A stretch of DNA of 64,000 bases from positions 1 to 64,000 of the forward strand of contig JALOBN010000003.1 in assembly GCA_023228245.1 (NCBI GenBank), in the 5' to 3' direction. The notes below the pieces were generated by a model. That model searched no databases. It saw only the letters and a program-made list of their open reading frames with translations, and was not told the DNA's origin. This DNA is from Candidatus Pacearchaeota archaeon. GTDB lineage: Archaea; Nanoarchaeota; Nanoarchaeia; Pacearchaeales; GW2011-AR1. This document shows positions 1-64,000 of this stretch, in pieces. Position numbers and translations under genes: made by a program. Positions within the stretch are counted from its first letter, which is position 1; each line of letters starts with the position of its first letter.

Positions 1-1090
1 AAAACTTTTTTCTCTTCGCTGTTTTCTGAATTGAATATTGAATATCTCTAATTAAAATTCCTAAATTAACTCTAAATAAATTAGCAAGCAAATCACCAGA
101 TAATCTAACTCTCTTATTTGAATAATGGTCTTTATCTGTTCGCAATTCAGGATTATCTTTTGCAATTAAAAATTGTTTAAGCAATTTACAAATTGTAACT
201 GCCTTGTTCATTCTGTCTTCTTTTTTTGTTCCAACATGTGGAAGTAAATATGAATCAATTCTTTGTTTTATTCTATCAAGAATTTCTTTTTTCGTTCCTT
301 GCAATCCTGTCTTTTCTGCAATAAACATCATTGCATCTTCTTTCGTCGCTAAATTTACAAATTCGTAAAGATTAACGATAACTGAATCAGTTTCTTTTCC
401 AATATATTTTGCAATGTCTGATTCTTTTACCATTCCTAAAGCTTTCAAAATTACGACGATAGGTAGGTCTTTGAATCTGCTGAAAGATAATTCTAACAAA
501 CCATCTTTGCTCTCGGAAAGTGTGATTGGAATTCTGTAAGTTCCTTTCAAAGAAAATAATCTTAAAGTTAAATTACCTTTGCTATTTGTTTCAATAAATG
601 GTTGGTTTTCAGCTAAGTCTTCAGCCATTGTCATAACTCTTTCATTTCCGTTAATGATAAAATATCCTCCTGGATCCAAAGGATCAGAATAATTTTCCAT
701 TAATTGTTCCGGACTCATTCCGTGAGTATTACAAGCTTTACTCTTTACCATAATTGGAATTCTTCCGACTTCAACAGTTTCAGAATCAACTTGGTCGCCT
801 CTCTTCACAGTTATCTCCAAAGTAATTGGTGCAGAATAAGTCAAGTTTCTTAATCTTGCTTCATAAGGCATAATATAAGACGAACTTCCGTCAGCCTCAA
901 TAACTTTTGGTTTTTCAACTTTTATTTTTCCAAGTTGTATTTCAAATTCTTCGTTATTAATTGTTTCAGAAATTTCAGTTACGATTTCTTGCATTCTATG
1001 TTCAAGAAATTCATTGAAAGAAATTACATTTGATTCTACTAGAGAATGTTCCTCAAGATATTTTTTTATAATTGCATGATTATTTTTCAT
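1..1090 (-). CDS. rpoB: RNA polymerase subunit B (B''), N-terminal part
   Basis: N-terminal 363 residues of the second-largest RNA polymerase subunit, which forms one side of the active-site cleft. The gene runs off the left edge, so its 3' end is missing. The reading frame is open throughout and shows the archaeal RpoB lobe/protrusion features, including GGYFIINGNERV near residue 140 and the conserved QRIDSYLLPHVG stretch near residue 300. It starts with ATG at 1090, overlapping the TAA of the upstream rpoH by one base (TAATG), so the two are translationally coupled. Whether B is split into B'' and B', as in many archaea, cannot be decided from the part seen. Confidence 0.93.
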   Translation of the reverse strand, partial: MKNNHAIIKKYLEEHSLVESNVISFNEFLEHRMQEIVTEISETINNEEFEIQLGKIKVEKPKVIEADGSSSYIMPYEARLRNLTYSAPITLEITVKRGDQVDSETVEVGRIPIMVKSKACNTHGMSPEQLMENYSDPLDPGGYFIINGNERVMTMAEDLAENQPFIETNSKGNLTLRLFSLKGTYRIPITLSESKDGLLELSFSRFKDLPIVVILKALGMVKESDIAKYIGKETDSVIVNLYEFVNLATKEDAMMFIAEKTGLQGTKKEILDRIKQRIDSYLLPHVGTKKEDRMNKAVTICKLLKQFLIAKDNPELRTDKDHYSNKRVRLSGDLLANLFRVNLGILIRDIQYSIQKTAKRKKF

Positions 1091-1284
1091 TAGACAACCA
1101 CCCGATAATACACACCGCTTGTTCTTTCAATTTTAATCAAATCACCGACGCTGCAACCCTCTGGCAAACCTGCATCAGTAGAAAGTATTTTTGGAATTTG
1201 TGCTTTAGAAACATTTAATTTTTGCAATAGCTCGTCAGCTTCTTTTTCATTGAGTTTGATGTGTTTGGGTTGAAGAATGTGCAT
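1090..1284 (-). CDS. rpoH: RNA polymerase subunit H (Rpo5)
   Basis: Small 64-residue archaeal polymerase subunit equivalent to the C-terminal domain of eukaryotic Rpb5; it helps grip downstream DNA. It begins MHILQPKHIKLNEKEA, contains the family PKIL-D pattern and ends YYRVVV, as is typical. The loop before the final strand (ERTSGVYYR) is a few residues shorter than usual. It is the first gene of an rpoH-rpoB operon read leftward. Confidence 0.93.
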   Translation of the reverse strand: MHILQPKHIKLNEKEADELLQKLNVSKAQIPKILSTDAGLPEGCSVGDLIKIERTSGVYYRVVV

Positions 1285-1428
1285 TTTATAATTTTAATTC
1301 CAGCGTGAGCATGCTTAAACTTTTAACAACTTTGGAATAATAAAAAACAGCAAAATTTAGTTTAAAAATGTTTTGGTTAATCTTCAAAATTTTACATTTT
1401 TCTCTATTAATTTCATATTTTCATAGAA

Positions 1429-1492
1429 AAATGGCCTCGAAGTTGAAATAGGAAATTTCTCATTCGATTCCATTTAAAATAAATGGCCTCGA
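1429..1492 (-). repeat. Mini hairpin insertion A at the tRNA-Lys 3' end
   Basis: The 12-bp sequence aaatggcctcga occurs perfectly twice (1429-1440 and 1481-1492), repeating the 3' end of tRNA-Lys. The 40-bp insert between them, read on the minus strand, contains GAGAAATTTCCTATTTCAAC, a hairpin with a TTTCCT loop. The same core ends insertions B (nrdG) and C (tRNA-Val), at the same distance from the right-hand repeat. Confidence 0.7.
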
Positions 1493-1558
1493 GGGGATTT
1501 GAACCCCCGACACCTGGATTAAAAGTCCAGTGCTCTAACCAGGCTGAGCTACGAAGCC
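1484..1558 (-). tRNA. tRNA-Lys(TTT)
   Basis: A full cloverleaf on the minus strand. Acceptor GGCTTCG pairs with CGAGGCC, discriminator A, anticodon loop CTTTTAA on stem CTGGA/TCCAG, T-loop TTCAAAT. The anticodon TTT reads AAA/AAG. No intron and no encoded CCA. Both ends of the gene are copied again in flanking DNA. Confidence 0.95.
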
Positions 1559-1655
1559 ATATCTGAATTAATGTTTCGTAGCGAGAAATGTGTTTTAAAC
1601 ATTTCTACCAGCGTAGTTTCTTTTCTAAAGAAACCCGTGAACTACGAAGCCATAT
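1546..1655 (-). repeat. Insertion duplicating the tRNA-Lys 5' end
   Basis: The 17-bp stretch garctacgaagccatat is present at 1546-1562 (inside the tRNA 5' end) and again at 1639-1655, with one mismatch. The 76 bp between them hold two hairpins: agaaatgt/acatttct around 1584-1606 and gtttcttt/aaagaaac around 1616-1634, plus a cgtagcgagaaa string like those in the other small insertions. No coding potential was seen. Confidence 0.6.
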
Positions 1656-1700
1656 GTTAATTTGTTAGAAATCTTAATTTAAAAAAGCTTTGGAATTTCT

Positions 1701-2018
1701 CTAAATAAATTTTTTCAGTCGTCTTTCCAATTCATCTGCTTCCATTCCGCCAACAAAATTTTCTATAACTTTTCCGTCTTTTAATAAAACAAAATTTGGA
1801 ATTGAACTAACATTAAATTTTCTCGCGAGAGTTTCATTCTCGCCGACATTAACTTTTCCGAATTTTATTTTTTTAGAAAATTTTTCTGAAACTTCCTCGA
1901 CAATCGGCCCCATCATAACGCAAGGCATACACCATTCTGCAAAAAAATCAATAAACACAAGTCCGCTTTTTATAAAATCATCAAATTTTTTCCCGCTTAA
2001 TTCAACAACATTTTCCAT
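1701..2018 (-). CDS. trxA: Thioredoxin
   Basis: A 105-residue single-domain thioredoxin, the usual length for the family. The redox site is WCMPC at about residues 29-33 and the cis-proline loop is SSIPNFVLLKDG. It is a cytoplasmic protein-disulfide reductant. The gene stands alone beside the dNTP-synthesis block; NrdD of the anaerobic type normally uses formate rather than thioredoxin, so a direct link is unproven. Confidence 0.92.
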   Translation of the reverse strand: MENVVELSGKKFDDFIKSGLVFIDFFAEWCMPCVMMGPIVEEVSEKFSKKIKFGKVNVGENETLARKFNVSSIPNFVLLKDGKVIENFVGGMEADELERRLKKFI

Positions 2019-2108
2019 TTATATTTAGAATTATTCAATTTTATAAAAGTTTTGAAATATATTTTTAGTAATAATCTTATTTAAAAAAGAAATATATTTC
2101 CTATAATT

Positions 2109-3281
2109 ATGCAAATAAAATTAGTTGGTTCTACAAACAGAATTAAAAAACTTCAAACAGCAAAACGTTTTGTTCAAAATCACGCTAGAGAATGTTATTC
2201 TGAAAAAAGTTGGGATGAATTAATTGGAGAAGATTTTCAATCAGGATTAGTAAAATCATTAATTACCCGAGGACATCACAGTCCTTTCGACCATTTTCAA
2301 TTAAATTTTGAAATAAGGCAACTTCCAAAAATATTAGCAATGGTTTTGAACAATCAGGGAGTTTATACTACTTCAGAAAAATCCGCACGATATACTGTGA
2401 TGTCAGATATCAATCCCCATCAAAAAGAATTATATGATAAGTGGAAAGATTGGTATCTGGATGAAATAAGTTCTAGATTTCCAGAATCGACATTTTCAAA
2501 ACTTCATAAACGAGGAAGTGATGGAAAAACTCCGGCAGAAAAACTTTCTCAGGAAAATGCAAGATATGTGACAAGTGTTTTCACACCAACAAATATGACA
2601 CATACAGTTTCATTAAGACAGGCAAACATTCTTTATCATTTCTTTAATGATTTTATAGAAGAACATAATGATTCTTCAAACGAATTCAAAAAAAGATTAA
2701 CTGAACCAATGAAAGAATTTGTAAATTCTGAAGAAATACAAAAATGGATTATTAAAGAAGCACAAGTAAAAATGAAAGGTGGAATTCCTTTAAGATTCAT
2801 AAGAGATTCTGAAGTTGAAGAACATTTTGGAGAAGATATTTATTCAACAAATTATGATGCAAGTTTTGCTTCTTTTGCACAATTACAGCGACACAGATTA
2901 TCTGTTTATGATATTTCTGGAGGATTTGAAATTGGTGCATCAAAAGGATTTTATGTTCCACATTTAATTAAAGATTCAAGTAAGGAAAACGAGTGGTTAT
3001 CTGATTTAGAATCTGTTTCACAATATGATTTTCCCCAAGCTCAACTTTTAAGGGTTGGAGAAAGAGGAATGCGAGAGAATTTTCCAGCTAAATCAATTGA
3101 AAGGCTTTGCGGACTTGCTCAGTTAGAAACTGCTAAAATTGTTAGTGATGTTGGACAAAAATATTCTGAATATATTCCAGAAATGGAAAAATATGCAAAA
3201 CCTGCTTGTGAAGTTGAAGAAGGATGTAAAAAAGGAGGATGTATTTTCGGAAAAGAAAATTATCTTTCAAGATTAATATGA
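2109..3281 (+). CDS. thyX: ThyX-type flavin-dependent thymidylate synthase, double-domain form
   Basis: Converts dUMP to dTMP using methylenetetrahydrofolate and FAD. At 390 residues it is far longer than ordinary ThyX (about 220-250). The first half has the HHSPFDHF entry motif (56-63), SEKSARYT (89-96) and a downstream ARYVTSVFTPTN helix. The second half carries QLQRHRLSVYDISGG (258-272). The usual ThyX signature joins RHR and S-RY in one segment; here RHR is kept only in the second copy and S-RY only in the first. The C-terminus has three cysteines. The stop overlaps the tmk start (ATGA). Confidence 0.82.
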   Translation: MQIKLVGSTNRIKKLQTAKRFVQNHARECYSEKSWDELIGEDFQSGLVKSLITRGHHSPFDHFQLNFEIRQLPKILAMVLNNQGVYTTSEKSARYTVMSDINPHQKELYDKWKDWYLDEISSRFPESTFSKLHKRGSDGKTPAEKLSQENARYVTSVFTPTNMTHTVSLRQANILYHFFNDFIEEHNDSSNEFKKRLTEPMKEFVNSEEIQKWIIKEAQVKMKGGIPLRFIRDSEVEEHFGEDIYSTNYDASFASFAQLQRHRLSVYDISGGFEIGASKGFYVPHLIKDSSKENEWLSDLESVSQYDFPQAQLLRVGERGMRENFPAKSIERLCGLAQLETAKIVSDVGQKYSEYIPEMEKYAKPACEVEEGCKKGGCIFGKENYLSRLI

Positions 3282-3949
3282 AAGGAAAATTAATTACCAT
3301 AGAAGGAACAGATGCTTCTGGAAAAGATACGCAAACAACTCTTTTATGTGACAGATTAAAGAACGAAGGATTTTTTGTTGAAAGAAATTCTTTTCCAAGA
3401 TATAATACTCCGACGGGAAAAATTGTTGGCGGGCCTTTATTAGGAAAACCTGAAATTTCAAAAAGTTATTTTGAAAAACCTGCCGAAGTTGATCCAAAAG
3501 TTGCTTCTGCTTATTATGTAGCGGATAGAAGAAATAGTTTGCCTTTTATTCAAGAAATATTAAACTCTGGAACTCATTTAATTTTAGATAGATATGTTGA
3601 GTCAAACCACGGACATCAAGGGGGAAAAATTAGAGATCCCGACGAGAGATTAAATTTTTTTAGATGGCTTGACCATTTAGAATATAATATGTTTGAACTT
3701 CCTCGTCCGGATTTAACTTTGTTTCTTTACATGCCTTTTGAAAAAGGAATAGAATTGAAATCAAAAATGGGAGTTCAATTAGATGGAGTAGAAAAAGATT
3801 TTGATTATTTAAAAAATTCAGAAGAATCTTATTTGCAATTAGCAGATTTTTATAATTGGAAAAAAATTGATTGTGTTTGGGAAAATGGGTTAAAAACCAA
3901 AGAAAATATTCACGAGGAAGTTTATAAGATTGTTAAAGAAATTTTGTAA
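3278..3949 (+). CDS. tmk: Thymidylate kinase
   Basis: Phosphorylates dTMP to dTDP, the step after ThyX. The P-loop is EGTDASGKDTQ at residues 8-18 and the DRYVESNHGHQGG segment carries the DR motif and LID-type region. The ATG at 3278 was chosen because it overlaps the thyX stop as ATGA and puts the P-loop at the normal N-terminal position; an earlier in-frame ATG at 3239 lies deep within thyX. 223 residues. It ends directly against the convergent dut gene with no intervening base. Confidence 0.92.
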   Translation: MKGKLITIEGTDASGKDTQTTLLCDRLKNEGFFVERNSFPRYNTPTGKIVGGPLLGKPEISKSYFEKPAEVDPKVASAYYVADRRNSLPFIQEILNSGTHLILDRYVESNHGHQGGKIRDPDERLNFFRWLDHLEYNMFELPRPDLTLFLYMPFEKGIELKSKMGVQLDGVEKDFDYLKNSEESYLQLADFYNWKKIDCVWENGLKTKENIHEEVYKIVKEIL

Positions 3950-4426
3950 TTATTTTCCTGTACTTCCGAATCCGCCTGTTCCTCTTATTGTTTCTGAAAG
4001 TTCATTAACTTCTTCAACTTCTGCAGTTTCTATTTTCTGAATTAATAACTGTGCAATTTTCTGCCCTTTTTTAATTTCATAATCCTCCGACGACAAATTA
4101 ACTAAAATAATTTTATATTCTCCTCTGTAAGTATGTTCAATGACTCCTCCCATTGTTTTAATCCCTTTCAGTGCAATTCCGCTTTTATCCCAGACTAGAG
4201 AAACATAACCTTTTGGTAATTCAATAGACAAACCCGTTTTTATTAATGCACGGTGTTTTGGTTTCAAAATTAAATCTTCTATAGAAAATAAATCCATTCC
4301 GGCATCTCCGACATGAGAATATTTTGGAATTATTGCGTTAGGATTTAATTTTTTAATTTTAATTTTTACTTTTTCATCTTGGATATTTTCCAATTCAATT
4401 TTTGTTTTTTCATTTTGTTTTTTCAT
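3950..4426 (-). CDS. dut: dUTP diphosphatase
   Basis: Hydrolyses dUTP to dUMP, supplying ThyX substrate and keeping uracil out of DNA. All five trimeric dUTPase motifs are visible in order: DAGMDL, KSGIALKG, GVIEHTYRGEYK, GQKIAQLLI and the C-terminal RGTGGFGSTG arm. Motif 3 has Glu where Asp is common (GVIE). About 25 extra charged residues precede the core. Its start overlaps the stop of the dCMP deaminase gene (ATGA), so the two are coupled. Confidence 0.93.
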   Translation of the reverse strand: MKKQNEKTKIELENIQDEKVKIKIKKLNPNAIIPKYSHVGDAGMDLFSIEDLILKPKHRALIKTGLSIELPKGYVSLVWDKSGIALKGIKTMGGVIEHTYRGEYKIILVNLSSEDYEIKKGQKIAQLLIQKIETAEVEEVNELSETIRGTGGFGSTGK

Positions 4427-4941
4427 TGATATATTTCTCTCGACGCTGTGTCTTTTAGAATATTAACGCACCTTTGAATATCTAATTCTAACTTTCTAAT
4501 TTTGATTCCTCTTGTTAAAAAAATTTCTTTTGTTAATTTGCTCGGTTCTTGATATTCTTTTAAATACACGACTTCTCCAATATTATAATTGGCTATTCTT
4601 CTTGCACAATTATTGCATGGATAATAAATTGTGTATAATGTTGCATCTTTTGTTCTTTCTTTTCCTGCTTCACTTAATGCATTGTCTTCTGCATGTAATC
4701 CAATACATTCTCCAGTTTCTTTTGTATTAAAGTCAACGCCAAATTTTTCTTTTCTGCATCCCAACTCAAGACAATTTTTTATTCCTTCGGGTGCTCCGTT
4801 ATATCCTTCACTTTTAATTCTTCTATCTTTTACAACCACAGCACCACTATGCAAATGTTGGCAACTTGAACGTGAAGCAACTGTTATCGCAGCCATCATA
4901 AACATTTCATCCCAAGTTAATCTTTCATCTTTCCAATCCAT
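4423..4941 (-). CDS. Deoxycytidylate deaminase family protein
   Basis: Zinc-dependent deaminase of the dCMP/ComEB type, predicted to make dUMP from dCMP. The catalytic HAE motif is in GLHAEDNAL and the PCNNCARR motif supplies the two zinc cysteines. Further cysteines (NCLELGC) resemble the second zinc site of dCMP deaminases. 172 residues, typical size. The position directly before dut, and opposite thyX-tmk, supports a role in dTTP supply. Confidence 0.88.
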   Translation of the reverse strand: MDWKDERLTWDEMFMMAAITVASRSSCQHLHSGAVVVKDRRIKSEGYNGAPEGIKNCLELGCRKEKFGVDFNTKETGECIGLHAEDNALSEAGKERTKDATLYTIYYPCNNCARRIANYNIGEVVYLKEYQEPSKLTKEIFLTRGIKIRKLELDIQRCVNILKDTASREIYQ

Positions 4942-4978
4942 ATTTTAAAAAAATAATTCTCCTTTTTTAAGATTTATA

Positions 4979-5758
4979 TTATCTAATCTTCGTGTTGGGA
5001 AGATATTTAATTGCTTCGTCTTTTCCTTTTTCTAAAATTTCCGAAGGTGTTTTTGAAAAAGTTTCCATTCGTAAATCAAGAAGTTCATTTTCTCGAGGAA
5101 CAAATTTTTGTAAAAAATATTTATGTTGATTACTCCCAGTGCAGTCATAAATTAATTTTGCAGTTTCTCCAATTTCTTTCGGCGTCATAAATGAAATAAC
5201 TGGAGCCGAGTGAGAAATTTCCTGTTTCGACTCTGGCGTCATAAAACTTATTTTTTTATTTTTTCTAATTACGGGAACAACGGTTGTTCTAAATTCATAA
5301 TCTGGAAATTGCGAAACAATTGCAATTGATTTTTCATAACTGTCTTTTGCATCAATGAATTCTTTTCCAATTAAATCAGCATAAATTTGAGCCGGACCTT
5401 TTACATCCATTGCAACATAGTCAATTAAATTTTCTTTTTTTAAATTATCGAGTAAACTATAATTGCTTCCGTTTGTATCTAATTTAATTGTCAAACCTTT
5501 TTCTTTAATTTTTCTTGCAAAATAAATTAAATCTGGTTGCAGCGTCGGTTCTCCTCCGCAAAGAACAACCCCATCAATCCAGTTTTTTTTTGAATCCAGA
5601 TAATCAAAAAAATATTTTTCGTCAATAATTTTTCCTTCTTCTAAAAGATGTTTAGCATGACAAGTTGGACAACGATAATTACATTCTGGAGAAAATAAAA
5701 TTACAGAAAGTTTTCCGGGGTAATCTGTAGAAGAAATTTGAAAATTTCTTATTTTCAT
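4979..5758 (-). CDS. nrdG: Anaerobic ribonucleotide reductase activating protein, with in-frame insertion
   Basis: Radical SAM enzyme that generates the glycyl radical on NrdD. The CxxxCxxC cluster motif reads CNYRCPTC near residues 27-34, followed by GGEPTLQPD. Near residues 170-195 the peptide ISFMTP occurs twice, 18 residues apart. The DNA shows this to be a 43-bp hairpin insertion flanked by an 11-bp direct repeat (5181-5245), adding exactly 18 codons without breaking the frame. The start overlaps the nrdD stop, so it is coupled to nrdD. 259 residues is longer than bacterial NrdG. Confidence 0.9.
   Translation of the reverse strand: MKIRNFQISSTDYPGKLSVILFSPECNYRCPTCHAKHLLEEGKIIDEKYFFDYLDSKKNWIDGVVLCGGEPTLQPDLIYFARKIKEKGLTIKLDTNGSNYSLLDNLKKENLIDYVAMDVKGPAQIYADLIGKEFIDAKDSYEKSIAIVSQFPDYEFRTTVVPVIRKNKKISFMTPESKQEISHSAPVISFMTPKEIGETAKLIYDCTGSNQHKYFLQKFVPRENELLDLRMETFSKTPSEILEKGKDEAIKYLPNTKIR
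5181..5245 (+). repeat. Mini hairpin insertion B inside nrdG
   Basis: The direct repeat ggcgtcataaa lies at 5181-5191 and 5235-5245. The 43-bp insert ends with a near-palindrome gagtgagaaatttcctgttt followed by cgactc. The repeat period is 54 bp, a multiple of three, so nrdG stays open. The core matches insertions A and C. Confidence 0.75.
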
Positions 5759-8700
5759 TTTTCTAAATAATTTTTAATCGCAGATTCTGCTTCTTTAAGA
5801 TTTATAGGAATTGTTGTTCCGTTTCTTCCTTTAGTTTCTCCTCGGTAAATTACATTTGAATTTTTATCAAGAATAATTAATACCGGAAGTTGTGATAAAT
5901 TTACATCTCCTAGCATCGCCTGAACTAAACCATCTTCAGTGTTTGCTTCGTAAGAAACTACATTAAATTTCTCACCATATTCTTCAGCAATTTTTTTGTA
6001 TTTGCTAACTTGCTTTACATCATCACATAATGGACAATCATTTTTCCCGATGCTGATTGCAGTAATTCCGTCATGAGGATTTTTCAAATGGGGAACTTCC
6101 CTCATTTCAGACGTGGAGTTTTTCATAGAATAATTTCCATTTTCTCTTGCAGTAAGTTCACCGCCTTTTCCTTTTGATTCATTCCAATCTTTGAAAGGAT
6201 CGCTGTAATAACCAACAACTCTTGTGAGCCAACCCATTGTGTCTTTTTCTTCATTTCCACAATTTCCACATTTTTTAACTAAACCTCTCTCGGTGCTACT
6301 GCATTTTTTACAGATTGTAAACTCGGGACTTATTACTAATTGTGCTGTTTGTGTATTTTCCCAAGTTTTTTTGATAAGTGAATAAATACTTTCAGCGTCG
6401 GGTTTCTCTTCTCCAACAAATGCGTGAGTTATTGCACCAGAATCAATTGCTGGATGGAACTTTGCTTGTAACTGGATTCTTGTTATCAAATCAATTGGAG
6501 CGTCAGCTCTTGGATGTATTGAATTTGAATAATAAGTTTTGTCACCTGCAATATCTCCTCTGATAACATCTTTTGATTCAGGAAATCTTTTCAAATCTGT
6601 TTTACTCAATCTTCTCGTAGCTGATTCAGCAGGACTTTCTTCAAGCGAGAATTTCATTCCAAATTCCTCGCCGTATTTTTTTGCCTGAATATTCATATGT
6701 GCAATTGTCTTCAATGCATTGTTGCTAAATTCTTCAGAATTCATTTCATGAATTTCTTTTCCAGTAATAAATTGAACTGCTTCATTTAACCCAATCATTC
6801 CAATTATATACGTTGATTTATCAACGTTAATATAAGGTTGCCCGTCTAAACTAGGTCGTCCTGTTTGCCACTGCGGTCTTCCTGGTTTTTGAAGTGATTT
6901 AATATACTCTTTTTTTTGAATATGTGCACGAACTACAATTTCCATTGTCTTATCAATTTCTTCAAGAAGTCCTTCAATATTTTTCTTTCCATTCCTAACT
7001 GCACGATATGCTGCTTGCGGAAGATTTATTGTAACATTTTGAAAACCGCAAAATCTCATTGATTCAGGATGTTTCAAAAAATAATTATCTTCTATCTTGG
7101 TTCTTAATCTACAACATGCTGCAAGGGAAACTTCATCTCTATCAAAAACAAAATAAGGCGAACCATTATGACTTGCAACCTCGCAAGCTTCATGTAAAAT
7201 TTCTTCTTGTTCGGAATCTGTAAAAGTATCTTTATCTAAATGTAAATCACATTTTGGGAATGCAAACGGCTGCCCATACTTATCGCCTTTTTTCCACACT
7301 TTCAAAAGATTCTTTGCAAATTTTTTTGTAATTTTATCAAAGTCACCATAGGTTATTGGTTTTTCATTTTCATCTAAAAACCATTCTTGAATTAATTCAT
7401 TACCTTCTTCACCGTCGAGTTTCTCTCGCATAACCATTTTTCCAGTTTCATCTAAAAGTTCCATCAGTGAATAACCTGATTTTGTTTTTTCTTCAAGTTT
7501 ATTTTCTTTTAGGAAAATTGTCTTCCCATCTCTTTTAATTCCATATTTTCCTCCAGGCAAAACTGCGATGGTATCTTTCATATAAACAGGAACTCCAGTA
7601 TGAATATTAAAATCAATAAATAATGTCTGTCCTCCTCGTGAAAACGCATTTTGTGATGCAGCATAAATCACTTCTTGTCCTCTTTGTTGCATGAAATTAT
7701 CAATTTCTTCTTCGGTTAAAATAGAAATAGGATTCTGTTTCCACCCCATTAATTCTCTTTCTAATTTAGAAAATATTTCTTCCGCACCATTTTCAGAAGA
7801 GGGAAATTCTTGTTTAATTCTATCTAATTCTTTCATTCTATCATTAATTCTTTCCAAACCTTTTTCTTCCAAATCAGATTCTATAAGTGGAGCATACATA
7901 ACGTTAAAATAACCAACTCCAAGAGCCCCTGCATAATATGCTTGCATCGCAGCAAAAAAAGTATTCAAATGTCCTGTTAATGTTTCAGTATGCTTTGCAG
8001 GTGAAGATGCAGTTTGCAAGTTATTTAATTCAAGTCCAAATTTTTTCAAATATTCTAATGAATGTGCAGAACAATAAACTCTCGTAGGTAAATCTAAATC
8101 ATGCAAATGAATTGCTGCATCTGAATGGGCTCTTGCAATTTCTCCATCAAAAATTCTCGTTAATGCATACTCTTTACCAATCATTCCTGCAATAGTAAAA
8201 TTTACTGCTTCAGGATTATTTGTTTTAATATTGCTGTTCTCTCCATTCTTTTCTCCGATTATTTTTTCTAAATCCCCTTTTGGAATAATAAAATTTCTGT
8301 ACCTCTCAGCTGCTTCATGAAATCCAAGTTTTCTCAATTCTACATTTGCAAATTCTCTTATCATTCCAGTTGTTACTAAATTAACTTTTGAAAGAACAAT
8401 TTCATTTTCTACATTTTTTGCAACGCCTTTTGCAGTGTTTAAATCTACGTTTGCTTCATCAATTAATGAATAAACAATTCTTTCTCGGTCCCAACCAGAA
8501 GTTATATCTTCTGTTTGTGATGAAACCATTAAGAAGCTATCTGTCGAACTTTTGCTTCCAGATTCTCCAAGAATTCTAACTTTTTTTCGTTTTTCAGCAT
8601 AACTTTCAAAAGCATCCGCGACGAGAGGGAAACCCGATTCTCTTATGGATTCTATTGCTCTTGAATTAATATAATCAACATCTGGCATATTTCCATTTCC

Positions 8701-8877
8701 TGAAAGTTTTTCTAAAGTAATTTCAGTACATCTTTCAATTGCTTCTGGATTTTTTTGTCCGATGCTATCAAATGCTTTCCCTATGGCATGTTTTATTTTT
8801 TCAGAATCAAAATTTACTAAATTACCATCCCTTTTTTTTGCAACTTTCGGAAGCTTTAAATCCACTTCTAATGTCAT
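5755..8877 (-). CDS. nrdD: Anaerobic ribonucleoside-triphosphate reductase with C-terminal thioredoxin-fold domain
   Basis: Oxygen-sensitive class III reductase making dNTPs from NTPs. At 1040 residues it is much longer than the usual 600-800. Order of domains: two ATP-cone regulatory domains (about 10-100 and 120-205), the catalytic barrel, a four-Cys zinc site (C856, C859, C870, C873), and the glycyl-radical motif RVVGY with Gly889. After that, where the protein should end, comes an extra domain (about 935-1040) with CPLC at 948-951 and a SQLPVLIILD cis-Pro strand, a thioredoxin/glutaredoxin fold. No intein motifs were seen. Operon order is nrdR-nrdD-nrdG. Confidence 0.93.
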   Translation of the reverse strand: MTLEVDLKLPKVAKKRDGNLVNFDSEKIKHAIGKAFDSIGQKNPEAIERCTEITLEKLSGNGNMPDVDYINSRAIESIRESGFPLVADAFESYAEKRKKVRILGESGSKSSTDSFLMVSSQTEDITSGWDRERIVYSLIDEANVDLNTAKGVAKNVENEIVLSKVNLVTTGMIREFANVELRKLGFHEAAERYRNFIIPKGDLEKIIGEKNGENSNIKTNNPEAVNFTIAGMIGKEYALTRIFDGEIARAHSDAAIHLHDLDLPTRVYCSAHSLEYLKKFGLELNNLQTASSPAKHTETLTGHLNTFFAAMQAYYAGALGVGYFNVMYAPLIESDLEEKGLERINDRMKELDRIKQEFPSSENGAEEIFSKLERELMGWKQNPISILTEEEIDNFMQQRGQEVIYAASQNAFSRGGQTLFIDFNIHTGVPVYMKDTIAVLPGGKYGIKRDGKTIFLKENKLEEKTKSGYSLMELLDETGKMVMREKLDGEEGNELIQEWFLDENEKPITYGDFDKITKKFAKNLLKVWKKGDKYGQPFAFPKCDLHLDKDTFTDSEQEEILHEACEVASHNGSPYFVFDRDEVSLAACCRLRTKIEDNYFLKHPESMRFCGFQNVTINLPQAAYRAVRNGKKNIEGLLEEIDKTMEIVVRAHIQKKEYIKSLQKPGRPQWQTGRPSLDGQPYINVDKSTYIIGMIGLNEAVQFITGKEIHEMNSEEFSNNALKTIAHMNIQAKKYGEEFGMKFSLEESPAESATRRLSKTDLKRFPESKDVIRGDIAGDKTYYSNSIHPRADAPIDLITRIQLQAKFHPAIDSGAITHAFVGEEKPDAESIYSLIKKTWENTQTAQLVISPEFTICKKCSSTERGLVKKCGNCGNEEKDTMGWLTRVVGYYSDPFKDWNESKGKGGELTARENGNYSMKNSTSEMREVPHLKNPHDGITAISIGKNDCPLCDDVKQVSKYKKIAEEYGEKFNVVSYEANTEDGLVQAMLGDVNLSQLPVLIILDKNSNVIYRGETKGRNGTTIPINLKEAESAIKNYLEK

Positions 8878-8878
8878 G

Positions 8879-9316
8879 TTATAATTCCCTCATCTCCCGT
8901 TTAAAATCTTTTATATCCTGAAAGTCTCTATATACTGAAGCGAATCGAATGTATGCGACGTTATCAATTCTTTTTATTTTTTTCATAACGAGTTCCCCAA
9001 TTTCAGAAGTGGTGATTTCTTTTTTTCCTCTTTTTCTTATTTGTTCTTCAATTTCGTTTATCATTTTGATAATTTTTTCTTTTTCAACAGGACGCTTTTC
9101 AAAAGCGAGATTAATTCCCGTTTCAAGTTTTTCTCTGCTGAATTTTTCTCTCCGTCCGTCTTTTTTTATTACATACAAATCATCTCTCGCAATTTTTTCG
9201 TATGTTGTGAATCTCTTTTTGCATTTCAGACATTCACGTCGCCTTCTTATTCCTTCAGGAGATTCTCTTTTATCCGTAACTTTTGATTCTTTGTATGAGC
9301 AATATGGGCAGTTCAT
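8879..9316 (-). CDS. nrdR: Transcriptional repressor NrdR
   Basis: ATP/dATP-sensing repressor of ribonucleotide reductase genes. The N-terminal zinc ribbon has CPYC at 3-6 and CLKC about 30 residues on (CLKCKKRFTTYE), followed by an ATP-cone domain. 145 residues, normal size. It lies one base upstream of nrdD in the same orientation, so it is likely autoregulated with nrdDG. Candidate operator motifs lie just upstream (9317-9372). Confidence 0.95.
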   Translation of the reverse strand: MNCPYCSYKESKVTDKRESPEGIRRRRECLKCKKRFTTYEKIARDDLYVIKKDGRREKFSREKLETGINLAFEKRPVEKEKIIKMINEIEEQIRKRGKKEITTSEIGELVMKKIKRIDNVAYIRFASVYRDFQDIKDFKREMREL

Positions 9317-9445
9317 TTTTTACATACAAGATATTGTAGGTTATATTATATATTCACCTATCACTTGTATAGACAAATAAGTCAAAAATAAAATACTATT
9401 TAAAGATTTATTACTACAAAAAAAAGTAACACAGACATACAAGAT
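9317..9445. promoter_or_regulatory. Divergent promoter region with repeated acatacaagat motifs
   Basis: The 178 bp between nrdR and the next gene holds acatacaagat twice (9322-9332, 9435-9445) and an inverted partial copy acttgtatag (9363-9372). The first copy continues into tacaagatattgta, a near-palindrome resembling an NrdR box (ACA-rich arms round an AT core). On the minus strand an AATATATAATATAA TATA-like element lies about 25 bp before it. This suggests NrdR autoregulation; no other function was seen in the gap. Confidence 0.5.
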
Positions 9446-9494
9446 TTTCAAAGGAAAAAGCAAAATATTTAAACAAAAAAGAACATTATTATTT

Positions 9495-9749
9495 ATGCAA
9501 GAGTATCTAAATGAGGTGTTGACTCAACTCGGAATTCCTCTGTGGATGTTCGTAATGTTTTTAATTTGGTCTTATACCTGGAAACTTTTAGCTTTCTGGA
9601 AATCTGCAAGAAAAAATTCTCCTGTTTGGTTTATACTTTTCGCATTCCTTAACACCATCGGTATTCTTGAAATTCTTTACATATTTATTTTTTCAGAAAT
9701 GAAGAAAAATAATTTCAAACATAAGAAAGCATTAAAGAGAAAAAGATAA
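9495..9749 (+). CDS. DUF5652-like small membrane protein
   Basis: 84 residues with two predicted membrane helices (about 15-35 and 45-67) and a basic tail. The pattern W-TWKLLAFWKSAR followed by WFILFAFLNTIGILEILYIF matches the DUF5652 family common in uncultured small-genome prokaryotes. Function unknown. It is transcribed from the region shared with nrdR. A TATA-like aaaatatttaaac at about 9471 precedes the start. A mini insertion begins at its stop codon. Confidence 0.75.
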   Translation: MQEYLNEVLTQLGIPLWMFVMFLIWSYTWKLLAFWKSARKNSPVWFILFAFLNTIGILEILYIFIFSEMKKNNFKHKKALKRKR

Positions 9750-9803
9750 TTATTTCTTCCTGCGAACACAGTGAGCAGATATGAAATAAGTTAATTATTT
9801 CTT
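9747..9803 (+). repeat. Mini insertion D between convergent genes
   Basis: The 12-bp repeat taattatttctt lies at 9747-9758 and 9792-9803, and the second copy is the last codons and stop of the downstream minus-strand thiolase gene. The 33-bp insert cctgcgaacacagtgagcag plus atatgaaataagt shares CGAAC-N2-AGTGAG-N8-AAA with insertion E at 35992. Confidence 0.65.
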
Positions 9804-10604
9804 GAATAACTCGCACATCTTACAGAGCTTCTTTCTCGACGGTTCTCCGCATTTTTCACAATAATTCATTTCAGAAGATTTTATTTTCTTAATCTTGTCA
9901 GAAAGTTTTTCAAAATTGTTGATTATGTTTTCTTTTTCTTTTGTAGTTAAATTATTTGTAAATTGTCTTATCTGAATTCTGTAAGAGTCAAATGCACACG
10001 GACATTTGTCGTAAATAACAGGAAGTTTTTTCTTTTTTGAATATTCTCTAATTTCGTTTTCATCGACGTAAAACAAAGGTTTTATTCTTGTAATAAATTT
10101 CTTATCTTTAACATTTTGCGTGATTGCTCCAGAATTTGCGCTAAGTTGCGGACTTCCTTTTAGAATATTCATCAAAAAAGTTTGGACTTCATCATCAAGA
10201 TTATGTCCCGTCGCAATTTTATCAACTTTTAATTTTCTCGCTTCGCGATTCATAATCCATTTTTTTATAACTCCACAAATCGCACAATTTTTCAAACCCT
10301 TTTTGTCCTGCTGAATCGAACTTCGAATGTAACACATTCCAGAACCCATTTCTTTTTTTATGTCGTAAAGATGAAGTTTGATGTCAAATTCTTCACAAAG
10401 TTTTTTTACAGCTTCAAAACATTTTTTGCTGTATTCTCCCATAGATAAATCAATATGAAATCCCTCGATGTTGTAACCTAATTTTTTTAAAAGATAAGCA
10501 GTAACTGCAGAATCTTTCCCGCCCGAAAGTGCAACTAAAATTTTATCTTTTTTATTAAGTTTAATTTTTTCAAGTGTCTGCTTAAATTTTTTTTCAACAT
10601 CCAT
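9795..10604 (-). CDS. tRNA 2-thiolation enzyme, TtcA/TtuA/Ncs6 family
   Basis: An adenylating sulfurtransferase that thiolates a tRNA base. It shows the PP-loop SGGKDS (about 28-33), the cysteine-containing CAICGVIKKW, GHNLDDEVQTF, a third Cys region (KCPCAFDS) and a C-terminal zinc finger of the CEKCGEP...LCKMC type. The N-terminal zinc finger seen in TtuA and Ncs6 proteins is absent; the protein starts straight at the PP-loop domain. Whether the target is U34, U54 or C32 cannot be told. 269 residues. Confidence 0.82.
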   Translation of the reverse strand: MDVEKKFKQTLEKIKLNKKDKILVALSGGKDSAVTAYLLKKLGYNIEGFHIDLSMGEYSKKCFEAVKKLCEEFDIKLHLYDIKKEMGSGMCYIRSSIQQDKKGLKNCAICGVIKKWIMNREARKLKVDKIATGHNLDDEVQTFLMNILKGSPQLSANSGAITQNVKDKKFITRIKPLFYVDENEIREYSKKKKLPVIYDKCPCAFDSYRIQIRQFTNNLTTKEKENIINNFEKLSDKIKKIKSSEMNYCEKCGEPSRKKLCKMCELFKK

Positions 10605-10640
10605 AAATAAAAATAAAATCTAGAATAATTAAACCTTCTG

Positions 10641-10883
10641 TTAATCGTTTGTTTCAACTAAAGATTTTCCTAAAACAATCCCTGCGACAACCAAGCTGAT
10701 TAAATTTGCAATTGCTAAATCTATTGTATTAGAAGTAAATCCATCATAAACTAAAATTCCTACACCTAAAATATAAACACCCATAAAAATAGGATTAATT
10801 TTTTTTCTTTTTCCCATTAAGAAAAATTCTACAATCCAAGCTGCGATAATAACAAACAATCCAATTAAACTAAATGAAATCAT
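10641..10883 (-). CDS. Small membrane protein, unknown
   Basis: 80 residues, three hydrophobic segments (about 3-22, 31-47 and 54-75), with a basic GKRKKIN loop suggesting a cytoplasmic side. No family recognised. Its start overlaps the stop of the gene at 10880-11128 (ATGA), so the two small membrane proteins are co-translated and may form a pair. Confidence 0.6.
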   Translation of the reverse strand: MISFSLIGLFVIIAAWIVEFFLMGKRKKINPIFMGVYILGVGILVYDGFTSNTIDLAIANLISLVVAGIVLGKSLVETND

Positions 10884-11128
10884 TTTCTTTTCCCCAAATA
10901 AATTTCATACACAGCCCAAAATGCCGACGCTGTTGCAATAAAAAATATTCCATACATCAGCTGATTTGAAATTTCTATATTTGACAATCTAACAAAATCA
11001 TAAAAAACATAAATTGCAAAAGTAACAAAAATTCCCCAACCATAAATTTTCTTTCTTTGCAAAACAATGAGAAGCCCAATTATAGCAATTAAAAATTCAA
11101 TAGTAATTGAAATATATTGTATCAACAT
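10880..11128 (-). CDS. Small membrane protein, unknown
   Basis: 82 residues with three hydrophobic helices (about 5-22, 28-45 and 57-75) and a basic KRK end. No family recognised. It is the first gene of a two-gene membrane-protein unit. Confidence 0.6.
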   Translation of the reverse strand: MLIQYISITIEFLIAIIGLLIVLQRKKIYGWGIFVTFAIYVFYDFVRLSNIEISNQLMYGIFFIATASAFWAVYEIYLGKRK

Positions 11129-11164
11129 TCTCTTTTAACTTTAAACAAAGAGGAATTTAAAAAT

Positions 11165-11530
11165 CTATTCGTTCTTTTTTTCTGTTAAGATTCTTTCTAA
11201 TCCTAAATAAATTGGACAATCATTTTTGTAAGGGTTAACAAGAATTCTTGGATATTTGCATACTCTAAGGTCATATACCGCACAAATTCCTGTAAACACT
11301 CCTTCAAATTTATGGGGGTTTCGAAGATAACCACAAAGATATTTATGTTCCGAAATTAACTTTGTAATATCATTATCATTACATTTTATTCCCGGTATAT
11401 CTCTGTCAGGAAATGAATTTCTTTTTGAAATTTTTTCTTTAGAAAGCACACCTTCAATTATTTCTTCAGAAAGTAACTCTTCGATGGAGTAATTTTCTTT
11501 TAGAAAATCTTTGTAAGATACCTTTGGCAT
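11165..11530 (-). CDS. Unknown cysteine-containing protein
   Basis: 121 residues, soluble. Cysteines occur at about 50, 67, 84, 91 and 106; the spacing (KCND, YLCGYLR, GICAVYDLRVCKYP, NDCPIYLG) could bind a metal or Fe-S cluster and is vaguely like YkgJ-type clusters, but the match is too weak to name. It stands alone between the membrane pair and the helicase. Confidence 0.6.
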   Translation of the reverse strand: MPKVSYKDFLKENYSIEELLSEEIIEGVLSKEKISKRNSFPDRDIPGIKCNDNDITKLISEHKYLCGYLRNPHKFEGVFTGICAVYDLRVCKYPRILVNPYKNDCPIYLGLERILTEKKNE

Positions 11531-11591
11531 ATTAAAACTAATACGTTTTAATTTTTAAGTAATTAGTTATAAGAACAATATTGTTAAAATG

Positions 11592-12845
11592 TTATCTTCT
11601 GCGTCCGAATTTTCTGGTTCTTCCAGAATGTCTTTCATTTCTTGAATGTCTATCATCTCTTGAGTGAAATTCTCTGCTTGAATTATTTCTTACATTTCCC
11701 CGAGGAGAAAATCTTCTTGAATCTTGTCTGATAATTAAATATTCAAATTCTGGAAGTTGCTCTTGAGTAATTTCAAAAGAATCGTCTTCCTTAATTTTTC
11801 TGAAAAGCATATAATCCTCGCTCGAAAGCAAATTAATTACTTTACCTTCTTTTCCTGCTCTCGCTGTTCTCCCAATTCTATGAACGTAATCTGAACTGAT
11901 GTGCGGAAGATTGTAATTGTAAACATAAGTTATTCCCTTGATGTCTAATCCTCTTGCTGCAATATCTGTACAAACTAAAATATTAACTTTTTTATTCTGG
12001 AAATCGTCGAGTGCTCTTATTCTAGCATTCTGCGTCAAACCGCCGTGAATTGCTTGAGATTTAATTCCAACTTTATTCAAATTATTTACCACAAAATCTG
12101 CGTTTCTTCTTGTTTTACAGAAAACCATACTCAAACCAGGAGTTTGTTTAAGCAAATGAACAAACAAAGAAAATTTCTTGTCTGTCGGAACATCATAATA
12201 AACTTGTTTCAACTTCGACGGATCAACATAAGATTCTGCAGAAACTTGAATAGCATTTTTTGTGTGCTTTCTCGCAAGATAATCTATATCTGAAGATATC
12301 GTCGCTGAAAACATCATTGTTTGTCTTTCTTTCGGACAAAATCCTAAAATTTTTTCAACGTCATGACTGAAACCCATATCAAACATCCTATCAACTTCAT
12401 CTAAAACTAAAATTTTTATTTTGCTCAAATTAATTGTTCTTCTTTCAATATGATCTAAAATTCTTCCAGGAGTTCCTACGACAACATCTGTTTTTCTAAT
12501 TGCTCTGACTTGCTGTTCAAAATTAACTCCGCCGTAAACTGCTGAAGTAGTCAATTTTTTATTTTTAGAAAATTGTCTTACCGAAGTTGCAACTTGTTCT
12601 GCTAATTCTCTTGTTGGTGTTAAAATTAAGGACTGAACATATTTTTCTGGAACTAAATTTTCAATTATCGCTGAAGCAAATGCTAAAGTTTTTCCGCTTC
12701 CTGTTGCGGACCCACCAATGATATCTTTTCCGGCAAGAGCCAAGGGAATTGTTTTTTCCTGAATTTCCGACGGTGTTTTGAAACCGGCTTCTTCAAGGAC
12801 GCACAATACATCTTTGCTCAATCCGAGTTTTTCGAATTGTTCCAT
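11592..12845 (-). CDS. DEAD-box RNA helicase
   Basis: ATP-dependent RNA helicase, probably for ribosome assembly or mRNA unwinding. Motifs in order: Q motif (FKTPSEIQEKTIP), I (SATGSGKT), Ia (PTRELAEQ), II as DEVD rather than DEAD, III (SAT), IV-V (CTDIAARGLDI), VI (HRIGRTARAG). After about residue 375 comes a basic tail rich in Arg, Ser and His, of the kind that binds RNA non-specifically. 417 residues, single gene with its own promoter region (12846-12961). Confidence 0.95.
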   Translation of the reverse strand: MEQFEKLGLSKDVLCVLEEAGFKTPSEIQEKTIPLALAGKDIIGGSATGSGKTLAFASAIIENLVPEKYVQSLILTPTRELAEQVATSVRQFSKNKKLTTSAVYGGVNFEQQVRAIRKTDVVVGTPGRILDHIERRTINLSKIKILVLDEVDRMFDMGFSHDVEKILGFCPKERQTMMFSATISSDIDYLARKHTKNAIQVSAESYVDPSKLKQVYYDVPTDKKFSLFVHLLKQTPGLSMVFCKTRRNADFVVNNLNKVGIKSQAIHGGLTQNARIRALDDFQNKKVNILVCTDIAARGLDIKGITYVYNYNLPHISSDYVHRIGRTARAGKEGKVINLLSSEDYMLFRKIKEDDSFEITQEQLPEFEYLIIRQDSRRFSPRGNVRNNSSREFHSRDDRHSRNERHSGRTRKFGRRR

Positions 12846-12961
12846 GTTTGGTATTTTAAAAGAAATCTAACTATAGCAAATCCTGTCTATAGTTTTATGG
12901 ACTCACTATTTATCGTTTCCTTATATAATTCCATTTTTTGTGGGTATATAAACGTATGGAA

Positions 12962-13399
12962 TTAGTTTTTCTTTTTATTATTATAATCTTGAATTGCTTT
13001 CGTTTGGCTTTTAGACGAACGAGTGCGATAATCTTTTATTGCTATTTTCAAAGCTTCTTGTGCCATCATAGAGCAATGAACTTTAATTCGTGGAAGTCCG
13101 CCAAGTGATTTCATAACTTCGTCGTATTTTATTTTTTCTGCGTCCTTCAAAGTTTTTCCTTTTGCGAGTTGTGTTACCATCGACGAAGTTGCGATTGCAG
13201 CAGCGCACCCGAAAGTTTTGAATTTTATATCTTTGATTATTTCTTTTCCATTTTTTTTCTCAACTTTTATGTAAAGCCACATAATATCCCCGCACGTCGG
13301 GTTTCCAACTTTTCCGATTCCGTCGGCATTTTTGATTTCTCCGAGATTTTTAGGATTCATATAATTCTTCATAACTTCTTTTGAATAATCAAGCGTCAT
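12962..13399 (-). CDS. iscU: Fe-S cluster assembly scaffold IscU
   Basis: Scaffold on which Fe-S clusters are built with sulfur from IscS. The three ligand cysteines are visible: NPTCGD (C36), FGCAAAIA (C65) and HCSMMAQEAL (C109). 145 residues, with a lysine-rich tail. It is the last gene of the arsR-iscS-DUF1858-nudix-iscU operon; its first 11 bp overlap the nudix gene. Confidence 0.95.
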   Translation of the reverse strand: MTLDYSKEVMKNYMNPKNLGEIKNADGIGKVGNPTCGDIMWLYIKVEKKNGKEIIKDIKFKTFGCAAAIATSSMVTQLAKGKTLKDAEKIKYDEVMKSLGGLPRIKVHCSMMAQEALKIAIKDYRTRSSKSQTKAIQDYNNKKKN

Positions 13400-13844
13400 T
13401 TAACATTCCCTCCCCAATTAGAATTTTTTTATGGTTATATGCCAAATTCATTTTTTTAATTTCTCTTTTATTAAACCATTTAATTTCAGAAGTTTCATCT
13501 TTTGGTGTCAAACTACCTCTTGTTATTTTTGCATAAATGACTGGAGAAATTGTATGAAATGCATAATTTTCCGACGGAATAATTTCATAAATATTTTTTG
13601 ATTTTTTTAATACTTTAATTTCTACACCAAATTCTTCTTTGACTTCTCTCTTCGCACAATCTTCTATCTTTTCGTTGTAATTTAAAATTCCCCCAGGTAA
13701 TCCCCAATAATTTGGGTAAAAATTTTGCTTTAAATCTCTCTTGCCCAATAAAATTTCCCCTTTTGAATTCTGAATTATAACAGGTATACCTACAGATGTA
13801 ATTCTAAATATTTTGCCTATCAAATTTAACAATAATTTTTTCAT
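13389..13844 (-). CDS. Nudix hydrolase
   Basis: The Nudix box reads G-x5-E-x7-REVKEEFGV (about residues 50-72), complete with the metal-binding glutamates. 151 residues. The GLPGGIL region precedes the box as in ADP-ribose/(d)NTP pyrophosphatases; the substrate is unknown. It sits between the DUF1858 and iscU genes with overlaps on both sides, an unusual place for a Nudix enzyme. Confidence 0.88.
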   Translation of the reverse strand: MKKLLLNLIGKIFRITSVGIPVIIQNSKGEILLGKRDLKQNFYPNYWGLPGGILNYNEKIEDCAKREVKEEFGVEIKVLKKSKNIYEIIPSENYAFHTISPVIYAKITRGSLTPKDETSEIKWFNKREIKKMNLAYNHKKILIGEGMLNDA

Positions 13845-14065
13845 TTTTTCTTATTCAATTTTTTAATTAAATCTTCAATTTGTTTTTTATTCATTCCATG
13901 AGATAAGCAACCTTGTTCCAAAGTTTCATACATTGCCATTCCGCAACCAAGACAATGCAAACCAGATTCAAATAAATCATTCGCTAATTCAGGATGTTTA
14001 TTTAAGATTTCTCCGAATTTAGTATTTTTTGTAATTTCTTTTTTAGTTTTCGTAGCTGTTTTCAT
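13841..14065 (-). CDS. DUF1858 redox-disulfide domain protein
   Basis: 74 residues. The core, FGEILNKHPELANDLFESGLHCLGCG, matches the DUF1858 family, which carries a CxxC pair (here C-L-G-C near residue 40) and is often found near Fe-S or hybrid-cluster proteins. A third Cys lies in EQGCLSHG. Overlaps at both ends with iscS and nudix by ATGA show co-translation. A thiol or Fe-S delivery role is inference. Confidence 0.82.
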   Translation of the reverse strand: MKTATKTKKEITKNTKFGEILNKHPELANDLFESGLHCLGCGMAMYETLEQGCLSHGMNKKQIEDLIKKLNKKK

Positions 14066-15219
14066 TGTACTGGACTCATCCTTCTAAGTTTTTCAACAAT
14101 CTTCGGAAGAACCGATAAAAGAAAATTAACTTCTTCTTCAGTGGTATATTTGCTTATTGAAATTCTTATCGAACTATTTGCTTGAAGAGGAGTTAAACCT
14201 AAAGCCTTCAAAACATGGCTTGTTTCTAAAGAATGTGACGCACACGCACTTCCTGTTGATGTACAAATTCCTTCGTTTTCCAAATAACCTCCGATAGATT
14301 CCCCCTCGATATTATTAAAAGTTACATTAACATTATTACATAATCTTTTTGTCCGCGAACCATTCAATTTTGTATTTGGTATTCTCAAAATTCCTTCAAT
14401 TATTTTGTCTCTTAAATTTGTCATCTTCTCAACATTTTTTTTGTTCGCAACTTCAACTGCTTTTGCAAATCCAACAATCCCAGAAATATTTTCTGTCGCA
14501 CTTCTTAATCTTCTTTCTTGCCCACCACCATGAAACAACGGAACAATTTTAATTCCATCACGAATATACAAAGCACCGACACCTTTGGGTCCGTGAATTT
14601 TTCCACCATTCAAAGTAACCAAATCAAGATTTTGTTTATTAACATTCAATAAAGTTTTTGTGTAACTCTGGCACGCGTCAGTATGTAGCAAAACATTTTT
14701 TTTCTTACAGATTTTTCCAATAGCTTCCAAATCTTGAATCGTTCCTATTTCATTATTTCCATGGATAACCGAAACAACAATTGTTTTATCTGTAATTGCA
14801 TTTTCTAATTCTTTCAAATCAATAAATCCTTCAGAATTTACGTCGAGGAAAGTTATTTCTGCACCTTGTTTTTCCAGCCACTTGCACGAATTCAAAACGC
14901 AGTCGTGTTCAATCTTCGTCGTAATTATATGATTTTTCTTTGTATTATTTTCTTTGTTCCAAAAAAACAAACCTTTCAAAGCCAAATTATTTGCTTCTGT
15001 CCCGCCAGATGTAAAAATTATTTCACTTGTTTTTGCACCAATAGATTTTGCAATTATTTTTCTTGATTTTTCTAAAGCCACTTTTGCATCCTGCCCAAAA
15101 AAATGAACCGATGATGCATTTCCATAATGTTCAGTAAAATAAGGAATCATATTTTTCAAAACTTCATCGTCGACTTTTGTCGTAGCTGCGTTATCTAAAT
15201 AAATTATTTTTTTGCTCAT
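14062..15219 (-). CDS. iscS: Cysteine desulfurase IscS
   Basis: PLP enzyme that removes sulfur from cysteine for Fe-S assembly and tRNA thiolation. It has the cofactor-binding GGTEANNLA and HTDACQS segments, the Schiff-base lysine in GGKIHGPKGVG, and the catalytic Cys in TGSACAS on the mobile loop. 385 residues, normal. It is the second gene of the operon, its start overlapping the regulator's stop. Confidence 0.95.
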   Translation of the reverse strand: MSKKIIYLDNAATTKVDDEVLKNMIPYFTEHYGNASSVHFFGQDAKVALEKSRKIIAKSIGAKTSEIIFTSGGTEANNLALKGLFFWNKENNTKKNHIITTKIEHDCVLNSCKWLEKQGAEITFLDVNSEGFIDLKELENAITDKTIVVSVIHGNNEIGTIQDLEAIGKICKKKNVLLHTDACQSYTKTLLNVNKQNLDLVTLNGGKIHGPKGVGALYIRDGIKIVPLFHGGGQERRLRSATENISGIVGFAKAVEVANKKNVEKMTNLRDKIIEGILRIPNTKLNGSRTKRLCNNVNVTFNNIEGESIGGYLENEGICTSTGSACASHSLETSHVLKALGLTPLQANSSIRISISKYTTEEEVNFLLSVLPKIVEKLRRMSPVQ

Positions 15220-15563
15220 TTTCTGTCACATCCCTTCATACAAGATGAACAATTACAATACGTTGAAGCATGTTTATCAATTAAAGCAAGCATTGGAACA
15301 ATCGTATCTTTGTTAAGAGAATAAACTCGCTCTTTCCCTTTTTGTTTCATGTTAACAATATTGCACGATTTCAAGGATTGCAAGGCGTGAGAAATTTTAC
15401 TTTGTTCGACTTTCAAATCTTTAACAAGTTCTGAGACGTTTTTTTCTTTAACTCTAAGAGAAAGAATTATTCCTATCTTTAATGGATTAGCTAAATTAGT
15501 AAAAAATATATTATAATTTCGATGATTAAAATAAGGACTTATTTCAGATGTATTTTTGTTCAT
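15216..15563 (-). CDS. ArsR-type winged-helix regulator with C-terminal Cys cluster
   Basis: 115 residues. The winged helix spans about 20-85 (ANPLKIGIILSL, then VSELVKDLKVEQSKISHALQ as the recognition region). The last 13 residues hold C103, C105, C108 and C112 (CNCSSCMKGC), with C67 in the helix after the recognition region. Heading the isc operon, it is a good candidate for an Fe-S or metal sensor doing the job of IscR/SufR. The ATG lies on a perfect 8-bp-arm palindrome. Confidence 0.85.
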   Translation of the reverse strand: MNKNTSEISPYFNHRNYNIFFTNLANPLKIGIILSLRVKEKNVSELVKDLKVEQSKISHALQSLKSCNIVNMKQKGKERVYSLNKDTIVPMLALIDKHASTYCNCSSCMKGCDRK

Positions 15564-15594
15564 ATGAAACCTATTTCATATACATTTATAAATT
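15562..15594 (-). promoter_or_regulatory. isc operon promoter with palindromic operator
   Basis: The perfect inverted repeat atatgaaa-ccta-tttcatat occupies 15562-15581, covering the start codon and predicted transcription start. A TTTATAAA TATA box on the minus strand is at about 15586-15593, which puts the start roughly 24 bp away, inside the palindrome. A repressor bound here would block initiation; the encoded ArsR-like protein is the obvious candidate. Confidence 0.6.
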
Positions 15595-15607
15595 TTTTGT
15601 ATACTTT

Positions 15608-15835
15608 TCAATCAATAAGTATATCCCTTGTATCTCGTGGGAGAAATCTACCTATCCCATTAAATACTTCTTGGTATTCATTTATTTCTCTTTCTAACTC
15701 TTTTTTTCTTTCGCTTTCTTTTTGTATGAAATAAAAAAGTAATTCTTCTCTCGGATTTAGATTAGTTTTTTCTTTAATTAATCCTTTGATTAACTTACTT
15801 GCTTCTTCATATTTTAAATCAGGTTCATAATGCAT
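15608..15835 (-). CDS. Small helical protein, unknown
   Basis: 75 residues, almost wholly charged helix (KESERKKELEREINEYQ), probably a coiled coil. No family recognised. It is transcribed leftward from the region shared with lhr, toward the isc operon, and is separated from the isc promoter by only about 15 bp. Confidence 0.5.
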   Translation of the reverse strand: MHYEPDLKYEEASKLIKGLIKEKTNLNPREELLFYFIQKESERKKELEREINEYQEVFNGIGRFLPRDTRDILID

Positions 15836-15913
15836 ATTTAAAAAATTATTTATATTTATATAAAGATTTCTATACTAAAAAAACCTTTTAAATGGGTTTT
15901 AACGAGGATAATT

Positions 15914-18493
15914 ATGACAAAAGTTTTTACAGCCGAAGAACGCGAAGATAAAGAGATAATGGAAATTCTGCATCCGTTAGTTAAGGAATGGTTTTTCTCA
16001 AAGTTCAAAGCATTTTCAATCACGCAAAGATTCGGTGTAATGAATGTTTGGGAAAGAAAAAACATTTTAATCTCAGCACCGACAGGAAGCTCAAAAACAT
16101 TAACTGCTTTCCTATCAATAATAAATTATTTAGTCATTCTCGCAGAAAAAAATCAGCTTGAAGATAAAGTTTATGCAGTTTACACTTCGCCGTTGAAAGC
16201 ATTAAGCAATGACATTCATAAAAATTTAATTGAACCTCTTGAAGAAATTTATAAAATTGCAGAATCAAAAAATATTAAGTTGCAGAAAATAAGAGTAAGT
16301 TTGAGAACCGGTGACACGACAGCGTCGGAAAGAGCGAAGATGATGAGAAAAGCTCCACACATTCTTGTTACAACTCCTGAATCTTTAGCAATTATGTTAA
16401 CAACAACAAAATTTATTGATTATTTGAAATCAGTTGAGTTCTGTATTGTCGACGAGATTCACGCTCTTGATAATAAGCGTGGAGTTTATTTGAGTTTAAC
16501 TTTGGAAAGATTAAATGAAGTTAGTGTAATCTGGCCAGTGAAAATTGGATTGAGTGCGACGATTTCTCCGTTGGAAGAAGTTGCGAAATTCCTTGTCGGA
16601 AGCCCTGATGACAGAGAAGTATTTATCGCAAATGTAAAACTGGACAAGCACGTCGACGTCCAAGTCCTGACAATCGGTGATTTAATTTACGAAGAAAATT
16701 TCGGCAACACACTTTACAATTTAATTGATTCTTTAATTCGAAAACACAAGACAACTTTAATTTTTACAAACACGCGTTCAGCGACAGAAAGAGTTGTAAA
16801 TTATTTGCGGGAAAAATTCCCGACAGAATACGGCGACGACACAATCGCCGCTCACCACTCTTCATTAAGCAAGTCGCACAGATTTGACATTGAAGAAAGA
16901 TTGCGAGACGGAAAATTAAAAGTTGTTGTTTGCTCTACGTCGTTGGAATTAGGAATTGATATTGGTTATATTGATTTAGTAATTATGTTAAGTTCTCCGA
17001 AGTCGAGTGCGAGAGCATTGCAAAGATTGGGAAGAGCAGGACACAAATTGCACGAAACAGCGAAGGGAAGATTAATTGTTACAGACAGAGATGATTTAGT
17101 TGAGTGTTCGGTTATACAAAAAGAAATGATAGAGAAAAAAATAAATAAAATTTATTTTCCAAAAAATTGTCTCGACGTTTTGAGTCAGCAGATTTTTGGA
17201 ATGGCGATTTACAAAATTTGGGACGTCAATGAATTATTTGAATTAATTAGAAAAAGTTATTGTTATGAAAAACTTTCAAAAAATGATTTCTTCGACGTGA
17301 TAAGTTATCTTGCAGGAGATTACGCTTTAGAAAAAACAAATGTTTACGGGAAAATTTGGTATGATAAAGACACGAAACAAATTGGGAAAAAAGGAAAACT
17401 TGCGAGAGTTTTGTATATGACAAATATAGGAACTATTCCTGATGAATCTTTTATTACAGTTAAGATGGCTCCGTCGGGAGAACCTGTCGGCGCGATTGAT
17501 GAAGGATTTTTAGAGCGAATGAAAAAAGGCGACGTTTTTGTTTTAGGCGGAAAAAAATATGCTTATCTTTACACGCGAGGAATGAATGTTTATGTTAGAA
17601 ACGCAACAGAGCGTTCGCCGACAATTCCGTCGTGGTTTTCAGAAATGCTTCCTCTAAGTTTTGATTCTGCTTTTGAAATAAATAAATTCAGAACTTCAAT
17701 GAACGAGAGATTCAAAAAGAAAACTAAAAAATTAGAAATAATTTCTTTCATAAAAGAAACACTTTACGTCGAGGATTCTGTTGCGGATTCAATTTATAAT
17801 TATTTTAACGAGCAGTTTAATTATTGTGAAATTCCTGATTCGAACACGCTTTTAGTTGAAAGATATAACTCGCAGAAACATTATCTTATTTTTCATTCAA
17901 TGTATGGGCGAAGAGTTAATGACGCTTTGTCGAGGGCAATTGGTTTTCTTTTGGGAAGAGCAGGCGGACGAGATATTGAACTTGGAATTAATGATAATAG
18001 TTTTTATGTTGCTGGAGAGAAAATGAATATTGAGAAAGTTATGAATTTTTTGAAGCCAGAAAATCTTGAGGAAGTTTTGAAAGAAGCTATTGAGAGGACA
18101 GATGTTCTTTCACGAAGATTCAGGCATTGTGCTGCGAGAAGTTTGATGATTTTGCGAAATTACAAAGGTAGAACAAGAACTGTCGGCAAGCAAAATATGA
18201 AATCGCATTTTGTCCTCGCTGCAGTCAGAAAAATCTCGTCGGAATTTCCTATATTAAGAGAAGCAAGAAGAGAAGTTCTCGAAGATTTAATGGATATTGA
18301 AAACACGAAACTTGTTCTTCAATGGATAAAAGAAGGAAGAGTAAAATTAAAAGTCAGAGATACAGAACTCCCGAGCCCTTTCGCGTTGGGAATAATAATG
18401 CAGGGACAAAGTGATTTAATTAAGATAGAAGATAAAATGTCTTTCTTGCGAAGAATGCACGAGTTGCATGTTAAAGGAATGAAAGGGGAATAA
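15914..18493 (+). CDS. lhr: Lhr-type superfamily 2 helicase
   Basis: DNA repair helicase of the archaeal Lhr core type, 859 residues. Motif I APTGSSKT (Ser in place of the usual Gly), Ia TSPLKAL, Ic TTPESLA, II DEIH, III SAT, VI QRLGRAGH, followed by a winged helix and a long C-terminal Lhr-specific domain. It has its own promoter in the divergent 78-bp spacer, which contains TATA-like tatttatatttata. Confidence 0.92.
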   Translation: MTKVFTAEEREDKEIMEILHPLVKEWFFSKFKAFSITQRFGVMNVWERKNILISAPTGSSKTLTAFLSIINYLVILAEKNQLEDKVYAVYTSPLKALSNDIHKNLIEPLEEIYKIAESKNIKLQKIRVSLRTGDTTASERAKMMRKAPHILVTTPESLAIMLTTTKFIDYLKSVEFCIVDEIHALDNKRGVYLSLTLERLNEVSVIWPVKIGLSATISPLEEVAKFLVGSPDDREVFIANVKLDKHVDVQVLTIGDLIYEENFGNTLYNLIDSLIRKHKTTLIFTNTRSATERVVNYLREKFPTEYGDDTIAAHHSSLSKSHRFDIEERLRDGKLKVVVCSTSLELGIDIGYIDLVIMLSSPKSSARALQRLGRAGHKLHETAKGRLIVTDRDDLVECSVIQKEMIEKKINKIYFPKNCLDVLSQQIFGMAIYKIWDVNELFELIRKSYCYEKLSKNDFFDVISYLAGDYALEKTNVYGKIWYDKDTKQIGKKGKLARVLYMTNIGTIPDESFITVKMAPSGEPVGAIDEGFLERMKKGDVFVLGGKKYAYLYTRGMNVYVRNATERSPTIPSWFSEMLPLSFDSAFEINKFRTSMNERFKKKTKKLEIISFIKETLYVEDSVADSIYNYFNEQFNYCEIPDSNTLLVERYNSQKHYLIFHSMYGRRVNDALSRAIGFLLGRAGGRDIELGINDNSFYVAGEKMNIEKVMNFLKPENLEEVLKEAIERTDVLSRRFRHCAARSLMILRNYKGRTRTVGKQNMKSHFVLAAVRKISSEFPILREARREVLEDLMDIENTKLVLQWIKEGRVKLKVRDTELPSPFALGIIMQGQSDLIKIEDKMSFLRRMHELHVKGMKGE

Positions 18494-18496
18494 TGT

Positions 18497-19366
18497 TTAA
18501 TGGATAAAAGATAAAATTTTGCTTAAAATATTGCGCACAGGGGACTCAGGTAATAATGACCCGAAAGTAAGTAATACTACCATTACAAAAATAATGAATT
18601 TACCAATTAAATTATTCTCATGAAGTAACCGATAAGTATTTTTAACTTTTTTAAAATGTGTGTCTTTAGAATATTCACTTATTCTATTTAGTATCTCTTT
18701 AGAATTTGTATCTTTAAATAAATCTTTTATCTCCAAATCTAAGTGTTTAAATTCTTTAATTTTCATCATTTGTGTATTAAAAGAAACTAAATTTTCATAC
18801 AAGTCATGTAAGTCTCCTTTCTTTTGCATTTTTTCTAATCCTTCAATTAACGTTTTTCTTACAGTATCTTTTCTAGAATTTAGGAAAGCAGGAAAAACTG
18901 TATTTATGTATGAATACAAACAATTAATTATTGCTTTGTTAAGCGGGATTTTATTTATCTTTTTTAATTTTTTTATATCATTTCTTAGCTTGATTAATTT
19001 GTTATATCTTTTGGCGTAAGCAGAATTTTGTTTAATTTCAAAAGATAATCTTCGCATATCTTCTTTTATTCTTTCAAACCGAGTTATTCTAAAAAAGATG
19101 GAAATAAAGAAAGATAAAATATATACCACCAAGAAGAGGATAAAGAAAAGGAAAATTAAAGATGGTTTTAGAATAGTACCAAAAATAAAAAGGAGATAAC
19201 TAATAAATAATATATCCCAAGAAAATTCATGTATTCTGTTTCGCGTTTTATAATTGTATCTTTCTTTTATTCTAGACACTGAATCTTCTAATTTAAAAAT
19301 ATTCATATTGCTTCGTAAAAAGTTGAATTCTTTTTTTAATCCTTTAAAATTTTTTTTTGTTTTCAT
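18497..19366 (-). CDS. Membrane protein with coiled coil, unknown
   Basis: About 289 residues from the ATG at 19366, chosen because GGAGGT lies 12 bases upstream; an in-frame ATG at 19405 is possible. Two adjacent membrane helices at about 50-95, a basic coiled-coil middle, and a final membrane helix near the C-terminus. No family recognised. It overlaps the end of the gene before it by 23 bp, forming a three-gene unit with two small membrane proteins. Confidence 0.65.
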   Translation of the reverse strand: MKTKKNFKGLKKEFNFLRSNMNIFKLEDSVSRIKERYNYKTRNRIHEFSWDILFISYLLFIFGTILKPSLIFLFFILFLVVYILSFFISIFFRITRFERIKEDMRRLSFEIKQNSAYAKRYNKLIKLRNDIKKLKKINKIPLNKAIINCLYSYINTVFPAFLNSRKDTVRKTLIEGLEKMQKKGDLHDLYENLVSFNTQMMKIKEFKHLDLEIKDLFKDTNSKEILNRISEYSKDTHFKKVKNTYRLLHENNLIGKFIIFVMVVLLTFGSLLPESPVRNILSKILSFIH

Positions 19367-19619
19367 CTTTTCTTTTATACCTCCTTTTACACGTTGGACA
19401 TTCAAAAATATTTTTTCTTAGATAATAAAATAGGGCAATGGAATTCCCAATTAAATACATCCAAAAAACAAATGTTATCCAAGAGGGAACCTCAAATGTA
19501 AAATAATTATTCAATTTATAATGTATAAAGAATAATATCCAAGAACATAATACTAAACCAAATGAACTTCCTTTTAAAAATGGTTTTACCGTATTTTCTA
19601 GATCTAAGTTTTCGCTCAT
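19344..19619 (-). CDS. Small membrane protein with CxxC end
   Basis: 91 residues with two hydrophobic helices (about 18-35 and 45-66) and a C-terminal FECPTCKRRYKRK zinc-knuckle half. No family recognised. Start overlaps the stop of the 55-residue gene upstream (ATGA). Confidence 0.6.
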   Translation of the reverse strand: MSENLDLENTVKPFLKGSSFGLVLCSWILFFIHYKLNNYFTFEVPSWITFVFWMYLIGNSIALFYYLRKNIFECPTCKRRYKRKDENKKKF

Positions 19620-19783
19620 TTTTCACTCCCGCAATAAGGACATATTTTTTTGTCAGAAGGAGAACTTTGTCCACAATTTTTACATTTACTTTCAGGAAAT
19701 AAGAGATTTAATAAAATAAATCCCCCCAACATACCTAGTCCTATCTTTAGAATTTTATCTATATCTTTATCCATTTTATCCAT
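19616..19783 (-). CDS. Small membrane-anchored zinc-ribbon protein
   Basis: A 55-residue gene. N-terminal charged helix, one membrane segment (about 12-30), then a four-Cys zinc ribbon (CKNC and CPYC). It is the first member of the coupled three-gene unit running to 18497. Function unknown. Confidence 0.6.
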   Translation of the reverse strand: MDKMDKDIDKILKIGLGMLGGFILLNLLFPESKCKNCGQSSPSDKKICPYCGSEK

Positions 19784-19860
19784 AAGAAATCCTTACCTTA
19801 AATAATTAATCAAATTTAAAAATTCCCTTTCCTTATTTTCATTATCAAAAAAGGTGTAAA

Positions 19861-20298
19861 ATGAAAATTGAAAGCAGGGTGGCAAAGAGGAAGGTTCGAA
19901 ACGCGCATCGTGAACTTATGAAAACTTTTATGAAATCTCCTGTTACAAATGTTAAATTTTCTAAAAATAAAATTACTTTCGATTTTTTCGACCATAAAAT
20001 ATCAGACACAATTTGCGTCAAGAAACAGCCCCACGTCGGAGAATGGAGCAGAAGAACAAACAAAGTTGTAATAGACAAAAATTTCCACAACAAAGAAAGA
20101 ATGAAAGAATTCAAATCTTTGTGTCTTCATGAAGCAGTCGAGAGATTTTTAGTAGAAAAATTCGGACTCAACACAGATAACGAAGCACACATCGTCGCAA
20201 AGAAAAAAGAAAAAGAATATCTCGAAAGCATCGGCGGAAATTGGCGAAGCCATCAATTAAAAGTTTTCTGGGACTGGCACAAGTTAGGAGAGAAATAA
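19861..20298 (+). CDS. Unknown protein with HExxE motif
   Basis: 145 residues, basic, no membrane segment. The helix CLHEAVERFLVEKFG has an HEAVE motif that could bind a metal, with further His residues downstream (EAHIVAKK, NWRSHQLK). I do not recognise the family; a metallohydrolase role is a guess. Confidence 0.65.
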   Translation: MKIESRVAKRKVRNAHRELMKTFMKSPVTNVKFSKNKITFDFFDHKISDTICVKKQPHVGEWSRRTNKVVIDKNFHNKERMKEFKSLCLHEAVERFLVEKFGLNTDNEAHIVAKKKEKEYLESIGGNWRSHQLKVFWDWHKLGEK

Positions 20299-20361
20299 AT
20301 ATGAAAACTAAACTGAATATTCATTTCTTAAAAATTAAATTAAATTTTTTGTCAAATTAAA

Positions 20362-21081
20362 ATGGAATTCTCAAAAGTTAGAGTAACAAAAAATTTTTCT
20401 TATTACACATGGAAATATTATCATTTCTATCCTTACGCGTGGCTCGACAAAGAAGATTTGAAAAATCTCCCAAAACCTTTTCTGTTAATTGAAATAGACC
20501 CGAAATGCCCGATAGGAAATGACATGGAAGAAAAAGATGAAGTAACAAATATAATAAAATTAACAGACAGCTTCGACAAATTAAACATCGACAACGATTT
20601 GCGAAAAGATTTGAAAAGAGTCGAAAAAAAGAACGAAGGTTTAAGATTAGTTTACAATGAACCCGACGCATTAGAAAGAAGTTCAAAATGGTTTCTTGAA
20701 TTATGGAAAGAAGGAAAAAGAGATTTTCAAACGCGAATGAGACTCTGGAAAAAAGAATGTCAGACAATCTCAGCGTATTTAGGCGACGAATTAATTGCAG
20801 TCCACATCACAATGAAAAAAGACGACACGATTTATTATGTCGGGTGCTGGTGGAACAGAGAATACAAATCAATGTCAACTCCAATTTTTTTATTGGAACA
20901 GAGTATCAAAGACGCAATAAAAAACAAAATGAAATTCTACGACTTGGGAATCGGCGACGAATCTTACAAGAAAAAATGGGGCGTCATCGAAAAGCCGACA
21001 AAATATTATGCAATACTTACAAAAGAGCAGGCAGAAATTTTCGAGCCTTCAATAAAAAAATTTGTAGAAATAAAAAATTAA
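20362..21081 (+). CDS. GNAT-like acetyltransferase (BioF2/FemAB-like)
   Basis: 239 residues. The C-terminal half has the fold signs of GNAT_6/BioF2-like enzymes: SAYLGDELIAVHITM, YYVGCWWNREYKSMS, KFYDLGIGDESYKKKWG. These enzymes transfer acyl or aminoacyl groups, often to cell-envelope substrates or peptides. The substrate here is unknown. The stop overlaps the convergent cupin gene by 4 bp. Confidence 0.7.
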   Translation: MEFSKVRVTKNFSYYTWKYYHFYPYAWLDKEDLKNLPKPFLLIEIDPKCPIGNDMEEKDEVTNIIKLTDSFDKLNIDNDLRKDLKRVEKKNEGLRLVYNEPDALERSSKWFLELWKEGKRDFQTRMRLWKKECQTISAYLGDELIAVHITMKKDDTIYYVGCWWNREYKSMSTPIFLLEQSIKDAIKNKMKFYDLGIGDESYKKKWGVIEKPTKYYAILTKEQAEIFEPSIKKFVEIKN

Positions 21082-21467
21082 TCTTTTTCGTGTTTCATCG
21101 CGTCGGCTTTCGTTTTATGAATTGTTCCAGGAGGATGATTCGGCGGAGAATAAATCGTGTATAATTTCAATTTTTTAGTTTTAGAATTATTTATCACATT
21201 ATGAAAAGTTCCTGCTGGAATAATCACAACATCACCGTTTTTTGCAATTCGTTTTTCTTTTCCGTTATCTACAACAAATTTTGCTTCACCGCCCTCGATT
21301 CTGAAAAACTGGTCAACATTTTTGTGAACTTCATTTCCAATTTCTTCATTAGGCAACAAAGACATAACAACAAGTTGCTGATGTTTTCCAGTAAACAAAA
21401 CTTTTCTAAAATTATTGTTTTTCAGAGTTTCCTTTTCAATAGACGTAAAATAAGATTTCATTTTCAC
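21078..21467 (-). CDS. Cupin-domain protein
   Basis: 129 residues. A cupin barrel with GNEVHKNVDQFFRIEGGEAKF as motif 1 and GDVVIIPAGTFHNVIN as motif 2. The metal-binding His/Glu pattern is partial (H-x3-Q in motif 1). The C-terminal YSPPNHPPGTIHKTK is usual in this subgroup, possibly isomerases or dioxygenases. Specific role unknown. Confidence 0.85.
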   Translation of the reverse strand: MKMKSYFTSIEKETLKNNNFRKVLFTGKHQQLVVMSLLPNEEIGNEVHKNVDQFFRIEGGEAKFVVDNGKEKRIAKNGDVVIIPAGTFHNVINNSKTKKLKLYTIYSPPNHPPGTIHKTKADAMKHEKD

Positions 21468-21528
21468 CTAAGTAAATTAGATCTCTAATCTTTTTATATT
21501 TAACTAAAAAATAAAAAAACTTCTTTGC

Positions 21529-21680
21529 TTATTTGTTTGGCATAAGCATTTTTAAAAATCTTGCAAGAACAAAAGCCCATCCTACGAACTATACATTTCC
21601 AAGAACAAGCATCGCGAAGCCTTTTCCTTTATGTCCTGCAACATCCAATATTTGTCGAATATAATAAATACCACATTTTA
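21529..21680 (-). pseudogene. Remnant of a small membrane protein
   Basis: The minus strand reads GHKGKGFAMLVLGNV, then an in-frame TAG (21589-21591), then FVGWAFVLARFLKMLMPNK and TAA. The pattern K-G-x-x-M-L-V-L-G ... L-K-x-x-M-P is what I would expect of a short DPANN membrane protein. No start codon remains in frame upstream. It is either a decayed gene or a chance resemblance. Confidence 0.35.
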
Positions 21681-21744
21681 TATAGCGAAATTTCTTGATT
21701 TCTTAAACAACGCAAGTTGTTGTAATATAAGATGGAGGAATACA

Positions 21745-21942
21745 ATGGGATTTAACGACTCAAGACAAGGCGGATTTAGAAACAACTTTAGTAGCGAACC
21801 TAGAGAAATGCACAAAGCAGTTTGTTCTGAATGTAAGAAAGAATGCGAAGTGCCTTTCAAACCGAGTACTGGAACTGACGGAAAGCCAAGACCAGTTTTC
21901 TGTAAAGAATGTTACGCTAAGAAAAAACCAAGAAGATACTAA
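21745..21942 (+). CDS. Small CxxC zinc-binding protein
   Basis: 65 residues. The ATG at 21745 was chosen because GGAGG precedes it by six bases. N-terminal FNDSRQGGFRNNF is Arg/Gly-rich; the core AVCSECKKECEVPFKP ... PVFCKECYAKK is a four-Cys zinc knuckle common in small-genome archaea and candidate-phylum bacteria, sometimes fused to RNA-binding proteins. Nucleic-acid binding is likely but unproven. Promoter-like ttttatatag lies about 68 bp upstream. Confidence 0.8.
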   Translation: MGFNDSRQGGFRNNFSSEPREMHKAVCSECKKECEVPFKPSTGTDGKPRPVFCKECYAKKKPRRY

Positions 21943-22002
21943 AAGTATTTTCTAACTATTTATTTTTTTATTTATAATTTACTTCTATTATTAATTTTCA
22001 CG

Positions 22003-22070
22003 AATTAGAGTTCAAGTTTTTCCTGAACTTGGGTTGTAGGAACTGTGAAGAACCCGCTGGTGGTTCCCAA
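22003..22070. repeat. Hairpin element beside tRNA-Arg
   Basis: The stem caagtt/aacttg (about 22015-22036) with loop tttcctg matches the loop of the other mini insertions. It is followed by gggttgtaggaac and gttcccaac-type complementary blocks. Only a weak repeat of the tRNA end (tcacga at both sides) is left, so this looks like an old, decayed member. Confidence 0.4.
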
Positions 22071-22144
22071 CGCCCTCACGAGGATTTGAACCTCGGTCTT
22101 AAGCTCCGCAAGCTTACATTCTATCCAGACTAAACTATAAGGGC
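22071..22144 (-). tRNA. tRNA-Arg(GCG)
   Basis: Acceptor GCCCTTA pairs with TGAGGGC, discriminator G. Anticodon stem TAAGC/GCTTA holds loop TTGCGGA, anticodon GCG, reading CGC/CGU. T-arm CGAGG-TTCAAAT-CCTCG. No intron, no encoded CCA. Confidence 0.92.
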
Positions 22145-22185
22145 ATAAATATACCAGAAATAAATTCTTTAAAAATCTGTTCAAA

Positions 22186-22464
22186 TTATTTTAACTTACC
22201 ACCACATTGTGTACAGAATTTTGTTCCCTGTGGATAATCAAGATTGCATTTAGAACAAGTTACAATTAATTTTGTTCCGCACTTTGGACAAAATTTTAAA
22301 CTAGAATCTGTAATTTTTGTTTTGCATTTCGGGCATTTGCTCAATCCCTTTTCTTTATTAAAAATTTTAGAAATTCCTTTTGAAACACCCTCGGAAACAC
22401 CTTCTTCTGCTTTGTAAGTTAAATCATCTTTCACCCGATTTACAATACTGTCAAACACACCCAT
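22186..22464 (-). CDS. Double zinc-ribbon protein
   Basis: 92 residues. An N-terminal helical segment with repeated EGVSEGVSKGISK is followed by two or three CxxC pairs (CPKC, CPKC, CSKC, CTQC) forming tandem zinc ribbons. Similar proteins are common in archaea and are rarely assigned a function. Confidence 0.75.
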   Translation of the reverse strand: MGVFDSIVNRVKDDLTYKAEEGVSEGVSKGISKIFNKEKGLSKCPKCKTKITDSSLKFCPKCGTKLIVTCSKCNLDYPQGTKFCTQCGGKLK

Positions 22465-22540
22465 ATTTTAATTAAAGATTTTTTCTATTTAAATTTTTGC
22501 AATTCAAAAAGATTTTAAACATTCAATGATTAATATTTTA

Positions 22541-22810
22541 ATGGTTGAGAAAAAACCAGTTATTACAAAAGAAGAAATAGAAAGTAAAATTCTTGCATTG
22601 AAACCACATTTTGCAATTGCAGGAAGCACTTTGGAAATTGTAGAAATAAAATCTCCAAAAGTAATTTTGAAATTTATTGTTCCAGACTCATTTCCAAATT
22701 TTAAAGTTCAGGGAAAAATGTTTGGTGCAAAAGAATTTGCAATAGAAACTAAAGATAAGATAAAAAAGAATTTAGAAGGAAGCGGAATCGTTGCAAGTTT
22801 TATTGATTAA
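22541..22810 (+). CDS. Small protein, possibly NifU C-terminal-like fold
   Basis: 89 residues from the ATG at 22541, which lies about 25 bp after gattttaaa, as expected for a leaderless start; an in-frame ATG also exists at 22526. The pattern EEIESKILALKPHFAIAGSTLEIVEI recalls the NifU-type alpha-beta domain, but the CxxC that binds iron is missing. Function unknown. Confidence 0.55.
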   Translation: MVEKKPVITKEEIESKILALKPHFAIAGSTLEIVEIKSPKVILKFIVPDSFPNFKVQGKMFGAKEFAIETKDKIKKNLEGSGIVASFID

Positions 22811-24291
22811 ACAGCATCGGAAATTATAGGAGCACTATATCCTGGAAATTCATTTTCAATAAGAGGCTTCAAAGTTGTAATTTGTTCTTCACATTTTTTC
22901 AGTGCTTTCAAAAGATTTTCTTTTTCTACTGAAGAAATTTCTTGCATCTTTCCACTTGCAAATTTGCTGTTTGTTTCTAATCTTATTTTTGCCATCTCAA
23001 TTAATTCTTTATCCCCCATCTCCTTTGCATTTTTCAGCATCTCTTCAGCGTCGGTAATCATCGCTTTTGCATCTTGCTGAACATTAGAATTTTTTTTCTT
23101 TTCCAAACTTTCTTCAATTCCTTTTTTTCCATCGATGCTTCCAATATACAAAGGTAGAGAAAGCGGAATCTTTGCAACAGAAAAAATTCTCTTGTCTGGA
23201 TGAATTGAAGTATCTGTATCATACAAAGTGCTTCGCGTCAAAGTTATTTTTATTGGTTTCTCAATGTCTTTCATTATTTTTTTCGTTTCTTTTCCGTTAG
23301 AATGTAATACTGAATTCAGCGCACGCGTTATAACAACTGAGCCGTCTTTACATAATTCAATAACTGCAGAAATCTCGTCGCAAATTGTCTGAGAAGATTT
23401 TTTTAATGAACTAATAATTTTGTCTTTGTATAACCTGCTTAAGTTAGGATTTTCTTTTTCCATTTTTGTAATTGCATCATCGATAATCCCTTTGTATAAA
23501 TTTGAAGACGGCTGAAAAGAAAATCGCGGATATTTTGAATTAATTTTTAATAAATTATTGACGTCTCTTTTTCTTCTTCGAAGATTAACATAAAAAATCC
23601 CATTCAACAATTCTATATTTTTCACTGTCTGCTGTGTAACAGTAGATTTTGAATTTTTCTTTATCGCGTCAGGAACTTTGCTTGGAACCATAAATGCTGG
23701 CGCAGGATTTGTTGTTTTCTCGTCGATATAAAATCTCATTTCGCTTTGAGGATAAATAATCATATCTGTGCTGTGATTATCGTCGTTGGGAATTCCGTCT
23801 CGAATTTCATAAATATAAGATTTTTTTTCAGTTCCTAAAATATCTTTATCTTTTAACAAAACAGTTTGTTCTATATTTGATTCTGCAAGAGAAATTTTTT
23901 GTGCTCCTCTTTGAATATATGCTTTCCCAAAAACTTTGAAAGTTACTCCAAATGTAGAAATATGATGAACTGCAGTATTAAAAGAAGAATTATTCCGTTT
24001 TAGCATTTCAACTTTCTTAGCAAATTTCTCGTCGTAATGTTGTTCAACTAATTTTCCATTAACGTGCGTGCTGTATAAAATTGGAGGATTAACTTTGAAT
24101 TCCTCGATGATTTTGTAGCATTGTTCAATTTCTTCATATTTTTTCCCCTGTTCTCTACCGAGTGCTTTTGATTCTTCAATTTCTTTAGAATAATCTTCTT
24201 TCTTTTGGCTTGCAATTTTTTTCTCAGCATCTGCTCTTAACTTTTCTAATCTTTTGGCAAGTGCAGAACTTATTTTATTTTCTTTTTTCAT
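22807..24291 (-). CDS. Large unknown protein
   Basis: 494 residues, soluble, no signal peptide. The ends are charged helices (residues 10-55 and 395-470, coiled-coil-like); the middle is mixed beta with VTFKVFGKAYIQ and SYIYEIRDGIPN. No family recognised. It follows the 394-residue gene directly, with no gap, so the two probably act together. Confidence 0.65.
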   Translation of the reverse strand: MKKENKISSALAKRLEKLRADAEKKIASQKKEDYSKEIEESKALGREQGKKYEEIEQCYKIIEEFKVNPPILYSTHVNGKLVEQHYDEKFAKKVEMLKRNNSSFNTAVHHISTFGVTFKVFGKAYIQRGAQKISLAESNIEQTVLLKDKDILGTEKKSYIYEIRDGIPNDDNHSTDMIIYPQSEMRFYIDEKTTNPAPAFMVPSKVPDAIKKNSKSTVTQQTVKNIELLNGIFYVNLRRRKRDVNNLLKINSKYPRFSFQPSSNLYKGIIDDAITKMEKENPNLSRLYKDKIISSLKKSSQTICDEISAVIELCKDGSVVITRALNSVLHSNGKETKKIMKDIEKPIKITLTRSTLYDTDTSIHPDKRIFSVAKIPLSLPLYIGSIDGKKGIEESLEKKKNSNVQQDAKAMITDAEEMLKNAKEMGDKELIEMAKIRLETNSKFASGKMQEISSVEKENLLKALKKCEEQITTLKPLIENEFPGYSAPIISDAV

Positions 24292-25476
24292 TTATGCTAC
24301 CTTAAATTTTGAATCCAGTGGACCATATTTCCGAGGAGAATTAATCATTTTAAGAAAATCAGTTTTTGTTTTCGAATTATAATCTTTAAATTGTTCCATG
24401 CCTTTTTTCTGAACAAACATCATGCTATCTACTCCTTTCTCGCCGACTCCTTCATAATACGCGTTCATCTTTGCAAATTCTTTATTCATTTTTTCAAAAG
24501 GAATTTTCGTATCCATCGTCTTCAACATTTCCGCACCTTCTTTCATCTGCTGGATTTGTTCTTTGCTCATTCCCTGACTTTTTCCCAATTCATCAAAATC
24601 AGACGCAGACATATTCTTGAACATTTCCATGCTAACCTGCGCTTGTTTCATAATCTCGCCAGTTTTTTTTGGTTGTCCAAGTATTTGTTCTTTTTTAAAA
24701 ACAGGCATTTCACTAGGAGTTCTAAACGCAGAAACTTTTGTAATGGTTAAATAATCAATTGGGTCCATCTGAATCATAGATTTTTTATAAACCGCACCGT
24801 CGGAAACTATAATTTCTTTTATAACATTAGAATCATCAAGATAAGATTTTTTATTTTTCAAAATAAATTTTACATTCCCGTGTTCGTCTTTAAGTCCTGT
24901 AGAGTGGGTAGGAACAGTGTAAATATTTCCCTTGTAATAATCTACGACAACATTTGAACCAAGACTACCAAACTTAAGAGTTGCAAGCGGGGTGATTAAT
25001 TCATCGTCAGTCCTAAGATAAGAGCAATAAAAAAATCCTTCTTTCAAAATTTCAAAACCCTTTATTGAACTACCAACATATTTTGTCTTCGTTTTTTTGT
25101 CTTCTCTGCTCCAACTTTCAAGTCCAATAATTTTAGCCTCCGCACCATTTCCTGAAATGAATAAATTTTTTGTTTCTTGATTTTTATATCCTTCAAGAGG
25201 TTTGTCTTTGCCTTTGTCATAAGTGCAATCAATTTGGATTGTGCTGTCTTTTCCCGTCGTAAAAACATCTCCGTCTTTTATTTTTGGAAAATTATTCTGG
25301 AACTCTCTGCATTTTTCAAAATCTTTTGGATTCTGAGTTTCTGTAGCTTGTTTGTAAAGTTTCATAGAAATATCAAAAGATGGAATCTTAATTTTCTCTC
25401 CGCTCTTTCTTTTTATGAAAGCATTTTCTCCAGAAGCAGATAAATTCAACTGCCCAGTTATCTTTTCAAATAGCAT
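24292..25476 (-). CDS. Unknown protein with FecR-like segment
   Basis: 394 residues, no signal peptide or membrane helix. Residues near 75-90 (GDVFTTGKDSTIQID) and 165-180 (FGSLGSNVVVDYYKG) resemble FecR-type beta repeats. Near 285-320 a helical MKNMSASDFDELGKSQGMSK block looks like a Sti1/DP-type motif used in chaperone partners. First gene of a two-gene unit. Function unknown. Confidence 0.65.
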   Translation of the reverse strand: MLFEKITGQLNLSASGENAFIKRKSGEKIKIPSFDISMKLYKQATETQNPKDFEKCREFQNNFPKIKDGDVFTTGKDSTIQIDCTYDKGKDKPLEGYKNQETKNLFISGNGAEAKIIGLESWSREDKKTKTKYVGSSIKGFEILKEGFFYCSYLRTDDELITPLATLKFGSLGSNVVVDYYKGNIYTVPTHSTGLKDEHGNVKFILKNKKSYLDDSNVIKEIIVSDGAVYKKSMIQMDPIDYLTITKVSAFRTPSEMPVFKKEQILGQPKKTGEIMKQAQVSMEMFKNMSASDFDELGKSQGMSKEQIQQMKEGAEMLKTMDTKIPFEKMNKEFAKMNAYYEGVGEKGVDSMMFVQKKGMEQFKDYNSKTKTDFLKMINSPRKYGPLDSKFKVA

Positions 25477-25566
25477 TCAATTCTCCTCTTTTACATTTAA
25501 ATGAATTATTCTTTTTAAATTTTCTTGCATCGATTAGTTTTTTAAATATGTTCTCTTCGTAAAAAT

Positions 25567-26301
25567 ATGAAACAATTTATTTTCATAGGAAAAACAATTT
25601 TCTTTCCAACAGAAGGAATTCTCGCAGTCGGAGATTTGCATTTGGGTTTTGAATATTCACTGCAGCAGTCAGGAATTCTAGTTCCAGAACAACAGGTTGA
25701 AGAAATCAAAGAAGAATTAAAAAAAATATTTGAAGAAATAAAAAAAAGAAAATTAAAACTAAAAAAAATAGTCTTCATTGGGGATATAAAACATTCTTTT
25801 TCTTATCAGTGGAAAGAAAAAAATTATTTCAAACAGATTATGAAATTCATCAGCGAATATATTCTTGAAAAAAATATAATTTTAATTAAGGGAAATCACG
25901 ATACGATTGATTATTCGTTCAGCGACAAATTGAAAGATTATTTTATTCAAAAAAATATTGCATTCTGTCACGGGCATAAATTATTCCCCGAAGTTTTCAA
26001 AGAAAAGATTGATACAATAGTCATAGGACATTTGCATCCTTCGATAACTCTTTCAGATAAGAAAAATATCAAGAGAGAAAAATACAAATGTTTTCTCGTC
26101 GGAAAATTCAAAAATAAAAAAATTATAATCCTTCCTAGTTTTTTAGCTACGACAGAAGGAACAACTGTAAATAGTTTAGAGTATGAATATAAGGATTATT
26201 TTTCAATAATACCAAAAAAGAATATTTTGAACTTTGACGTTTTTATTATCGGAGAAAATGAAACTTACAATTTTGGAAAAATAAAGAATATAATTAATTA
26301 A
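25567..26301 (+). CDS. Archaeal metallophosphoesterase (TIGR00024-like)
   Basis: Calcineurin-type phosphoesterase, 244 residues. The metal motifs are clear: GDLHLGFE (D, H), GDIKHSF (D), KGNHD (N, H), CHGHKLF (H) and GHLHPS (H). The arrangement matches the archaeal phosphoesterase family often sited near DNA repair genes. Substrate unknown. It overlaps the convergent MFS gene by 8 bp. Confidence 0.85.
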   Translation: MKQFIFIGKTIFFPTEGILAVGDLHLGFEYSLQQSGILVPEQQVEEIKEELKKIFEEIKKRKLKLKKIVFIGDIKHSFSYQWKEKNYFKQIMKFISEYILEKNIILIKGNHDTIDYSFSDKLKDYFIQKNIAFCHGHKLFPEVFKEKIDTIVIGHLHPSITLSDKKNIKREKYKCFLVGKFKNKKIIILPSFLATTEGTTVNSLEYEYKDYFSIIPKKNILNFDVFIIGENETYNFGKIKNIIN

Positions 26302-27664
26302 CAGAATGATATTTGGTATGTCTAAACGGAGCAGGAGTAAGAACTTCTCTTAATTCTCTTCCAAATTCTCCATCTTGGTATTCTTTCACTCCACGAACTT
26401 CTTTTACCTTCGGCATTAACACAAAATAAAATAAGAATCTCATTAGTGCACTTAATAAAAATATGAATAATATTGGTCCAATTCCGAATAAATTGAAATC
26501 CATCGAAGCAATTATTCCTCCAATTGTTGCTCCAATAAAGACAGTTATTCCGCTTAAAATATTATAATATGAAATACACAAAGCAAGTTTTTCGCGTGTT
26601 ACAGCGTCGTAAATAAAGTTTCTCGCACAAAGATTAAATCCTGCCCAGACAAATCCAGAAAAAATTTCTATTGCAATTAAATAAATTATAACAATAACAA
26701 AATTTATTTTAATGACAAATAAAGTCAAAAACCAAAGCAAAGGAATTAATGGAATAAGCAACCCCGTCCATTTTACAACCTTTAGATTTCCATAATTATC
26801 TGCAAATTCTCCCCACAACGGAACAAACATCAAAGTTCCAAAAATATTGAAGACAACAATCAAGGTCCATATAAAATAATCTAAATTTAATTCTTTCAAT
26901 AAATAAACAGAAAAAAACGGAGATGCAATGTAAGTTCCAAGATGAATTAACGCAACACCGACGGTAAATTTCCCAAAATTGCTTTCAGGAACTTTTTTGA
27001 TAAACTGCCACAAACTAAAATAATATCCTTTCTCCAGTTTTAATTTCGGTTCATAATGTTTGCTTAGAAGATAAGCAGAAATTAGTCGAGAGAAAAATGC
27101 AATCCCAAATAAAATTAAAAATCCAAAAAATAAATTTATCTTGCTAAAATAATTTAAAATAAATCCACATACAAGCATAATAAAAAGTCCAATCAAATCA
27201 ATTATTCTGCTTCGGTTTCCAAAATATTTTCCCCTATCTTTATCGACGTTATCTTTCATTAAAGAATTCCATGCTGGAGAAATAAATGAACCAAATATTG
27301 TATATAATGTATAAAATAAAATTAACAAAGTTGCACTGAATCCGTGATCAATTCCTTTAAAAAAAAATAAATATCCTAAGAAAATCATCGGTAGCCATAT
27401 CAACGCTTGAAGAAAAACCCCGATTGTAATAACTTTTTTTCTCGGAAATTTTTCAATTGCTTTGTAAGTAAAAAGTTGGAAAAAATTTCCTAACAGCGAA
27501 GGAACTGAAGTAAGAAAACCAATTTGTGCATTACTCGCACCGATAGCAAGTGCGTAAGGAGTTATATATTTCACGCCTGCACCGTCCATAATTCCCGCAG
27601 CAATTCCCTCCTTAATGCTAAGTTTCTTGGTTTCCTCTTTTAATTTCTTATCTGTTCCTTTCAT
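26294..27664 (-). CDS. Major facilitator superfamily transporter
   Basis: 456 residues with about 12 membrane helices. MFS features include the loop between helices 2 and 3 (KAIEKFPRKKVIT) and FADNYGNLKVV after helix 8. An N-terminal KGTDKKLKEETKK basic stretch precedes helix 1. Substrate unknown. Confidence 0.85.
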   Translation of the reverse strand: MKGTDKKLKEETKKLSIKEGIAAGIMDGAGVKYITPYALAIGASNAQIGFLTSVPSLLGNFFQLFTYKAIEKFPRKKVITIGVFLQALIWLPMIFLGYLFFFKGIDHGFSATLLILFYTLYTIFGSFISPAWNSLMKDNVDKDRGKYFGNRSRIIDLIGLFIMLVCGFILNYFSKINLFFGFLILFGIAFFSRLISAYLLSKHYEPKLKLEKGYYFSLWQFIKKVPESNFGKFTVGVALIHLGTYIASPFFSVYLLKELNLDYFIWTLIVVFNIFGTLMFVPLWGEFADNYGNLKVVKWTGLLIPLIPLLWFLTLFVIKINFVIVIIYLIAIEIFSGFVWAGFNLCARNFIYDAVTREKLALCISYYNILSGITVFIGATIGGIIASMDFNLFGIGPILFIFLLSALMRFLFYFVLMPKVKEVRGVKEYQDGEFGRELREVLTPAPFRHTKYHSVN

Positions 27665-27755
27665 TTTACAATTAATCGAATATAATTTTTAATTGTTTTC
27701 ATATTTTCACTAGATAAAAATATTTAAACACATCCTGTATAATTTTGGTATTAAA

Positions 27756-28814
27756 ATGGCAGAGGAAAAAAAAGAGATTCAATCACGATTAGTAGAAAAT
27801 AAAGATGAAGTGAAAAAAGAAGAGTTAACCGAAATTTTAAAAATGATTTCTCCTGGAACTCTTTTGCGTTCTGCTATTGAAGGAATTCAAAAAGCGAAAG
27901 TCGGCGGTTTGCTTGTTTCTTACAATGAGTTTGCTGAAAATCTTTTTGAAGGCGGTTTCAAAATCAACACGCGTGCAACTGCCCAACGGCTAATTGAACT
28001 AAGCAAGATGGACGGAGCAATAATTTTATCAAAAGATTTTAAAAAAATTCTCTTTGCAAATGTGCTTCTTACCCCCAATAATTCAATTCAATCAAATGAA
28101 ACTGGAACAAGACATAAGGCAGCAGAAAGAATTGCTAAACAGGCAGGAACTGTCGTATTTACAGTATCCCAGAGAAGAGACGAGATCGCTTTATTCTACA
28201 AAAACATAAAATATGTAATTAAAGATACGAGAGACATAACTAGAAGAGCAACAGAAACTCTGCAAATTCTTGAAAAACACAGGGAAGTTTTCGAGAGAAA
28301 CAAAAAAGAACTCGACGAGGAAGAAGTAAAAAAACGCCCGAAATTAATCAAAGCACTTTTGTTAATTCAAAGAGGAATTATGATTCTAAAAATTTCTGAA
28401 ATTTTGAAAGGACACATTATCGAATTAGGAATTGAAGGTATAATTGTAAAATCAAGATTCAAGGAACTTCTTCACAAAGTTGAAAAAGAAGTTGACAGCG
28501 TCATAAAAGATTATTCAAAACTCGGACTTTCAAAATCAAAAAAGATAATTTCCATTTTAAGTTATGATGAGTTGCTTGATTTAGAAAATATCAGACAATG
28601 TCTTGGGCTTTCTGTTGATTCAGATGTCGCATTGCCGAAAGGTCACAGGACTTTGGAAAGATTAGGAATATCTGAAAAAGATGCAGGTGTTTTAATTAAA
28701 AATTTCAAAAATTTATTTTTTATTCTTGATTTAAAAAGAGAAGATTTAATTCCTTTTTTTGAAGAGGAAAGAATAATGGAAATTCTTGAGAAAATTAGTC
28801 ATATAAAAGATTAA
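27756..28814 (+). CDS. disA: Diadenylate cyclase DisA
   Basis: Makes the second messenger c-di-AMP from ATP and scans DNA. The DAC domain (about 22-150) holds SPGTLLRSAIEGI, the DGA motif (86-88) and GTRHKAAER, where the usual RHR reads RHK (119-121). SQRRDEIALFY follows. A helical linker and a C-terminal helix-hairpin-helix region (LPKGHRTLERLGISE) complete the DisA plan. 352 residues, full length. Archaea more often carry the single-domain DacZ. TATA-like aatatttaaac lies about 30 bp upstream. Confidence 0.9.
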   Translation: MAEEKKEIQSRLVENKDEVKKEELTEILKMISPGTLLRSAIEGIQKAKVGGLLVSYNEFAENLFEGGFKINTRATAQRLIELSKMDGAIILSKDFKKILFANVLLTPNNSIQSNETGTRHKAAERIAKQAGTVVFTVSQRRDEIALFYKNIKYVIKDTRDITRRATETLQILEKHREVFERNKKELDEEEVKKRPKLIKALLLIQRGIMILKISEILKGHIIELGIEGIIVKSRFKELLHKVEKEVDSVIKDYSKLGLSKSKKIISILSYDELLDLENIRQCLGLSVDSDVALPKGHRTLERLGISEKDAGVLIKNFKNLFFILDLKREDLIPFFEEERIMEILEKISHIKD

Positions 28815-28907
28815 TTTTTTTATTTAGCTTTTGCGGTTTGAAAAAATCTTTGATTTTTTCTCCTGTCCTCGCTTCGCTGCGGATATAAAATCTGCGATTT
28901 TACATTA
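28815..28907. other. Hairpin-rich spacer after tRNA-Trp
   Basis: The stems aaaaaatc/gattttttc (about 28842-28861) and aaatc/gattt around tgcg lie here, with ctcgcttcgctgcgg between. Motifs of the gaagcgag kind also occur in the mini insertions, but I could not find a clear flanking direct repeat. No gene. Confidence 0.35.
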
Positions 28908-29019
28908 TGGGCGCGGAGGGAATTGAACCCCCATATGCTGCTCTCTCTGCAAATTTGCGGAGATTGGAAATCTCTGATTTGCTCTGGAGGCAGCCAGTCT
29001 GCCGTTAGCCTACGCACCC
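28908..29019 (-). tRNA. tRNA-Trp(CCA), intron-containing
   Basis: 112 bp. Acceptor GGGTGCG pairs with CGCGCCC, discriminator A; T-loop TTCAATT. Anticodon stem GCTGC/GCAGC encloses loop CTCCAGA only if about 38-41 bases are removed after position 37. The intervening stretch folds as GCAAAT/ATTTGC with an inner AGAT/ATCT hairpin. Trp tRNA introns at 37/38 are common in archaea. The D-stem is poorly paired, so the call rests on the anticodon and acceptor arms. Confidence 0.8.
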
Positions 29020-29045
29020 ATAATCACTAAAGAAAACTTCAATTT

Positions 29046-29747
29046 TTAATTGTTTTTATTCATCTTTTCTATCTCGCTTATCTCTTCGTCAGAAATCGCA
29101 CAGCCGTTGAACTTCAAAGCATAAAGCAAAGCATCAAGAATTTGAAAATTGTGGTTTTTAAGTTTTACAATTCCTTTTTTATATGCAACGTAAATTAACT
29201 CTGCAGAACGAATAAATTTGTAACCTTTGAATTCTTTGAACTGTTCTGTTTTTGCTTGAATATGTGCGTGAAGTTTTTTCCCAAGCAAAGATTCCAAATT
29301 TTCTGGCTTTTCAAATAAAACTCGAATTGTTCTTTCATCTACGGCAATAACATTATTTATGTTTTTTTCAGTAAGAATTTTACTAAGTGCAATGCATGAA
29401 GCTTCACCAGACGCAATTATTTGTATCGCTTCCCCACGTGTATAAAAAATACTGTTTGCATGATCTCTGATTTCATTAGTCATTTTTGTAATTAAGTTTT
29501 CATCAACGCCAATATCCGACGGCATTTCAAGAGTTTTATCATTAAGAAGTTCTTTAATTTTCAGAGCTTCAAGCATGAATCGTTTTATGCTAAGAGGTTT
29601 ATCCACAACTTCTAATTTTACTTCTTTGGTTATCAAAAACTTCCCGTTAAATATTTTTTTCAGTCCTCTGAACTCTTCAAGAAGTCCGTTCATTGCAAAA
29701 TTAATTATTATTCCAGCGTCGAAGATAATCGCTTTTTCAAATTTCAT
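29046..29747 (-). CDS. PIN-like domain protein
   Basis: 233 residues. The start FEKAIIFDAGIIINFAMNG gives the first acidic PIN residue; GEASCIALSKIL and VIAVDERTIRVLFE give the others. It is longer than VapC toxins. It follows the 189-residue gene with an ATGA overlap. A nuclease role is likely; targets are unknown, and a toxin-antitoxin system is only one possibility. Confidence 0.7.
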   Translation of the reverse strand: MKFEKAIIFDAGIIINFAMNGLLEEFRGLKKIFNGKFLITKEVKLEVVDKPLSIKRFMLEALKIKELLNDKTLEMPSDIGVDENLITKMTNEIRDHANSIFYTRGEAIQIIASGEASCIALSKILTEKNINNVIAVDERTIRVLFEKPENLESLLGKKLHAHIQAKTEQFKEFKGYKFIRSAELIYVAYKKGIVKLKNHNFQILDALLYALKFNGCAISDEEISEIEKMNKNN

Positions 29748-30313
29748 TCAAACATCTCCATCGCAGTTTTAATTCTTTTTTTAACATCAACGGTTTTGTT
29801 AAAAGTAACATCAGAAATTTCTGGTTTCTGTCCTGCATAACTTGCAAGTTCAAATAAAGTGACGCCGAGCAAACTCGCAGTATGTTCCATAGAAATTCCG
29901 TGCTCATAAATTTTTGAAGCCTTGTTTATTTCTGCTTTTCTGAAAACATCCTGAATATAAATTTTTAATTGCCCGGAAAGTTTTGAAACTGTTTCTCTTA
30001 TCTTTGTTAAATTCTCATGCAATTTTTTATCGTCATCATTTTTTATTGAAATTATAGAACCATCAATCGCAGAAATAATTCCAGCGTAAAAATTTTTCCA
30101 CCCAGCTAATCCTTGGTATTGTTTTCTTTCAATTATTTTGCTCAACGAATAAACAATTACAGCGACGGCAATATTATCTGGATCCTGACTCGTCGACGCA
30201 GTATGAATAGTCTGATTGCTAAGTTCTTTCAGCTTAACAGAATCCTCTTTCAAAATAGCATCTTTCGTTTCTTCAAGAATTCTAAGCACATTCTCTTTTT
30301 CCTGCATATTCAA
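29744..30313 (-). CDS. Helical partner of the PIN-like protein
   Basis: 189 residues, all-helical by eye. Residues 135-165 (KIYEHGISMEHTASLLGVTLFELASYAG) look like a helix-turn-helix. No family name recognised. Coupled to the PIN gene and opposite to the Fcf1-like gene, it may be a DNA-binding or regulating partner. Confidence 0.65.
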   Translation of the reverse strand: MNMQEKENVLRILEETKDAILKEDSVKLKELSNQTIHTASTSQDPDNIAVAVIVYSLSKIIERKQYQGLAGWKNFYAGIISAIDGSIISIKNDDDKKLHENLTKIRETVSKLSGQLKIYIQDVFRKAEINKASKIYEHGISMEHTASLLGVTLFELASYAGQKPEISDVTFNKTVDVKKRIKTAMEMFE

Positions 30314-30372
30314 AATAAGATTTTATAATTAATAAATGTTAAGTTTTTATATTCTGTTCAGTTATTTAATTT

Positions 30373-30741
30373 ATGAAATACGTCGTGTTAGATACAAATT
30401 TTATTTTGTCATGCGTAAGAAAAAAAATAGATTTTTTTCATGAAATAAAATTCTCGGGATTAAAAATAATAATTCCAATTCAGGTTATTGCAGAACTTGA
30501 AAATCTTTCAGAGATAGGAAATTTAAAACTTCGCGACGAAGCAAAATTTTCTCTCACGCTTTTGAAAAAAAATCCATTTGAAAAAGTAGATTTGAAAATA
30601 AAAAACGTCGACAACGGAATTGTAAAACTTGCAAAAGAGCACGAAGAATACATAATTGCGACTCTTGACAAAGGAATTAAAGACAAAATCAAAAACCAAA
30701 AGTTAATTATTCGTGGAGAGAAAGAACTCGAAGTTAGATGA
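30373..30741 (+). CDS. Fcf1/Utp24-type PIN-domain protein
   Basis: 122 residues, close to the archaeal relatives of the rRNA-processing nuclease Utp24/Fcf1. YVVLDTNFILSC carries the first Asp; VIAELENLSE the Glu; IIATLDKGIKDKI the C-terminal Asp. Next to rpo7, spt4 and ribosomal genes, which fits a role in pre-rRNA processing. Confidence 0.82.
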   Translation: MKYVVLDTNFILSCVRKKIDFFHEIKFSGLKIIIPIQVIAELENLSEIGNLKLRDEAKFSLTLLKKNPFEKVDLKIKNVDNGIVKLAKEHEEYIIATLDKGIKDKIKNQKLIIRGEKELEVR

Positions 30742-30777
30742 TAACCTTTTTAAACCAATTTTTGCTATAATTTTCAT

Positions 30778-31383
30778 ATGTTTTATTTAATTGAAGTCGA
30801 AGATTACATAAGAGTAGAACCTAAATTATTCGGATTGCCTACTATGGAATCTGTAGAACAACAACTCAAAGAAACTTATGCAGATTTTTACGACAGAGAA
30901 ATTGGAAAAGTTATTGCAATTATCGACGTGCTTGAAGTTGGTGAGGGAGTAATAATTCCTGGAGATGGAGCTACTTATTATCGTTCAAGATTCAAACTTC
31001 TGGTATGGAAACCTGAATTACAGGAATTAGTCTATGGAACAATTGCAGAAATAACAAACTTCGGTGCATTCATGGATTTAGGAGTTATGAAAGGAATGAT
31101 TCATATTTCACAAACAATGGATGATTTCGTAAGTTTCAGCAAGTCAAATACACTATTAGGAAAAGCATCAAAGAGAAACTTGAAACAAACTGATTTATGT
31201 TTAGCAAGAATAGTTGCAATCTCCCACAAAGGCGGAGAATTGAAAATAGGATTAACTATGAGACAACCAGGATTAGGAAAAATCGAATGGATCAAAGAAG
31301 ACGAATTGAAAAAAAACAAGATTGCTCAAAAAGCATTAAAGGATGAAGAGAAAGAAGCTAAAGGAGGAAAGAAGAAAAAATAA
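30778..31383 (+). CDS. rpoE1: RNA polymerase subunit Rpo7 (E')
   Basis: Stalk subunit that with Rpo4 binds emerging RNA. The N-terminal tip domain starts FYLIEVEDYIRVEP; the S1 domain begins at YGTIAEITNFGAFMDLGVMKG. 201 residues with a lysine-rich tail. First of the tight run rpo7-spt4-rps24e-rps27ae. Confidence 0.95.
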   Translation: MFYLIEVEDYIRVEPKLFGLPTMESVEQQLKETYADFYDREIGKVIAIIDVLEVGEGVIIPGDGATYYRSRFKLLVWKPELQELVYGTIAEITNFGAFMDLGVMKGMIHISQTMDDFVSFSKSNTLLGKASKRNLKQTDLCLARIVAISHKGGELKIGLTMRQPGLGKIEWIKEDELKKNKIAQKALKDEEKEAKGGKKKK

Positions 31384-31384
31384 A

Positions 31385-31573
31385 ATGGTAAAACCAAAAG
31401 CTTGCAAGATATGTAATACAATTTACGAAGACGACAAATGTCCTAAATGTGAATCAAGAGAATCAACTGATAATTTCAAGGGAAGAATTGTTGTTCTAAA
31501 TCCTGAGATGTCTGAAATTGCTCCAAAATTAAATCTAAAAAGCAAAGGAAACTTCGCAATTAAAACAAGATAA
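31385..31573 (+). CDS. spt4: Transcription elongation factor Spt4
   Basis: 62 residues. Zinc finger CKICNTIY ... CPKCES at the N-terminus; binds Spt5/NusG to keep polymerase moving. The ATG at 31385 (MVKPKACKIC) is chosen as it lies just after the rpo7 stop; a longer frame would overlap rpo7. It overlaps rps24e as TAATG. Confidence 0.93.
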   Translation: MVKPKACKICNTIYEDDKCPKCESRESTDNFKGRIVVLNPEMSEIAPKLNLKSKGNFAIKTR

Positions 31574-31851
31574 TGGAAAAAATTCAAGTAATAAGTGAAA
31601 AAACAAATCCAATCTTTAATAGAAAGGAAGTAGAATTATTAGTTTCTCTCGATTCAAATCCTAAAACAAAAGAAGCTGAAGAAATGGTTGCAAATCAATT
31701 TTCATCAAATGCCGAGAACGTCAAAGTAAAAAAAATCCACGGAAATTACGGAATGAAGAAATTCACAATCACTGCAAATGTTTACAATTCAAAAGAATCA
31801 AAAGATAAGACAGAAATTAAATACAGCAAAGAAAAAAAAGGTAAACAATAA
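31573..31851 (+). CDS. rps24e: Ribosomal protein eS24
   Basis: 92 residues. The archaeal S24e pattern NPIFNRKEVELLV and KIHGNYGMKKFTITANVY is clear. Small-subunit protein. Ends overlapping the eS31 start (TAATG). Confidence 0.95.
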   Translation: MEKIQVISEKTNPIFNRKEVELLVSLDSNPKTKEAEEMVANQFSSNAENVKVKKIHGNYGMKKFTITANVYNSKESKDKTEIKYSKEKKGKQ

Positions 31852-32081
31852 TGGGAAAGAAAAAATCAGTAAAAAAGGGCAAGAAACCGCACAAGAATAA
31901 TCCAACTAGCAAGAAATATACAAAATACAAAATCGAAGGGAACACAATCAAGAGAGAAAAATCTTGTCCAAGATGCGGACCAGGAATTTTCTTAATGAAT
32001 TCTAAAGGTAGATTATATTGCGGAAAGTGCCATTACTGTGAATTCGAGAGCAAGAAAGTCGAAGAAGTAAAAAAGAAATAA
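31851..32081 (+). CDS. rps27ae: Ribosomal protein eS31
   Basis: 76 residues. Basic N-terminus (KKSVKKGKK) followed by a zinc ribbon CPRCGPGIFLM ... YCGKCHYCEF. The archaeal form lacks the ubiquitin fusion of eukaryotes. Last gene in the run. Confidence 0.95.
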   Translation: MGKKKSVKKGKKPHKNNPTSKKYTKYKIEGNTIKREKSCPRCGPGIFLMNSKGRLYCGKCHYCEFESKKVEEVKKK

Positions 32082-32158
32082 TTATTTTCTTAAATTAATA
32101 ATCGTGCCAAAATTTAGATTGGATTTTATTAATTCTTGAAGAATAAAGAGAGTATAAA

Positions 32159-32212
32159 CCCTAGGAGGTTCTTCAAGTTGATCAAAAAGATAACCTGAAG
32201 CCTCTCCTGGGG
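32159..32212. ncRNA. Long imperfect hairpin, candidate small RNA or leader
   Basis: In the 346-bp gap before scpA the sequence folds as ccctaggagg / cctctcctgggg, then cttca/tgaag, then gtt-atc/gat-aac round an aaaaa loop, a nearly continuous 54-nt hairpin. Its 3' arm cctct can instead pair with agagg at 32217-32221, so two folds exclude each other. It could be a 3' UTR element of the ribosomal run or a minus-strand RNA from the promoter at 32247. It is not a tRNA, SRP or RNase P RNA by any feature I can see. Confidence 0.45.
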
Positions 32213-32246
32213 AAAAAGAGGTGATAGAAAAGTTAATTTCTAGACC

Positions 32247-32260
32247 TATATAAACTTTTC
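32247..32260 (-). promoter_or_regulatory. Strong minus-strand BRE/TATA box
   Basis: The minus strand reads GAAAAGTTTATATAGG, close to an ideal archaeal BRE plus TATA box. A start about 25 bp on (near 32224) would give an RNA covering the hairpin at 32159-32212, with no protein gene ahead of it. The core tatataaa also reads as a TATA box on the plus strand. Confidence 0.45.
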
Positions 32261-32302
32261 TGTAATGTTACTTTTCAAAAATGACAACCATTAGTTAACT
32301 TA

Positions 32303-32371
32303 AAGTAGTAAAATAATATTTCAGAAATAAAATAGTTAGGCACTACTTTCTAATTTATTAGGTACTACTTG
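32303..32371. repeat. ACTACTT repeats upstream of scpA
   Basis: aaagtagta (about 32303) is followed by two near-identical direct repeats ttaggcactactt and ttaggtactactt (about 32336-32348 and 32358-32370). The first is the inverse of the core of the other two. They lie 57-125 bp before scpA and may bind a regulator. Confidence 0.45.
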
Positions 32372-32427
32372 GTTCTATTTTTTCAATTTTTCATCATATT
32401 TATAAAATTCATTTTCCTAAATTAGAT

Positions 32428-33309
32428 ATGAAACCCGACGAAGAACCAAAAATAATGGAAGAATATCAAAAATCCAGCGTCGGACAAGACCAAATTCACG
32501 ATTTATTATTCAATAGAGAGATTGGATGGCAGGAAATTATCTACGATTTAATCAACACAGAGCAATTAGATCCCTGGAATATCGATATAATTATTCTATC
32601 TGATAAATATCTTGACAAAATTAAAGAATTTGAGGAAGCGGATTTCTTTGTTTCAAGCAAAGTTCTTCTCGCAGCATCTTTATTACTGAGAATAAAGTCA
32701 GAAATTTTGTTAAATCGTTACATAAAAAGTATCGACGAAATTTTATTTGGAAAAAAAGAATCAATAAAAGTCCAACTTGAAAGAATTGAACTTAACGAAG
32801 ATATTCCTGAATTAATTCCACGAAGTCCAATGCCAAGATTCAGAAAAGTTAGTTTGAAAGAACTGATGGAATCTTTGAATAAAGCAATAGTTACAGAAAA
32901 TAGAAGAATAAAAAAAGAAATTGTCTCAAAAAACACATTAAGAGAAAGTTCTTTCTCACTTCCAAAAAGAAAATTCAGCATTAAAGATAAAATAAAAGAG
33001 ATTTACAGAGATTTAACTGACTGGTTCAAAGAAAAAAAAGAAGATAAAATTACTTTTGAAAACTTTGCAAAAAATAAAGAAGAAAAAATAATTTCATTTC
33101 TTCCATTGCTTTACTTAGAAGATCAGAAAAAAATCTGGCTCGACCAAAAAAATCCTTTTGAAGATATTAATATTTGGTTAAGAGAAGTTTTCTTTGAAAA
33201 AAATGAAGATCCTTTTGCAGAATTAAGAAAAGAAGCAGAAGAATTTGAAAAAAATTTCAAAGAAGAATTATCTGACATTCCTGAGGAAATATCCGACGAG
33301 GAAAGCTAA
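32428..33309 (+). CDS. scpA: Segregation and condensation protein A (kleisin)
   Basis: 293 residues. Kleisin subunit linking the heads of SMC for chromosome organisation. The N-terminal part IYDLINTEQLDPWNIDIIILSDKYLD is the ScpA signature; ASLLLRIKSEILL follows. The middle is charged and variable; the C-terminus is acidic. Its last 42 bp overlap the convergent VIT1-like gene. No scpB is seen nearby. Confidence 0.88.
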   Translation: MKPDEEPKIMEEYQKSSVGQDQIHDLLFNREIGWQEIIYDLINTEQLDPWNIDIIILSDKYLDKIKEFEEADFFVSSKVLLAASLLLRIKSEILLNRYIKSIDEILFGKKESIKVQLERIELNEDIPELIPRSPMPRFRKVSLKELMESLNKAIVTENRRIKKEIVSKNTLRESSFSLPKRKFSIKDKIKEIYRDLTDWFKEKKEDKITFENFAKNKEEKIISFLPLLYLEDQKKIWLDQKNPFEDINIWLREVFFEKNEDPFAELRKEAEEFEKNFKEELSDIPEEISDEES

Positions 33310-33780
33310 AAATGCTGCAGTCCCGCCAATTAAAAAGGTTTGAATCGCAGATTTTATCTTTGGTTTTCCAGAAACTTCTCCTTTAACCGCTCCAATAATC
33401 AGCAAGGACAAACCCGTAAGAATTATGGAATAAACAAATTGCATTCTAATCAAATATTCATTTCCAGTCAACATTGCGGCAACAAATGAAATCAAAGGGA
33501 TAATCCCGACAACTAAGAATGCAATAAATGTTGCAAGTGCAGTTTTGAAAGCATTTATTTTATGTTTTGAAATATCATTCCTCGATTTTGTTGAAAGATA
33601 ATTCGAAATTGCCATTGAAAAACCGTCAGCAAAAAGATTTGCAAATCCTAAAATTAAAACAACAGGATAAGTTAATGAAGCACCGATAACTCCTGAAACA
33701 ATTGCAAAAGTTGTAACAGTCCCGTCAGTTCCCCCATAAACAAATTCAGGAAGATACTTATGTCCAACATCCTCTTTCAT
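33268..33780 (-). CDS. VIT1/CCC1 family transporter
   Basis: 170 residues, about five membrane helices. The N-terminal YGGTDGTVTTFAIVSG and DGFSMAISNYLS are the family hallmarks of iron/manganese transporters. The cytoplasmic metal-binding region between helices 2 and 3 is short (STKSRNDISKHKIN). Overlaps scpA tail to tail by 42 bp. Confidence 0.88.
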   Translation of the reverse strand: MKEDVGHKYLPEFVYGGTDGTVTTFAIVSGVIGASLTYPVVLILGFANLFADGFSMAISNYLSTKSRNDISKHKINAFKTALATFIAFLVVGIIPLISFVAAMLTGNEYLIRMQFVYSIILTGLSLLIIGAVKGEVSGKPKIKSAIQTFLIGGTAAFLAFLVGYFLRNVR

Positions 33781-33830
33781 AATAATCTAAGATAAAAAAT
33801 ATATTTAAACTTATTCAATTATTTAACAGA

Positions 33831-34502
33831 ATGAAACTAGGGTTATTATTCTCTGGAGGAAAAGATTCTGTCTACGCAGGATTCCTAGCAAAAAAATCAG
33901 GACACGAACTAACTTGTTTAATCTCAATTCTTTCATATAATAAAGAATCTTACATGTTTCACACACCATCGATATCTAAAACAAAAAAGCAAGCAGAGGT
34001 TATGAAAGTTCCAATAATAATCCAGAAAACTCAAGGAGAAAAAGAAATCGAACTAAAAGATTTAGAGAACGCGATTAAAATCGCAATTAAAAAATACAAA
34101 ATCCAAGGGATTGTAACAGGCGCGATTCAATCCGTTTATCAAAGCTCTCGAATACAAAAAATCTGCAACAAATTAAAAATAGAATGTTTCAATCTATTAT
34201 GGCAAGTTAATGAAGTAGAATATCTCAGTGATTTAATAAAAAATAAATTTAACGTTATAATCACAGGAGTTTTTGCATATCCTCTCGAAGGAAAATGGCT
34301 CGGAAGAAAAATAGATAAAAAATTTATTGAAGAAATAAAAGAACTAAATAAAAAATATAAAATTTCTATGATTGGTGAAGGTGGTGAATTTGAAACATTT
34401 GTCGTCGATTGTCCGTTATTTTCTAAAGAACTAAAAATAAAATCCTTCAGAGATTTCAAAGAAGGCGAAAATAGTTTCAGAAGAGAACTAGAAATTGCAT
34501 AA
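33831..34502 (+). CDS. dph6: Diphthine-ammonia ligase
   Basis: ATP pyrophosphatase making the final amide of diphthamide on elongation factor 2. The PP-loop is FSGGKDSVYAG (7-17); the C-terminal motif GEGGEFETFVVDCPLF is diagnostic. 223 residues, normal for archaea. Leaderless-type promoter aatatatttaaac about 30 bp upstream. Confidence 0.92.
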   Translation: MKLGLLFSGGKDSVYAGFLAKKSGHELTCLISILSYNKESYMFHTPSISKTKKQAEVMKVPIIIQKTQGEKEIELKDLENAIKIAIKKYKIQGIVTGAIQSVYQSSRIQKICNKLKIECFNLLWQVNEVEYLSDLIKNKFNVIITGVFAYPLEGKWLGRKIDKKFIEEIKELNKKYKISMIGEGGEFETFVVDCPLFSKELKIKSFRDFKEGENSFRRELEIA

Positions 34503-34560
34503 CTTCTATTCCCTTTGAACCTTTCATACTGTTTATAAAATATATATTGCTGTATATAAG

Positions 34561-35130
34561 ATGGACGAAAATAAATTTATGTTAATCTCGATGGAAGACG
34601 AAACTTCAAAAGCAGTCGCAGAAGTTTTAGGAAGCAAAACTTGTAAGAAAATAATTAATCATCTTGCTGAAATAAAAGAAGCGAGCCAAAAAGATTTATC
34701 CGACGCTTTGAAAATTCCAATGAATACTTTGGATTACAATATGAAAAAACTTTTAGAATCTGGATTTATACAAAAAAAGAAAAACTTTTTCTGGAGCAAG
34801 AAAGGAAAGAAAATTATTATGTATGAACTTTCAAATAAATCAATAGTAATCTCTCCGAAAAAATCAACTGCTGAAAAAATAAAATCAATTATCCCGGCAT
34901 TTATTTTAACTGCTGCAGGAACATTTGCCGTCGCTGTTTTTGAAAAAATTAATTACGCTACAAGAAATGTTCAAACTTATGATGCTTCAATAGAAAGTGA
35001 AATTTTGTCTGTAGCAGCAAAAGCACCAACAATTATTTCTCCGCAAACCTTTCCAATTTGGGGCTGGTTTTTAGCCGGAGCACTTTTAGCAATTTTCATA
35101 ATCTCAATAATAAATTGGAGAAAACTATAA
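34561..35130 (+). CDS. Membrane-anchored winged-helix protein
   Basis: 189 residues. The N-terminal wHTH (about 20-80, SQKDLSDALKIPMNTLDYNMKKLLESGFI) is of the ArsR/MarR-like archaeal type. Then a membrane helix (about 103-120), an outside loop and a second helix (about 165-185). A DNA-binding domain on the inner face of the membrane could relay an outside signal. It lies directly before the SIMPL gene and may control it. Confidence 0.78.
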   Translation: MDENKFMLISMEDETSKAVAEVLGSKTCKKIINHLAEIKEASQKDLSDALKIPMNTLDYNMKKLLESGFIQKKKNFFWSKKGKKIIMYELSNKSIVISPKKSTAEKIKSIIPAFILTAAGTFAVAVFEKINYATRNVQTYDASIESEILSVAAKAPTIISPQTFPIWGWFLAGALLAIFIISIINWRKL

Positions 35131-35231
35131 TGAAAAATACTAAATTCATACAATTGAAAGCAAATATAAAATTTCCAATCATTCGTATGTTCATACAAAT
35201 GAAAGGAGGTAAAAATGAAAAAAGAAAATAA
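35130..35231 (+). CDS. Possible small ORF between wHTH and SIMPL genes
   Basis: 33 codons, starting at an ATG overlapping the wHTH stop (TAATG) and ending inside the SIMPL start region. Basic, encodes the related peptides KFIQLK and MFIQMK because of a DNA repeat. May be a translational coupler or chance. Confidence 0.25.
   Translation: MKNTKFIQLKANIKFPIIRMFIQMKGGKNEKRK
35145..35205 (+). repeat. Mini insertion F between wHTH and SIMPL genes
   Basis: The 16-bp repeat ttcatacaawtgaaag lies at 35145-35160 and 35190-35205 (15 of 16 match). The 29-bp insert contains aaaatttcc. Across the right junction sits the near-palindrome attcgtatgttcatacaaat (35181-35200), a possible operator just before the ribosome-binding site aaggagg. 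Confidence 0.55.
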
Positions 35232-35961
35232 CGCAATCGTAGTAACTTCAATAATCGCGGGAGTTGTTTTGTTGATAGCAGTTTCTGCAATGTTTATGTT
35301 TTCAGGTTTCTCGACGTCAAATGATGTTGTAACCGTAACAGGACTTTCAACAATTAAAGCAACACCCGATTTAGTTGGAGTTTATTTTACAATTGAAACG
35401 AAAGGAACAACAAGTGCAGAAGCTAGCGACGCAAACACAGTTATCTTGAACAGTTTGCAAAATTCTTTAGTCGCTCAAGGTTTTACTGAAGAAGATTTGA
35501 AAACAGAAAGTTTCAGTATCCAACCAAATATAAATTGGGTAAACGGGAAACAAATTCAGGATGGTTATATTGCATACCATTATCTTAAGTTGGAATTCTC
35601 AACAGAAGATTTGGATAAGTTATCTCCAGTTATCGACGCTGGTGTTGATTCTGGTGCAGGAATAAGTTACATAAATTTTGAACTTACACAGGAAGCTCAG
35701 AACTCTTACAAAGCACAAGCTCTTGAATTAGCTGCACAGGATGCACAGATAAAAGCCGACGCTGTCGCGTCTGGATTCGGTAAAGAAGCAGGAAAATTAG
35801 TTTCTGTTTCTGTAAGTGAATTCGGATACTATCCGTGGAATGTTTACTCTTCATCAGGAAGTGCCGAGGATTCATCTGCAATTAAAACTGCAACAATGAG
35901 CATAAGCCCAAGCGAGGAAGAAATAACCGCAAGTGTTTCTGCAACTTTCAAACTTCAATAA
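35215..35961 (+). CDS. SIMPL (DUF541) domain protein
   Basis: 248 residues. One N-terminal membrane helix or signal anchor (about 8-30), then the SIMPL fold: VVTVTGLSTIKATPDLV, LVAQGFTEEDLKTESFSIQPN, AQALELAAQDAQIKADAVASGFG. The family is linked to oxidative-stress tolerance and envelope function, mechanism unknown. Strong SD aaaggaggt precedes the ATG. Confidence 0.88.
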   Translation: MKKENNAIVVTSIIAGVVLLIAVSAMFMFSGFSTSNDVVTVTGLSTIKATPDLVGVYFTIETKGTTSAEASDANTVILNSLQNSLVAQGFTEEDLKTESFSIQPNINWVNGKQIQDGYIAYHYLKLEFSTEDLDKLSPVIDAGVDSGAGISYINFELTQEAQNSYKAQALELAAQDAQIKADAVASGFGKEAGKLVSVSVSEFGYYPWNVYSSSGSAEDSSAIKTATMSISPSEEEITASVSATFKLQ

Positions 35962-35977
35962 AACTTTTTATTTTTTA

Positions 35978-36041
35978 TTTTTTTCTTTATTCGAACGAAG
36001 TGAGAACGACAGAAAAAATAATAAATGATTTTTTCTTTATT
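35978..36041 (+). repeat. Mini insertion E downstream of the SIMPL gene
   Basis: The repeat ttttttctttatt is at 35979-35991 and 36029-36041. The 37-bp insert cgaacgaagtgagaacgaca plus gaaaaaataataaatga aligns with insertion D. The repeat is low-complexity, so it counts less alone. Confidence 0.5.
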
Positions 36042-36046
36042 TTTTT

Positions 36047-36583
36047 ATGATTTTATTAATATCAGTTAATCAGGAAACTCTTCATAATCTGGAGTTTGTA
36101 AAACCAATTGAAAATATTTTAACAGAAAATAAAATAGATTTCTTTACAAAACATTATTCTAAATTATCCGAAGCTGATTTTAAAAAAGCAGACAAGATTA
36201 TAATTTGCGGAACTTCTTTGAAAGATTCTGATTATATTAATCATATTAAAAAATTTAATTGGATTAAGAATTTTGAAAAACCGATTTTAGGAATTTGTGC
36301 AGGAATGCAGATAATTTCTTCGGTATTTGGTTCAAAATTAAAGAAAAAAACAGAAATAGGATTTTACAAGGAAAATTTTACTAAGGAATTTCTATCATTA
36401 AAAGGCGAACACGAAGTTTATCATTTGCATAATAATTATACGAATTTACCGAGGGAATTTGAAGAATTTACAGATAGCAAAATCGCCCAAGCAATTAAGC
36501 ATAAAAGAAAACAGATTTATGGGGTTTTGTTCCACCCAGAAGTAAGAAATAAAAGTTTAATAACCGATTTTTGCAAAATTTAA
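36047..36583 (+). CDS. Class I glutamine amidotransferase-like protein
   Basis: 178 residues. GICAGMQIISS holds the nucleophile Cys; LFHPEV holds the His and neighbouring acid. It resembles the glutaminase subunit of archaeal GMP synthase (GuaA-A) but no synthase partner lies nearby. It is immediately followed (1 bp) by a peptide-modifying radical SAM gene, so it may supply ammonia or amidate in the same pathway. Confidence 0.8.
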   Translation: MILLISVNQETLHNLEFVKPIENILTENKIDFFTKHYSKLSEADFKKADKIIICGTSLKDSDYINHIKKFNWIKNFEKPILGICAGMQIISSVFGSKLKKKTEIGFYKENFTKEFLSLKGEHEVYHLHNNYTNLPREFEEFTDSKIAQAIKHKRKQIYGVLFHPEVRNKSLITDFCKI

Positions 36584-36584
36584 T

Positions 36585-37706
36585 ATGTACTTTCACATAA
36601 TACTTTCAGAAGCATGCAATTCTCGATGTAGATATTGCTATGAAAAATCACAGAAAGAATTCGGAGGAGAATTAGACAAGAAATTTCATTTCGATTTTTC
36701 AGCGCCGTGTCATTCAGAATTAAATGTAAATATTTTAAAAAAATTCATAAAGAAAGACAAATCTCCGAAGATAATTTTCTATGGCGGGGAACCTTTGCTG
36801 AATCAGGAAAAAATGATTGAAATTATGAAACAGCTTCCAGATATGAGATATTTTATTCAAACAAACGGGAAACTTCTTAATGAATTACCAAAACAATATG
36901 TGCAGAAGTTTTCAAAAATTTTAATTTCTATCGACGGCGACAAGGAAAGAACAGATTTCAACAGAGGAAAAGGAACTTATGATTTGGTTATAAAAAATAT
37001 TGATTTAATCAGGAAAAATGCTTTCAGAGGAGAAATTATGGCGAGAATGACAATAAGTTTCACCGACGGATTTACAGATTTATTTACTCAAGTTAAAAAT
37101 TTGATAAACACAGGAAAATTTAATTCATATCACTGGCAGTTGGATATGGGTTTTTACGAATCAGATTACAACAAAGAAAAAGTTGCGAAATTTTTGAAAG
37201 CGTATAATTGGGAAGTTTCAAAACTTTTGGATTTCTGGGTTGAAGAAATGCAGAGAGGAAAAGTTTGGAGAATTTATCCTTTCCTTGGAATTTTTGATTC
37301 GCTTTATCACAAGACAAAAACAAAATTAAGATGCGGAAGTGGTTACGCGAATTATACAATAACTACCGACGGGAAAATCGTCGCCTGTCCAATCACGAGC
37401 GGAATAAAAGAATTTCAAGTTGGAGACATCGCAAAAGATAATCCTAACGAATTGCCTGAATTAAAAGTCAAAGAACCTTGCCCATCGTGTGATTATTTTA
37501 ATTTGTGTGGAGGAAGATGCTTGTATTCTAATTACGCGAAACTCTGGCCAAAAGAAGGGCAGGAGCAAATTTGCAGTTCTATAAAATATTTAATCGACGA
37601 AATGAAAAAACGAATTCCAGAAATAAAACATTTAATCGAAACGAAAACAATTCAGGAAGCTTGGCTCGATTACGAAAAATATTTCGGACCAGAAATTATT
37701 CCTTAA
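36585..37706 (+). CDS. Putative peptide-modifying radical SAM/SPASM enzyme (AF1577-like)
   Basis: 373 residues. YFHIILSEACNSRCRYCYEKS gives the CxxxCxxC cluster motif (C11, C15, C18), then FYGGEPLLNQ. The C-terminal SPASM domain has CGSGYANYTITTDGKIVACP, CPSCDYFNLCGGRC and a last Cys. The start is typical of the archaeal AF1577 family predicted to modify ribosomal peptides. No clear precursor peptide was found beside it. Confidence 0.85.
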   Translation: MYFHIILSEACNSRCRYCYEKSQKEFGGELDKKFHFDFSAPCHSELNVNILKKFIKKDKSPKIIFYGGEPLLNQEKMIEIMKQLPDMRYFIQTNGKLLNELPKQYVQKFSKILISIDGDKERTDFNRGKGTYDLVIKNIDLIRKNAFRGEIMARMTISFTDGFTDLFTQVKNLINTGKFNSYHWQLDMGFYESDYNKEKVAKFLKAYNWEVSKLLDFWVEEMQRGKVWRIYPFLGIFDSLYHKTKTKLRCGSGYANYTITTDGKIVACPITSGIKEFQVGDIAKDNPNELPELKVKEPCPSCDYFNLCGGRCLYSNYAKLWPKEGQEQICSSIKYLIDEMKKRIPEIKHLIETKTIQEAWLDYEKYFGPEIIP

Positions 37707-37716
37707 GATTTTTTGA

Positions 37717-37980
37717 TTATTTCTTTAAATTAATTATCTTGGTACTAATCCAAACTACTAAGAAAAAGAATAATCCAAGTCCCCACTCTATTAAATTTAA
37801 CAAATCTGGATGTAAAAGGTATAATAAAATTATAAATATCCAAAAACCAAGAGAAATAGACTCAATAATTTTCCAAAAATTTGCTTTTTCTATTTTAAGG
37901 TAAACAACAATTCCAGTAATAATTCCCGTCCAAATACTTATCAAAAAATTATCAATTAATTGGTCAATATAATTTATCAT
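37717..37980 (-). CDS. Small membrane protein, unknown
   Basis: 87 residues, about three hydrophobic helices (12-28, 38-60 and 64-82). No family recognised. Convergent with the radical SAM gene. Confidence 0.55.
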   Translation of the reverse strand: MINYIDQLIDNFLISIWTGIITGIVVYLKIEKANFWKIIESISLGFWIFIILLYLLHPDLLNLIEWGLGLFFFLVVWISTKIINLKK

Positions 37981-38071
37981 TTAATTTTAAAAAATATTTT
38001 ATTTATATTGATTGCTATATTCCAATGATAGATAGAGAAAGTTTTTTAATCGATTAGTCTCTTTAGAGATA

Positions 38072-38797
38072 ATGATGAAAAAAGAAATAATTTTAAAAAT
38101 TATATTTATCGGAATATTCTTTTTAGTATTTTATCTTATTAACTCCCCGATAGATTCTCTGCAAGATATAACAAATGATAATTCTACTAATAATTCTTAT
38201 AATCAATCGGAAAATAATAAACCATTAATTGAAGATATCCTCCCACAACGTGATTTTTATTATTGGGAAAGCATACCTATTAATTATTATTTTTCAATGG
38301 AGAATCCTTGTAATGATAATGCAAGAAGATGGAATATACAAAAAGCATTTAGAATTATCAAACAGGCCACGAATGGAACAGTTCAATTTCAAGAAAAAGA
38401 AACAAATAATGCAATAGAGATAAGTTGCTATGAAGAATATGGAGAATATGTTAGTCAAGAAATAAATGGGGAGATAGTTTATTCTACGGGAGCAATTACT
38501 GCAGGGGAAGGAGGGATAGTAAGTTATGTTGGTGAAAAAGAAATTATAAACGCTTCAATATTATTGTATGAACAAAATCCTAATTACAAATCTTGTAATA
38601 CTTATCCTTCGACAGAAATACATGAAATCCTTCACGCTCTTGGTTTTGGGCATATAGATAACAATCGTAGTATAATGAGTCCAACTGCTTATTATCTTTG
38701 TATAGAATTAGATTCTGAAATAATAAATTGTTTACAACATATATATGGAAATTCCGAAAATGGAACTTGTGATGAAATACCCTCTATTTACAACTAA
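38072..38797 (+). CDS. Secreted matrixin-like zinc protease
   Basis: 241 residues. Signal anchor at about 8-24, low-complexity Asn-rich linker, then the peptidase. EIHEILHALGFGH gives HExxHxxGxxH and is followed by SIMSPT, the Met-turn, as in metzincins. Extracellular proteolysis is predicted. Cysteine pairs suggest disulfides. Confidence 0.85.
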   Translation: MMKKEIILKIIFIGIFFLVFYLINSPIDSLQDITNDNSTNNSYNQSENNKPLIEDILPQRDFYYWESIPINYYFSMENPCNDNARRWNIQKAFRIIKQATNGTVQFQEKETNNAIEISCYEEYGEYVSQEINGEIVYSTGAITAGEGGIVSYVGEKEIINASILLYEQNPNYKSCNTYPSTEIHEILHALGFGHIDNNRSIMSPTAYYLCIELDSEIINCLQHIYGNSENGTCDEIPSIYN

Positions 38798-38808
38798 TTA
38801 TCTTAGAA

Positions 38809-39945
38809 TTATATTTTCAACGCTCCTTCCTTCCCCGTTCCCATATCTTTAACTTTGAATTTCTTTTCCTTAACTTCGGTTTCTCCGACGAAAACTACTT
38901 TATTAATTTTATAACTATTCGCATATTCCAAAGCACGTGAAGGTTTTCCGTAAAACATTACAACATTATTTCCTTTTTCTCTAAGCTTTTCAGCGACGGA
39001 AATTGCTGTCTTGTCTTCATCCAAGGAAATCACTAAATATTTTTCAGAGTCAGATTTTATTTCTGAAATCATTGCTAATCTATCTAAACCAAAAGAAATT
39101 CCCGCAGACTGAACATTATTAACTTTGTAACTTCCGCCACCGCAAATTGTTTCTCTAATTCCTTCTGATTTTATTTCAAAAATGCTTCCGTCATAATAAC
39201 TCAAACCACGAATTATTGTAGGTGAAAACAAAACTTTGACTCCGTAATAATTGCAGTATTTAATTAATTCTAAAATTTCTTTGTAAGATTCAAATTTCTT
39301 AAAATAATCCTCGCCTTTTTTCAGCAACGACAAAATTTTCTCTGCTTTGTATTTTTTAAGATTCACCAAAATTTCTTTCTCTGAAATTTTATCAAACTTA
39401 TCAATTTCAGTCAAAACATTTTTTTTGTCCTTTTCCTTAATTCCTTCTGACTCAAGAATTTCATTAAGTAATTTTCTGTTGTTAATTAATATCGTAGATT
39501 TCACGCCGATTTTTTTCAAAACTTCCGAAGCTAAAAATAAAATTTCCGCCTCGTCTTTTATCGTGCTCCCGACAACATCAATATCACACTGCGTAAATTG
39601 TCTAAACCTCCTCGTGCTCGACGGCTCGTCCCGAAAAACCTCGCCAATCTGATATCTTCTAAAAGGAAGTTTCATATTATTCGCAATTCTCTTTAACTGA
39701 AAAGTAAACTCATATCTCAACGCAAGTTTTCTCTTCCCCTTATCTTCTAATTTGTAGATATCACTCACAGCCTCGTCTTCTTTATTCTCGCCCTTAACAA
39801 ATTCCTCACTCTCAACAATCGGCGTCTCAGCAGGCTCAAAACCATAACGCTCGAAAGTCTCGACTAAAATTTTCTTAATTCTCTGTCGCTTCTCCGCGTC
39901 TTCCCCGACATAATCTTTGAATCCTTTAACTGGTTCATTATTCAT
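38809..39945 (-). CDS. hisS: Histidyl-tRNA synthetase
   Basis: Class II synthetase, 378 residues, on the short side. Motif 2 is RYQIGEVFRDEPSSTRRFRQF; the His-specific LSYYDGSIFEI and motif 3 AGISFGLDRLAM follow. Anticodon-binding domain at the C-terminus. Its gene lies about 800 bp from tRNA-His. It overlaps the phosphatase gene by ATGA. Confidence 0.94.
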   Translation of the reverse strand: MNNEPVKGFKDYVGEDAEKRQRIKKILVETFERYGFEPAETPIVESEEFVKGENKEDEAVSDIYKLEDKGKRKLALRYEFTFQLKRIANNMKLPFRRYQIGEVFRDEPSSTRRFRQFTQCDIDVVGSTIKDEAEILFLASEVLKKIGVKSTILINNRKLLNEILESEGIKEKDKKNVLTEIDKFDKISEKEILVNLKKYKAEKILSLLKKGEDYFKKFESYKEILELIKYCNYYGVKVLFSPTIIRGLSYYDGSIFEIKSEGIRETICGGGSYKVNNVQSAGISFGLDRLAMISEIKSDSEKYLVISLDEDKTAISVAEKLREKGNNVVMFYGKPSRALEYANSYKINKVVFVGETEVKEKKFKVKDMGTGKEGALKI

Positions 39946-40394
39946 TTTCTTTTTATTTTCCTGTTTTCTACCATTATAGTTTCTTTTTCTAAAAGAAACC
40001 TAAATTTATCAACTCTTTCTTTAATCTGCAAAGCAATTCTCTTAATATTCTTTTTGTTTTGTTTCTGCTCGTCTTTAATTTTCCAAATCCTGACTTTGTT
40101 TTGAATATACATGCTTTGATAGTCAAATATTTTTCTAGGAACATCATTCGCGACGACAATAATTAAATCAGAACTTTCCAAATCTTTTTTGTTTAACGGA
40201 ATCGGCGTCCTGTTATCAATATCCACCCCAAGAAGTTGTTTCGGAATTCCTCGCTGTTCTTTATCAGAATGCCCGCCCATTACAATTCCCCGACTTATCA
40301 CTTCAATTTTTTTATTTTGATTTATCTTCTTAAAATATTCCTCGGCAATTCTGCTTCTGAAAACATTGTGTTTGCAAATAAATAAAATTTTCAT
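39942..40394 (-). CDS. Low-molecular-weight phosphatase-like protein
   Basis: 150 residues. Starts ILFICKHNVFRSRIAEEYF, giving the CX5R active loop (C7-R13). The usual general-acid DP is replaced near ANDVPR. May be a phosphatase or arsenate-reductase relative. Co-translated with hisS. Confidence 0.78.
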   Translation of the reverse strand: MKILFICKHNVFRSRIAEEYFKKINQNKKIEVISRGIVMGGHSDKEQRGIPKQLLGVDIDNRTPIPLNKKDLESSDLIIVVANDVPRKIFDYQSMYIQNKVRIWKIKDEQKQNKKNIKRIALQIKERVDKFRFLLEKETIMVENRKIKRK

Positions 40395-40396
40395 CT

Positions 40397-40735
40397 CTAT
40401 CTAATTGGAAAAGGATTACTTTCTTCATAATTTTTAGATAGATAACCCTTACCTCTTTTAATTAAGTAAATTACTAATATAATTAAAGGTATTGCAAAAG
40501 AGAGAAAAATATTAATCCCTAAATTGAAAATATTAATAAAATCTAAAATTAAATAAATAATCACACCAAAAAATAAAGATGCAGTCGTGATTACTTTAGT
40601 ATTATAATCTATGAATCTATCTTCTTTATTTGAATATTCTTTTTGTCTATGAGAAAGAATATTATTACGATGTTGCCAACAATATTTTCTTCCAGATTTA
40701 ATTCTTCTACCGCAGATTATACATGTTTTTACCAT
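40397..40735 (-). CDS. Zinc-knuckle membrane protein, unknown
   Basis: 112 residues from the ATG at 40735; a longer frame would run into tRNA-His and is rejected. N-terminal CIICGRRIKSGRKYCWQH is a zinc knuckle; two membrane helices follow (about 50-67 and 74-94). Function unknown. Confidence 0.65.
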   Translation of the reverse strand: MVKTCIICGRRIKSGRKYCWQHRNNILSHRQKEYSNKEDRFIDYNTKVITTASLFFGVIIYLILDFINIFNLGINIFLSFAIPLIILVIYLIKRGKGYLSKNYEESNPFPIR

Positions 40736-40747
40736 TTTTTTCAAAAG

Positions 40748-40819
40748 GGCGGATGGGGAGAATCGAACTCCCGTTATGCGAGCCACAGTCGCACGTTCTG
40801 CCACTGAACTACAACCGCC
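40748..40819 (-). tRNA. tRNA-His(GTG)
   Basis: Anticodon loop CTGTGGC on stem TGCGA/TCGCA. Acceptor includes an encoded G at position -1 that pairs with C73, the identity element of His tRNA; there is one T-T mismatch in the acceptor stem. T-loop TTCGATT. No intron or CCA. Confidence 0.93.
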
Positions 40820-40929
40820 ATATACAAAATCTAAATAAAAAAGGTATAAAAATCTTTCAATAAGTTCTGAATTGACAAAAGTGAAATTATGAACATAAGA
40901 ATTTTAAACACTATTAACTATTTCATTTT

Positions 40930-42126
40930 ATGGGACTGCTTATAGCCAAAGAAAAAGGTGTGATGTCATTTACAGGAATCGCGAAACTTGCAATAACTGG
41001 TTTTATCGTCGCTATGGCTTCTTCGTTCATCGACACAATCTGGGCACTTTACTTAAACAGCTTCGTGAATAGCGCCGCACTTGTAGGATTCATCTCCGCA
41101 TTTTTAGCAGCCGTATCATTCATTTCTTATTTCGTTTTCATTCCACTGATACAAAAAGTAAACAAACCCAAACTTTATGTTTTTTGTCTTGTAATGTTCG
41201 CAATCGGCTATCTGCTTTTTGCATTAAATAATAATTTTTACATATTCATAATAATCGCATCATTCCTGACAATTTTATCAACTCTCAAAGTCGCAAGTTT
41301 CGGAATAATTGTTAAGGATAAAACACAAAAACAAAAACTCTCGAGAAACGAAGGTTTAATGTATACTTTTTTCAATCTCGCATGGGTTCTTGGCCCGCTA
41401 ATTGCAGGTTACATTTCAGACGCATTCGGAATTGATTTAATTTTCACATTAGCTGCAATTTTCCTTCTTGTCGCAACAGCGTTCTTTATGATTGTTCAGG
41501 TAAAAGATAACCGCGTTGATAAAAAAATAGAAAAACATTTATTAAAAAATTTCTTTGAATTTTTCAAAGATAAAAAAAGAGTTTTAGTTTATATTATCAG
41601 CGGAGGAATTAATTTATGGTGGGGTTTCATTTACTTATTTATTCCACTTTACATAATTGAAAACGGACTTGAAACAATTTGGATTGGATATTTTTTATTT
41701 GCCGTCGCTGTTCCACTTGTATTTTTAGAATACCCTTTTTCAAAAATAACTTCTAAAATTGGTTTCAAAAAAATGTTCATCCTAGGATTTTCAATCACAG
41801 GAATATTTTCATTAATATGTTTCTTCTTTTCAAATTTATATCTTATTCTGGGACTATTGGTTCTTGCAAGTTGTGGAATGGCTATGCTTGAACCTACAAC
41901 AGAAGCATATTTCTTTGACTTAACACGAGACGATCAGGAGCAAAGATTTTACGGCCCTTACAATACGGGAATCGACTTAAGTCAGTTCATAGGAAAAATT
42001 CTAGCATCTATATTATTAATTTTCTTGCCGTTCAAATTTTTATTCATTTTATTTGCATCAATGATGGGAATATACGCAGTTTTATGTTTAATGTTAAAAG
42101 ATATTGTGGAACAAAAGAAAAGATAA
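40930..42126 (+). CDS. Major facilitator superfamily transporter
   Basis: 398 residues, about 12 membrane helices. GPLIAGYISDAFG after helix 4-5 and basic KKMFILGFS loop fit the MFS. Substrate unknown. Confidence 0.82.
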   Translation: MGLLIAKEKGVMSFTGIAKLAITGFIVAMASSFIDTIWALYLNSFVNSAALVGFISAFLAAVSFISYFVFIPLIQKVNKPKLYVFCLVMFAIGYLLFALNNNFYIFIIIASFLTILSTLKVASFGIIVKDKTQKQKLSRNEGLMYTFFNLAWVLGPLIAGYISDAFGIDLIFTLAAIFLLVATAFFMIVQVKDNRVDKKIEKHLLKNFFEFFKDKKRVLVYIISGGINLWWGFIYLFIPLYIIENGLETIWIGYFLFAVAVPLVFLEYPFSKITSKIGFKKMFILGFSITGIFSLICFFFSNLYLILGLLVLASCGMAMLEPTTEAYFFDLTRDDQEQRFYGPYNTGIDLSQFIGKILASILLIFLPFKFLFILFASMMGIYAVLCLMLKDIVEQKKR

Positions 42127-42156
42127 TTCTTTAAACTATTTTTTTCAAATTATATT

Positions 42157-43341
42157 ATGAAACAAAAATTAGAACTTCTCGCACCAGCGGGAGATTTTTC
42201 AATGTTATCTGCAGCAGTAAATGCAGGAGCCGACGCTGTTTACTTTGGGTTAAAAGAATTTTCAATGCGAGCAGCAGCGAGAAATTTTACCATCGCAGAT
42301 TTAGAAGAAATTGAAAATATTTGCAAACCCAAAAAGGTAAAAAGATATTTAACATTAAACACAATAATTTACAACGACGAATTAAAAAAAATAGAAGAAA
42401 CAATCAAAAAAGTAAAAGGAAAAATAGATGCAATAATCTGTTGGGATATTTCAGTAATTCAATTATGCAGAAAATATAAAATTCCTTTTTTTATTTCAAC
42501 GCAAGCGTCAGTTTCAAATATTGCTTCAGCAAAATTCTACAAATCTCTCGGAGCAAAAAGAATTGTTCTCGCAAGAGAATTAAACTTAAAACAAATAAAA
42601 CAAATTTCAAAAATAATTGACATTGAATGTTTCTGTCACGGTGCAATGTGCGTCGCTGTTTCTGGAAGATGTTTCACTTCGCAATTTCTATTTAACAAAT
42701 CAGCAAATCGCGGAGAATGTTTACATCCTTGCAGAAGAGCTTACACAGTAAAAGACGAAGAAGGAAATGAACTAAAAGTTAACAACAATCAAATTTTATC
42801 AGCAAAAGATTTATGCACTTTGCCTTTCATCGAACAAATGAAAAGAGCAGGAATAACTTCTTTCAAAATTGAAGGAAGAAATAGAGATGCAAGATATGTC
42901 GACGCTGTCGTGCGAGTTTATAGAAAAGCACTAGACAAAAAATTAACTAAAAAAGAAATTGAAGAAGGAATAAAAGAATTGGAATTAATTTACAACAAAG
43001 GTTTTTCATCTGGATTTTATTTGCGAACACCAACATCTGACGATTTTTCAAAAATACAGAGCAACGCATCAACAGAGAAAAAACATTTTATAGGAAAAGT
43101 AACACACTATTTTGACAAATCTGGCGTCGCTGCAGTGAAATTAGTTTCTGAATTAAAAGTTGGAGATAAAATTGTAATTATAGGAAACACAACAGGAATA
43201 ATTCATTCAAAAATAGAATCTATCGAGATAAAAAATTCTAAAGTAGAAAAAGCAAAGAAAGGTGACGAAGTCGGAATAAAAGTTTCAAAAGTTAGAAAGA
43301 ACGACGAGGTCTATTTGTTAAAAGAAAATAAAATAAACTAA
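42157..43341 (+). CDS. U32 family peptidase (tRNA/rRNA hydroxylation type)
   Basis: 394 residues. LLAPAGDFSMLSAAVNAGADAVYFG opens the TIM-like barrel; FCHGAMCVAVSGRCF and NRGECLHPCRR hold the four conserved cysteines. Relatives such as TrhP and RlhA hydroxylate RNA, and older ones were called collagenases. A RNA-modification role is the better guess. C-terminal beta domain present. Confidence 0.88.
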   Translation: MKQKLELLAPAGDFSMLSAAVNAGADAVYFGLKEFSMRAAARNFTIADLEEIENICKPKKVKRYLTLNTIIYNDELKKIEETIKKVKGKIDAIICWDISVIQLCRKYKIPFFISTQASVSNIASAKFYKSLGAKRIVLARELNLKQIKQISKIIDIECFCHGAMCVAVSGRCFTSQFLFNKSANRGECLHPCRRAYTVKDEEGNELKVNNNQILSAKDLCTLPFIEQMKRAGITSFKIEGRNRDARYVDAVVRVYRKALDKKLTKKEIEEGIKELELIYNKGFSSGFYLRTPTSDDFSKIQSNASTEKKHFIGKVTHYFDKSGVAAVKLVSELKVGDKIVIIGNTTGIIHSKIESIEIKNSKVEKAKKGDEVGIKVSKVRKNDEVYLLKENKIN

Positions 43342-43351
43342 AAGTGTTTGT

Positions 43352-43873
43352 TCAAAATTCAAATGAAGTTGTTTGTGAACATAACTGTTGATTTCCAGAA
43401 TCGTCTGTGAAGTAAGGTGTAACTTCTAACAAATCAATTGTATTCACATTTGCAATTAAACTGTTTACAGAAATTTTCTTTCCAACCAATTGCAATATAT
43501 TTCCTGGAACGTCAATAAGAGATGAACTTGTTACTTCTGCAACTGAGTCAGCGAATATAATTTTAACTCCTCCAAGTTCTTCATCTTCAGTTCCTGTTCT
43601 TGATAAAGTCACATTACAAGTTTGATTTGTTGTCCCATTAACACAAACAGCGGATTTAACTGCAATATTTACATTCAAACATTTCGCACTGGTTTCAACC
43701 CCTTCAGTACTACTTTGAATTAAATTATTAACAACATACCATACAAGTCCGATAGCAACCATAGATAATAAAACAATTATCAAAGTAACAACAATGGTGG
43801 ACAATCCCTTATGATTTTTAATTAAGAAATTACAATATGAAAATCCCCTATTCTCCTCTTTTTTATTATTCAT
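43352..43873 (-). CDS. Archaellin/type IV pilin-like protein
   Basis: 173 residues. A basic leader ending KNHKG is followed by the hydrophobic LSTIVVTLIIVLLSMVAIGLVW, the classic archaeal class III signal for a prepilin peptidase. Beyond is a beta-rich domain with paired cysteines. A cell-surface filament or anchor is likely. Confidence 0.85.
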   Translation of the reverse strand: MNNKKEENRGFSYCNFLIKNHKGLSTIVVTLIIVLLSMVAIGLVWYVVNNLIQSSTEGVETSAKCLNVNIAVKSAVCVNGTTNQTCNVTLSRTGTEDEELGGVKIIFADSVAEVTSSSLIDVPGNILQLVGKKISVNSLIANVNTIDLLEVTPYFTDDSGNQQLCSQTTSFEF

Positions 43874-43915
43874 TTTATCTTAGATACAAAAGAAGATTTA
43901 CTTTAAAAAGATTTC

Positions 43916-45112
43916 TTATTTACTGAAATTTTCTATAATCTGGAAGAATTCTTTGCTGTCCATAACTTTGTCAACTTCAGTAATCCCCCGCTGTTCTGCA
44001 AATTTCGCAAACGCACTCGGTTTGAATTCTCTTTTTCTCAAAGAAGAAATTGTCGGCAATTTTGCGTCGTCAAAACCTTCAAATTTTCCTTCTGCAATTG
44101 CAGCAGTAATTTTTCTCTTCGACAAAATCAAATCCTTGAATTTAATTCTCCCGATAAAAAATGCGTAAGGATATTTTTTCTTGAAAACTGCAAAAATCAT
44201 TTTCTGTCTCTCAGCATTATCCATATGGTCTTTCCCACGAACAACGTGCGTCATTTTTAATTCCATATCGTCGACAGCAACAGAAAGATTCATCAGCGGC
44301 CAGACACGATATTTATTTTGTTGCAAAGGATGAGTTTCTAAATTAATTCTCGCAAGAGGAAAATCTCTCATCGCCGGATTTTTATGTTTCATATCTGACT
44401 TAAATCTCAAAACAGCGTCGCCTTGTCCAAATCCTTTTTTGTCAAGCATTTTTTTCCATCTTTCAAAATTTTCCTTAACACTTAATTTTCTGCACGGACA
44501 ATCTTTTTTTGCTTCAGCAAATTTCTTGAATTTCTCCGAAGAGCAAGTACAGACATAAGCAGAATTTTTTTCAATTAATTTTTCCGCATATTCATAATAT
44601 AATTTCATTCTATCCGACGCGTTCAGATATTTGTAAACATTTCCAAAAGCCCAATCGCAATCTTTTTTTATGTTCTCGTAAGCTTCAGACAAAGTTGTTG
44701 TCGGGTCAGTATCGTCGATAATTACATAAAATTTTCCGTCGTATTTTTTTACATAAAGTGAAGAAATCATATTCGAAACTAAATGTCCGACGTGCAAAGG
44801 TCCCGACGGTGCAGGACGAAATCTCATAACAACGCCTTTTTCAGACTCAGGCAATTCTTCAAGTCCTTCACGAACTTCTCTCTCGCTGACTTCTTTATGC
44901 AACTTTTCAAATTCTTTTTTCTGTTTTTCCAATCCCAAAGAATTTACTTCAAAAATTATTTCAGAAATTTTCTTCCCGTATTTTCCCATATCTTTTTTAT
45001 CCAAACCTTCATTAAACAGCGAAGAAATAACTGGTCCTTGCATTGCAGTCCCGTCGTGTGCGAGTGCATTTTTCAAAGCGTAAGCCCGAATTTTTTTATC
45101 AAGATTTTCCAT
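43916..45112 (-). CDS. gltX: Glutamyl-tRNA synthetase lacking C-terminal domain
   Basis: 398 residues against about 550-570 for archaeal GluRS. N-terminal archaeal extension, RFRPAPSGPLHVGHL (HIGH motif), VIIDDTDP, and ILSKRKI (KMSKS-like). The sequence ends soon after the SSLRKREFKPSAFAKFAEQ helix, with no anticodon-binding beta barrels. The next gene is in its own frame and I saw no frameshifted remainder. A zinc-site-like CTC...CPC stretch sits in the connective part. Confidence 0.88.
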   Translation of the reverse strand: MENLDKKIRAYALKNALAHDGTAMQGPVISSLFNEGLDKKDMGKYGKKISEIIFEVNSLGLEKQKKEFEKLHKEVSEREVREGLEELPESEKGVVMRFRPAPSGPLHVGHLVSNMISSLYVKKYDGKFYVIIDDTDPTTTLSEAYENIKKDCDWAFGNVYKYLNASDRMKLYYEYAEKLIEKNSAYVCTCSSEKFKKFAEAKKDCPCRKLSVKENFERWKKMLDKKGFGQGDAVLRFKSDMKHKNPAMRDFPLARINLETHPLQQNKYRVWPLMNLSVAVDDMELKMTHVVRGKDHMDNAERQKMIFAVFKKKYPYAFFIGRIKFKDLILSKRKITAAIAEGKFEGFDDAKLPTISSLRKREFKPSAFAKFAEQRGITEVDKVMDSKEFFQIIENFSK

Positions 45113-45153
45113 ACTCTACAAAACAAAATTGTATTAATAAATTATTTGGAAGA

Positions 45154-45483
45154 CTAATCGTAGCTAATTTTTAATTTCTTTTCAATAATTTCTATTCTCT
45201 GTTTTATGTGGTAAATTTGATTTGAAATATCTTCAAGCTTATCTGTCATGTCAAGCAACCTTTTTGCAATTTTTGATTTTTTATCGCTATTATCCGACGA
45301 TAAATTCACATAATCAGAATCGTTTGAACTCGATGAACTAGAAGAAGAATTATCCATAAATCCAAAAGCAGACATATCTGAAGAATTATTTTTCGCAGGA
45401 ACTTTTGCAAAACTTTTTTCAGGGATTTTATAGTTCTCTCTCAAATCAATAACTTTGTCCTTCTTTTTTCCAAATATCCCCAT
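45154..45483 (-). CDS. Small Ser-rich coiled-coil protein
   Basis: 109 residues. Residues 1-40 basic, 41-70 a Ser/Asp/Asn-rich linker (SSSSSSSS), then a coiled coil (LLDMTDKLEDISNQIYHIKQ). Divergent from the 468-residue gene. Function unknown. Confidence 0.6.
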   Translation of the reverse strand: MGIFGKKKDKVIDLRENYKIPEKSFAKVPAKNNSSDMSAFGFMDNSSSSSSSSNDSDYVNLSSDNSDKKSKIAKRLLDMTDKLEDISNQIYHIKQRIEIIEKKLKISYD

Positions 45484-45568
45484 AATTCATAATAGGATTA
45501 TTTATTTTTAAATTCTACGAAATCGTATTTATACGAACTTTTTTAAAATAGATTATCTTAATTATCAA

Positions 45569-46975
45569 ATGGGTGAAATAAAATCTATTCCTCAAATAAT
45601 TGAAGAAGTTAGTCCTTATTATAAAAAAAAGAAAGCACCAGAAGCAGTCCACAATTTAGTTTATGATTCGTCGTCAGAAACTCTCGAGCCAGTTTATTTT
45701 TTTATTCTTGATTTAATGAATAACATGGGAATGTCTCCAGAAAAACTCGTCGATAATTTTAGTTCAACACCCGGTTCAGGACATTTTGCAGAACTCGGAC
45801 AAAGAGCAACAGTAATGCAGCAGCAGGCAGGAAAAATTATGGGAGATGTAAACACCGTCTTAAGAAGCGTTTTAAATATCGTTTACGATTTAAAAGAATT
45901 TAAAATTCGTTTAAGTCATTATGAAAGTTTAAACTCAAAAAAGAAAGAAGAACAAGAAGGAGCAATGTTAGCACTAAAACAAATTTGGATGGACAAAGTC
46001 GACATCAATAAAGGAAATTCTTCAATGAAAGCAATGACATTCGGACAATCTGGTTTCCAAACTTTGATGGATGCATTTCTCGTCGCGAAAGATGAAAAAG
46101 AAGCAGACAAAATAGATTTGAACGACAGAGTAAAAAGAATTGTAAAATCAAGAATTATAGAATTTAATATTTGGTTAAAGGAATCAGAAAAAGAATTGAA
46201 AAAAAGATACGAACTCGAAAAAACTTATTTGAAAAGTCAAGTAAATAGTTTAAAACTTTATTCACGATGGGTTCGTCCGTATTTGAAAGCAGCACAAGAA
46301 CTTGAATCAAAAGAATCAAACAATCCCGCGTTAGTAAAAACTTTTAACACAATAATTTTAGAATTAACTTTATTAGGGAAAAATAAATTAGACGTCGCTG
46401 ATGAAGCTGCAAAAGGAAACGCTCCAATCGATTTTGCAAAAGATAAATTTTTAGGAAACAGAAGAAAATACGCGAGTTATGTTCTTGTAAGTTTTACATT
46501 CAGAGGAATCCCGCAAAGAATAAGTCAGCAATCACATTACGCTTTCGGCGGAAGAGCAGAAATAACTTTTAGCGCATACTCGCTTAACGACGACGAAATA
46601 AAAAAATTCAATGAAACAATGAAACAGTCAGAAATCAACGACGTACTAACTTTAATCGAAGGCGCGACAACAGAAAGTTTAACACACCTTGAAGAAGATA
46701 TTAATTCATTCCTCGACGAGAAACAAGAAGAAAAAAAACTAGAAAAAGGTATGAGTTTGAAAGACGCATTTGAACCATTCTCTGCATTATTCGGACTTTA
46801 TAATAAAAAAACTCAAACAAAAAAAGATACAAAAAAAGAAAGCGGAGTTGTTGCCCCCGACGATTGGGCTGAAGAAAATTATTTCCGTCCTCTCGCAGCT
46901 GAACAGGCAAAAACAAATGCAATGACTTTATTTGATACTTACAAAAAATCTCACGGAATGGAAAGTTTTTCATAA
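45569..46975 (+). CDS. Large unknown helical protein
   Basis: 468 residues, mostly helix, no membrane segment. The middle (about 185-235) is a charged coiled coil. No family recognised. Stop overlaps the next start (TAATG), so it is co-translated with the acidic protein. First gene of a four-gene plus-strand run to 50205. Confidence 0.7.
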   Translation: MGEIKSIPQIIEEVSPYYKKKKAPEAVHNLVYDSSSETLEPVYFFILDLMNNMGMSPEKLVDNFSSTPGSGHFAELGQRATVMQQQAGKIMGDVNTVLRSVLNIVYDLKEFKIRLSHYESLNSKKKEEQEGAMLALKQIWMDKVDINKGNSSMKAMTFGQSGFQTLMDAFLVAKDEKEADKIDLNDRVKRIVKSRIIEFNIWLKESEKELKKRYELEKTYLKSQVNSLKLYSRWVRPYLKAAQELESKESNNPALVKTFNTIILELTLLGKNKLDVADEAAKGNAPIDFAKDKFLGNRRKYASYVLVSFTFRGIPQRISQQSHYAFGGRAEITFSAYSLNDDEIKKFNETMKQSEINDVLTLIEGATTESLTHLEEDINSFLDEKQEEKKLEKGMSLKDAFEPFSALFGLYNKKTQTKKDTKKESGVVAPDDWAEENYFRPLAAEQAKTNAMTLFDTYKKSHGMESFS

Positions 46976-47490
46976 TGAAAAAAGAAGATAAAAAAAATTC
47001 TGAAGAAGATGAATCTAAATTAGAACAGGAAATAGAGGAACTCGAAGAAGAAATATCCGATGAAGATGAAATTTTTGATGAAGAAATTGTTCAATTTATA
47101 CCGTCGGTAAAATCAAAATCAACAACCTTAGATAAAATAAATATTTCTGAGGATATTCCTTTGGACTTGGAAGAAAATTTGAGAAAAACAACACATCTCC
47201 CCGACGATGAAGATGATTCATTCCGATATGGAAATCAAAAAGGAGAATCAAAAGAATCAGAATATCAAAATTTTAATCCAAATTATTCTGCAGAAATGAT
47301 AACCTCAATCGACGGAATTTCTAAAGGAAGAAATAATTTTCGCAATGTAGCATTTGCAGAATCTGCTGAAGCAAGAATTTCTCCAGAAAAAAATTTTGAA
47401 AGATACGAACAAGTAAAAAGATTTGATAAAGACGATTTTAGAAAAACTGATTTAGAAAGAAGAGAAGTTAAATACAAACCATTAAATTAA
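46975..47490 (+). CDS. Acidic low-complexity protein
   Basis: 171 residues. Very acidic start (EDESKLEQEIEELEEEISDE), then likely unstructured. No family recognised. Coupled to the gene before it. Confidence 0.6.
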   Translation: MKKEDKKNSEEDESKLEQEIEELEEEISDEDEIFDEEIVQFIPSVKSKSTTLDKINISEDIPLDLEENLRKTTHLPDDEDDSFRYGNQKGESKESEYQNFNPNYSAEMITSIDGISKGRNNFRNVAFAESAEARISPEKNFERYEQVKRFDKDDFRKTDLERREVKYKPLN

Positions 47491-47525
47491 TAAAGATTTT
47501 TTACTAGATATTCTCGAGGTGAAAC

Positions 47526-49310
47526 ATGGCTGATTACAGTGTAAGCAATATTTATCAAGGGGGTTATTCGTCGCTGAAACCGCAGTATGGAGATATTTTC
47601 ACTGGTTACAGAATTAATCCAGGAAGTCTCGGAATTACGACAGACCCGCGAACAGCGAATATAGTTCAGGAAGCAACATCTAAATTAAATATGGGCGTCA
47701 AGCAAATTGAACTTGCCTTAGTTTCTCCAGAAGTTTTTGATTCTATTCCAAGACAACAATTAAAAGAAATAAACAGATTAAGTAAACTCACAGGAATAGA
47801 TGTTTCTGTTCATGGTCCAGTAATGGGCTCGTCAGGAATGTCACAACAAGGATTCAATGAATTAAATAGAGCAGGAGAAGAAAGGAAAATAACAGAAGTT
47901 CTTTTACGAAGCAACGAAGTAAGCGACAAAGGAAATGTAAATGTAACTTTCCACTCTGCAGAAGGAATTCAAGGAAGTGAATGGAAAACTCTCGGAGGAA
48001 AAGGGAAAGAAAGAGAAGCAAGAAGAATAATGGCCGTCGATAAAGAATCAGGAAAAATGATTGCAATGGATGAAGAAAAAAAATTCTATCCTGGGGGGGA
48101 AGGCGGAAAAATAATTGAAGAAATATATTCTCCAGAAAAAAATCTCCAGATTGTAAATACTTCTGAATGGGACACAAAAATAAATCAATTATTTTTTAAT
48201 AAAGAAAGAGCAGATGAAATTCTAAATCAAAATTCAGTCCAGATTCAACACTTGATGGATTACCTTCAAGAAAAACAGAAAAAAGGAGAAAAACCCGTTT
48301 TAACATCGACGCAGGAACAAGCTTATTTGAAATATAAAGACGCAGAAAATTATCTCCATGAAATAAATAAAACGGCAAATGGAATTTTCAGTAAAGCGTA
48401 TCAATTCGGAAATGAACAACAAAAAGAATTGTTAAAACAAATTTCAACAGAATATACCGAAGAGGTAAAAAATAATGGAGGAGATATTACAGGACAATCC
48501 AGGGCTATACATAAATTACTAAATAATTTGCAGGACCCGACTCTTGCTCCAAAAATGTTTGTTCCAATTGAAGAATTTGCCGTCGAGCAATCATCAAAAA
48601 CTTTTGGTAATGCTGCATTCAATGCTTACAAAAAATTAGGCGACAAAGCACCAATTCTTACAATAGAAAATCCGCCAGCAGGTTTTGCATTAAGCACAGG
48701 TGAAGATTTAAAAAATTTAATTGTTGCTTCAAGAAAACAATTTGCAGAAAACGCAGTAAAGGATAAAGGAATTAGTCAATGGGAAGCAGAAAAACTTGCA
48801 GAAAAATTTATCGGTGCAACTTGGGATGTTGGACATATTAATATGATTCGTGGAAAAGGATTTGAAGCAAAAGACGTCGTCGGTGAAACAGAAAAAATAG
48901 CACAATTTGTAAAACACGTTCATCTTTCAGATAACTTTGGACTTGAACATACAGAACTTCCAATGGGGATGGGAAATGTTCCAATAAAAGAAATTTTTGA
49001 AAAATTAGGAAAAGAAGGTTTCAATGCAAAAAAAATTATTGAAGCAGGACAATGGTGGCAGCATTTCAAAACTCCGCCGTTGAGAGAAACACTTGAAGCT
49101 TTTGGTTCTCCAATTTATGGAATGCAAATGGCTCCTTATTGGAATCAGAGTCCAGGATTTCAGTCAGATTATTTTGGAGGTTACGGCTCAATGCTCCCGC
49201 AAGTGAATTATGAAACTTTCGGTGCAGGATTTTCAAGATTACCGTCGGAACTCGGCGGCCAACGTGCGGGTGCAGAAGGTTCGCGAATGTCAGGAAGAGG
49301 TATGGAATAA
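47526..49310 (+). CDS. Xylose isomerase/AP endonuclease-like TIM barrel with insertion
   Basis: 594 residues. Barrel strands include VSVHGPVMG, VNVTFHSAEG, ILTIENPP, GATWDVGHINM, VKHVHLSDNFG and KIIEAG, the metal-binding order of Nfo/xylose-isomerase-like proteins. A long helical insert (about 155-340) separates the strands, and the C-terminal 60 residues are Gly/Tyr-rich. Activity unknown; sugar-phosphate isomerase or nuclease are both possible. Confidence 0.78.
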   Translation: MADYSVSNIYQGGYSSLKPQYGDIFTGYRINPGSLGITTDPRTANIVQEATSKLNMGVKQIELALVSPEVFDSIPRQQLKEINRLSKLTGIDVSVHGPVMGSSGMSQQGFNELNRAGEERKITEVLLRSNEVSDKGNVNVTFHSAEGIQGSEWKTLGGKGKEREARRIMAVDKESGKMIAMDEEKKFYPGGEGGKIIEEIYSPEKNLQIVNTSEWDTKINQLFFNKERADEILNQNSVQIQHLMDYLQEKQKKGEKPVLTSTQEQAYLKYKDAENYLHEINKTANGIFSKAYQFGNEQQKELLKQISTEYTEEVKNNGGDITGQSRAIHKLLNNLQDPTLAPKMFVPIEEFAVEQSSKTFGNAAFNAYKKLGDKAPILTIENPPAGFALSTGEDLKNLIVASRKQFAENAVKDKGISQWEAEKLAEKFIGATWDVGHINMIRGKGFEAKDVVGETEKIAQFVKHVHLSDNFGLEHTELPMGMGNVPIKEIFEKLGKEGFNAKKIIEAGQWWQHFKTPPLRETLEAFGSPIYGMQMAPYWNQSPGFQSDYFGGYGSMLPQVNYETFGAGFSRLPSELGGQRAGAEGSRMSGRGME

Positions 49311-49350
49311 AATATATATTTAAAAATATATAAAATATAATACATATAAG

Positions 49351-50205
49351 ATGGTGAAGAAAAAAGAGAAAAATTCTAAGAAAAATAAAAAGGAAATTTC
49401 TAAAATGAATAAAGAAGATTTTCCTTCTTTGCAATTAAAACTTGAATCAGATATCGCAATGGATTTCGCGACGAAAGCTTACAAAACTTACGATAAACTT
49501 GTAAAATCAGTTGTGTTATTTGGCTCGTCTGTAAAACAAACTGCCGTTGCTAATTCAGACATAGATATAATATTAATTATTGATGATGTTACAATAAAAT
49601 GGGACCAAGAATTAATCGCATGGTATCGTGAAGAACTTGAAAAATTATTAAGAAAAAACCCTTACCAAAAAAGTTTGCATATTAATACAATAAAATTAAG
49701 CACGTGGTGGGAAGATTTAATGAGGGGCGACCCTGTCGTCATAAATGTTTTACGTTATGGTGAAGCAATGCTCGACTTCGCAGGATTTTTTGAACCTTTG
49801 AAATATTTATTACTGCAAGGAAAAATTAAATCTACACCCGAAGCAATTTACAGTTGTCTTCAAAGAGCACCAACGCACTTTTTGCGAAGCCGTGCAGCAG
49901 AAATGAACGCAATTGAAGGTTTGTATTGGGCAATGGTTGATTCTTCTCACGCAGCACTGATTTCAGCAGGAATTCCGCCGGCGTCACCAGAACATATTCC
50001 TGCAGATTTGAAAGAAGTTTTCGTCGACCCAGGAAAATTAAAAATGAAATATGTAATTTGGTATAGAGATTTGTATATGCTTCATAAAAGAATCGTCCAC
50101 GGCGAAACAACAGATTTGAAAGGGGTTGAAATAGATATGTGGCAAGAACGAACTCAAGAATTTATGGGCGTAATGGCTCAATTAGTTAATGAGAATGTAA
50201 AATAA
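49351..50205 (+). CDS. Nucleotidyltransferase-domain protein
   Basis: 284 residues. VVLFGSSVKQTAVANSDIDIILI is the Pol-beta MNT signature GSx...DxD. A helical C-terminal domain follows (LQRAPTHFLRSRAAEMNAI..., then LHKRIVHGE, HEPN-like). Related in plan to the protein at 53265-54827. Not a simple toxin-antitoxin MNT because both domains are in one chain. Its 3' end is duplicated downstream. Confidence 0.8.
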   Translation: MVKKKEKNSKKNKKEISKMNKEDFPSLQLKLESDIAMDFATKAYKTYDKLVKSVVLFGSSVKQTAVANSDIDIILIIDDVTIKWDQELIAWYREELEKLLRKNPYQKSLHINTIKLSTWWEDLMRGDPVVINVLRYGEAMLDFAGFFEPLKYLLLQGKIKSTPEAIYSCLQRAPTHFLRSRAAEMNAIEGLYWAMVDSSHAALISAGIPPASPEHIPADLKEVFVDPGKLKMKYVIWYRDLYMLHKRIVHGETTDLKGVEIDMWQERTQEFMGVMAQLVNENVK

Positions 50206-50308
50206 TAATTTTTGGTTCTTTTGTAAAGAACTTCGACGACTTCCTCCGTCGGGTTTTGCAGGATATTAGAAAAACTCGCTGGTGGTCTCCTTTAGTTAAT
50301 CAGAACGT
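50182..50308 (+). repeat. Insertion duplicating the 3' end of a coding gene
   Basis: ttagttaatsagaaygt is present at 50182-50198 (end of the nucleotidyltransferase gene) and 50292-50308 (15 of 17). Between lie stems gttcttt/aaagaac and cgacg/cgtcg with a ttcctc loop, and cgctggtggtctcc, which resembles cgctggtggttccc at 22055. Confidence 0.55.
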
Positions 50309-50482
50309 TCAGTAATTTTTTTCATCTACTGAATCTAAATATAAATCTGCAATCTTATTAAGATATTCTTCTCTTTCTTTATGATTCATTGTTTTAACTT
50401 CAGCATGTAATAAAGCTTCACTATCATAATCTCCCCATTTTTCTTTTAATTTTCTTGTTATTTCTTCCAAGGTTTCGTTCAT
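50309..50482 (-). CDS. Small acidic protein, unknown
   Basis: 57 residues: helical, with KLKEKWGDYDSEALLHAEV and NHKEREEYLNK. Start overlaps the stop of the next gene up (ATGA). Last of three coupled small genes. Function unknown. Confidence 0.5.
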   Translation of the reverse strand: MNETLEEITRKLKEKWGDYDSEALLHAEVKTMNHKEREEYLNKIADLYLDSVDEKNY

Positions 50483-50664
50483 AATGAATGCCCTCCGATT
50501 GTTCCGTTTCTGTAAATATCTTTTATAATACTTTCAGGTCCTCTTTGACTAATTGAATTATATCTAACACCTTCGTTAATAGTCATCCGATATAATATTT
50601 CATAATCATTCATATCTATTCTTTTTTTTCTTGTTTCTTCATTTGTAGAATTTTCTTTATTCAT
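50479..50664 (-). CDS. Small protein, unknown
   Basis: 61 residues from the ATG at 50664, chosen because GGAGG lies eight bases upstream and the ATG overlaps the previous stop. Charged N-terminus, then YEILYRMTINEGVRYNS. No family recognised. Confidence 0.5.
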   Translation of the reverse strand: MNKENSTNEETRKKRIDMNDYEILYRMTINEGVRYNSISQRGPESIIKDIYRNGTIGGHSL

Positions 50665-51188
50665 TTCTTTTCCTCCTTCGGTTCTTCGCAAACTAATTTT
50701 TCTAAACCAGAAGTAATTCCCTTTGATTCATCGCCGACAAGTTCAACAATTTTCTTATTAATTCCATAACTCATTGCCATTCCAATTAGAGTGCCAACTT
50801 CTTTTTTATCCAAATCAACAACGTATTTGCCTTTGTAACTTTCTTTAATATTTCCCTTAGCTCCAACATATTTAACAATATCATCAACTTTAAGCATTGC
50901 AAAAGATTGTTGAATTATTGATACTGAACTATTTTGAATATAAGGAGAAGTAACTGCTCCGCCTTCATTTGACAATTGTGGTGCAAATAATCTTTCATAC
51001 ATTTCTTGAGAAGGAACTTTTTGAATTAAAGCAGAATATTTTTCTCTCGCACCTTCTGAAAGCTTTCCGAAGTTTTCAAAAGTTACAAGTTTAGGTAAAG
51101 CATAATCCCAAAGCTGGCTCGCAATATTTTTCAAAGCAACAGCTCGTCCTTCTTCTCTTTCTTTTCCGTCATCTTTTTCGTTTGCCAT
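50661..51188 (-). CDS. Unknown soluble protein
   Basis: 175 residues, helical first half, mixed second half (KGKYVVDLDKKEVGTLIGMAMSYG). No family recognised. First of three coupled genes (51188-50309), just upstream of the ribosomal pair's end. Confidence 0.6.
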   Translation of the reverse strand: MANEKDDGKEREEGRAVALKNIASQLWDYALPKLVTFENFGKLSEGAREKYSALIQKVPSQEMYERLFAPQLSNEGGAVTSPYIQNSSVSIIQQSFAMLKVDDIVKYVGAKGNIKESYKGKYVVDLDKKEVGTLIGMAMSYGINKKIVELVGDESKGITSGLEKLVCEEPKEEKK

Positions 51189-51252
51189 AATTAATTCAGA
51201 ATTTTAAACTATATAAATATTTCGTTTGTAGTTACTTAACAAAGGTAACAAA

Positions 51253-51789
51253 TTATTTCTTTATTGTATAAACAGTTCCTGTCTTACAAGGAAGTTTTGC
51301 TTTAATCTGTTTTAGAATTTTTCTGCAGAAAGAAACTGCTTTCGGTGTAGCGACGGAAAGAGACATAATTGGCGCTCCTTTTTTCATAATCGCAGCCTTA
51401 GCAATAGTTTTACCAAAAGACAACTGCATTCCTGTCTGCATTCTGTCTGCACCTGCTCCAGTCAGCATTTTGTTTTCTCTCTGAACGTGATGTGTGAAAG
51501 GAATAACTCTGAAAAAATATTGTCCGCCAAGTTCCTCGTCGAGTTTCTTGTTGATAAATTGTCTACAAGCTTCAAGTGCGTTTTGTCTTATCTGAACATT
51601 TTCAAGTGTTACAAGAGTTAAAGTGTGGGGTAATTTTCCGTCTTCGAAATCGACTCTCTTTCCCATTCTGAATTTTACAATCTTCGACGGTGGAACCGCT
51701 TTTATGTAAGCTTTCTGTCTTTTCTTACTGATTCTCGTGTAAGGCGTAACTTTCTTTTTAGAATATGCGTAAGCTTTTCTTAATGCCAT
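51253..51789 (-). CDS. rpl10e: Ribosomal protein uL16 (archaeal L10e)
   Basis: 178 residues. PYTRISKKRQKAYIKAVPPSKI, then PFTHHVQRENKMLTGAGADRM, the tRNA-approaching loop, are the L10e signature. Co-transcribed after eL33, with abutting ends. Confidence 0.95.
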   Translation of the reverse strand: MALRKAYAYSKKKVTPYTRISKKRQKAYIKAVPPSKIVKFRMGKRVDFEDGKLPHTLTLVTLENVQIRQNALEACRQFINKKLDEELGGQYFFRVIPFTHHVQRENKMLTGAGADRMQTGMQLSFGKTIAKAAIMKKGAPIMSLSVATPKAVSFCRKILKQIKAKLPCKTGTVYTIKK

Positions 51790-52047
51790 TTATTTTATCT
51801 CCACTTTAGTTGTTACAGCTTGTCCGGGAAGTCCTTTCTCAAAAATAGCCCTAACAACACCTTTATTTCCGTGAGCACCAGATATTTTACCGACGATCTT
51901 TTTTCCCGCAGGAGATTTCCACTCAACTTCTTTTCCAACTAATTTTTCCGCTTTTTCCCTGTCAGAAACTCCTTTAATTTCTATAAGAAAATGTCTATCA
52001 ATAATAGTTTTTCTTCCACGTCTGAATTGTATAACTTTGCCTTCCAT
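51790..52047 (-). CDS. rpl35ae: Ribosomal protein eL33 (L35Ae)
   Basis: 85 residues from ATG 52047; a GTG six codons upstream is possible but less likely. KVIQFRRGRKT, then VEWKSPAGKKIVGKISGAHGNKGVVRAIF, the L35Ae core. Confidence 0.93.
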   Translation of the reverse strand: MEGKVIQFRRGRKTIIDRHFLIEIKGVSDREKAEKLVGKEVEWKSPAGKKIVGKISGAHGNKGVVRAIFEKGLPGQAVTTKVEIK

Positions 52048-52072
52048 TTTATGATATGTTAACACAAGAAAT

Positions 52073-53185
52073 TTAGTTTTTAAAGTTTCTCATTACAACA
52101 ACGCTTCTCCCAATAAAAGAACTTTCACGAAATTCGTCAATCGGAAATCCTTTTTCTATCCCCAAACCAGTTTGCGACGATATTTTTTCAAAGTCGCACG
52201 AAAATCTTTTCTTTCCAGAAAAAACTAAAGGAGCTGTAAAAACAATTTTTCCATTAACGTCTTTTTTCAAATTATTAATAACGTCAATAATAAGTTTTTC
52301 AAATTCTCCGAGAATTTTTTTTGTTGTTTGTAGCGACGGAACTCTTCTTTGCAATTCTCCTAAATCAGGTTCAGTCGCGATTCCATTAACTTTTGAAATT
52401 TTAATTTTTGAAGAATCTCCGTTGATAAGTTTATAATTTGACTTATCAAATTTGAACCATTCAAGATTTTGTTTTGCTCCTTGAATTGCTTTTTTATCTA
52501 CGTCAATTCCGACAACTTTTATATTTTGCAAAAGTGCTTCCTGCAAAACAACACCAATTCCACAGAAGGGGTCAAGTAAAGTTTCGCCTTCTTCAACTTG
52601 TGAAAGATTTATCAAAATCTTCGCTAACCTAGGAGAAATAGAAAGTTCATGTCTTCGAACAGGTTTTTCCATATCTCGTTTTTCAATTTTTTCATAATCA
52701 CAAACTTCAGTTATCTTTCCAAAACAATTTCCAAAAACAAAAAACTGCACGTCAATTAAGTTAGATAAAACTTTCACAGCGTCGCTGCCGTCCTGAAGCT
52801 GAATTCTTCCTGTAATTTTCTTTTCAGTCGCTTTTATTTTTTCATCTTTGAATCTGTATTTCAAATAATTTCTAATTTCTTCAAAATCTTTTCCGCCAAA
52901 ATCAAAGACAACATAATTCAATTTATTGCCTTTTCCAAAATAAAGTTCTTGTTTGTCTAATTGCTTTGTAATTTCTTCAAACTTTCCTTCTGCAATTACT
53001 TCTCCGACAGAAATAACTCCGCCGAATTTATCTACGACGTTTTCAACTTTTTTCTCTGTCTCAACTAAAATTCCATTGCTAACTTTTGAAATTATTTTGA
53101 ATGAAATATTCGATTTTTCTAAAAAAGATTTTACTTCTTCAACAGACAAATCAACATTTCTTCCAAGGATAAAAACTTGTTTCAT
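52073..53185 (-). CDS. THUMP-type tRNA guanine N2-methyltransferase (Trm11/TrmG10-like)
   Basis: 370 residues. N-terminal THUMP-related RNA-binding half (about 1-165); then the SAM-binding motif LLDPFCGIGVVLQEAL and GIDVDKKAIQGAKQNL. The catalytic motif, normally DPPYG, reads TEPDLGE, as in some archaeal relatives. Likely modifies G10 of tRNA. Confidence 0.85.
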   Translation of the reverse strand: MKQVFILGRNVDLSVEEVKSFLEKSNISFKIISKVSNGILVETEKKVENVVDKFGGVISVGEVIAEGKFEEITKQLDKQELYFGKGNKLNYVVFDFGGKDFEEIRNYLKYRFKDEKIKATEKKITGRIQLQDGSDAVKVLSNLIDVQFFVFGNCFGKITEVCDYEKIEKRDMEKPVRRHELSISPRLAKILINLSQVEEGETLLDPFCGIGVVLQEALLQNIKVVGIDVDKKAIQGAKQNLEWFKFDKSNYKLINGDSSKIKISKVNGIATEPDLGELQRRVPSLQTTKKILGEFEKLIIDVINNLKKDVNGKIVFTAPLVFSGKKRFSCDFEKISSQTGLGIEKGFPIDEFRESSFIGRSVVVMRNFKN

Positions 53186-53264
53186 TCAAGTAATTCCTCC
53201 TTAGTTGATTGTAAAACGAAGTTTTCCATAATTAAATTAGAAATCTAGAGGTTAAAAAACTATT

Positions 53265-54827
53265 TTATTTTTTCTCTTCTTTTTTCAAAACTAATTCGCA
53301 TCTCTGATTATATTCAATAATATCATTGATTAAAATTGAAGCGTTCTTTCTTGCCTGATCAATTTTGTGTGAATCTGATTTTCCTTTTTTGAATTCAGAA
53401 CGTGCATGAACAATATCTTTCAAAATTCTAAGATGTTGCGGAGCAAACTTTGCTTTCTTTACTAATTTATTTTCAAATTCTTCAATAAGCACATCCTGAG
53501 ATTTATTACCCAACATCGCTTTCAAAAGTGTGAAAACATCTTTGTAAATTTCTTCAATAGTTTTTTCCTGACTTCTCTTTTCAATTTGTTCTCTAAGTTC
53601 TTTCAATCTTTTCAAATAATCTTCAGTATCTTTTACTAATTTATCAACTTTAACTCCAGAAATTTCTTTAATTTCCTCGTGCTCATAACCTCTCCAAATA
53701 TCAACAACACTTTGCAAAAAATCTAAATATTTTTTCTCAATCATTTTAGTATCATAAAATTCTCTCTTGAAATCTCTAGTCAATTCTTTCTTTGCGTTGG
53801 GTGGCGGGCAACCGTTCAACATTAACAAAGCTTGTGCGGGCGTCGTAACTCCCCAGAAAATTTCATTAACAACAATATCAAGCAAACCAGACTTGACTCT
53901 CTTAACGGTCTTATCTCCCATCGACATAAACATATCAATCGCTTCAGGTGAAGGTTTCAATTTTCCCATTCGCAGCAAAGATTTCCATGGCATGAAAGTA
54001 TGCCTGTCATAAATTGGAATTCCATCTCTAATAAAAGTAAAAATTACAGGATGAGCATCTTTAACAGATTCCCAGAAATCAGTAAGCAAATAAATCTGCG
54101 GTGACAATTTATTTTTAACACCAGCAATATTCGAAGCCTCTGCAACGTACTGATAAATAATCGAACGCAATCTTTCTTTTAATTCCAAACGCGGCATTTT
54201 CTTAACGTCTGTATCATTAATAATTACAAAAACATCAACATCAGAAGTTGGAACAGCTTCTCCTCTTACAAGACTTCCGCCAATAACATAACTTACAACA
54301 TACTTTTCAAATTTCTGGAGAACAAGTGATTTGTGAATTTCTGCAACTCGCAAAGCTCCAAGAATTCCTGTATCGTGCAAAGGATAAGACATTGCAACTG
54401 CTTGTGCCAATTCAAATTTGCTATCAAGACAAAGTTCCCATAAATCCATAGGCGTCTTCAAATGCAACCAAATTTTCTGTTCCATTCCTTCAAGTTGTTT
54501 AACAATTTCTTCTTTAATTTTCGGAGTTTCCTTAAATTTGTCTTCTGGAACAATAACAAAAAGATGGGTGTATTTCTCAGTTTCTTTTGGAACTTCCTCT
54601 TCCTCAATAAATAATTTTATCGACGCTGGAGGTAAAATTCCAATCATTTGGGTGAAAGGATATTTTTTCAAAATAAAACTTTTAATTTTTTCAAACTCTT
54701 TTTTCGTCTTATCAATATCTTTTTTAACTGGTGCTTCAGGAATTAAATTTTTTTTATCAGAATATTTGTTGTCAAGATTCATTTCAGGAATATCATTCTC
54801 GTCACGTTCCTTATCCTTAGTCATCAA
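53265..54827 (-). CDS. Nucleotidyltransferase-domain protein, long form
   Basis: 520 residues. The MNT signature is VIGGSLVRGEAVPTSDVDVFVI near residue 190. An N-terminal domain (about 40-170) looks like a degenerate copy of the same fold. C-terminal helical region (SMGDKTVKRVKSGLLDIVV, then LLMLNGCPPPNAK) matches the protein at 49351-50205 in plan. Paralogues. Role unknown. Confidence 0.8.
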   Translation of the reverse strand: MMTKDKERDENDIPEMNLDNKYSDKKNLIPEAPVKKDIDKTKKEFEKIKSFILKKYPFTQMIGILPPASIKLFIEEEEVPKETEKYTHLFVIVPEDKFKETPKIKEEIVKQLEGMEQKIWLHLKTPMDLWELCLDSKFELAQAVAMSYPLHDTGILGALRVAEIHKSLVLQKFEKYVVSYVIGGSLVRGEAVPTSDVDVFVIINDTDVKKMPRLELKERLRSIIYQYVAEASNIAGVKNKLSPQIYLLTDFWESVKDAHPVIFTFIRDGIPIYDRHTFMPWKSLLRMGKLKPSPEAIDMFMSMGDKTVKRVKSGLLDIVVNEIFWGVTTPAQALLMLNGCPPPNAKKELTRDFKREFYDTKMIEKKYLDFLQSVVDIWRGYEHEEIKEISGVKVDKLVKDTEDYLKRLKELREQIEKRSQEKTIEEIYKDVFTLLKAMLGNKSQDVLIEEFENKLVKKAKFAPQHLRILKDIVHARSEFKKGKSDSHKIDQARKNASILINDIIEYNQRCELVLKKEEKK

Positions 54828-54903
54828 TAAAAAAAATCTGGCAAATATATAAACGTTGCGAAACAGAAAATTTAAAAGACAAAACAGCGTTATAAAAAAA
54901 GAG

Positions 54904-55842
54904 ATGATAATCGATTTAATTTTATGCCTTGTATTTTTATTCGTTTTAATTAAAAGTTCAAATTACGCAATAAAATATTCGTCTCAGCTTGCAAAAAAAC
55001 TTCACCTATCTCAATTCGTCGTAAGTTTTTTTATCATCGCAATTATTTCCGCACTCCCAGAATCAACAATCGCAATTATTTCTGCAATTAATGGAGAACC
55101 AAGTTTAGGGGTAGGAACTTTGCTTGGTGGAAACATTACAGATTTAACTCTAGTATTCGGACTTGTTGCTTTAATTTCTTCAAGTGGAATAAAAGTAGAA
55201 AGTAAAATTCTGCGAAATAATCTTTTATATTTAATTATGCTTTTTGTTCCAATTGTCCTAGGCATCGACGGAAAATTCTCAAGAATTGACGGGGCGATAT
55301 TAATTGCTTTAGGGATAATATTTTTTATAAGAATTTATAAGAACAGCACAAAATTCAGAAAAAAATTCCGTCATCCAAATAACGTGCACTTTGCGAAAAG
55401 TCTTTTCTTTTTACTGATAAGTTTAAGTTTAATTTTAGTCAGTGCGTATTTCACAGTAGAGTTTGCAACAAATTTCGCTAAAGAAATCGGCGTGCCATTG
55501 GTAATTATAGGAATTACAATAATTGCATTCGGAACTTGTCTGCCTGAATTAATAATTTCAATAAAATCAATAAAAGCAAACACAGACGAAATCGCCCTCG
55601 GAGATTTGTTAGGAACAGTAATGACTGACGCAACAATAGTTATGGGAATCGTCGCGCTGATTTCTCCTTTCAATTACGACTTTTCAGGATTTTTTATGAC
55701 TGGCGTAACAAGATTTATCGCAGGAATTTTCGTTATCGTATTTATGAAAACAGGCAAATCAATAAATAAAATCGAGGGCATCTTCCTAATTTTATTCTAC
55801 ATTTTATTTATCTTTATAGAAATTATGTTAAGTTATATCTAA
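54904..55842 (+). CDS. Sodium/calcium exchanger family protein (YrbG-like)
   Basis: 312 residues, about ten membrane helices in two inverted repeats. ATG 54904 was chosen; the upstream frame starts only with TTG. First alpha repeat ISALPESTIAIISAI...GTLLGGNITD, second FGTCLPELIISIKSI...GDLLGTVMTD. The second repeat lacks the Asn of the usual GSN. Ion specificity uncertain. Confidence 0.85.
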   Translation: MIIDLILCLVFLFVLIKSSNYAIKYSSQLAKKLHLSQFVVSFFIIAIISALPESTIAIISAINGEPSLGVGTLLGGNITDLTLVFGLVALISSSGIKVESKILRNNLLYLIMLFVPIVLGIDGKFSRIDGAILIALGIIFFIRIYKNSTKFRKKFRHPNNVHFAKSLFFLLISLSLILVSAYFTVEFATNFAKEIGVPLVIIGITIIAFGTCLPELIISIKSIKANTDEIALGDLLGTVMTDATIVMGIVALISPFNYDFSGFFMTGVTRFIAGIFVIVFMKTGKSINKIEGIFLILFYILFIFIEIMLSYI

Positions 55843-55880
55843 CCCAAATCTTATAAATGCTGATTTTCTAAAATAATCAA

Positions 55881-55951
55881 GGTCCATTAGTCTATCGGTA
55901 GAACACCTCGTTTACACCGAGGAAGGAGAGGTCCGACTCCTCTATGGACCA
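55881..55951 (+). tRNA. tRNA-Val(TAC)
   Basis: Acceptor GGTCCAT/ATGGACC, discriminator A. Anticodon stem CCTCG/CGAGG with loop TTTACAC, anticodon TAC. T-arm AGAGG-TCCGACT-CCTCT: base 55 is C rather than T. No intron. Confidence 0.93.
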
Positions 55952-56007
55952 TTGTAAAACAAAGGAACATAATACAAGAATTTCCTGTTCTTGCTTTATG
56001 GACCATT
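55943..56007 (+). repeat. Mini hairpin insertion C at the tRNA-Val 3' end
   Basis: The repeat tatggaccatt lies at 55943-55953 (the tRNA 3' end) and 55997-56007. The 43-bp insert ends in acaagaatttcctgttcttg, a 6-bp-stem hairpin with loop tttcctg. Period 54 bp, as in nrdG. Confidence 0.75.
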
Positions 56008-56016
56008 ATTTTTAAA

Positions 56017-56757
56017 ATGTTTATAGACGCACACTCGCATATTGATTTGTTGGATGATTACAAAACAGCAATCAAAAATGCAGACAAAGAAAAAGTAAAA
56101 ATCGTAACCTGTGGAATTGATATTTCTTCAAACAGGAAAGTTCTTAAAATAAAAAAAGAAAATCTTGAAGTTCAGATTTGCCTTGGAATTTATCCATCTG
56201 ATGCACTGAAACTTTCTGAAAAAGAATTTGATTCTGAAATTGAATTCATAAAAAAGAACAAAGATAAAATTGTTGCGATTGGCGAAGTTGGTTTGGACTT
56301 GAAAGAAAATTCCCCAGAAACTTTGGAAAAACAAAAAGATAATCTTTCAAAATTTGTCCAACTTGCAAAAGAACTGAATAAACCGATTATTATTCACTCA
56401 AGAAAAGCAGAAGCCGAATGCATTGAATTTCTTGAAGAATTAGATTATAAAAAAATTGTAATGCATTGTTTCTCAGGAAATTTTAAACTCGTAAGAAAAA
56501 TTATTGAAAATAATTGGATGTTAACAATTCCAACAAGCGTGAAGAATTCAGAACAATTTCAGAAAGTTATCGAGATAACTCCGATTGAAAATTTATTTTG
56601 CGAAACAGATTCTCCATTTTTGCATCCTGATAAAAAATTTCCAAACGAACCAGCGAATGTTATTGAATCTTACAAGAAAATTTCAGAAATAAAGAACCTT
56701 CCTTTGAAAGAAGTTGAAAAAATTCTCGAAAAGAATTATGCTAATTTTTTTAAATGA
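56017..56757 (+). CDS. tatD: TatD-family metal-dependent hydrolase
   Basis: 246 residues. FIDAHSHIDLL gives the first metal His pair; GEVGLDL the Glu; IIIHSRKAEAE, MHCFSG and CETDSPFL the rest. DNase or RNA exonuclease of the TIM-barrel amidohydrolase class. Lies between two tRNA genes. Confidence 0.92.
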   Translation: MFIDAHSHIDLLDDYKTAIKNADKEKVKIVTCGIDISSNRKVLKIKKENLEVQICLGIYPSDALKLSEKEFDSEIEFIKKNKDKIVAIGEVGLDLKENSPETLEKQKDNLSKFVQLAKELNKPIIIHSRKAEAECIEFLEELDYKKIVMHCFSGNFKLVRKIIENNWMLTIPTSVKNSEQFQKVIEITPIENLFCETDSPFLHPDKKFPNEPANVIESYKKISEIKNLPLKEVEKILEKNYANFFK

Positions 56758-56777
56758 TGAATTTATCATTAATATAA

Positions 56778-56848
56778 GCGCTGGTAGTTAAGCGGTAGAA
56801 TATCTCGTTGCCAACGAGGTGACCCGAGTCCGACTCTCGGCCAGCGCA
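56778..56848 (+). tRNA. tRNA-Gly(GCC)
   Basis: Acceptor GCGCTGG/CCAGCGC, discriminator A. Anticodon stem TCTCG/CGAGG with loop TTGCCAA. T-arm CCGAG-TCCGACT-CTCGG with the same T-loop variant as tRNA-Val. Confidence 0.93.
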
Positions 56849-57082
56849 TTTATCGGACGAGGGAACCGAGTCGACTCCGAGCGATTTCACGAGTGCCCGT
56901 TATTGTTCATTGCTCGAGAGAAGTCGAGAGTAGAGAATTTTTGCGAGTGCAAGAAATTTAGTTTTCTTTTACAGTGTAGCTTTTCTTTCATTAGGATTTA
57001 TACGAATGAGGGTGAATGAAATGAACCCTTTCTAAAAGAAAAACCCAATCATTATAAAGACAATTTCTTAATTATTTAAGAG
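56849..57082. other. Spacer with decayed copies of the tRNA-Gly T-arm
   Basis: ccgagtcgactccgagcg (about 56869-56886) resembles the T-arm and 3' end of tRNA-Gly in shortened form; tcgagagaagtcgagag follows. Further on are gggtgaatgaaatgaaccc and ttctaaaagaaa inverted repeats. No gene seen. Confidence 0.4.
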
Positions 57083-57940
57083 ATGATAGCACAAACAATC
57101 CCATTTCTTGGTTCACTTGCATTAGCCAGCGGAACAGTTCTTGAAAGATACATTTTGAAAAAGAAAAAACTCGGAATTAAATTATACCAAACTGTAAGTT
57201 TTTTTGCAATTAGCCTGATAACAATTCCATTTTTATTTTTCTTCTGGAAGATGAACGCACAAGCGTTTGAGTTAAAAAATGTTTTAATTTTTCTCTCAGT
57301 AATTGCATCTGCAATAACTGCAAATCTTTTTGTTTTCTATTCGCTGAAATGGGAAAAAGTCACGAATCTCGAACCTGCAAGAATACTCGAACCTATGTTC
57401 ACGATTTTGCTTGCATTAATTTTTAGTTTATTTATCAGCGGATTTTCAGACCCGAATCCAAAGATTTTGATTCCAGCATTAATTGCTTCTGTCGCATTGG
57501 TTTTCCCTTTCATAAAAAAAGAAAGAATATGCATAAACAAATATTTCGTCGCTGCAATTTTAGGAAGTTTCTTCTTCGGACTTGAACTAATTTTATCAAA
57601 TCTTATTCTTAATTTCTATTCACCGATAACTTTCTATTTTTTCAGATGCCTGTCAATTTTTATAATCAGCCTTGTAGTTTTCCATCCTAAAACAAAAGCA
57701 ATGGACAAAAAATCATTGTTATTGACTTTCATAACTGCAGCAGTTTGGGTTGTTTACAGAGTTGCAATTTATTTTGGTTACCAAAATTATGGGGTGATTT
57801 TCACGACGCTGGTAATAATGCTCGGCCCTATTTTCATTTACATTTTAGCAAATAGATTCCTTAAAGAAAAATTAAACTGGAGAAATATAGTTTCATCATT
57901 AGTAATAATTGCTTGTGTAATTTACGCTACAATCTTCTAA
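57083..57940 (+). CDS. EamA/DMT-type membrane transporter
   Basis: 285 residues, ten membrane helices in two halves. WEKVTNLEPARILEPMFTILLAL in helix 4 and ILANRFLKEKLNWRNIVSSLVII at the end are typical of the drug/metabolite family. Substrate unknown. Confidence 0.82.
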   Translation: MIAQTIPFLGSLALASGTVLERYILKKKKLGIKLYQTVSFFAISLITIPFLFFFWKMNAQAFELKNVLIFLSVIASAITANLFVFYSLKWEKVTNLEPARILEPMFTILLALIFSLFISGFSDPNPKILIPALIASVALVFPFIKKERICINKYFVAAILGSFFFGLELILSNLILNFYSPITFYFFRCLSIFIISLVVFHPKTKAMDKKSLLLTFITAAVWVVYRVAIYFGYQNYGVIFTTLVIMLGPIFIYILANRFLKEKLNWRNIVSSLVIIACVIYATIF

Positions 57941-58004
57941 ACATTTGTTACTATAAAATAGCAACAATAGAAATATTTATAAACTTCTTTTTTGTGAAAA
58001 CTTT

Positions 58005-59093
58005 ATGACAGCAAAAAATTTGGTAAAAGCAATCATTCTCGGAACAGCATTAGCTCTCGGTGGAAATGTTTATACACAGACGAAAAATCCAGAAGTTATC
58101 GCAACTTTTGAGTACACAAGTCACAGACCTGAAAAAGAATACAACGGAAAAACTTACCAATATAATATTCTAAGCGATGGAACAATTTGTCAAGCAGACA
58201 AGCCAAATGTAAAATTTGCTCAAACATGGTTTTACGATGTTGATGGAGACGACAAATTCACAGAAGTAGATTTAACAGCACACAAAGAAGGTAAATTAGT
58301 TTATATGCACCCAGATTTTAACAAGAAAGCAAATATTGAAACAAAAAAAATTCTTGAAAATATGGTTCAAAAAATGAAAGTTGAATCAAACAATTACACA
58401 AATTCATTCACAGACGCAGAAAAAGATTACAACAGCAACGGAAAAACAGATTCATTAGAAAATCAACCAAGTAGGGAAATTAGTGAAGGAATAAGGGGAT
58501 ATTATTCACAAAAAGATTTGGGATTAAAAGAAAATAATTACAAAACAAAATTAGATGAATCAATTATTTCAAAAGAAAAAGTAAAACCAGTTTGGAGTTT
58601 AATCGTCGGAGCAAATGTTAACTCTGATTTTGATAAATATGGATTAAGTTTAGGAGCAAGAGTAAATCCATTCAAAAATGAAAAAATTGGATTAGGATTA
58701 ACTGCCGATGTTGGTTTCGGATTAGATAAAGAAATTGATTCACAAAGAATCTCATTATCAAGAGGAAAAGAATTTGTAGGAAAAATCAATGAAATTGACA
58801 ATCGTTCATTCGGACTTTCAGCAGAAATGCAATTATATAATTTTATCGTCGGTGGAGGATTTGATTATTCAAAACACATTTCAGAAACTAATGAAAAAGT
58901 AATCAAAGGCGAAGAAGTTTTAGAGTCAAATACAAATTCAGTTTCAGAAGGAAAAGTTTACGGCAAAGGATATATCGGATTAGAATTCCAGCCAACAGAA
59001 AAATTCGGAGTTGGAGCAACAGTCGGTTATCACGGAAGAGACGGATTAAACATCGGAATTAGAACCAAACTAAAATTAAACAAGAGAAGATAA
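58005..59093 (+). CDS. Secreted protein with outer-membrane-like beta-barrel domain
   Basis: 362 residues. Signal peptide of about 25 residues (VKAIILGTALALGGNVYT). A Ca-binding-like DVDGDDKFTEVDL lies near residue 75. From about 195 onward alternating beta strands appear: WSLIVGANVNS, YGLSLGARVNPF, IGLGLTADVGFGL, FGLSAEMQLYNFIVGGGFDY, GYIGLEF, FGVGATVGYHG, GLNIGIRTKLKL. That is the pattern of a beta-barrel of the outer-membrane type. Sits 1 bp before the surface protein gene. Family unknown. Confidence 0.65.
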   Translation: MTAKNLVKAIILGTALALGGNVYTQTKNPEVIATFEYTSHRPEKEYNGKTYQYNILSDGTICQADKPNVKFAQTWFYDVDGDDKFTEVDLTAHKEGKLVYMHPDFNKKANIETKKILENMVQKMKVESNNYTNSFTDAEKDYNSNGKTDSLENQPSREISEGIRGYYSQKDLGLKENNYKTKLDESIISKEKVKPVWSLIVGANVNSDFDKYGLSLGARVNPFKNEKIGLGLTADVGFGLDKEIDSQRISLSRGKEFVGKINEIDNRSFGLSAEMQLYNFIVGGGFDYSKHISETNEKVIKGEEVLESNTNSVSEGKVYGKGYIGLEFQPTEKFGVGATVGYHGRDGLNIGIRTKLKLNKRR

Positions 59094-59094
59094 A

Positions 59095-60558
59095 ATGAAA
59101 TCAAAAATTTTATTCTCAATAATTTTCTTAACATTCTTGATTAGTTCAGTTTTTGCAGTAACTATTGATGTAGATTACGCAGATTTTTCAACTTTAAAGA
59201 CAATAACTAACGGACAAAGTATTGATGTTTATGTCGACGGCGGTTCAATGAATCCATCAACATTAATAACAGTAAAAATAAATTCAAAGACAATTTATCA
59301 GGAAAATGTTTCTAGCACAGGAATTTCAAAAGTTTACACAATAACCCCTTCAATGTATGCTAATTCTGTTGGAACTTACACAATAACTGTAACAGCAACA
59401 GATGGTCTAAACACAGACAGCGGAGAAGTAACGTTAACAGTAAAATCTTCTTCTGGCGGAGGAGATGATGACGATGAAAACAACGCACCAGTTCTTGCTT
59501 CAATAGGAAATAAAAATGTTAATGAAAGTCAATTATTACAATTTAAAATTTCAGCAACAGACAAAGATAACGATTCATTATCTTTTATAGCGTCTGGACT
59601 TCCAAGCGGAGCTTCATTCAACGAAAACACAAAAACATTTTCCTGGACACCAACTTCTTCACAAGTTGGTTCTTATTTTGTAGTATTCACGGTTTCCGAC
59701 GGAGATAAAACAGATTATGAACAAATAAAAATTACAGTAAAAGATATTAATTCTGATTCAGTCCCACCAGTAATTACTCTTTTAGGAAATGGTTCAATAA
59801 CAGTTGAACAAGGAAGCACTTATACCGACGCTGGAGCAACAGCAACAGATAATGTCGACGGAAATTTAACATCAAAAATTAGAACATCAAATCCAGTTAA
59901 CCCAAATGTTTTAGGAACTTACACAGTTACATACACAGTTTCAGATTTAGCAGGAAACACAGACACAGAAACAAGAACAGTAAATGTAATAAATTCAACA
60001 ATTCCAGACACAACTTCACCTTCAGTTGAAATAACCTCCCCTACAAATAAAACATATTATTACAAATCTAAAAAACCAATGGACTTCGCATTTACAATCA
60101 GCGACGCTAATTTACAAAGTTGCTGGTATAATTTAAACGACGAAGCAAACGTTTCATTTTCATGTTCATTAGATGAATTAGAAAATATAAATGTAAAAAC
60201 AGGAGAAAATAATTTAACAATTTACGCAAACGACTCTGCAGGAAACATCGGTTCAGATTCAGTAACATTTAATTATAAAAAGAAAAGCAGCAGTTCTGGT
60301 GGAAGCGGTAGCGGAAGTTCAACAACAATAATCTCACCAATAATAGACACAGCAACTTCAACAGGAAACGTTGTAATTCCAATAACACAAACAATAGAAG
60401 AAAAAGAAAATTACCTTCCACTTTATTGTTTTATGATTGCAACAACAAGTTTAGGTATAATTATTTTATCAATAATCTTATCTAGAAAGTTAAAAGAAAT
60501 AAAAAAGAATAAAAATTTAATTAATAAAAATAAAATTCAGGAACAACCTCACTACTAA
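59095..60558 (+). CDS. Cell-surface protein with Ig-like and DUF5011 repeats
   Basis: 487 residues. Signal peptide, then beta domains: an acidic DDDDEN linker, a putative Ig domain (LASIGNKNVNESQLL...), a DUF5011 domain (VPPVITLLGNGSITVEQG...GTYTVTYTVSDLAGN), and a last fold ending FNYKKK. Ser/Gly linker and a C-terminal membrane helix with a basic tail. Adhesion or envelope role predicted. Confidence 0.85.
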   Translation: MKSKILFSIIFLTFLISSVFAVTIDVDYADFSTLKTITNGQSIDVYVDGGSMNPSTLITVKINSKTIYQENVSSTGISKVYTITPSMYANSVGTYTITVTATDGLNTDSGEVTLTVKSSSGGGDDDDENNAPVLASIGNKNVNESQLLQFKISATDKDNDSLSFIASGLPSGASFNENTKTFSWTPTSSQVGSYFVVFTVSDGDKTDYEQIKITVKDINSDSVPPVITLLGNGSITVEQGSTYTDAGATATDNVDGNLTSKIRTSNPVNPNVLGTYTVTYTVSDLAGNTDTETRTVNVINSTIPDTTSPSVEITSPTNKTYYYKSKKPMDFAFTISDANLQSCWYNLNDEANVSFSCSLDELENINVKTGENNLTIYANDSAGNIGSDSVTFNYKKKSSSSGGSGSGSSTTIISPIIDTATSTGNVVIPITQTIEEKENYLPLYCFMIATTSLGIIILSIILSRKLKEIKKNKNLINKNKIQEQPHY

Positions 60559-60560
60559 AA

Positions 60561-60755
60561 ATGGAAAACGAACAATACCCATCTGAACAAAAGATTCAAA
60601 CAAATTATACGCTAGGGAATGTTAAACCAAATTTTAAAGAAGAATATCTGCAAATCAGTGGAACAACTGACCAAGTTGCGGCATATATGAACGCATTAGA
60701 ATCTCAAGGAATTAATCTTGACGAAGACGAAGTCAGAAGAATTTTAGGAAATTAA
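60561..60755 (+). CDS. Small protein, unknown
   Basis: 64 residues, soluble. Ends in ESQGINLDEDEVRRILGN. No family recognised. Two bases after the surface protein gene, so part of its operon. Confidence 0.55.
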   Translation: MENEQYPSEQKIQTNYTLGNVKPNFKEEYLQISGTTDQVAAYMNALESQGINLDEDEVRRILGN

Positions 60756-60770
60756 ATTTATTAAACTAAA

Positions 60771-61226
60771 ATGAATTCAATTTTAAATAAAGAGATAACT
60801 ACTTTTGAAGAAGTTAGAAAATACTTATCTAATATTCCAAATATTCATTTTGGCGGTTGTGGAATTTCTGCACTGTCTATGTATCGTTGGCTCAAAAAAA
60901 ATGGAAGAGAAGCCCCAAAAATAATTTTATTATACAATGGAAAAAATTATCAAGCATACGAAAATAATAAAAAAACGATTAGAAAAGAAGGAATGTCTTC
61001 ACTAATTGCCTCAGACCATTGTGCTATCCAATATAAAAGTAAAACATTGGATGTTAAGCAAGAAATTTTTATAGATTATTCTTTTCAACAAAAGATAGAA
61101 GAACAAGAAATGTTAACTTTATTAAATAATGGAATTTGTTGGAATCCTGAATTTTCAAAACAATATGTTCCAAGAATTGGGGAAAGATTGAAAATTGATT
61201 TATCAGATGTTTGTTTAAATAATTAA
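60771..61226 (+). CDS. Possible Cys-His hydrolase, unknown
   Basis: 151 residues. FGGCGISALSMYRWLKKNG places a Cys at a helix start, and SDHCAIQYKSK with FIDYS downstream gives His and Asp, the order of papain-like proteases and transglutaminases. The match is structural guesswork. Last gene of the four-gene unit. Confidence 0.5.
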   Translation: MNSILNKEITTFEEVRKYLSNIPNIHFGGCGISALSMYRWLKKNGREAPKIILLYNGKNYQAYENNKKTIRKEGMSSLIASDHCAIQYKSKTLDVKQEIFIDYSFQQKIEEQEMLTLLNNGICWNPEFSKQYVPRIGERLKIDLSDVCLNN

Positions 61227-62824
61227 AATTCTTCGTTGTGATCCATAAATTTCGGACCTTTTTTACTGCCTGATGAAGCAATAACATCGTCAATTCTTAA
61301 AATCATATTTGCTACTTCCGTTGCAGAACTTATTGCTTGAGTTTTTATTTTGTACGGCTCAATTATCCTCGCAACCAAAACATCTTCAATTTTATTTGTG
61401 AATAAATTCAAGCCCGCATTTTTCTCGCCAGCATCGTGTTTTGCTTTTAATTCTGTAAGAACATCAATTGGGTCCATACCAGCATTTTCTGCAAGTGTCG
61501 TCGGAATATACTCTAAAGCAGAAGCAAATTGTTCAACTGCAAGTTGCTCTCTTCCTTTTAATGACTGCCCGAAAATTCTTAATCTTCTCGAAAGTTCCAT
61601 TTCAATTGCACCTCCGCCAGGAACAACTAAACCTGTTTTCAGCGACGATGAAACAACCCCAAGTCCATCCCTAAATGCTCTTTCAACTTCATCAATAACA
61701 TGTTCTGTCCCACCATGAATTAAAATTGTAACTGCCTTCGGATTTTTACAACCACGAATATAAGTAAAAGCATCACTTCCGTGTTTTACTTCTTCAACAA
61801 GTTCTGCAGAACCAAGTTCCGACGCTGAAAGTTCATTTATCTGACTTACAATTTTTCCGCCAGTAGCTTTCGCAAGTTTTTCCATATCGCTTCTCGCAAC
61901 TCTTCTGCATCCGTAAATTCCAGATTTAGAAAGTAAATATTGTGCAAAATCGTCGATACCTTTCTGACAAAAAACAACATTCGCACCAGTGTCCCGAACT
62001 TTTGCAATCATTTCTTTAATCAATCGCTCTTCTTGATTCAAAAATCCCTGAAGTTGTTCAGGAGTAGAAATCGAAATTTTTGTATCAATGTCCGGATTTT
62101 TTAATTCTAAAGGAAAATCAATCAAAACAATTTTCGCGTCCTTAACAGAAATAGGCATATCAAGAGAAACTTTTTCCTTATCTAAAACAATTCCAGAAAT
62201 TAATTCAGTATCAGAAATTCCCTCGCCTTTCGATTTCTCTATTTTAATATTTCCCAAATCAATTTTCCCGTTGTCCTGGATTTGCTTAACAGCTCGAACG
62301 ATTATATCCGCAAATTTTTCTTTAGAACTTTCAGCAGATTTCCCGGTCATCGCAGTCATCGCAACTTGTCTCAAAACTTCTTCGTCATCAGAATTAATTC
62401 TCAGTGCAACATCATTAAGAATTTCTAAACATTTTTCTGCAGCCATCTTGTAACCTTTTGCAATTACAGTTGGATGAATTTTTTTATCAAGAAGTCCTTC
62501 TGCATTTTCTAAAAGTTTCCCTGCAATCATAACAACTGTCGTCGTCCCGTCGCCAACTTCCGAATCTTGCGTCTTCGCGATATTAACCATCATCTTCGCA
62601 GCAGGATGTTCAATTTGCATTTCTTCAAGAATTGTAACCCCATCATTCGTAACAATAATCTCGTTCGTCGGAGAAACAAGCATCTTGTCCATTCCCTTAG
62701 GTCCGAGAGTTGTCTTAACCATTTCAGCAACCATTCGAGCCGCAAGAATATTATTTCTCTGTGCATCTTTCCCCATTATTCTTTGAATATCTTCAGGCAT
62801 TAGAACAACTGGTTTTTCTGTCAT
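61223..62824 (-). CDS. thsA: Thermosome subunit (group II chaperonin)
   Basis: 533 residues. ATP-driven folding chamber. [26 protein letters not shown] (ATP binding) and [13 protein letters not shown] are typical. It lacks the Gly/Met-rich tail of some thermosomes. Single subunit seen. Convergent overlap of 4 bp with the preceding gene. Confidence 0.96.
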
Positions 62825-62873
62825 AAATTAACTCCATAAATTTTATATTTAAAGATTATGGTAATAGAAAAAA

Positions 62874-63125
62874 CTATTTTTTTAAAGATTTAAAACGATT
62901 AGAACCAAAAATAGGTTCTTCTTCTCTATTAATATTCTTAAAATAATATTTTTTATTGATAACTTCTACTAGTCTAACACCAGTTCCATAATCTGTTCTG
63001 ACAACTTCTCGAATAGTATAATTTTGATTTTCTTTAGGAATATTAATTTCTCTTATATGAAATGGATTTGTATTTGAATCTTCAAAATAATCATCAATGC
63101 ACTTAACCTTATCTCCTTTCTTCAT
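62874..63125 (-). CDS. Small KGDKV-type protein, unknown
   Basis: 83 residues, beta-rich. Starts KKGDKVKCIDD and ends with FGSNRFKSL, matching a small-protein family often seen in phage or plasmid gene sets. No nearby phage genes. Confidence 0.55.
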   Translation of the reverse strand: MKKGDKVKCIDDYFEDSNTNPFHIREINIPKENQNYTIREVVRTDYGTGVRLVEVINKKYYFKNINREEEPIFGSNRFKSLKK

Positions 63126-63170
63126 AAATATTTATCCAACTTTTGACTTTTAAATATTATTGTTATGAAA

Positions 63171-63575
63171 TTATTTTTCAAAATATCTAAAATAAATCCA
63201 TGCAGGAAACATATCAATACAATTATTCAAAATAGGTGAAATCCTAAAAGTCAAATCACCCTTGCGTTTGTCATAAACAACAAAATCGCGATTATCGGAT
63301 AAAGCCCACATTTCAGGACCATAATATCTCGCAGAACTTCCAAAGAATTCTTTTATAATATGCGGTTTATCATCATCAAATCTCACTTGACTTAATCTGT
63401 TTAACGGAGAATACAAATTAACTCTTTCTCCAACGACAACTTTTTCAAATTGTATCGGATTTCTAGAAATAATTTTATTAATCTCTCTCGCACACGCCTG
63501 TTGATAATTTGCCCATCGGTAAGAAAAATCCCTATCTTCCCCATTTGGAAACATTTCTGCACAATAGTGTCCCAT
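63171..63575 (-). CDS. Unknown protein
   Basis: 134 residues from ATG 63575; a longer frame would need TTG. GHYCAEMFPNGEDRDFSYRW at the start, FPAWIYFRYFEK at the end. No family recognised. Confidence 0.5.
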   Translation of the reverse strand: MGHYCAEMFPNGEDRDFSYRWANYQQACAREINKIISRNPIQFEKVVVGERVNLYSPLNRLSQVRFDDDKPHIIKEFFGSSARYYGPEMWALSDNRDFVVYDKRKGDLTFRISPILNNCIDMFPAWIYFRYFEK

Positions 63576-63672
63576 AATATTCAATTGAAAAATCAATTTT
63601 TAAATATTATTGTAATGAATTAACTGAGGAATGTTTAAGAAAATTTATAAGTAGAAAGGAATTAACAAATTT

Positions 63673-64000
63673 ATGAAAAAGGTATTGGTTGCTGACGTTA
63701 TGACGCGCGACCCAGTTACAATTTCTCCAGACGCAAATCTTTTAGACTGTGCAAAAAAAATGGTAAAAAAGAAAGTCGGAAGTTTGATAATTGTTGAAAA
63801 CAAAAAACTCCTCGGATTTATCTCACAAAGTGATATTTTATGGGCTCTAACAAAAAAAGCTTCTGGAAATTTGAAAAATGTAAAAGCAATTGAAATCTCT
63901 CCAAAAAAAGTTGTAGTAATAAAACCAGAGATTACATTAAATGACACAATAGAAAAAATGAAAAAAACAAAATTCGAAAGATTGCCTGTTGTTCAAGACA
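63673..64000 (+). CDS. CBS-domain protein, partial
   Basis: The first 109 residues; it runs off the right edge. KVLVADVMTRDPVTISPDANL and GSLIIVENKKLLGFISQSDIL form the first CBS motif; a second begins at VVVIKPEITLNDTIEKM. CBS pairs bind adenine nucleotides. In many archaea such stand-alone proteins are signal sensors. Start ATG 63673. Confidence 0.85.
   Translation, partial: MKKVLVADVMTRDPVTISPDANLLDCAKKMVKKKVGSLIIVENKKLLGFISQSDILWALTKKASGNLKNVKAIEISPKKVVVIKPEITLNDTIEKMKKTKFERLPVVQD

Follow-up and report, generated by a model that had tools for sequence, protein, structure and literature searches.

At sites A, B and C of the window (the whole stretch of 64,000 nucleotides analysed here), three small insertions are genuine members of one family, and they probably represent a non-autonomous mobile hairpin about 40-43 bp long. 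Such an element is supported by the common core, by the duplicated targets, by relatives that lack the insert and by further copies in relatives. The earlier note had proposed a non-autonomous element for six sites of a single plan. All six sequences exist where it had placed them to within one base (the repeat of site E starts at 35979), yet the common plan and the proposed origin are supported for A, B and C, which displayed perfect repeats and a 34 bp core, and are unsupported for D, E and F, where repeats were AT-rich or imperfect.

Sites A, B and C

Site A (1429..1492, minus strand) is located at the 3' end of tRNA-Lys(ttt) (1483..1559, minus strand, detected by ARAGORN and Rfam). Its insert of 40 bp (1441-1480) is flanked by target copies at 1429-1440 and 1481-1492, whose minus-strand sequence is TCGAGGCCATTT. 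Site B (5181..5245, plus strand) lies within nrdG (4979-5758, minus strand), where a 43 bp insert (5192-5234) between target copies 5181-5191 and 5235-5245 (GGCGTCATAAA) is in frame and adds 18 amino acids. Site C (55943..56007, plus strand) occurs at the 3' end of tRNA-Val(tac) (55881-55951), with target copies at 55943-55953 and 55997-56007 (TATGGACCATT) and an insert of 43 bp (55954-55996). The 34 bp core is common to the three inserts, the A copy being on the minus strand. A search model of the A-C type, whose E-values are rough, gave 66.7, 53.9 and 53.5 bits for A, B and C, all three of which are model members; the next-best match in the window reached 14.5 bits.

The direct repeats are perfect and recur at distances of 52 bp (A) and 54 bp (B and C). 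Exact repeats of at least 11 bp at a spacing of 40-58 numbered 11 in the window, whereas 100 order-3 Markov sequences averaged 1.77 and never exceeded 6. Those with at least four G/C were the three of A, B and C; here the simulations averaged 0.23 with a maximum of 1, and not one of the 100 reached three. In eleven further spacing classes of the actual window, counts were 1-7, or 0-2 when at least four G/C were required.

As in prokaryotic MITEs, the target is duplicated (12 bp at A, 11 bp at B and at C). Terminal inverted repeats in common with an autonomous element, another MITE character, were not found: by eye, the inserts displayed none, and their ends varied from copy to copy, no end being fixed. 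Nor did any parent element come to light. The earlier note had likened the scale of the insertions to that of Rickettsia palindromic elements (RPEs). According to the excerpts of PMC2229807 and PMC10969869, RPEs are likewise small, palindromic and non-autonomous, some being inserted in frame within genes and in RNA genes. The likeness does not extend to size: RPEs, which include an encoded peptide, measure 105-146 bp or about 150 bp, a length range (105-150 bp) into which inserts of 40-43 bp do not fall. As regards coding, B is in frame, and by eye the reading frames look different between copies in genome G090. Furthermore, their target duplication is given as '?' in the excerpted PMC2229807, whereas A, B and C display 11-12 bp duplications together with an imperfect inverted, target-like arm. 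The YPAL/RU-2 elements of Yersinia are similar in lacking a terminal TA motif, in their internal inverted repeats, in target duplications of 3-26 bp and in targets at or beside dyad symmetry. They differ in their 168 bp length, in not being A+T-rich and in their enterobacterial hosts, and the same excerpt mentions no inverted target copy for them (PMC2229807). REP sequences, as described in the excerpt of PMC3733652, are also dispersed palindromes of 20-40 bp, but they bear a GTAG or CGTC tag, GTAG REPs being partnered with a RAYT (Y1) transposase. No such tag was seen by eye in the A, B and C inserts.

Hairpin and arm-target pairing

The inserts had been described as hairpins, which proved correct for the A-C family once the right repeat was included. 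Taken alone, they mostly folded weakly (z of 0.37 for A, -1.43 for C and 0.43 for E; for B, -0.55 in the orientation of the family and -2.56 in its complement), and a hairpin formed by the insert itself was rejected. Insert and right repeat together formed one hairpin, with z between -2.6 and -5.1 in five family copies. Double changes were observed at 9 of its 14 pairs among five sequences, and no covariation score as high occurred in 500 shuffles, the underlying structure being derived from those same five sequences.

In one arm of the hairpin the target recurs, inverted and imperfect, most clearly in the tRNA-Lys copies. This inverted copy was not significant at B (11 bp target, p 1.0) nor at C (p 0.23-0.26). 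Arm-target covariation holds over the set of copies and not at each single site. The insert is only partly a reverse complement of adjacent sequence, since this applies to the arm in tRNA-Lys copies and not to the core. For 34 cores of genome G090, picked by core sequence after removal of a 27 bp tandem family, own flanks paired better than permuted ones (1/5000). Direct repeats of this genome were also commoner at spacings of 24-71 bp, where the two bins contained 39 and 45, the remaining bins having 12-28. Exact 7 bp inverted arms, sorted by spacing class, gave no clear signal.

These arms bear directly on template switching, which the earlier note had offered as another origin. Stalled replication would fold back at hairpins and leave direct-inverted-direct copies of the target without any mobility enzyme; according to the excerpted PMC8794818, template switching has been reported to make and repair hairpins. 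The inverted target copy in tRNA-Lys copies would fit, as would tRNA ends, which fold and are hot spots for several unrelated inserts. Yet, the core is homologous across the nrdG, tRNA-Val and tRNA-Lys sites and across genomes. At B, moreover, the arm is imperfect despite identical target copies, and resembles the tRNA-Lys arm rather than a fresh copy of the B target. An inverted copy is no rule for tRNA duplications either: it reached p<0.05 in just 7 of 26, with a combined Fisher value of 6e-5 in which homologous copies are counted as independent. A pure template-switch origin is insufficient because the core is conserved between loci and genomes, and we consider it unlikely; template switching may nevertheless maintain arm matching.

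For the mobile hairpin, the proposed plan would comprise the target, an AT-rich linker, the arm, a conserved small hairpin (GAAAT-UUCCU-AUUUC) and the second target copy. An enzyme supplied in trans would cut the target with a stagger of about 11 bp, this target being chosen, through pairing with the arm, by its likeness to the donor's own target copy. Arm-target pairing might later be tightened by quasipalindrome correction or by selection.

Copies in relatives and candidate origins

The earlier note had suggested looking in related genomes for further copies and for empty sites. In these genomes, which are incomplete drafts, further copies were found, and so were genes without the insert. 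The five strongest copies scored 39.6-66.3 bits. Four of them duplicate a tRNA-Lys-type 3' end, and the remaining one (G168:C14, 39.6 bits) lies away from tRNA ends. At tRNA-Lys 3' ends, G001, G026 and G168 carried copies flanked by duplications of their own, and G170 a matching duplication; a family copy was present at the G168 tRNA orthologous to the tRNA-Lys of site A. An upstream target copy was detected at p<0.05 in 15 of 25 testable model matches (one further match, cut by a contig end, was left out), or in 10 of 20 once the five model members were set aside; in 10 of the 25, a second copy of the target was not significant. A match in G301 was discarded as a plain hairpin by eye.

The B insert was missing in all 23 aligned nrdG homologues; a scan of genome contigs with NrdD yielded a single relative. 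No copy was observed at the tRNA-Lys(ttt) of site A in seven of nine relatives read, nor, by eye, in any of 16 flanks read of tRNA-Val-like matches (the target of site C). The data show that targets are duplicated over 10-12 bp, that sequence is homologous from site to site and from genome to genome, that genes occur with and without the insert, that insert and right repeat form one hairpin, and that arm and target covary over the set of copies; it is the comparison of genes with and without the insert that suggests mobility of A, B and C. Much of the tRNA-Lys evidence could reflect a few old insertions passed on vertically.

A functional RNA or cis-regulatory hairpin, selected as a tRNA trailer or mRNA leader and copied with genes, would account for the compensatory changes and for the many G090 copies that, by eye, lie just upstream of gene starts. 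Against it, B is within a coding sequence, related genes are missing the insert, and no Rfam family other than tRNA reached its gathering score at these three sites. This explanation appears quite unlikely.

Casposons, kilobase elements with cas1, target tRNA 3' ends and generate duplications of about 14 bp; target class and duplication recall them. IS200/IS605 elements are not known to produce a target duplication. A mini-element of a known system (a casposon or Cas1 integrase, an IS200/IS605 hairpin moved by Y1, or attachment sites left behind by integrative elements) was considered in this light, and seems improbable. A hairpin with a target-pairing guide does recall IS200/IS605. In archaea, according to the excerpted PMC9897764, partial tRNA copies are known to arise when larger elements integrate. 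Yet, A, B and C are duplicated at their targets, unlike what is known of IS200/IS605 insertions, and measure 40-43 bp where the integrations in that excerpt span some 9-23 kb. No mobilising enzyme was found among the 14 carrier genomes, all incomplete drafts: Cas1 matches occurred in none (against 1 of 10 other genomes) and Y1 transposases in two, absences that are weak evidence because the genomes are incomplete. Tyrosine recombinases were recorded in 10 of 14 carriers, but 9 of 10 other genomes had them too.

A viral source was rejected as well. In IMG/VR, a degenerate core yielded one match, which adjoins a tRNA of a viral contig and was attributed to chance, and a longer pattern yielded none. 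Positions 1400-1700 matched 231 records of a phage collection; among the 20 matches listed, the tRNA part of the query was covered.

If A, B and C are indeed non-autonomous mobile hairpins, they would rank with the smallest mobile DNAs that duplicate their targets, and this in small-genome archaea mostly without Cas1 or Y1 matches. They would raise the question of which agent inserts a hairpin of 40 bp and whether target pairing is its guide. Titles and abstract openings, most subscription journals being outside this scope, described no such elements in DPANN archaea.

Sites D, E and F and other inserts at tRNA ends

Site D (9747..9803) displayed an AT-rich 12 bp repeat at a distance of 45 bp and a 33 bp insert, site E (35979..36041) a T-rich 13 bp repeat (50 bp) and a 37 bp insert, and site F (35145..35205) a repeat conserved at 15 of 16 positions (45 bp) and a 29 bp insert. 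The repeats of D and E include one G/C and that of F one mismatch. No site matched the model, which is of the A-C type and blind to any different family, and an inverted target copy was not significant in their inserts (p 0.066, 0.453 and 0.122 for D, E and F). A motif thought to link D and E (CGAAC-N2-AGTGAG) did occur without mismatch at these two sites only, but with two mismatches it was found 7 times against 7.6 expected, i.e. at chance level. Membership of the three sites in the A-C family is unsupported on these grounds. The same repeats, model search and arms would agree with chance repeats in AT-rich sequence, a most improbable explanation overall and one ruled out for A, B and C by the repeat simulations and by the copies in relatives. 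The D insert alone folded at z -2.84. Of the six sites, A, C and D show the presumed preference for gene 3' ends. Site B falls within a gene, and each of E and F between two same-strand ORFs.

In this archaeal order, ends of tRNA-Lys genes were hot spots of such duplications with several unrelated inserts, tRNAs with too short a flank being left out of these surveys. Through such hot spots, tRNA fragments and gene starts may come to be misannotated. A bolder and doubtful proposal is a new class of mobile DNA: hairpins of about 40 bp, devoid of terminal repeats and genes, would find targets by arm pairing (tRNA ends, AUG-like CAT sites), duplicate 11-12 bp and then co-evolve with each target, the unrelated tRNA-Lys-end inserts being relatives in kind. 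The tRNA-Lys(ttt) of site A is also the target of a separate insertion of another type on its 5' side (1549..1655, minus strand), with 14 bp target copies (1549-1562 and 1642-1655) and a 79 bp insert forming two hairpins by eye. By eye, a similar insert was observed at L136 in genome G071.

Three related inserts and their copies in relatives

Sites A (1429-1492, minus strand), B (5181-5245, plus strand) and C (55943-56007, plus strand) carry homologous hairpin inserts of 40-43 bp flanked by 11-12 bp target duplications, and relatives without the insert exist for each. A adjoins the 3' end of tRNA-Lys(ttt), C that of tRNA-Val(tac), and B lies within nrdG (4979-5758, minus strand). As the earlier note had claimed, these inserts are related, with about 34 bp in common in the same orientation when A is read on the minus strand. 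All six sequences of that note were found in the window (64 kb, 31% G+C), but the single family proposed there narrows to these three. D (9747-9803), E (35979-36041) and F (35145-35205) were not counted as members: their repeats are AT-rich or imperfect, the family covariance model R1 did not match them, and an inverted target copy was not significant (p 0.066, 0.453 and 0.122, respectively). D and E have an 11-base motif in common, and the D insert folds on its own (z -2.84).

Perfect repeats of at least 11 bp with spacing 40-58 numbered 11 in the window, against a mean of 1.77 and a maximum of 6 in 100 simulated sequences; an earlier run with six simulations agreed. Those with at least four G/C were just A, B and C, against at most one in any of the 100 simulations. 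Eleven other spacing classes of the real window held 1-7 such repeats (0-2 with at least four G/C).

The window's genes include a TCP-1 chaperonin and the anaerobic ribonucleotide reductase NrdD adjoining its activase NrdG. NrdD was 70% identical over residues 10-440 to locus L001 of a Candidatus Pacearchaeota draft genome, G001, and all other relatives compared were drafts belonging to G001's family, order or class. A pattern derived from A and B (at most three mismatches) matched two of 95 family genomes, G001 and G026, at one place each; reversed, it matched none of the 95. Both matches lie directly 3' of tRNA-Lys(ctt), and behind each the final 11-12 bases of that tRNA region recur. R1 was built from these two copies and A, B and C, so that the scores of A (66.7 bits), B (53.9), C (53.5), G001 (65.1) and G026 (55.7) are those of model members; the next match in the window reached 14.5 bits. 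At E 0.1, R1 found matches in 26 of the 95 family genomes, chance surely accounting for many of these; at E 1e-4 it matched 11 of 200 genomes from the order, and at E 1e-5 five of 378 from the class, including G301, whose match looks like a plain hairpin.

Searching related genomes with a covariance model, as the earlier note had suggested, uncovered further copies with target duplications of their own. The five strongest matches outside the window comprised those in G001 and G026 together with G168:C7 (66.3 bits; a 10 bp target copy at tRNA-Lys(ttt)), G170:C3:250196 (42.3 bits, 11 bp target copy TTCGGGGCCAT) and G168:C14 (39.6 bits, 10 bp target copy, no tRNA end there). ARAGORN called no tRNA at the G170 copy, whose right flank resembles that of the G001 copy. 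Among 26 R1 matches, one of them cut by a contig end, an upstream target copy was found at p<0.05 for 15 of the 25 testable (one barely), or 10 of 20 without the five model members. CCAT or CCA occurred in the targets of A, C, G001, G026, G168:C7 and G170:C3:250196, and TCAT in that of B.

In another relative, G090 (L081-L100), hairpin copies lie by eye directly upstream of gene starts; in the gene's sense, several begin small reading frames that end at the next start codon. This genome also holds 27 bp tandem repeats on TATGCAAAATTTCCTGTTTTG containing the hairpin core (L082 16890-16932, L095 11627-11696, L099 7019-7061).

Relatives without the insert

The B insert lengthens NrdG in frame by 18 residues, repeating FMTP, and was absent from all 23 aligned homologues, which were picked among the matches listed (120 of 7398; closest of these 76% identical). 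For A, nine relatives were read at the tRNA-Lys(ttt) that is linked to a thioredoxin-like gene: G168 carried an insert of the family, G077 a different one (8 bp copy), and the other seven (G001, G170, G046, G128, G130, G131, G134) no target copy. For C, flanks were matched by tRNA-Val likeness and not by gene neighbours, two matches ending before the tRNA's end; no copy was seen in the 16 flanks read by eye, of 21 places. Since relatives lacking the insert were found for A, B and C, the alternative raised in the earlier note, that all close relatives carry the same sequences, fails for these sites. One tRNA-Lys(ttt) flank without target copy (L146, G001:C10, 3' of 3848) starts with TGAAGGACTGAGA, which by eye resembles the start of the G170 element and is possibly an element remnant.

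Hairpin structure and likeness to the target

Without its repeat, the insert folded poorly in most cases; together with the right repeat it formed a single hairpin (z -2.6 to -5.1). The outer stem pairs the arm, an imperfect inverted target copy inside the insert, with the right repeat. Further in, an internal loop next to GGAA, which is GGAG in B, leads to a second stem, and another internal loop separates that stem from the terminal hairpin. Double changes occurred at 9 of 14 pairs across the five copies. The covariation score, for a structure derived from these same sequences, was 0.586 against 0.301 shuffled (0 of 500 shuffles as high), and no slid version of the structure approached it. 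Because of this derivation, flank pairing was tested on cores chosen by core sequence. Over 100 cores from all loci, many found through R1, own flanks gave -7.30 against -5.40 kcal/mol with other cores' flanks (0 of 2000 permutations as low). The same held in G090 for 34 cores from 354 kb (1 of 5000 permutations as low), on contigs selected for containing matches and with the 27 bp tandem family excluded.

A strict per-site test for an inverted target copy was passed by A, by copies in G001, G026, G168 and G170, and by L049 and L055; C (p 0.23-0.26) and B (p 1.0) did not pass. Over 26 duplications, many of them homologous, seven passed. At L055 (G031), the 5' end of a tRNA-Ser(gct) is duplicated over 15 bp; the insert there contains the AATTTCCTATT core, and its arm matches the tRNA target (p 0.035).

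Insertion would involve a cut staggered by about 11 bp at the target, into which the hairpin may then be inserted in trans. The inverted target copy could be made afresh at each insertion. Yet the B arm TGGAGCCGAG resembles the tRNA-Lys arm (TGGAACCGAG in G168), and the B and tRNA-Lys targets have six of eight bases in common (GGCGTCAT, GGGGCCAT); we therefore prefer a target chosen by its likeness to the donor's own. Template switching, described as a process correcting imperfect palindromes (PMC8794818), could later better the match between arm and target.

No mobilising enzyme stood out among 24 draft genomes searched for Cas1 (0/14 carriers, 1/10 others), Y1 transposase (2/14, 1/10) and tyrosine recombinases (10/14, 9/10). 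The carriers comprised 10 of the 11 genomes matching at E 1e-4 (G029 excluded) plus G085, G071, G031 and G077, which entered on weaker matches or tRNA copies, and the others were no clean negative set, some having tRNA-end copies or a weak match.

Known elements and duplications at tRNA ends

By the descriptions compared, this family comes closest to MITEs, RPEs, REPs and YPAL. YPAL is likewise described with target duplications of variable size, inverted repeats inside the element and insertion at dyads, but measures 168 bp (PMC2229807), and RPEs insert in frame, as B does, but measure 105-150 bp (PMC2229807, PMC10969869), against about 40 bp here. Archaeal partial tRNA copies are reported to arise from integration of far larger elements, of ~9-23 kb (PMC9897764). 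None of the elements compared is described as combining 40 bp, 11-12 bp duplications and a target-like arm.

Ends of tRNA-Lys are hot spots of such duplications. Among 48 tRNA-Lys genes selected by tRNA similarity alone, copies of at least 10 bp at 30-120 bp were counted for the 3' end downstream in 5/48 (1/48 in control flanks 140-280 bp away) and for the 5' end upstream in 10/47 (0/46 in such controls). Over all loci, 76 tRNAs, including some at loci chosen through matches, gave 10 (3') and 13 (5') end copies, against none of either in shuffled flanks. By eye, the inserts fell into several unrelated groups.

The window's tRNA-Lys has end copies on both sides, the second insertion lying at its 5' end (1549-1655; 14 bp copy, 79 bp insert, two hairpins). 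An insert upstream of tRNA-Lys(ctt) in L136 (G071) resembles it by eye. Further tRNA-Lys inserts with 12-19 bp tRNA-end copies were alike by eye within L118, L137 and L158, within L139 and L142, and within L155 and L164. Window positions 28908-29019 gave a 112-base Rfam tRNA match (41.7 bits), absent from the ARAGORN list and possibly an intron-bearing tRNA. Two tRNA-Val-like matches were split by gaps that are probably introns, of 445 bases in L191/L196 (G001:C13 395-917) and of 63 bases in L189/L197 (G026:C16 22143-22277).
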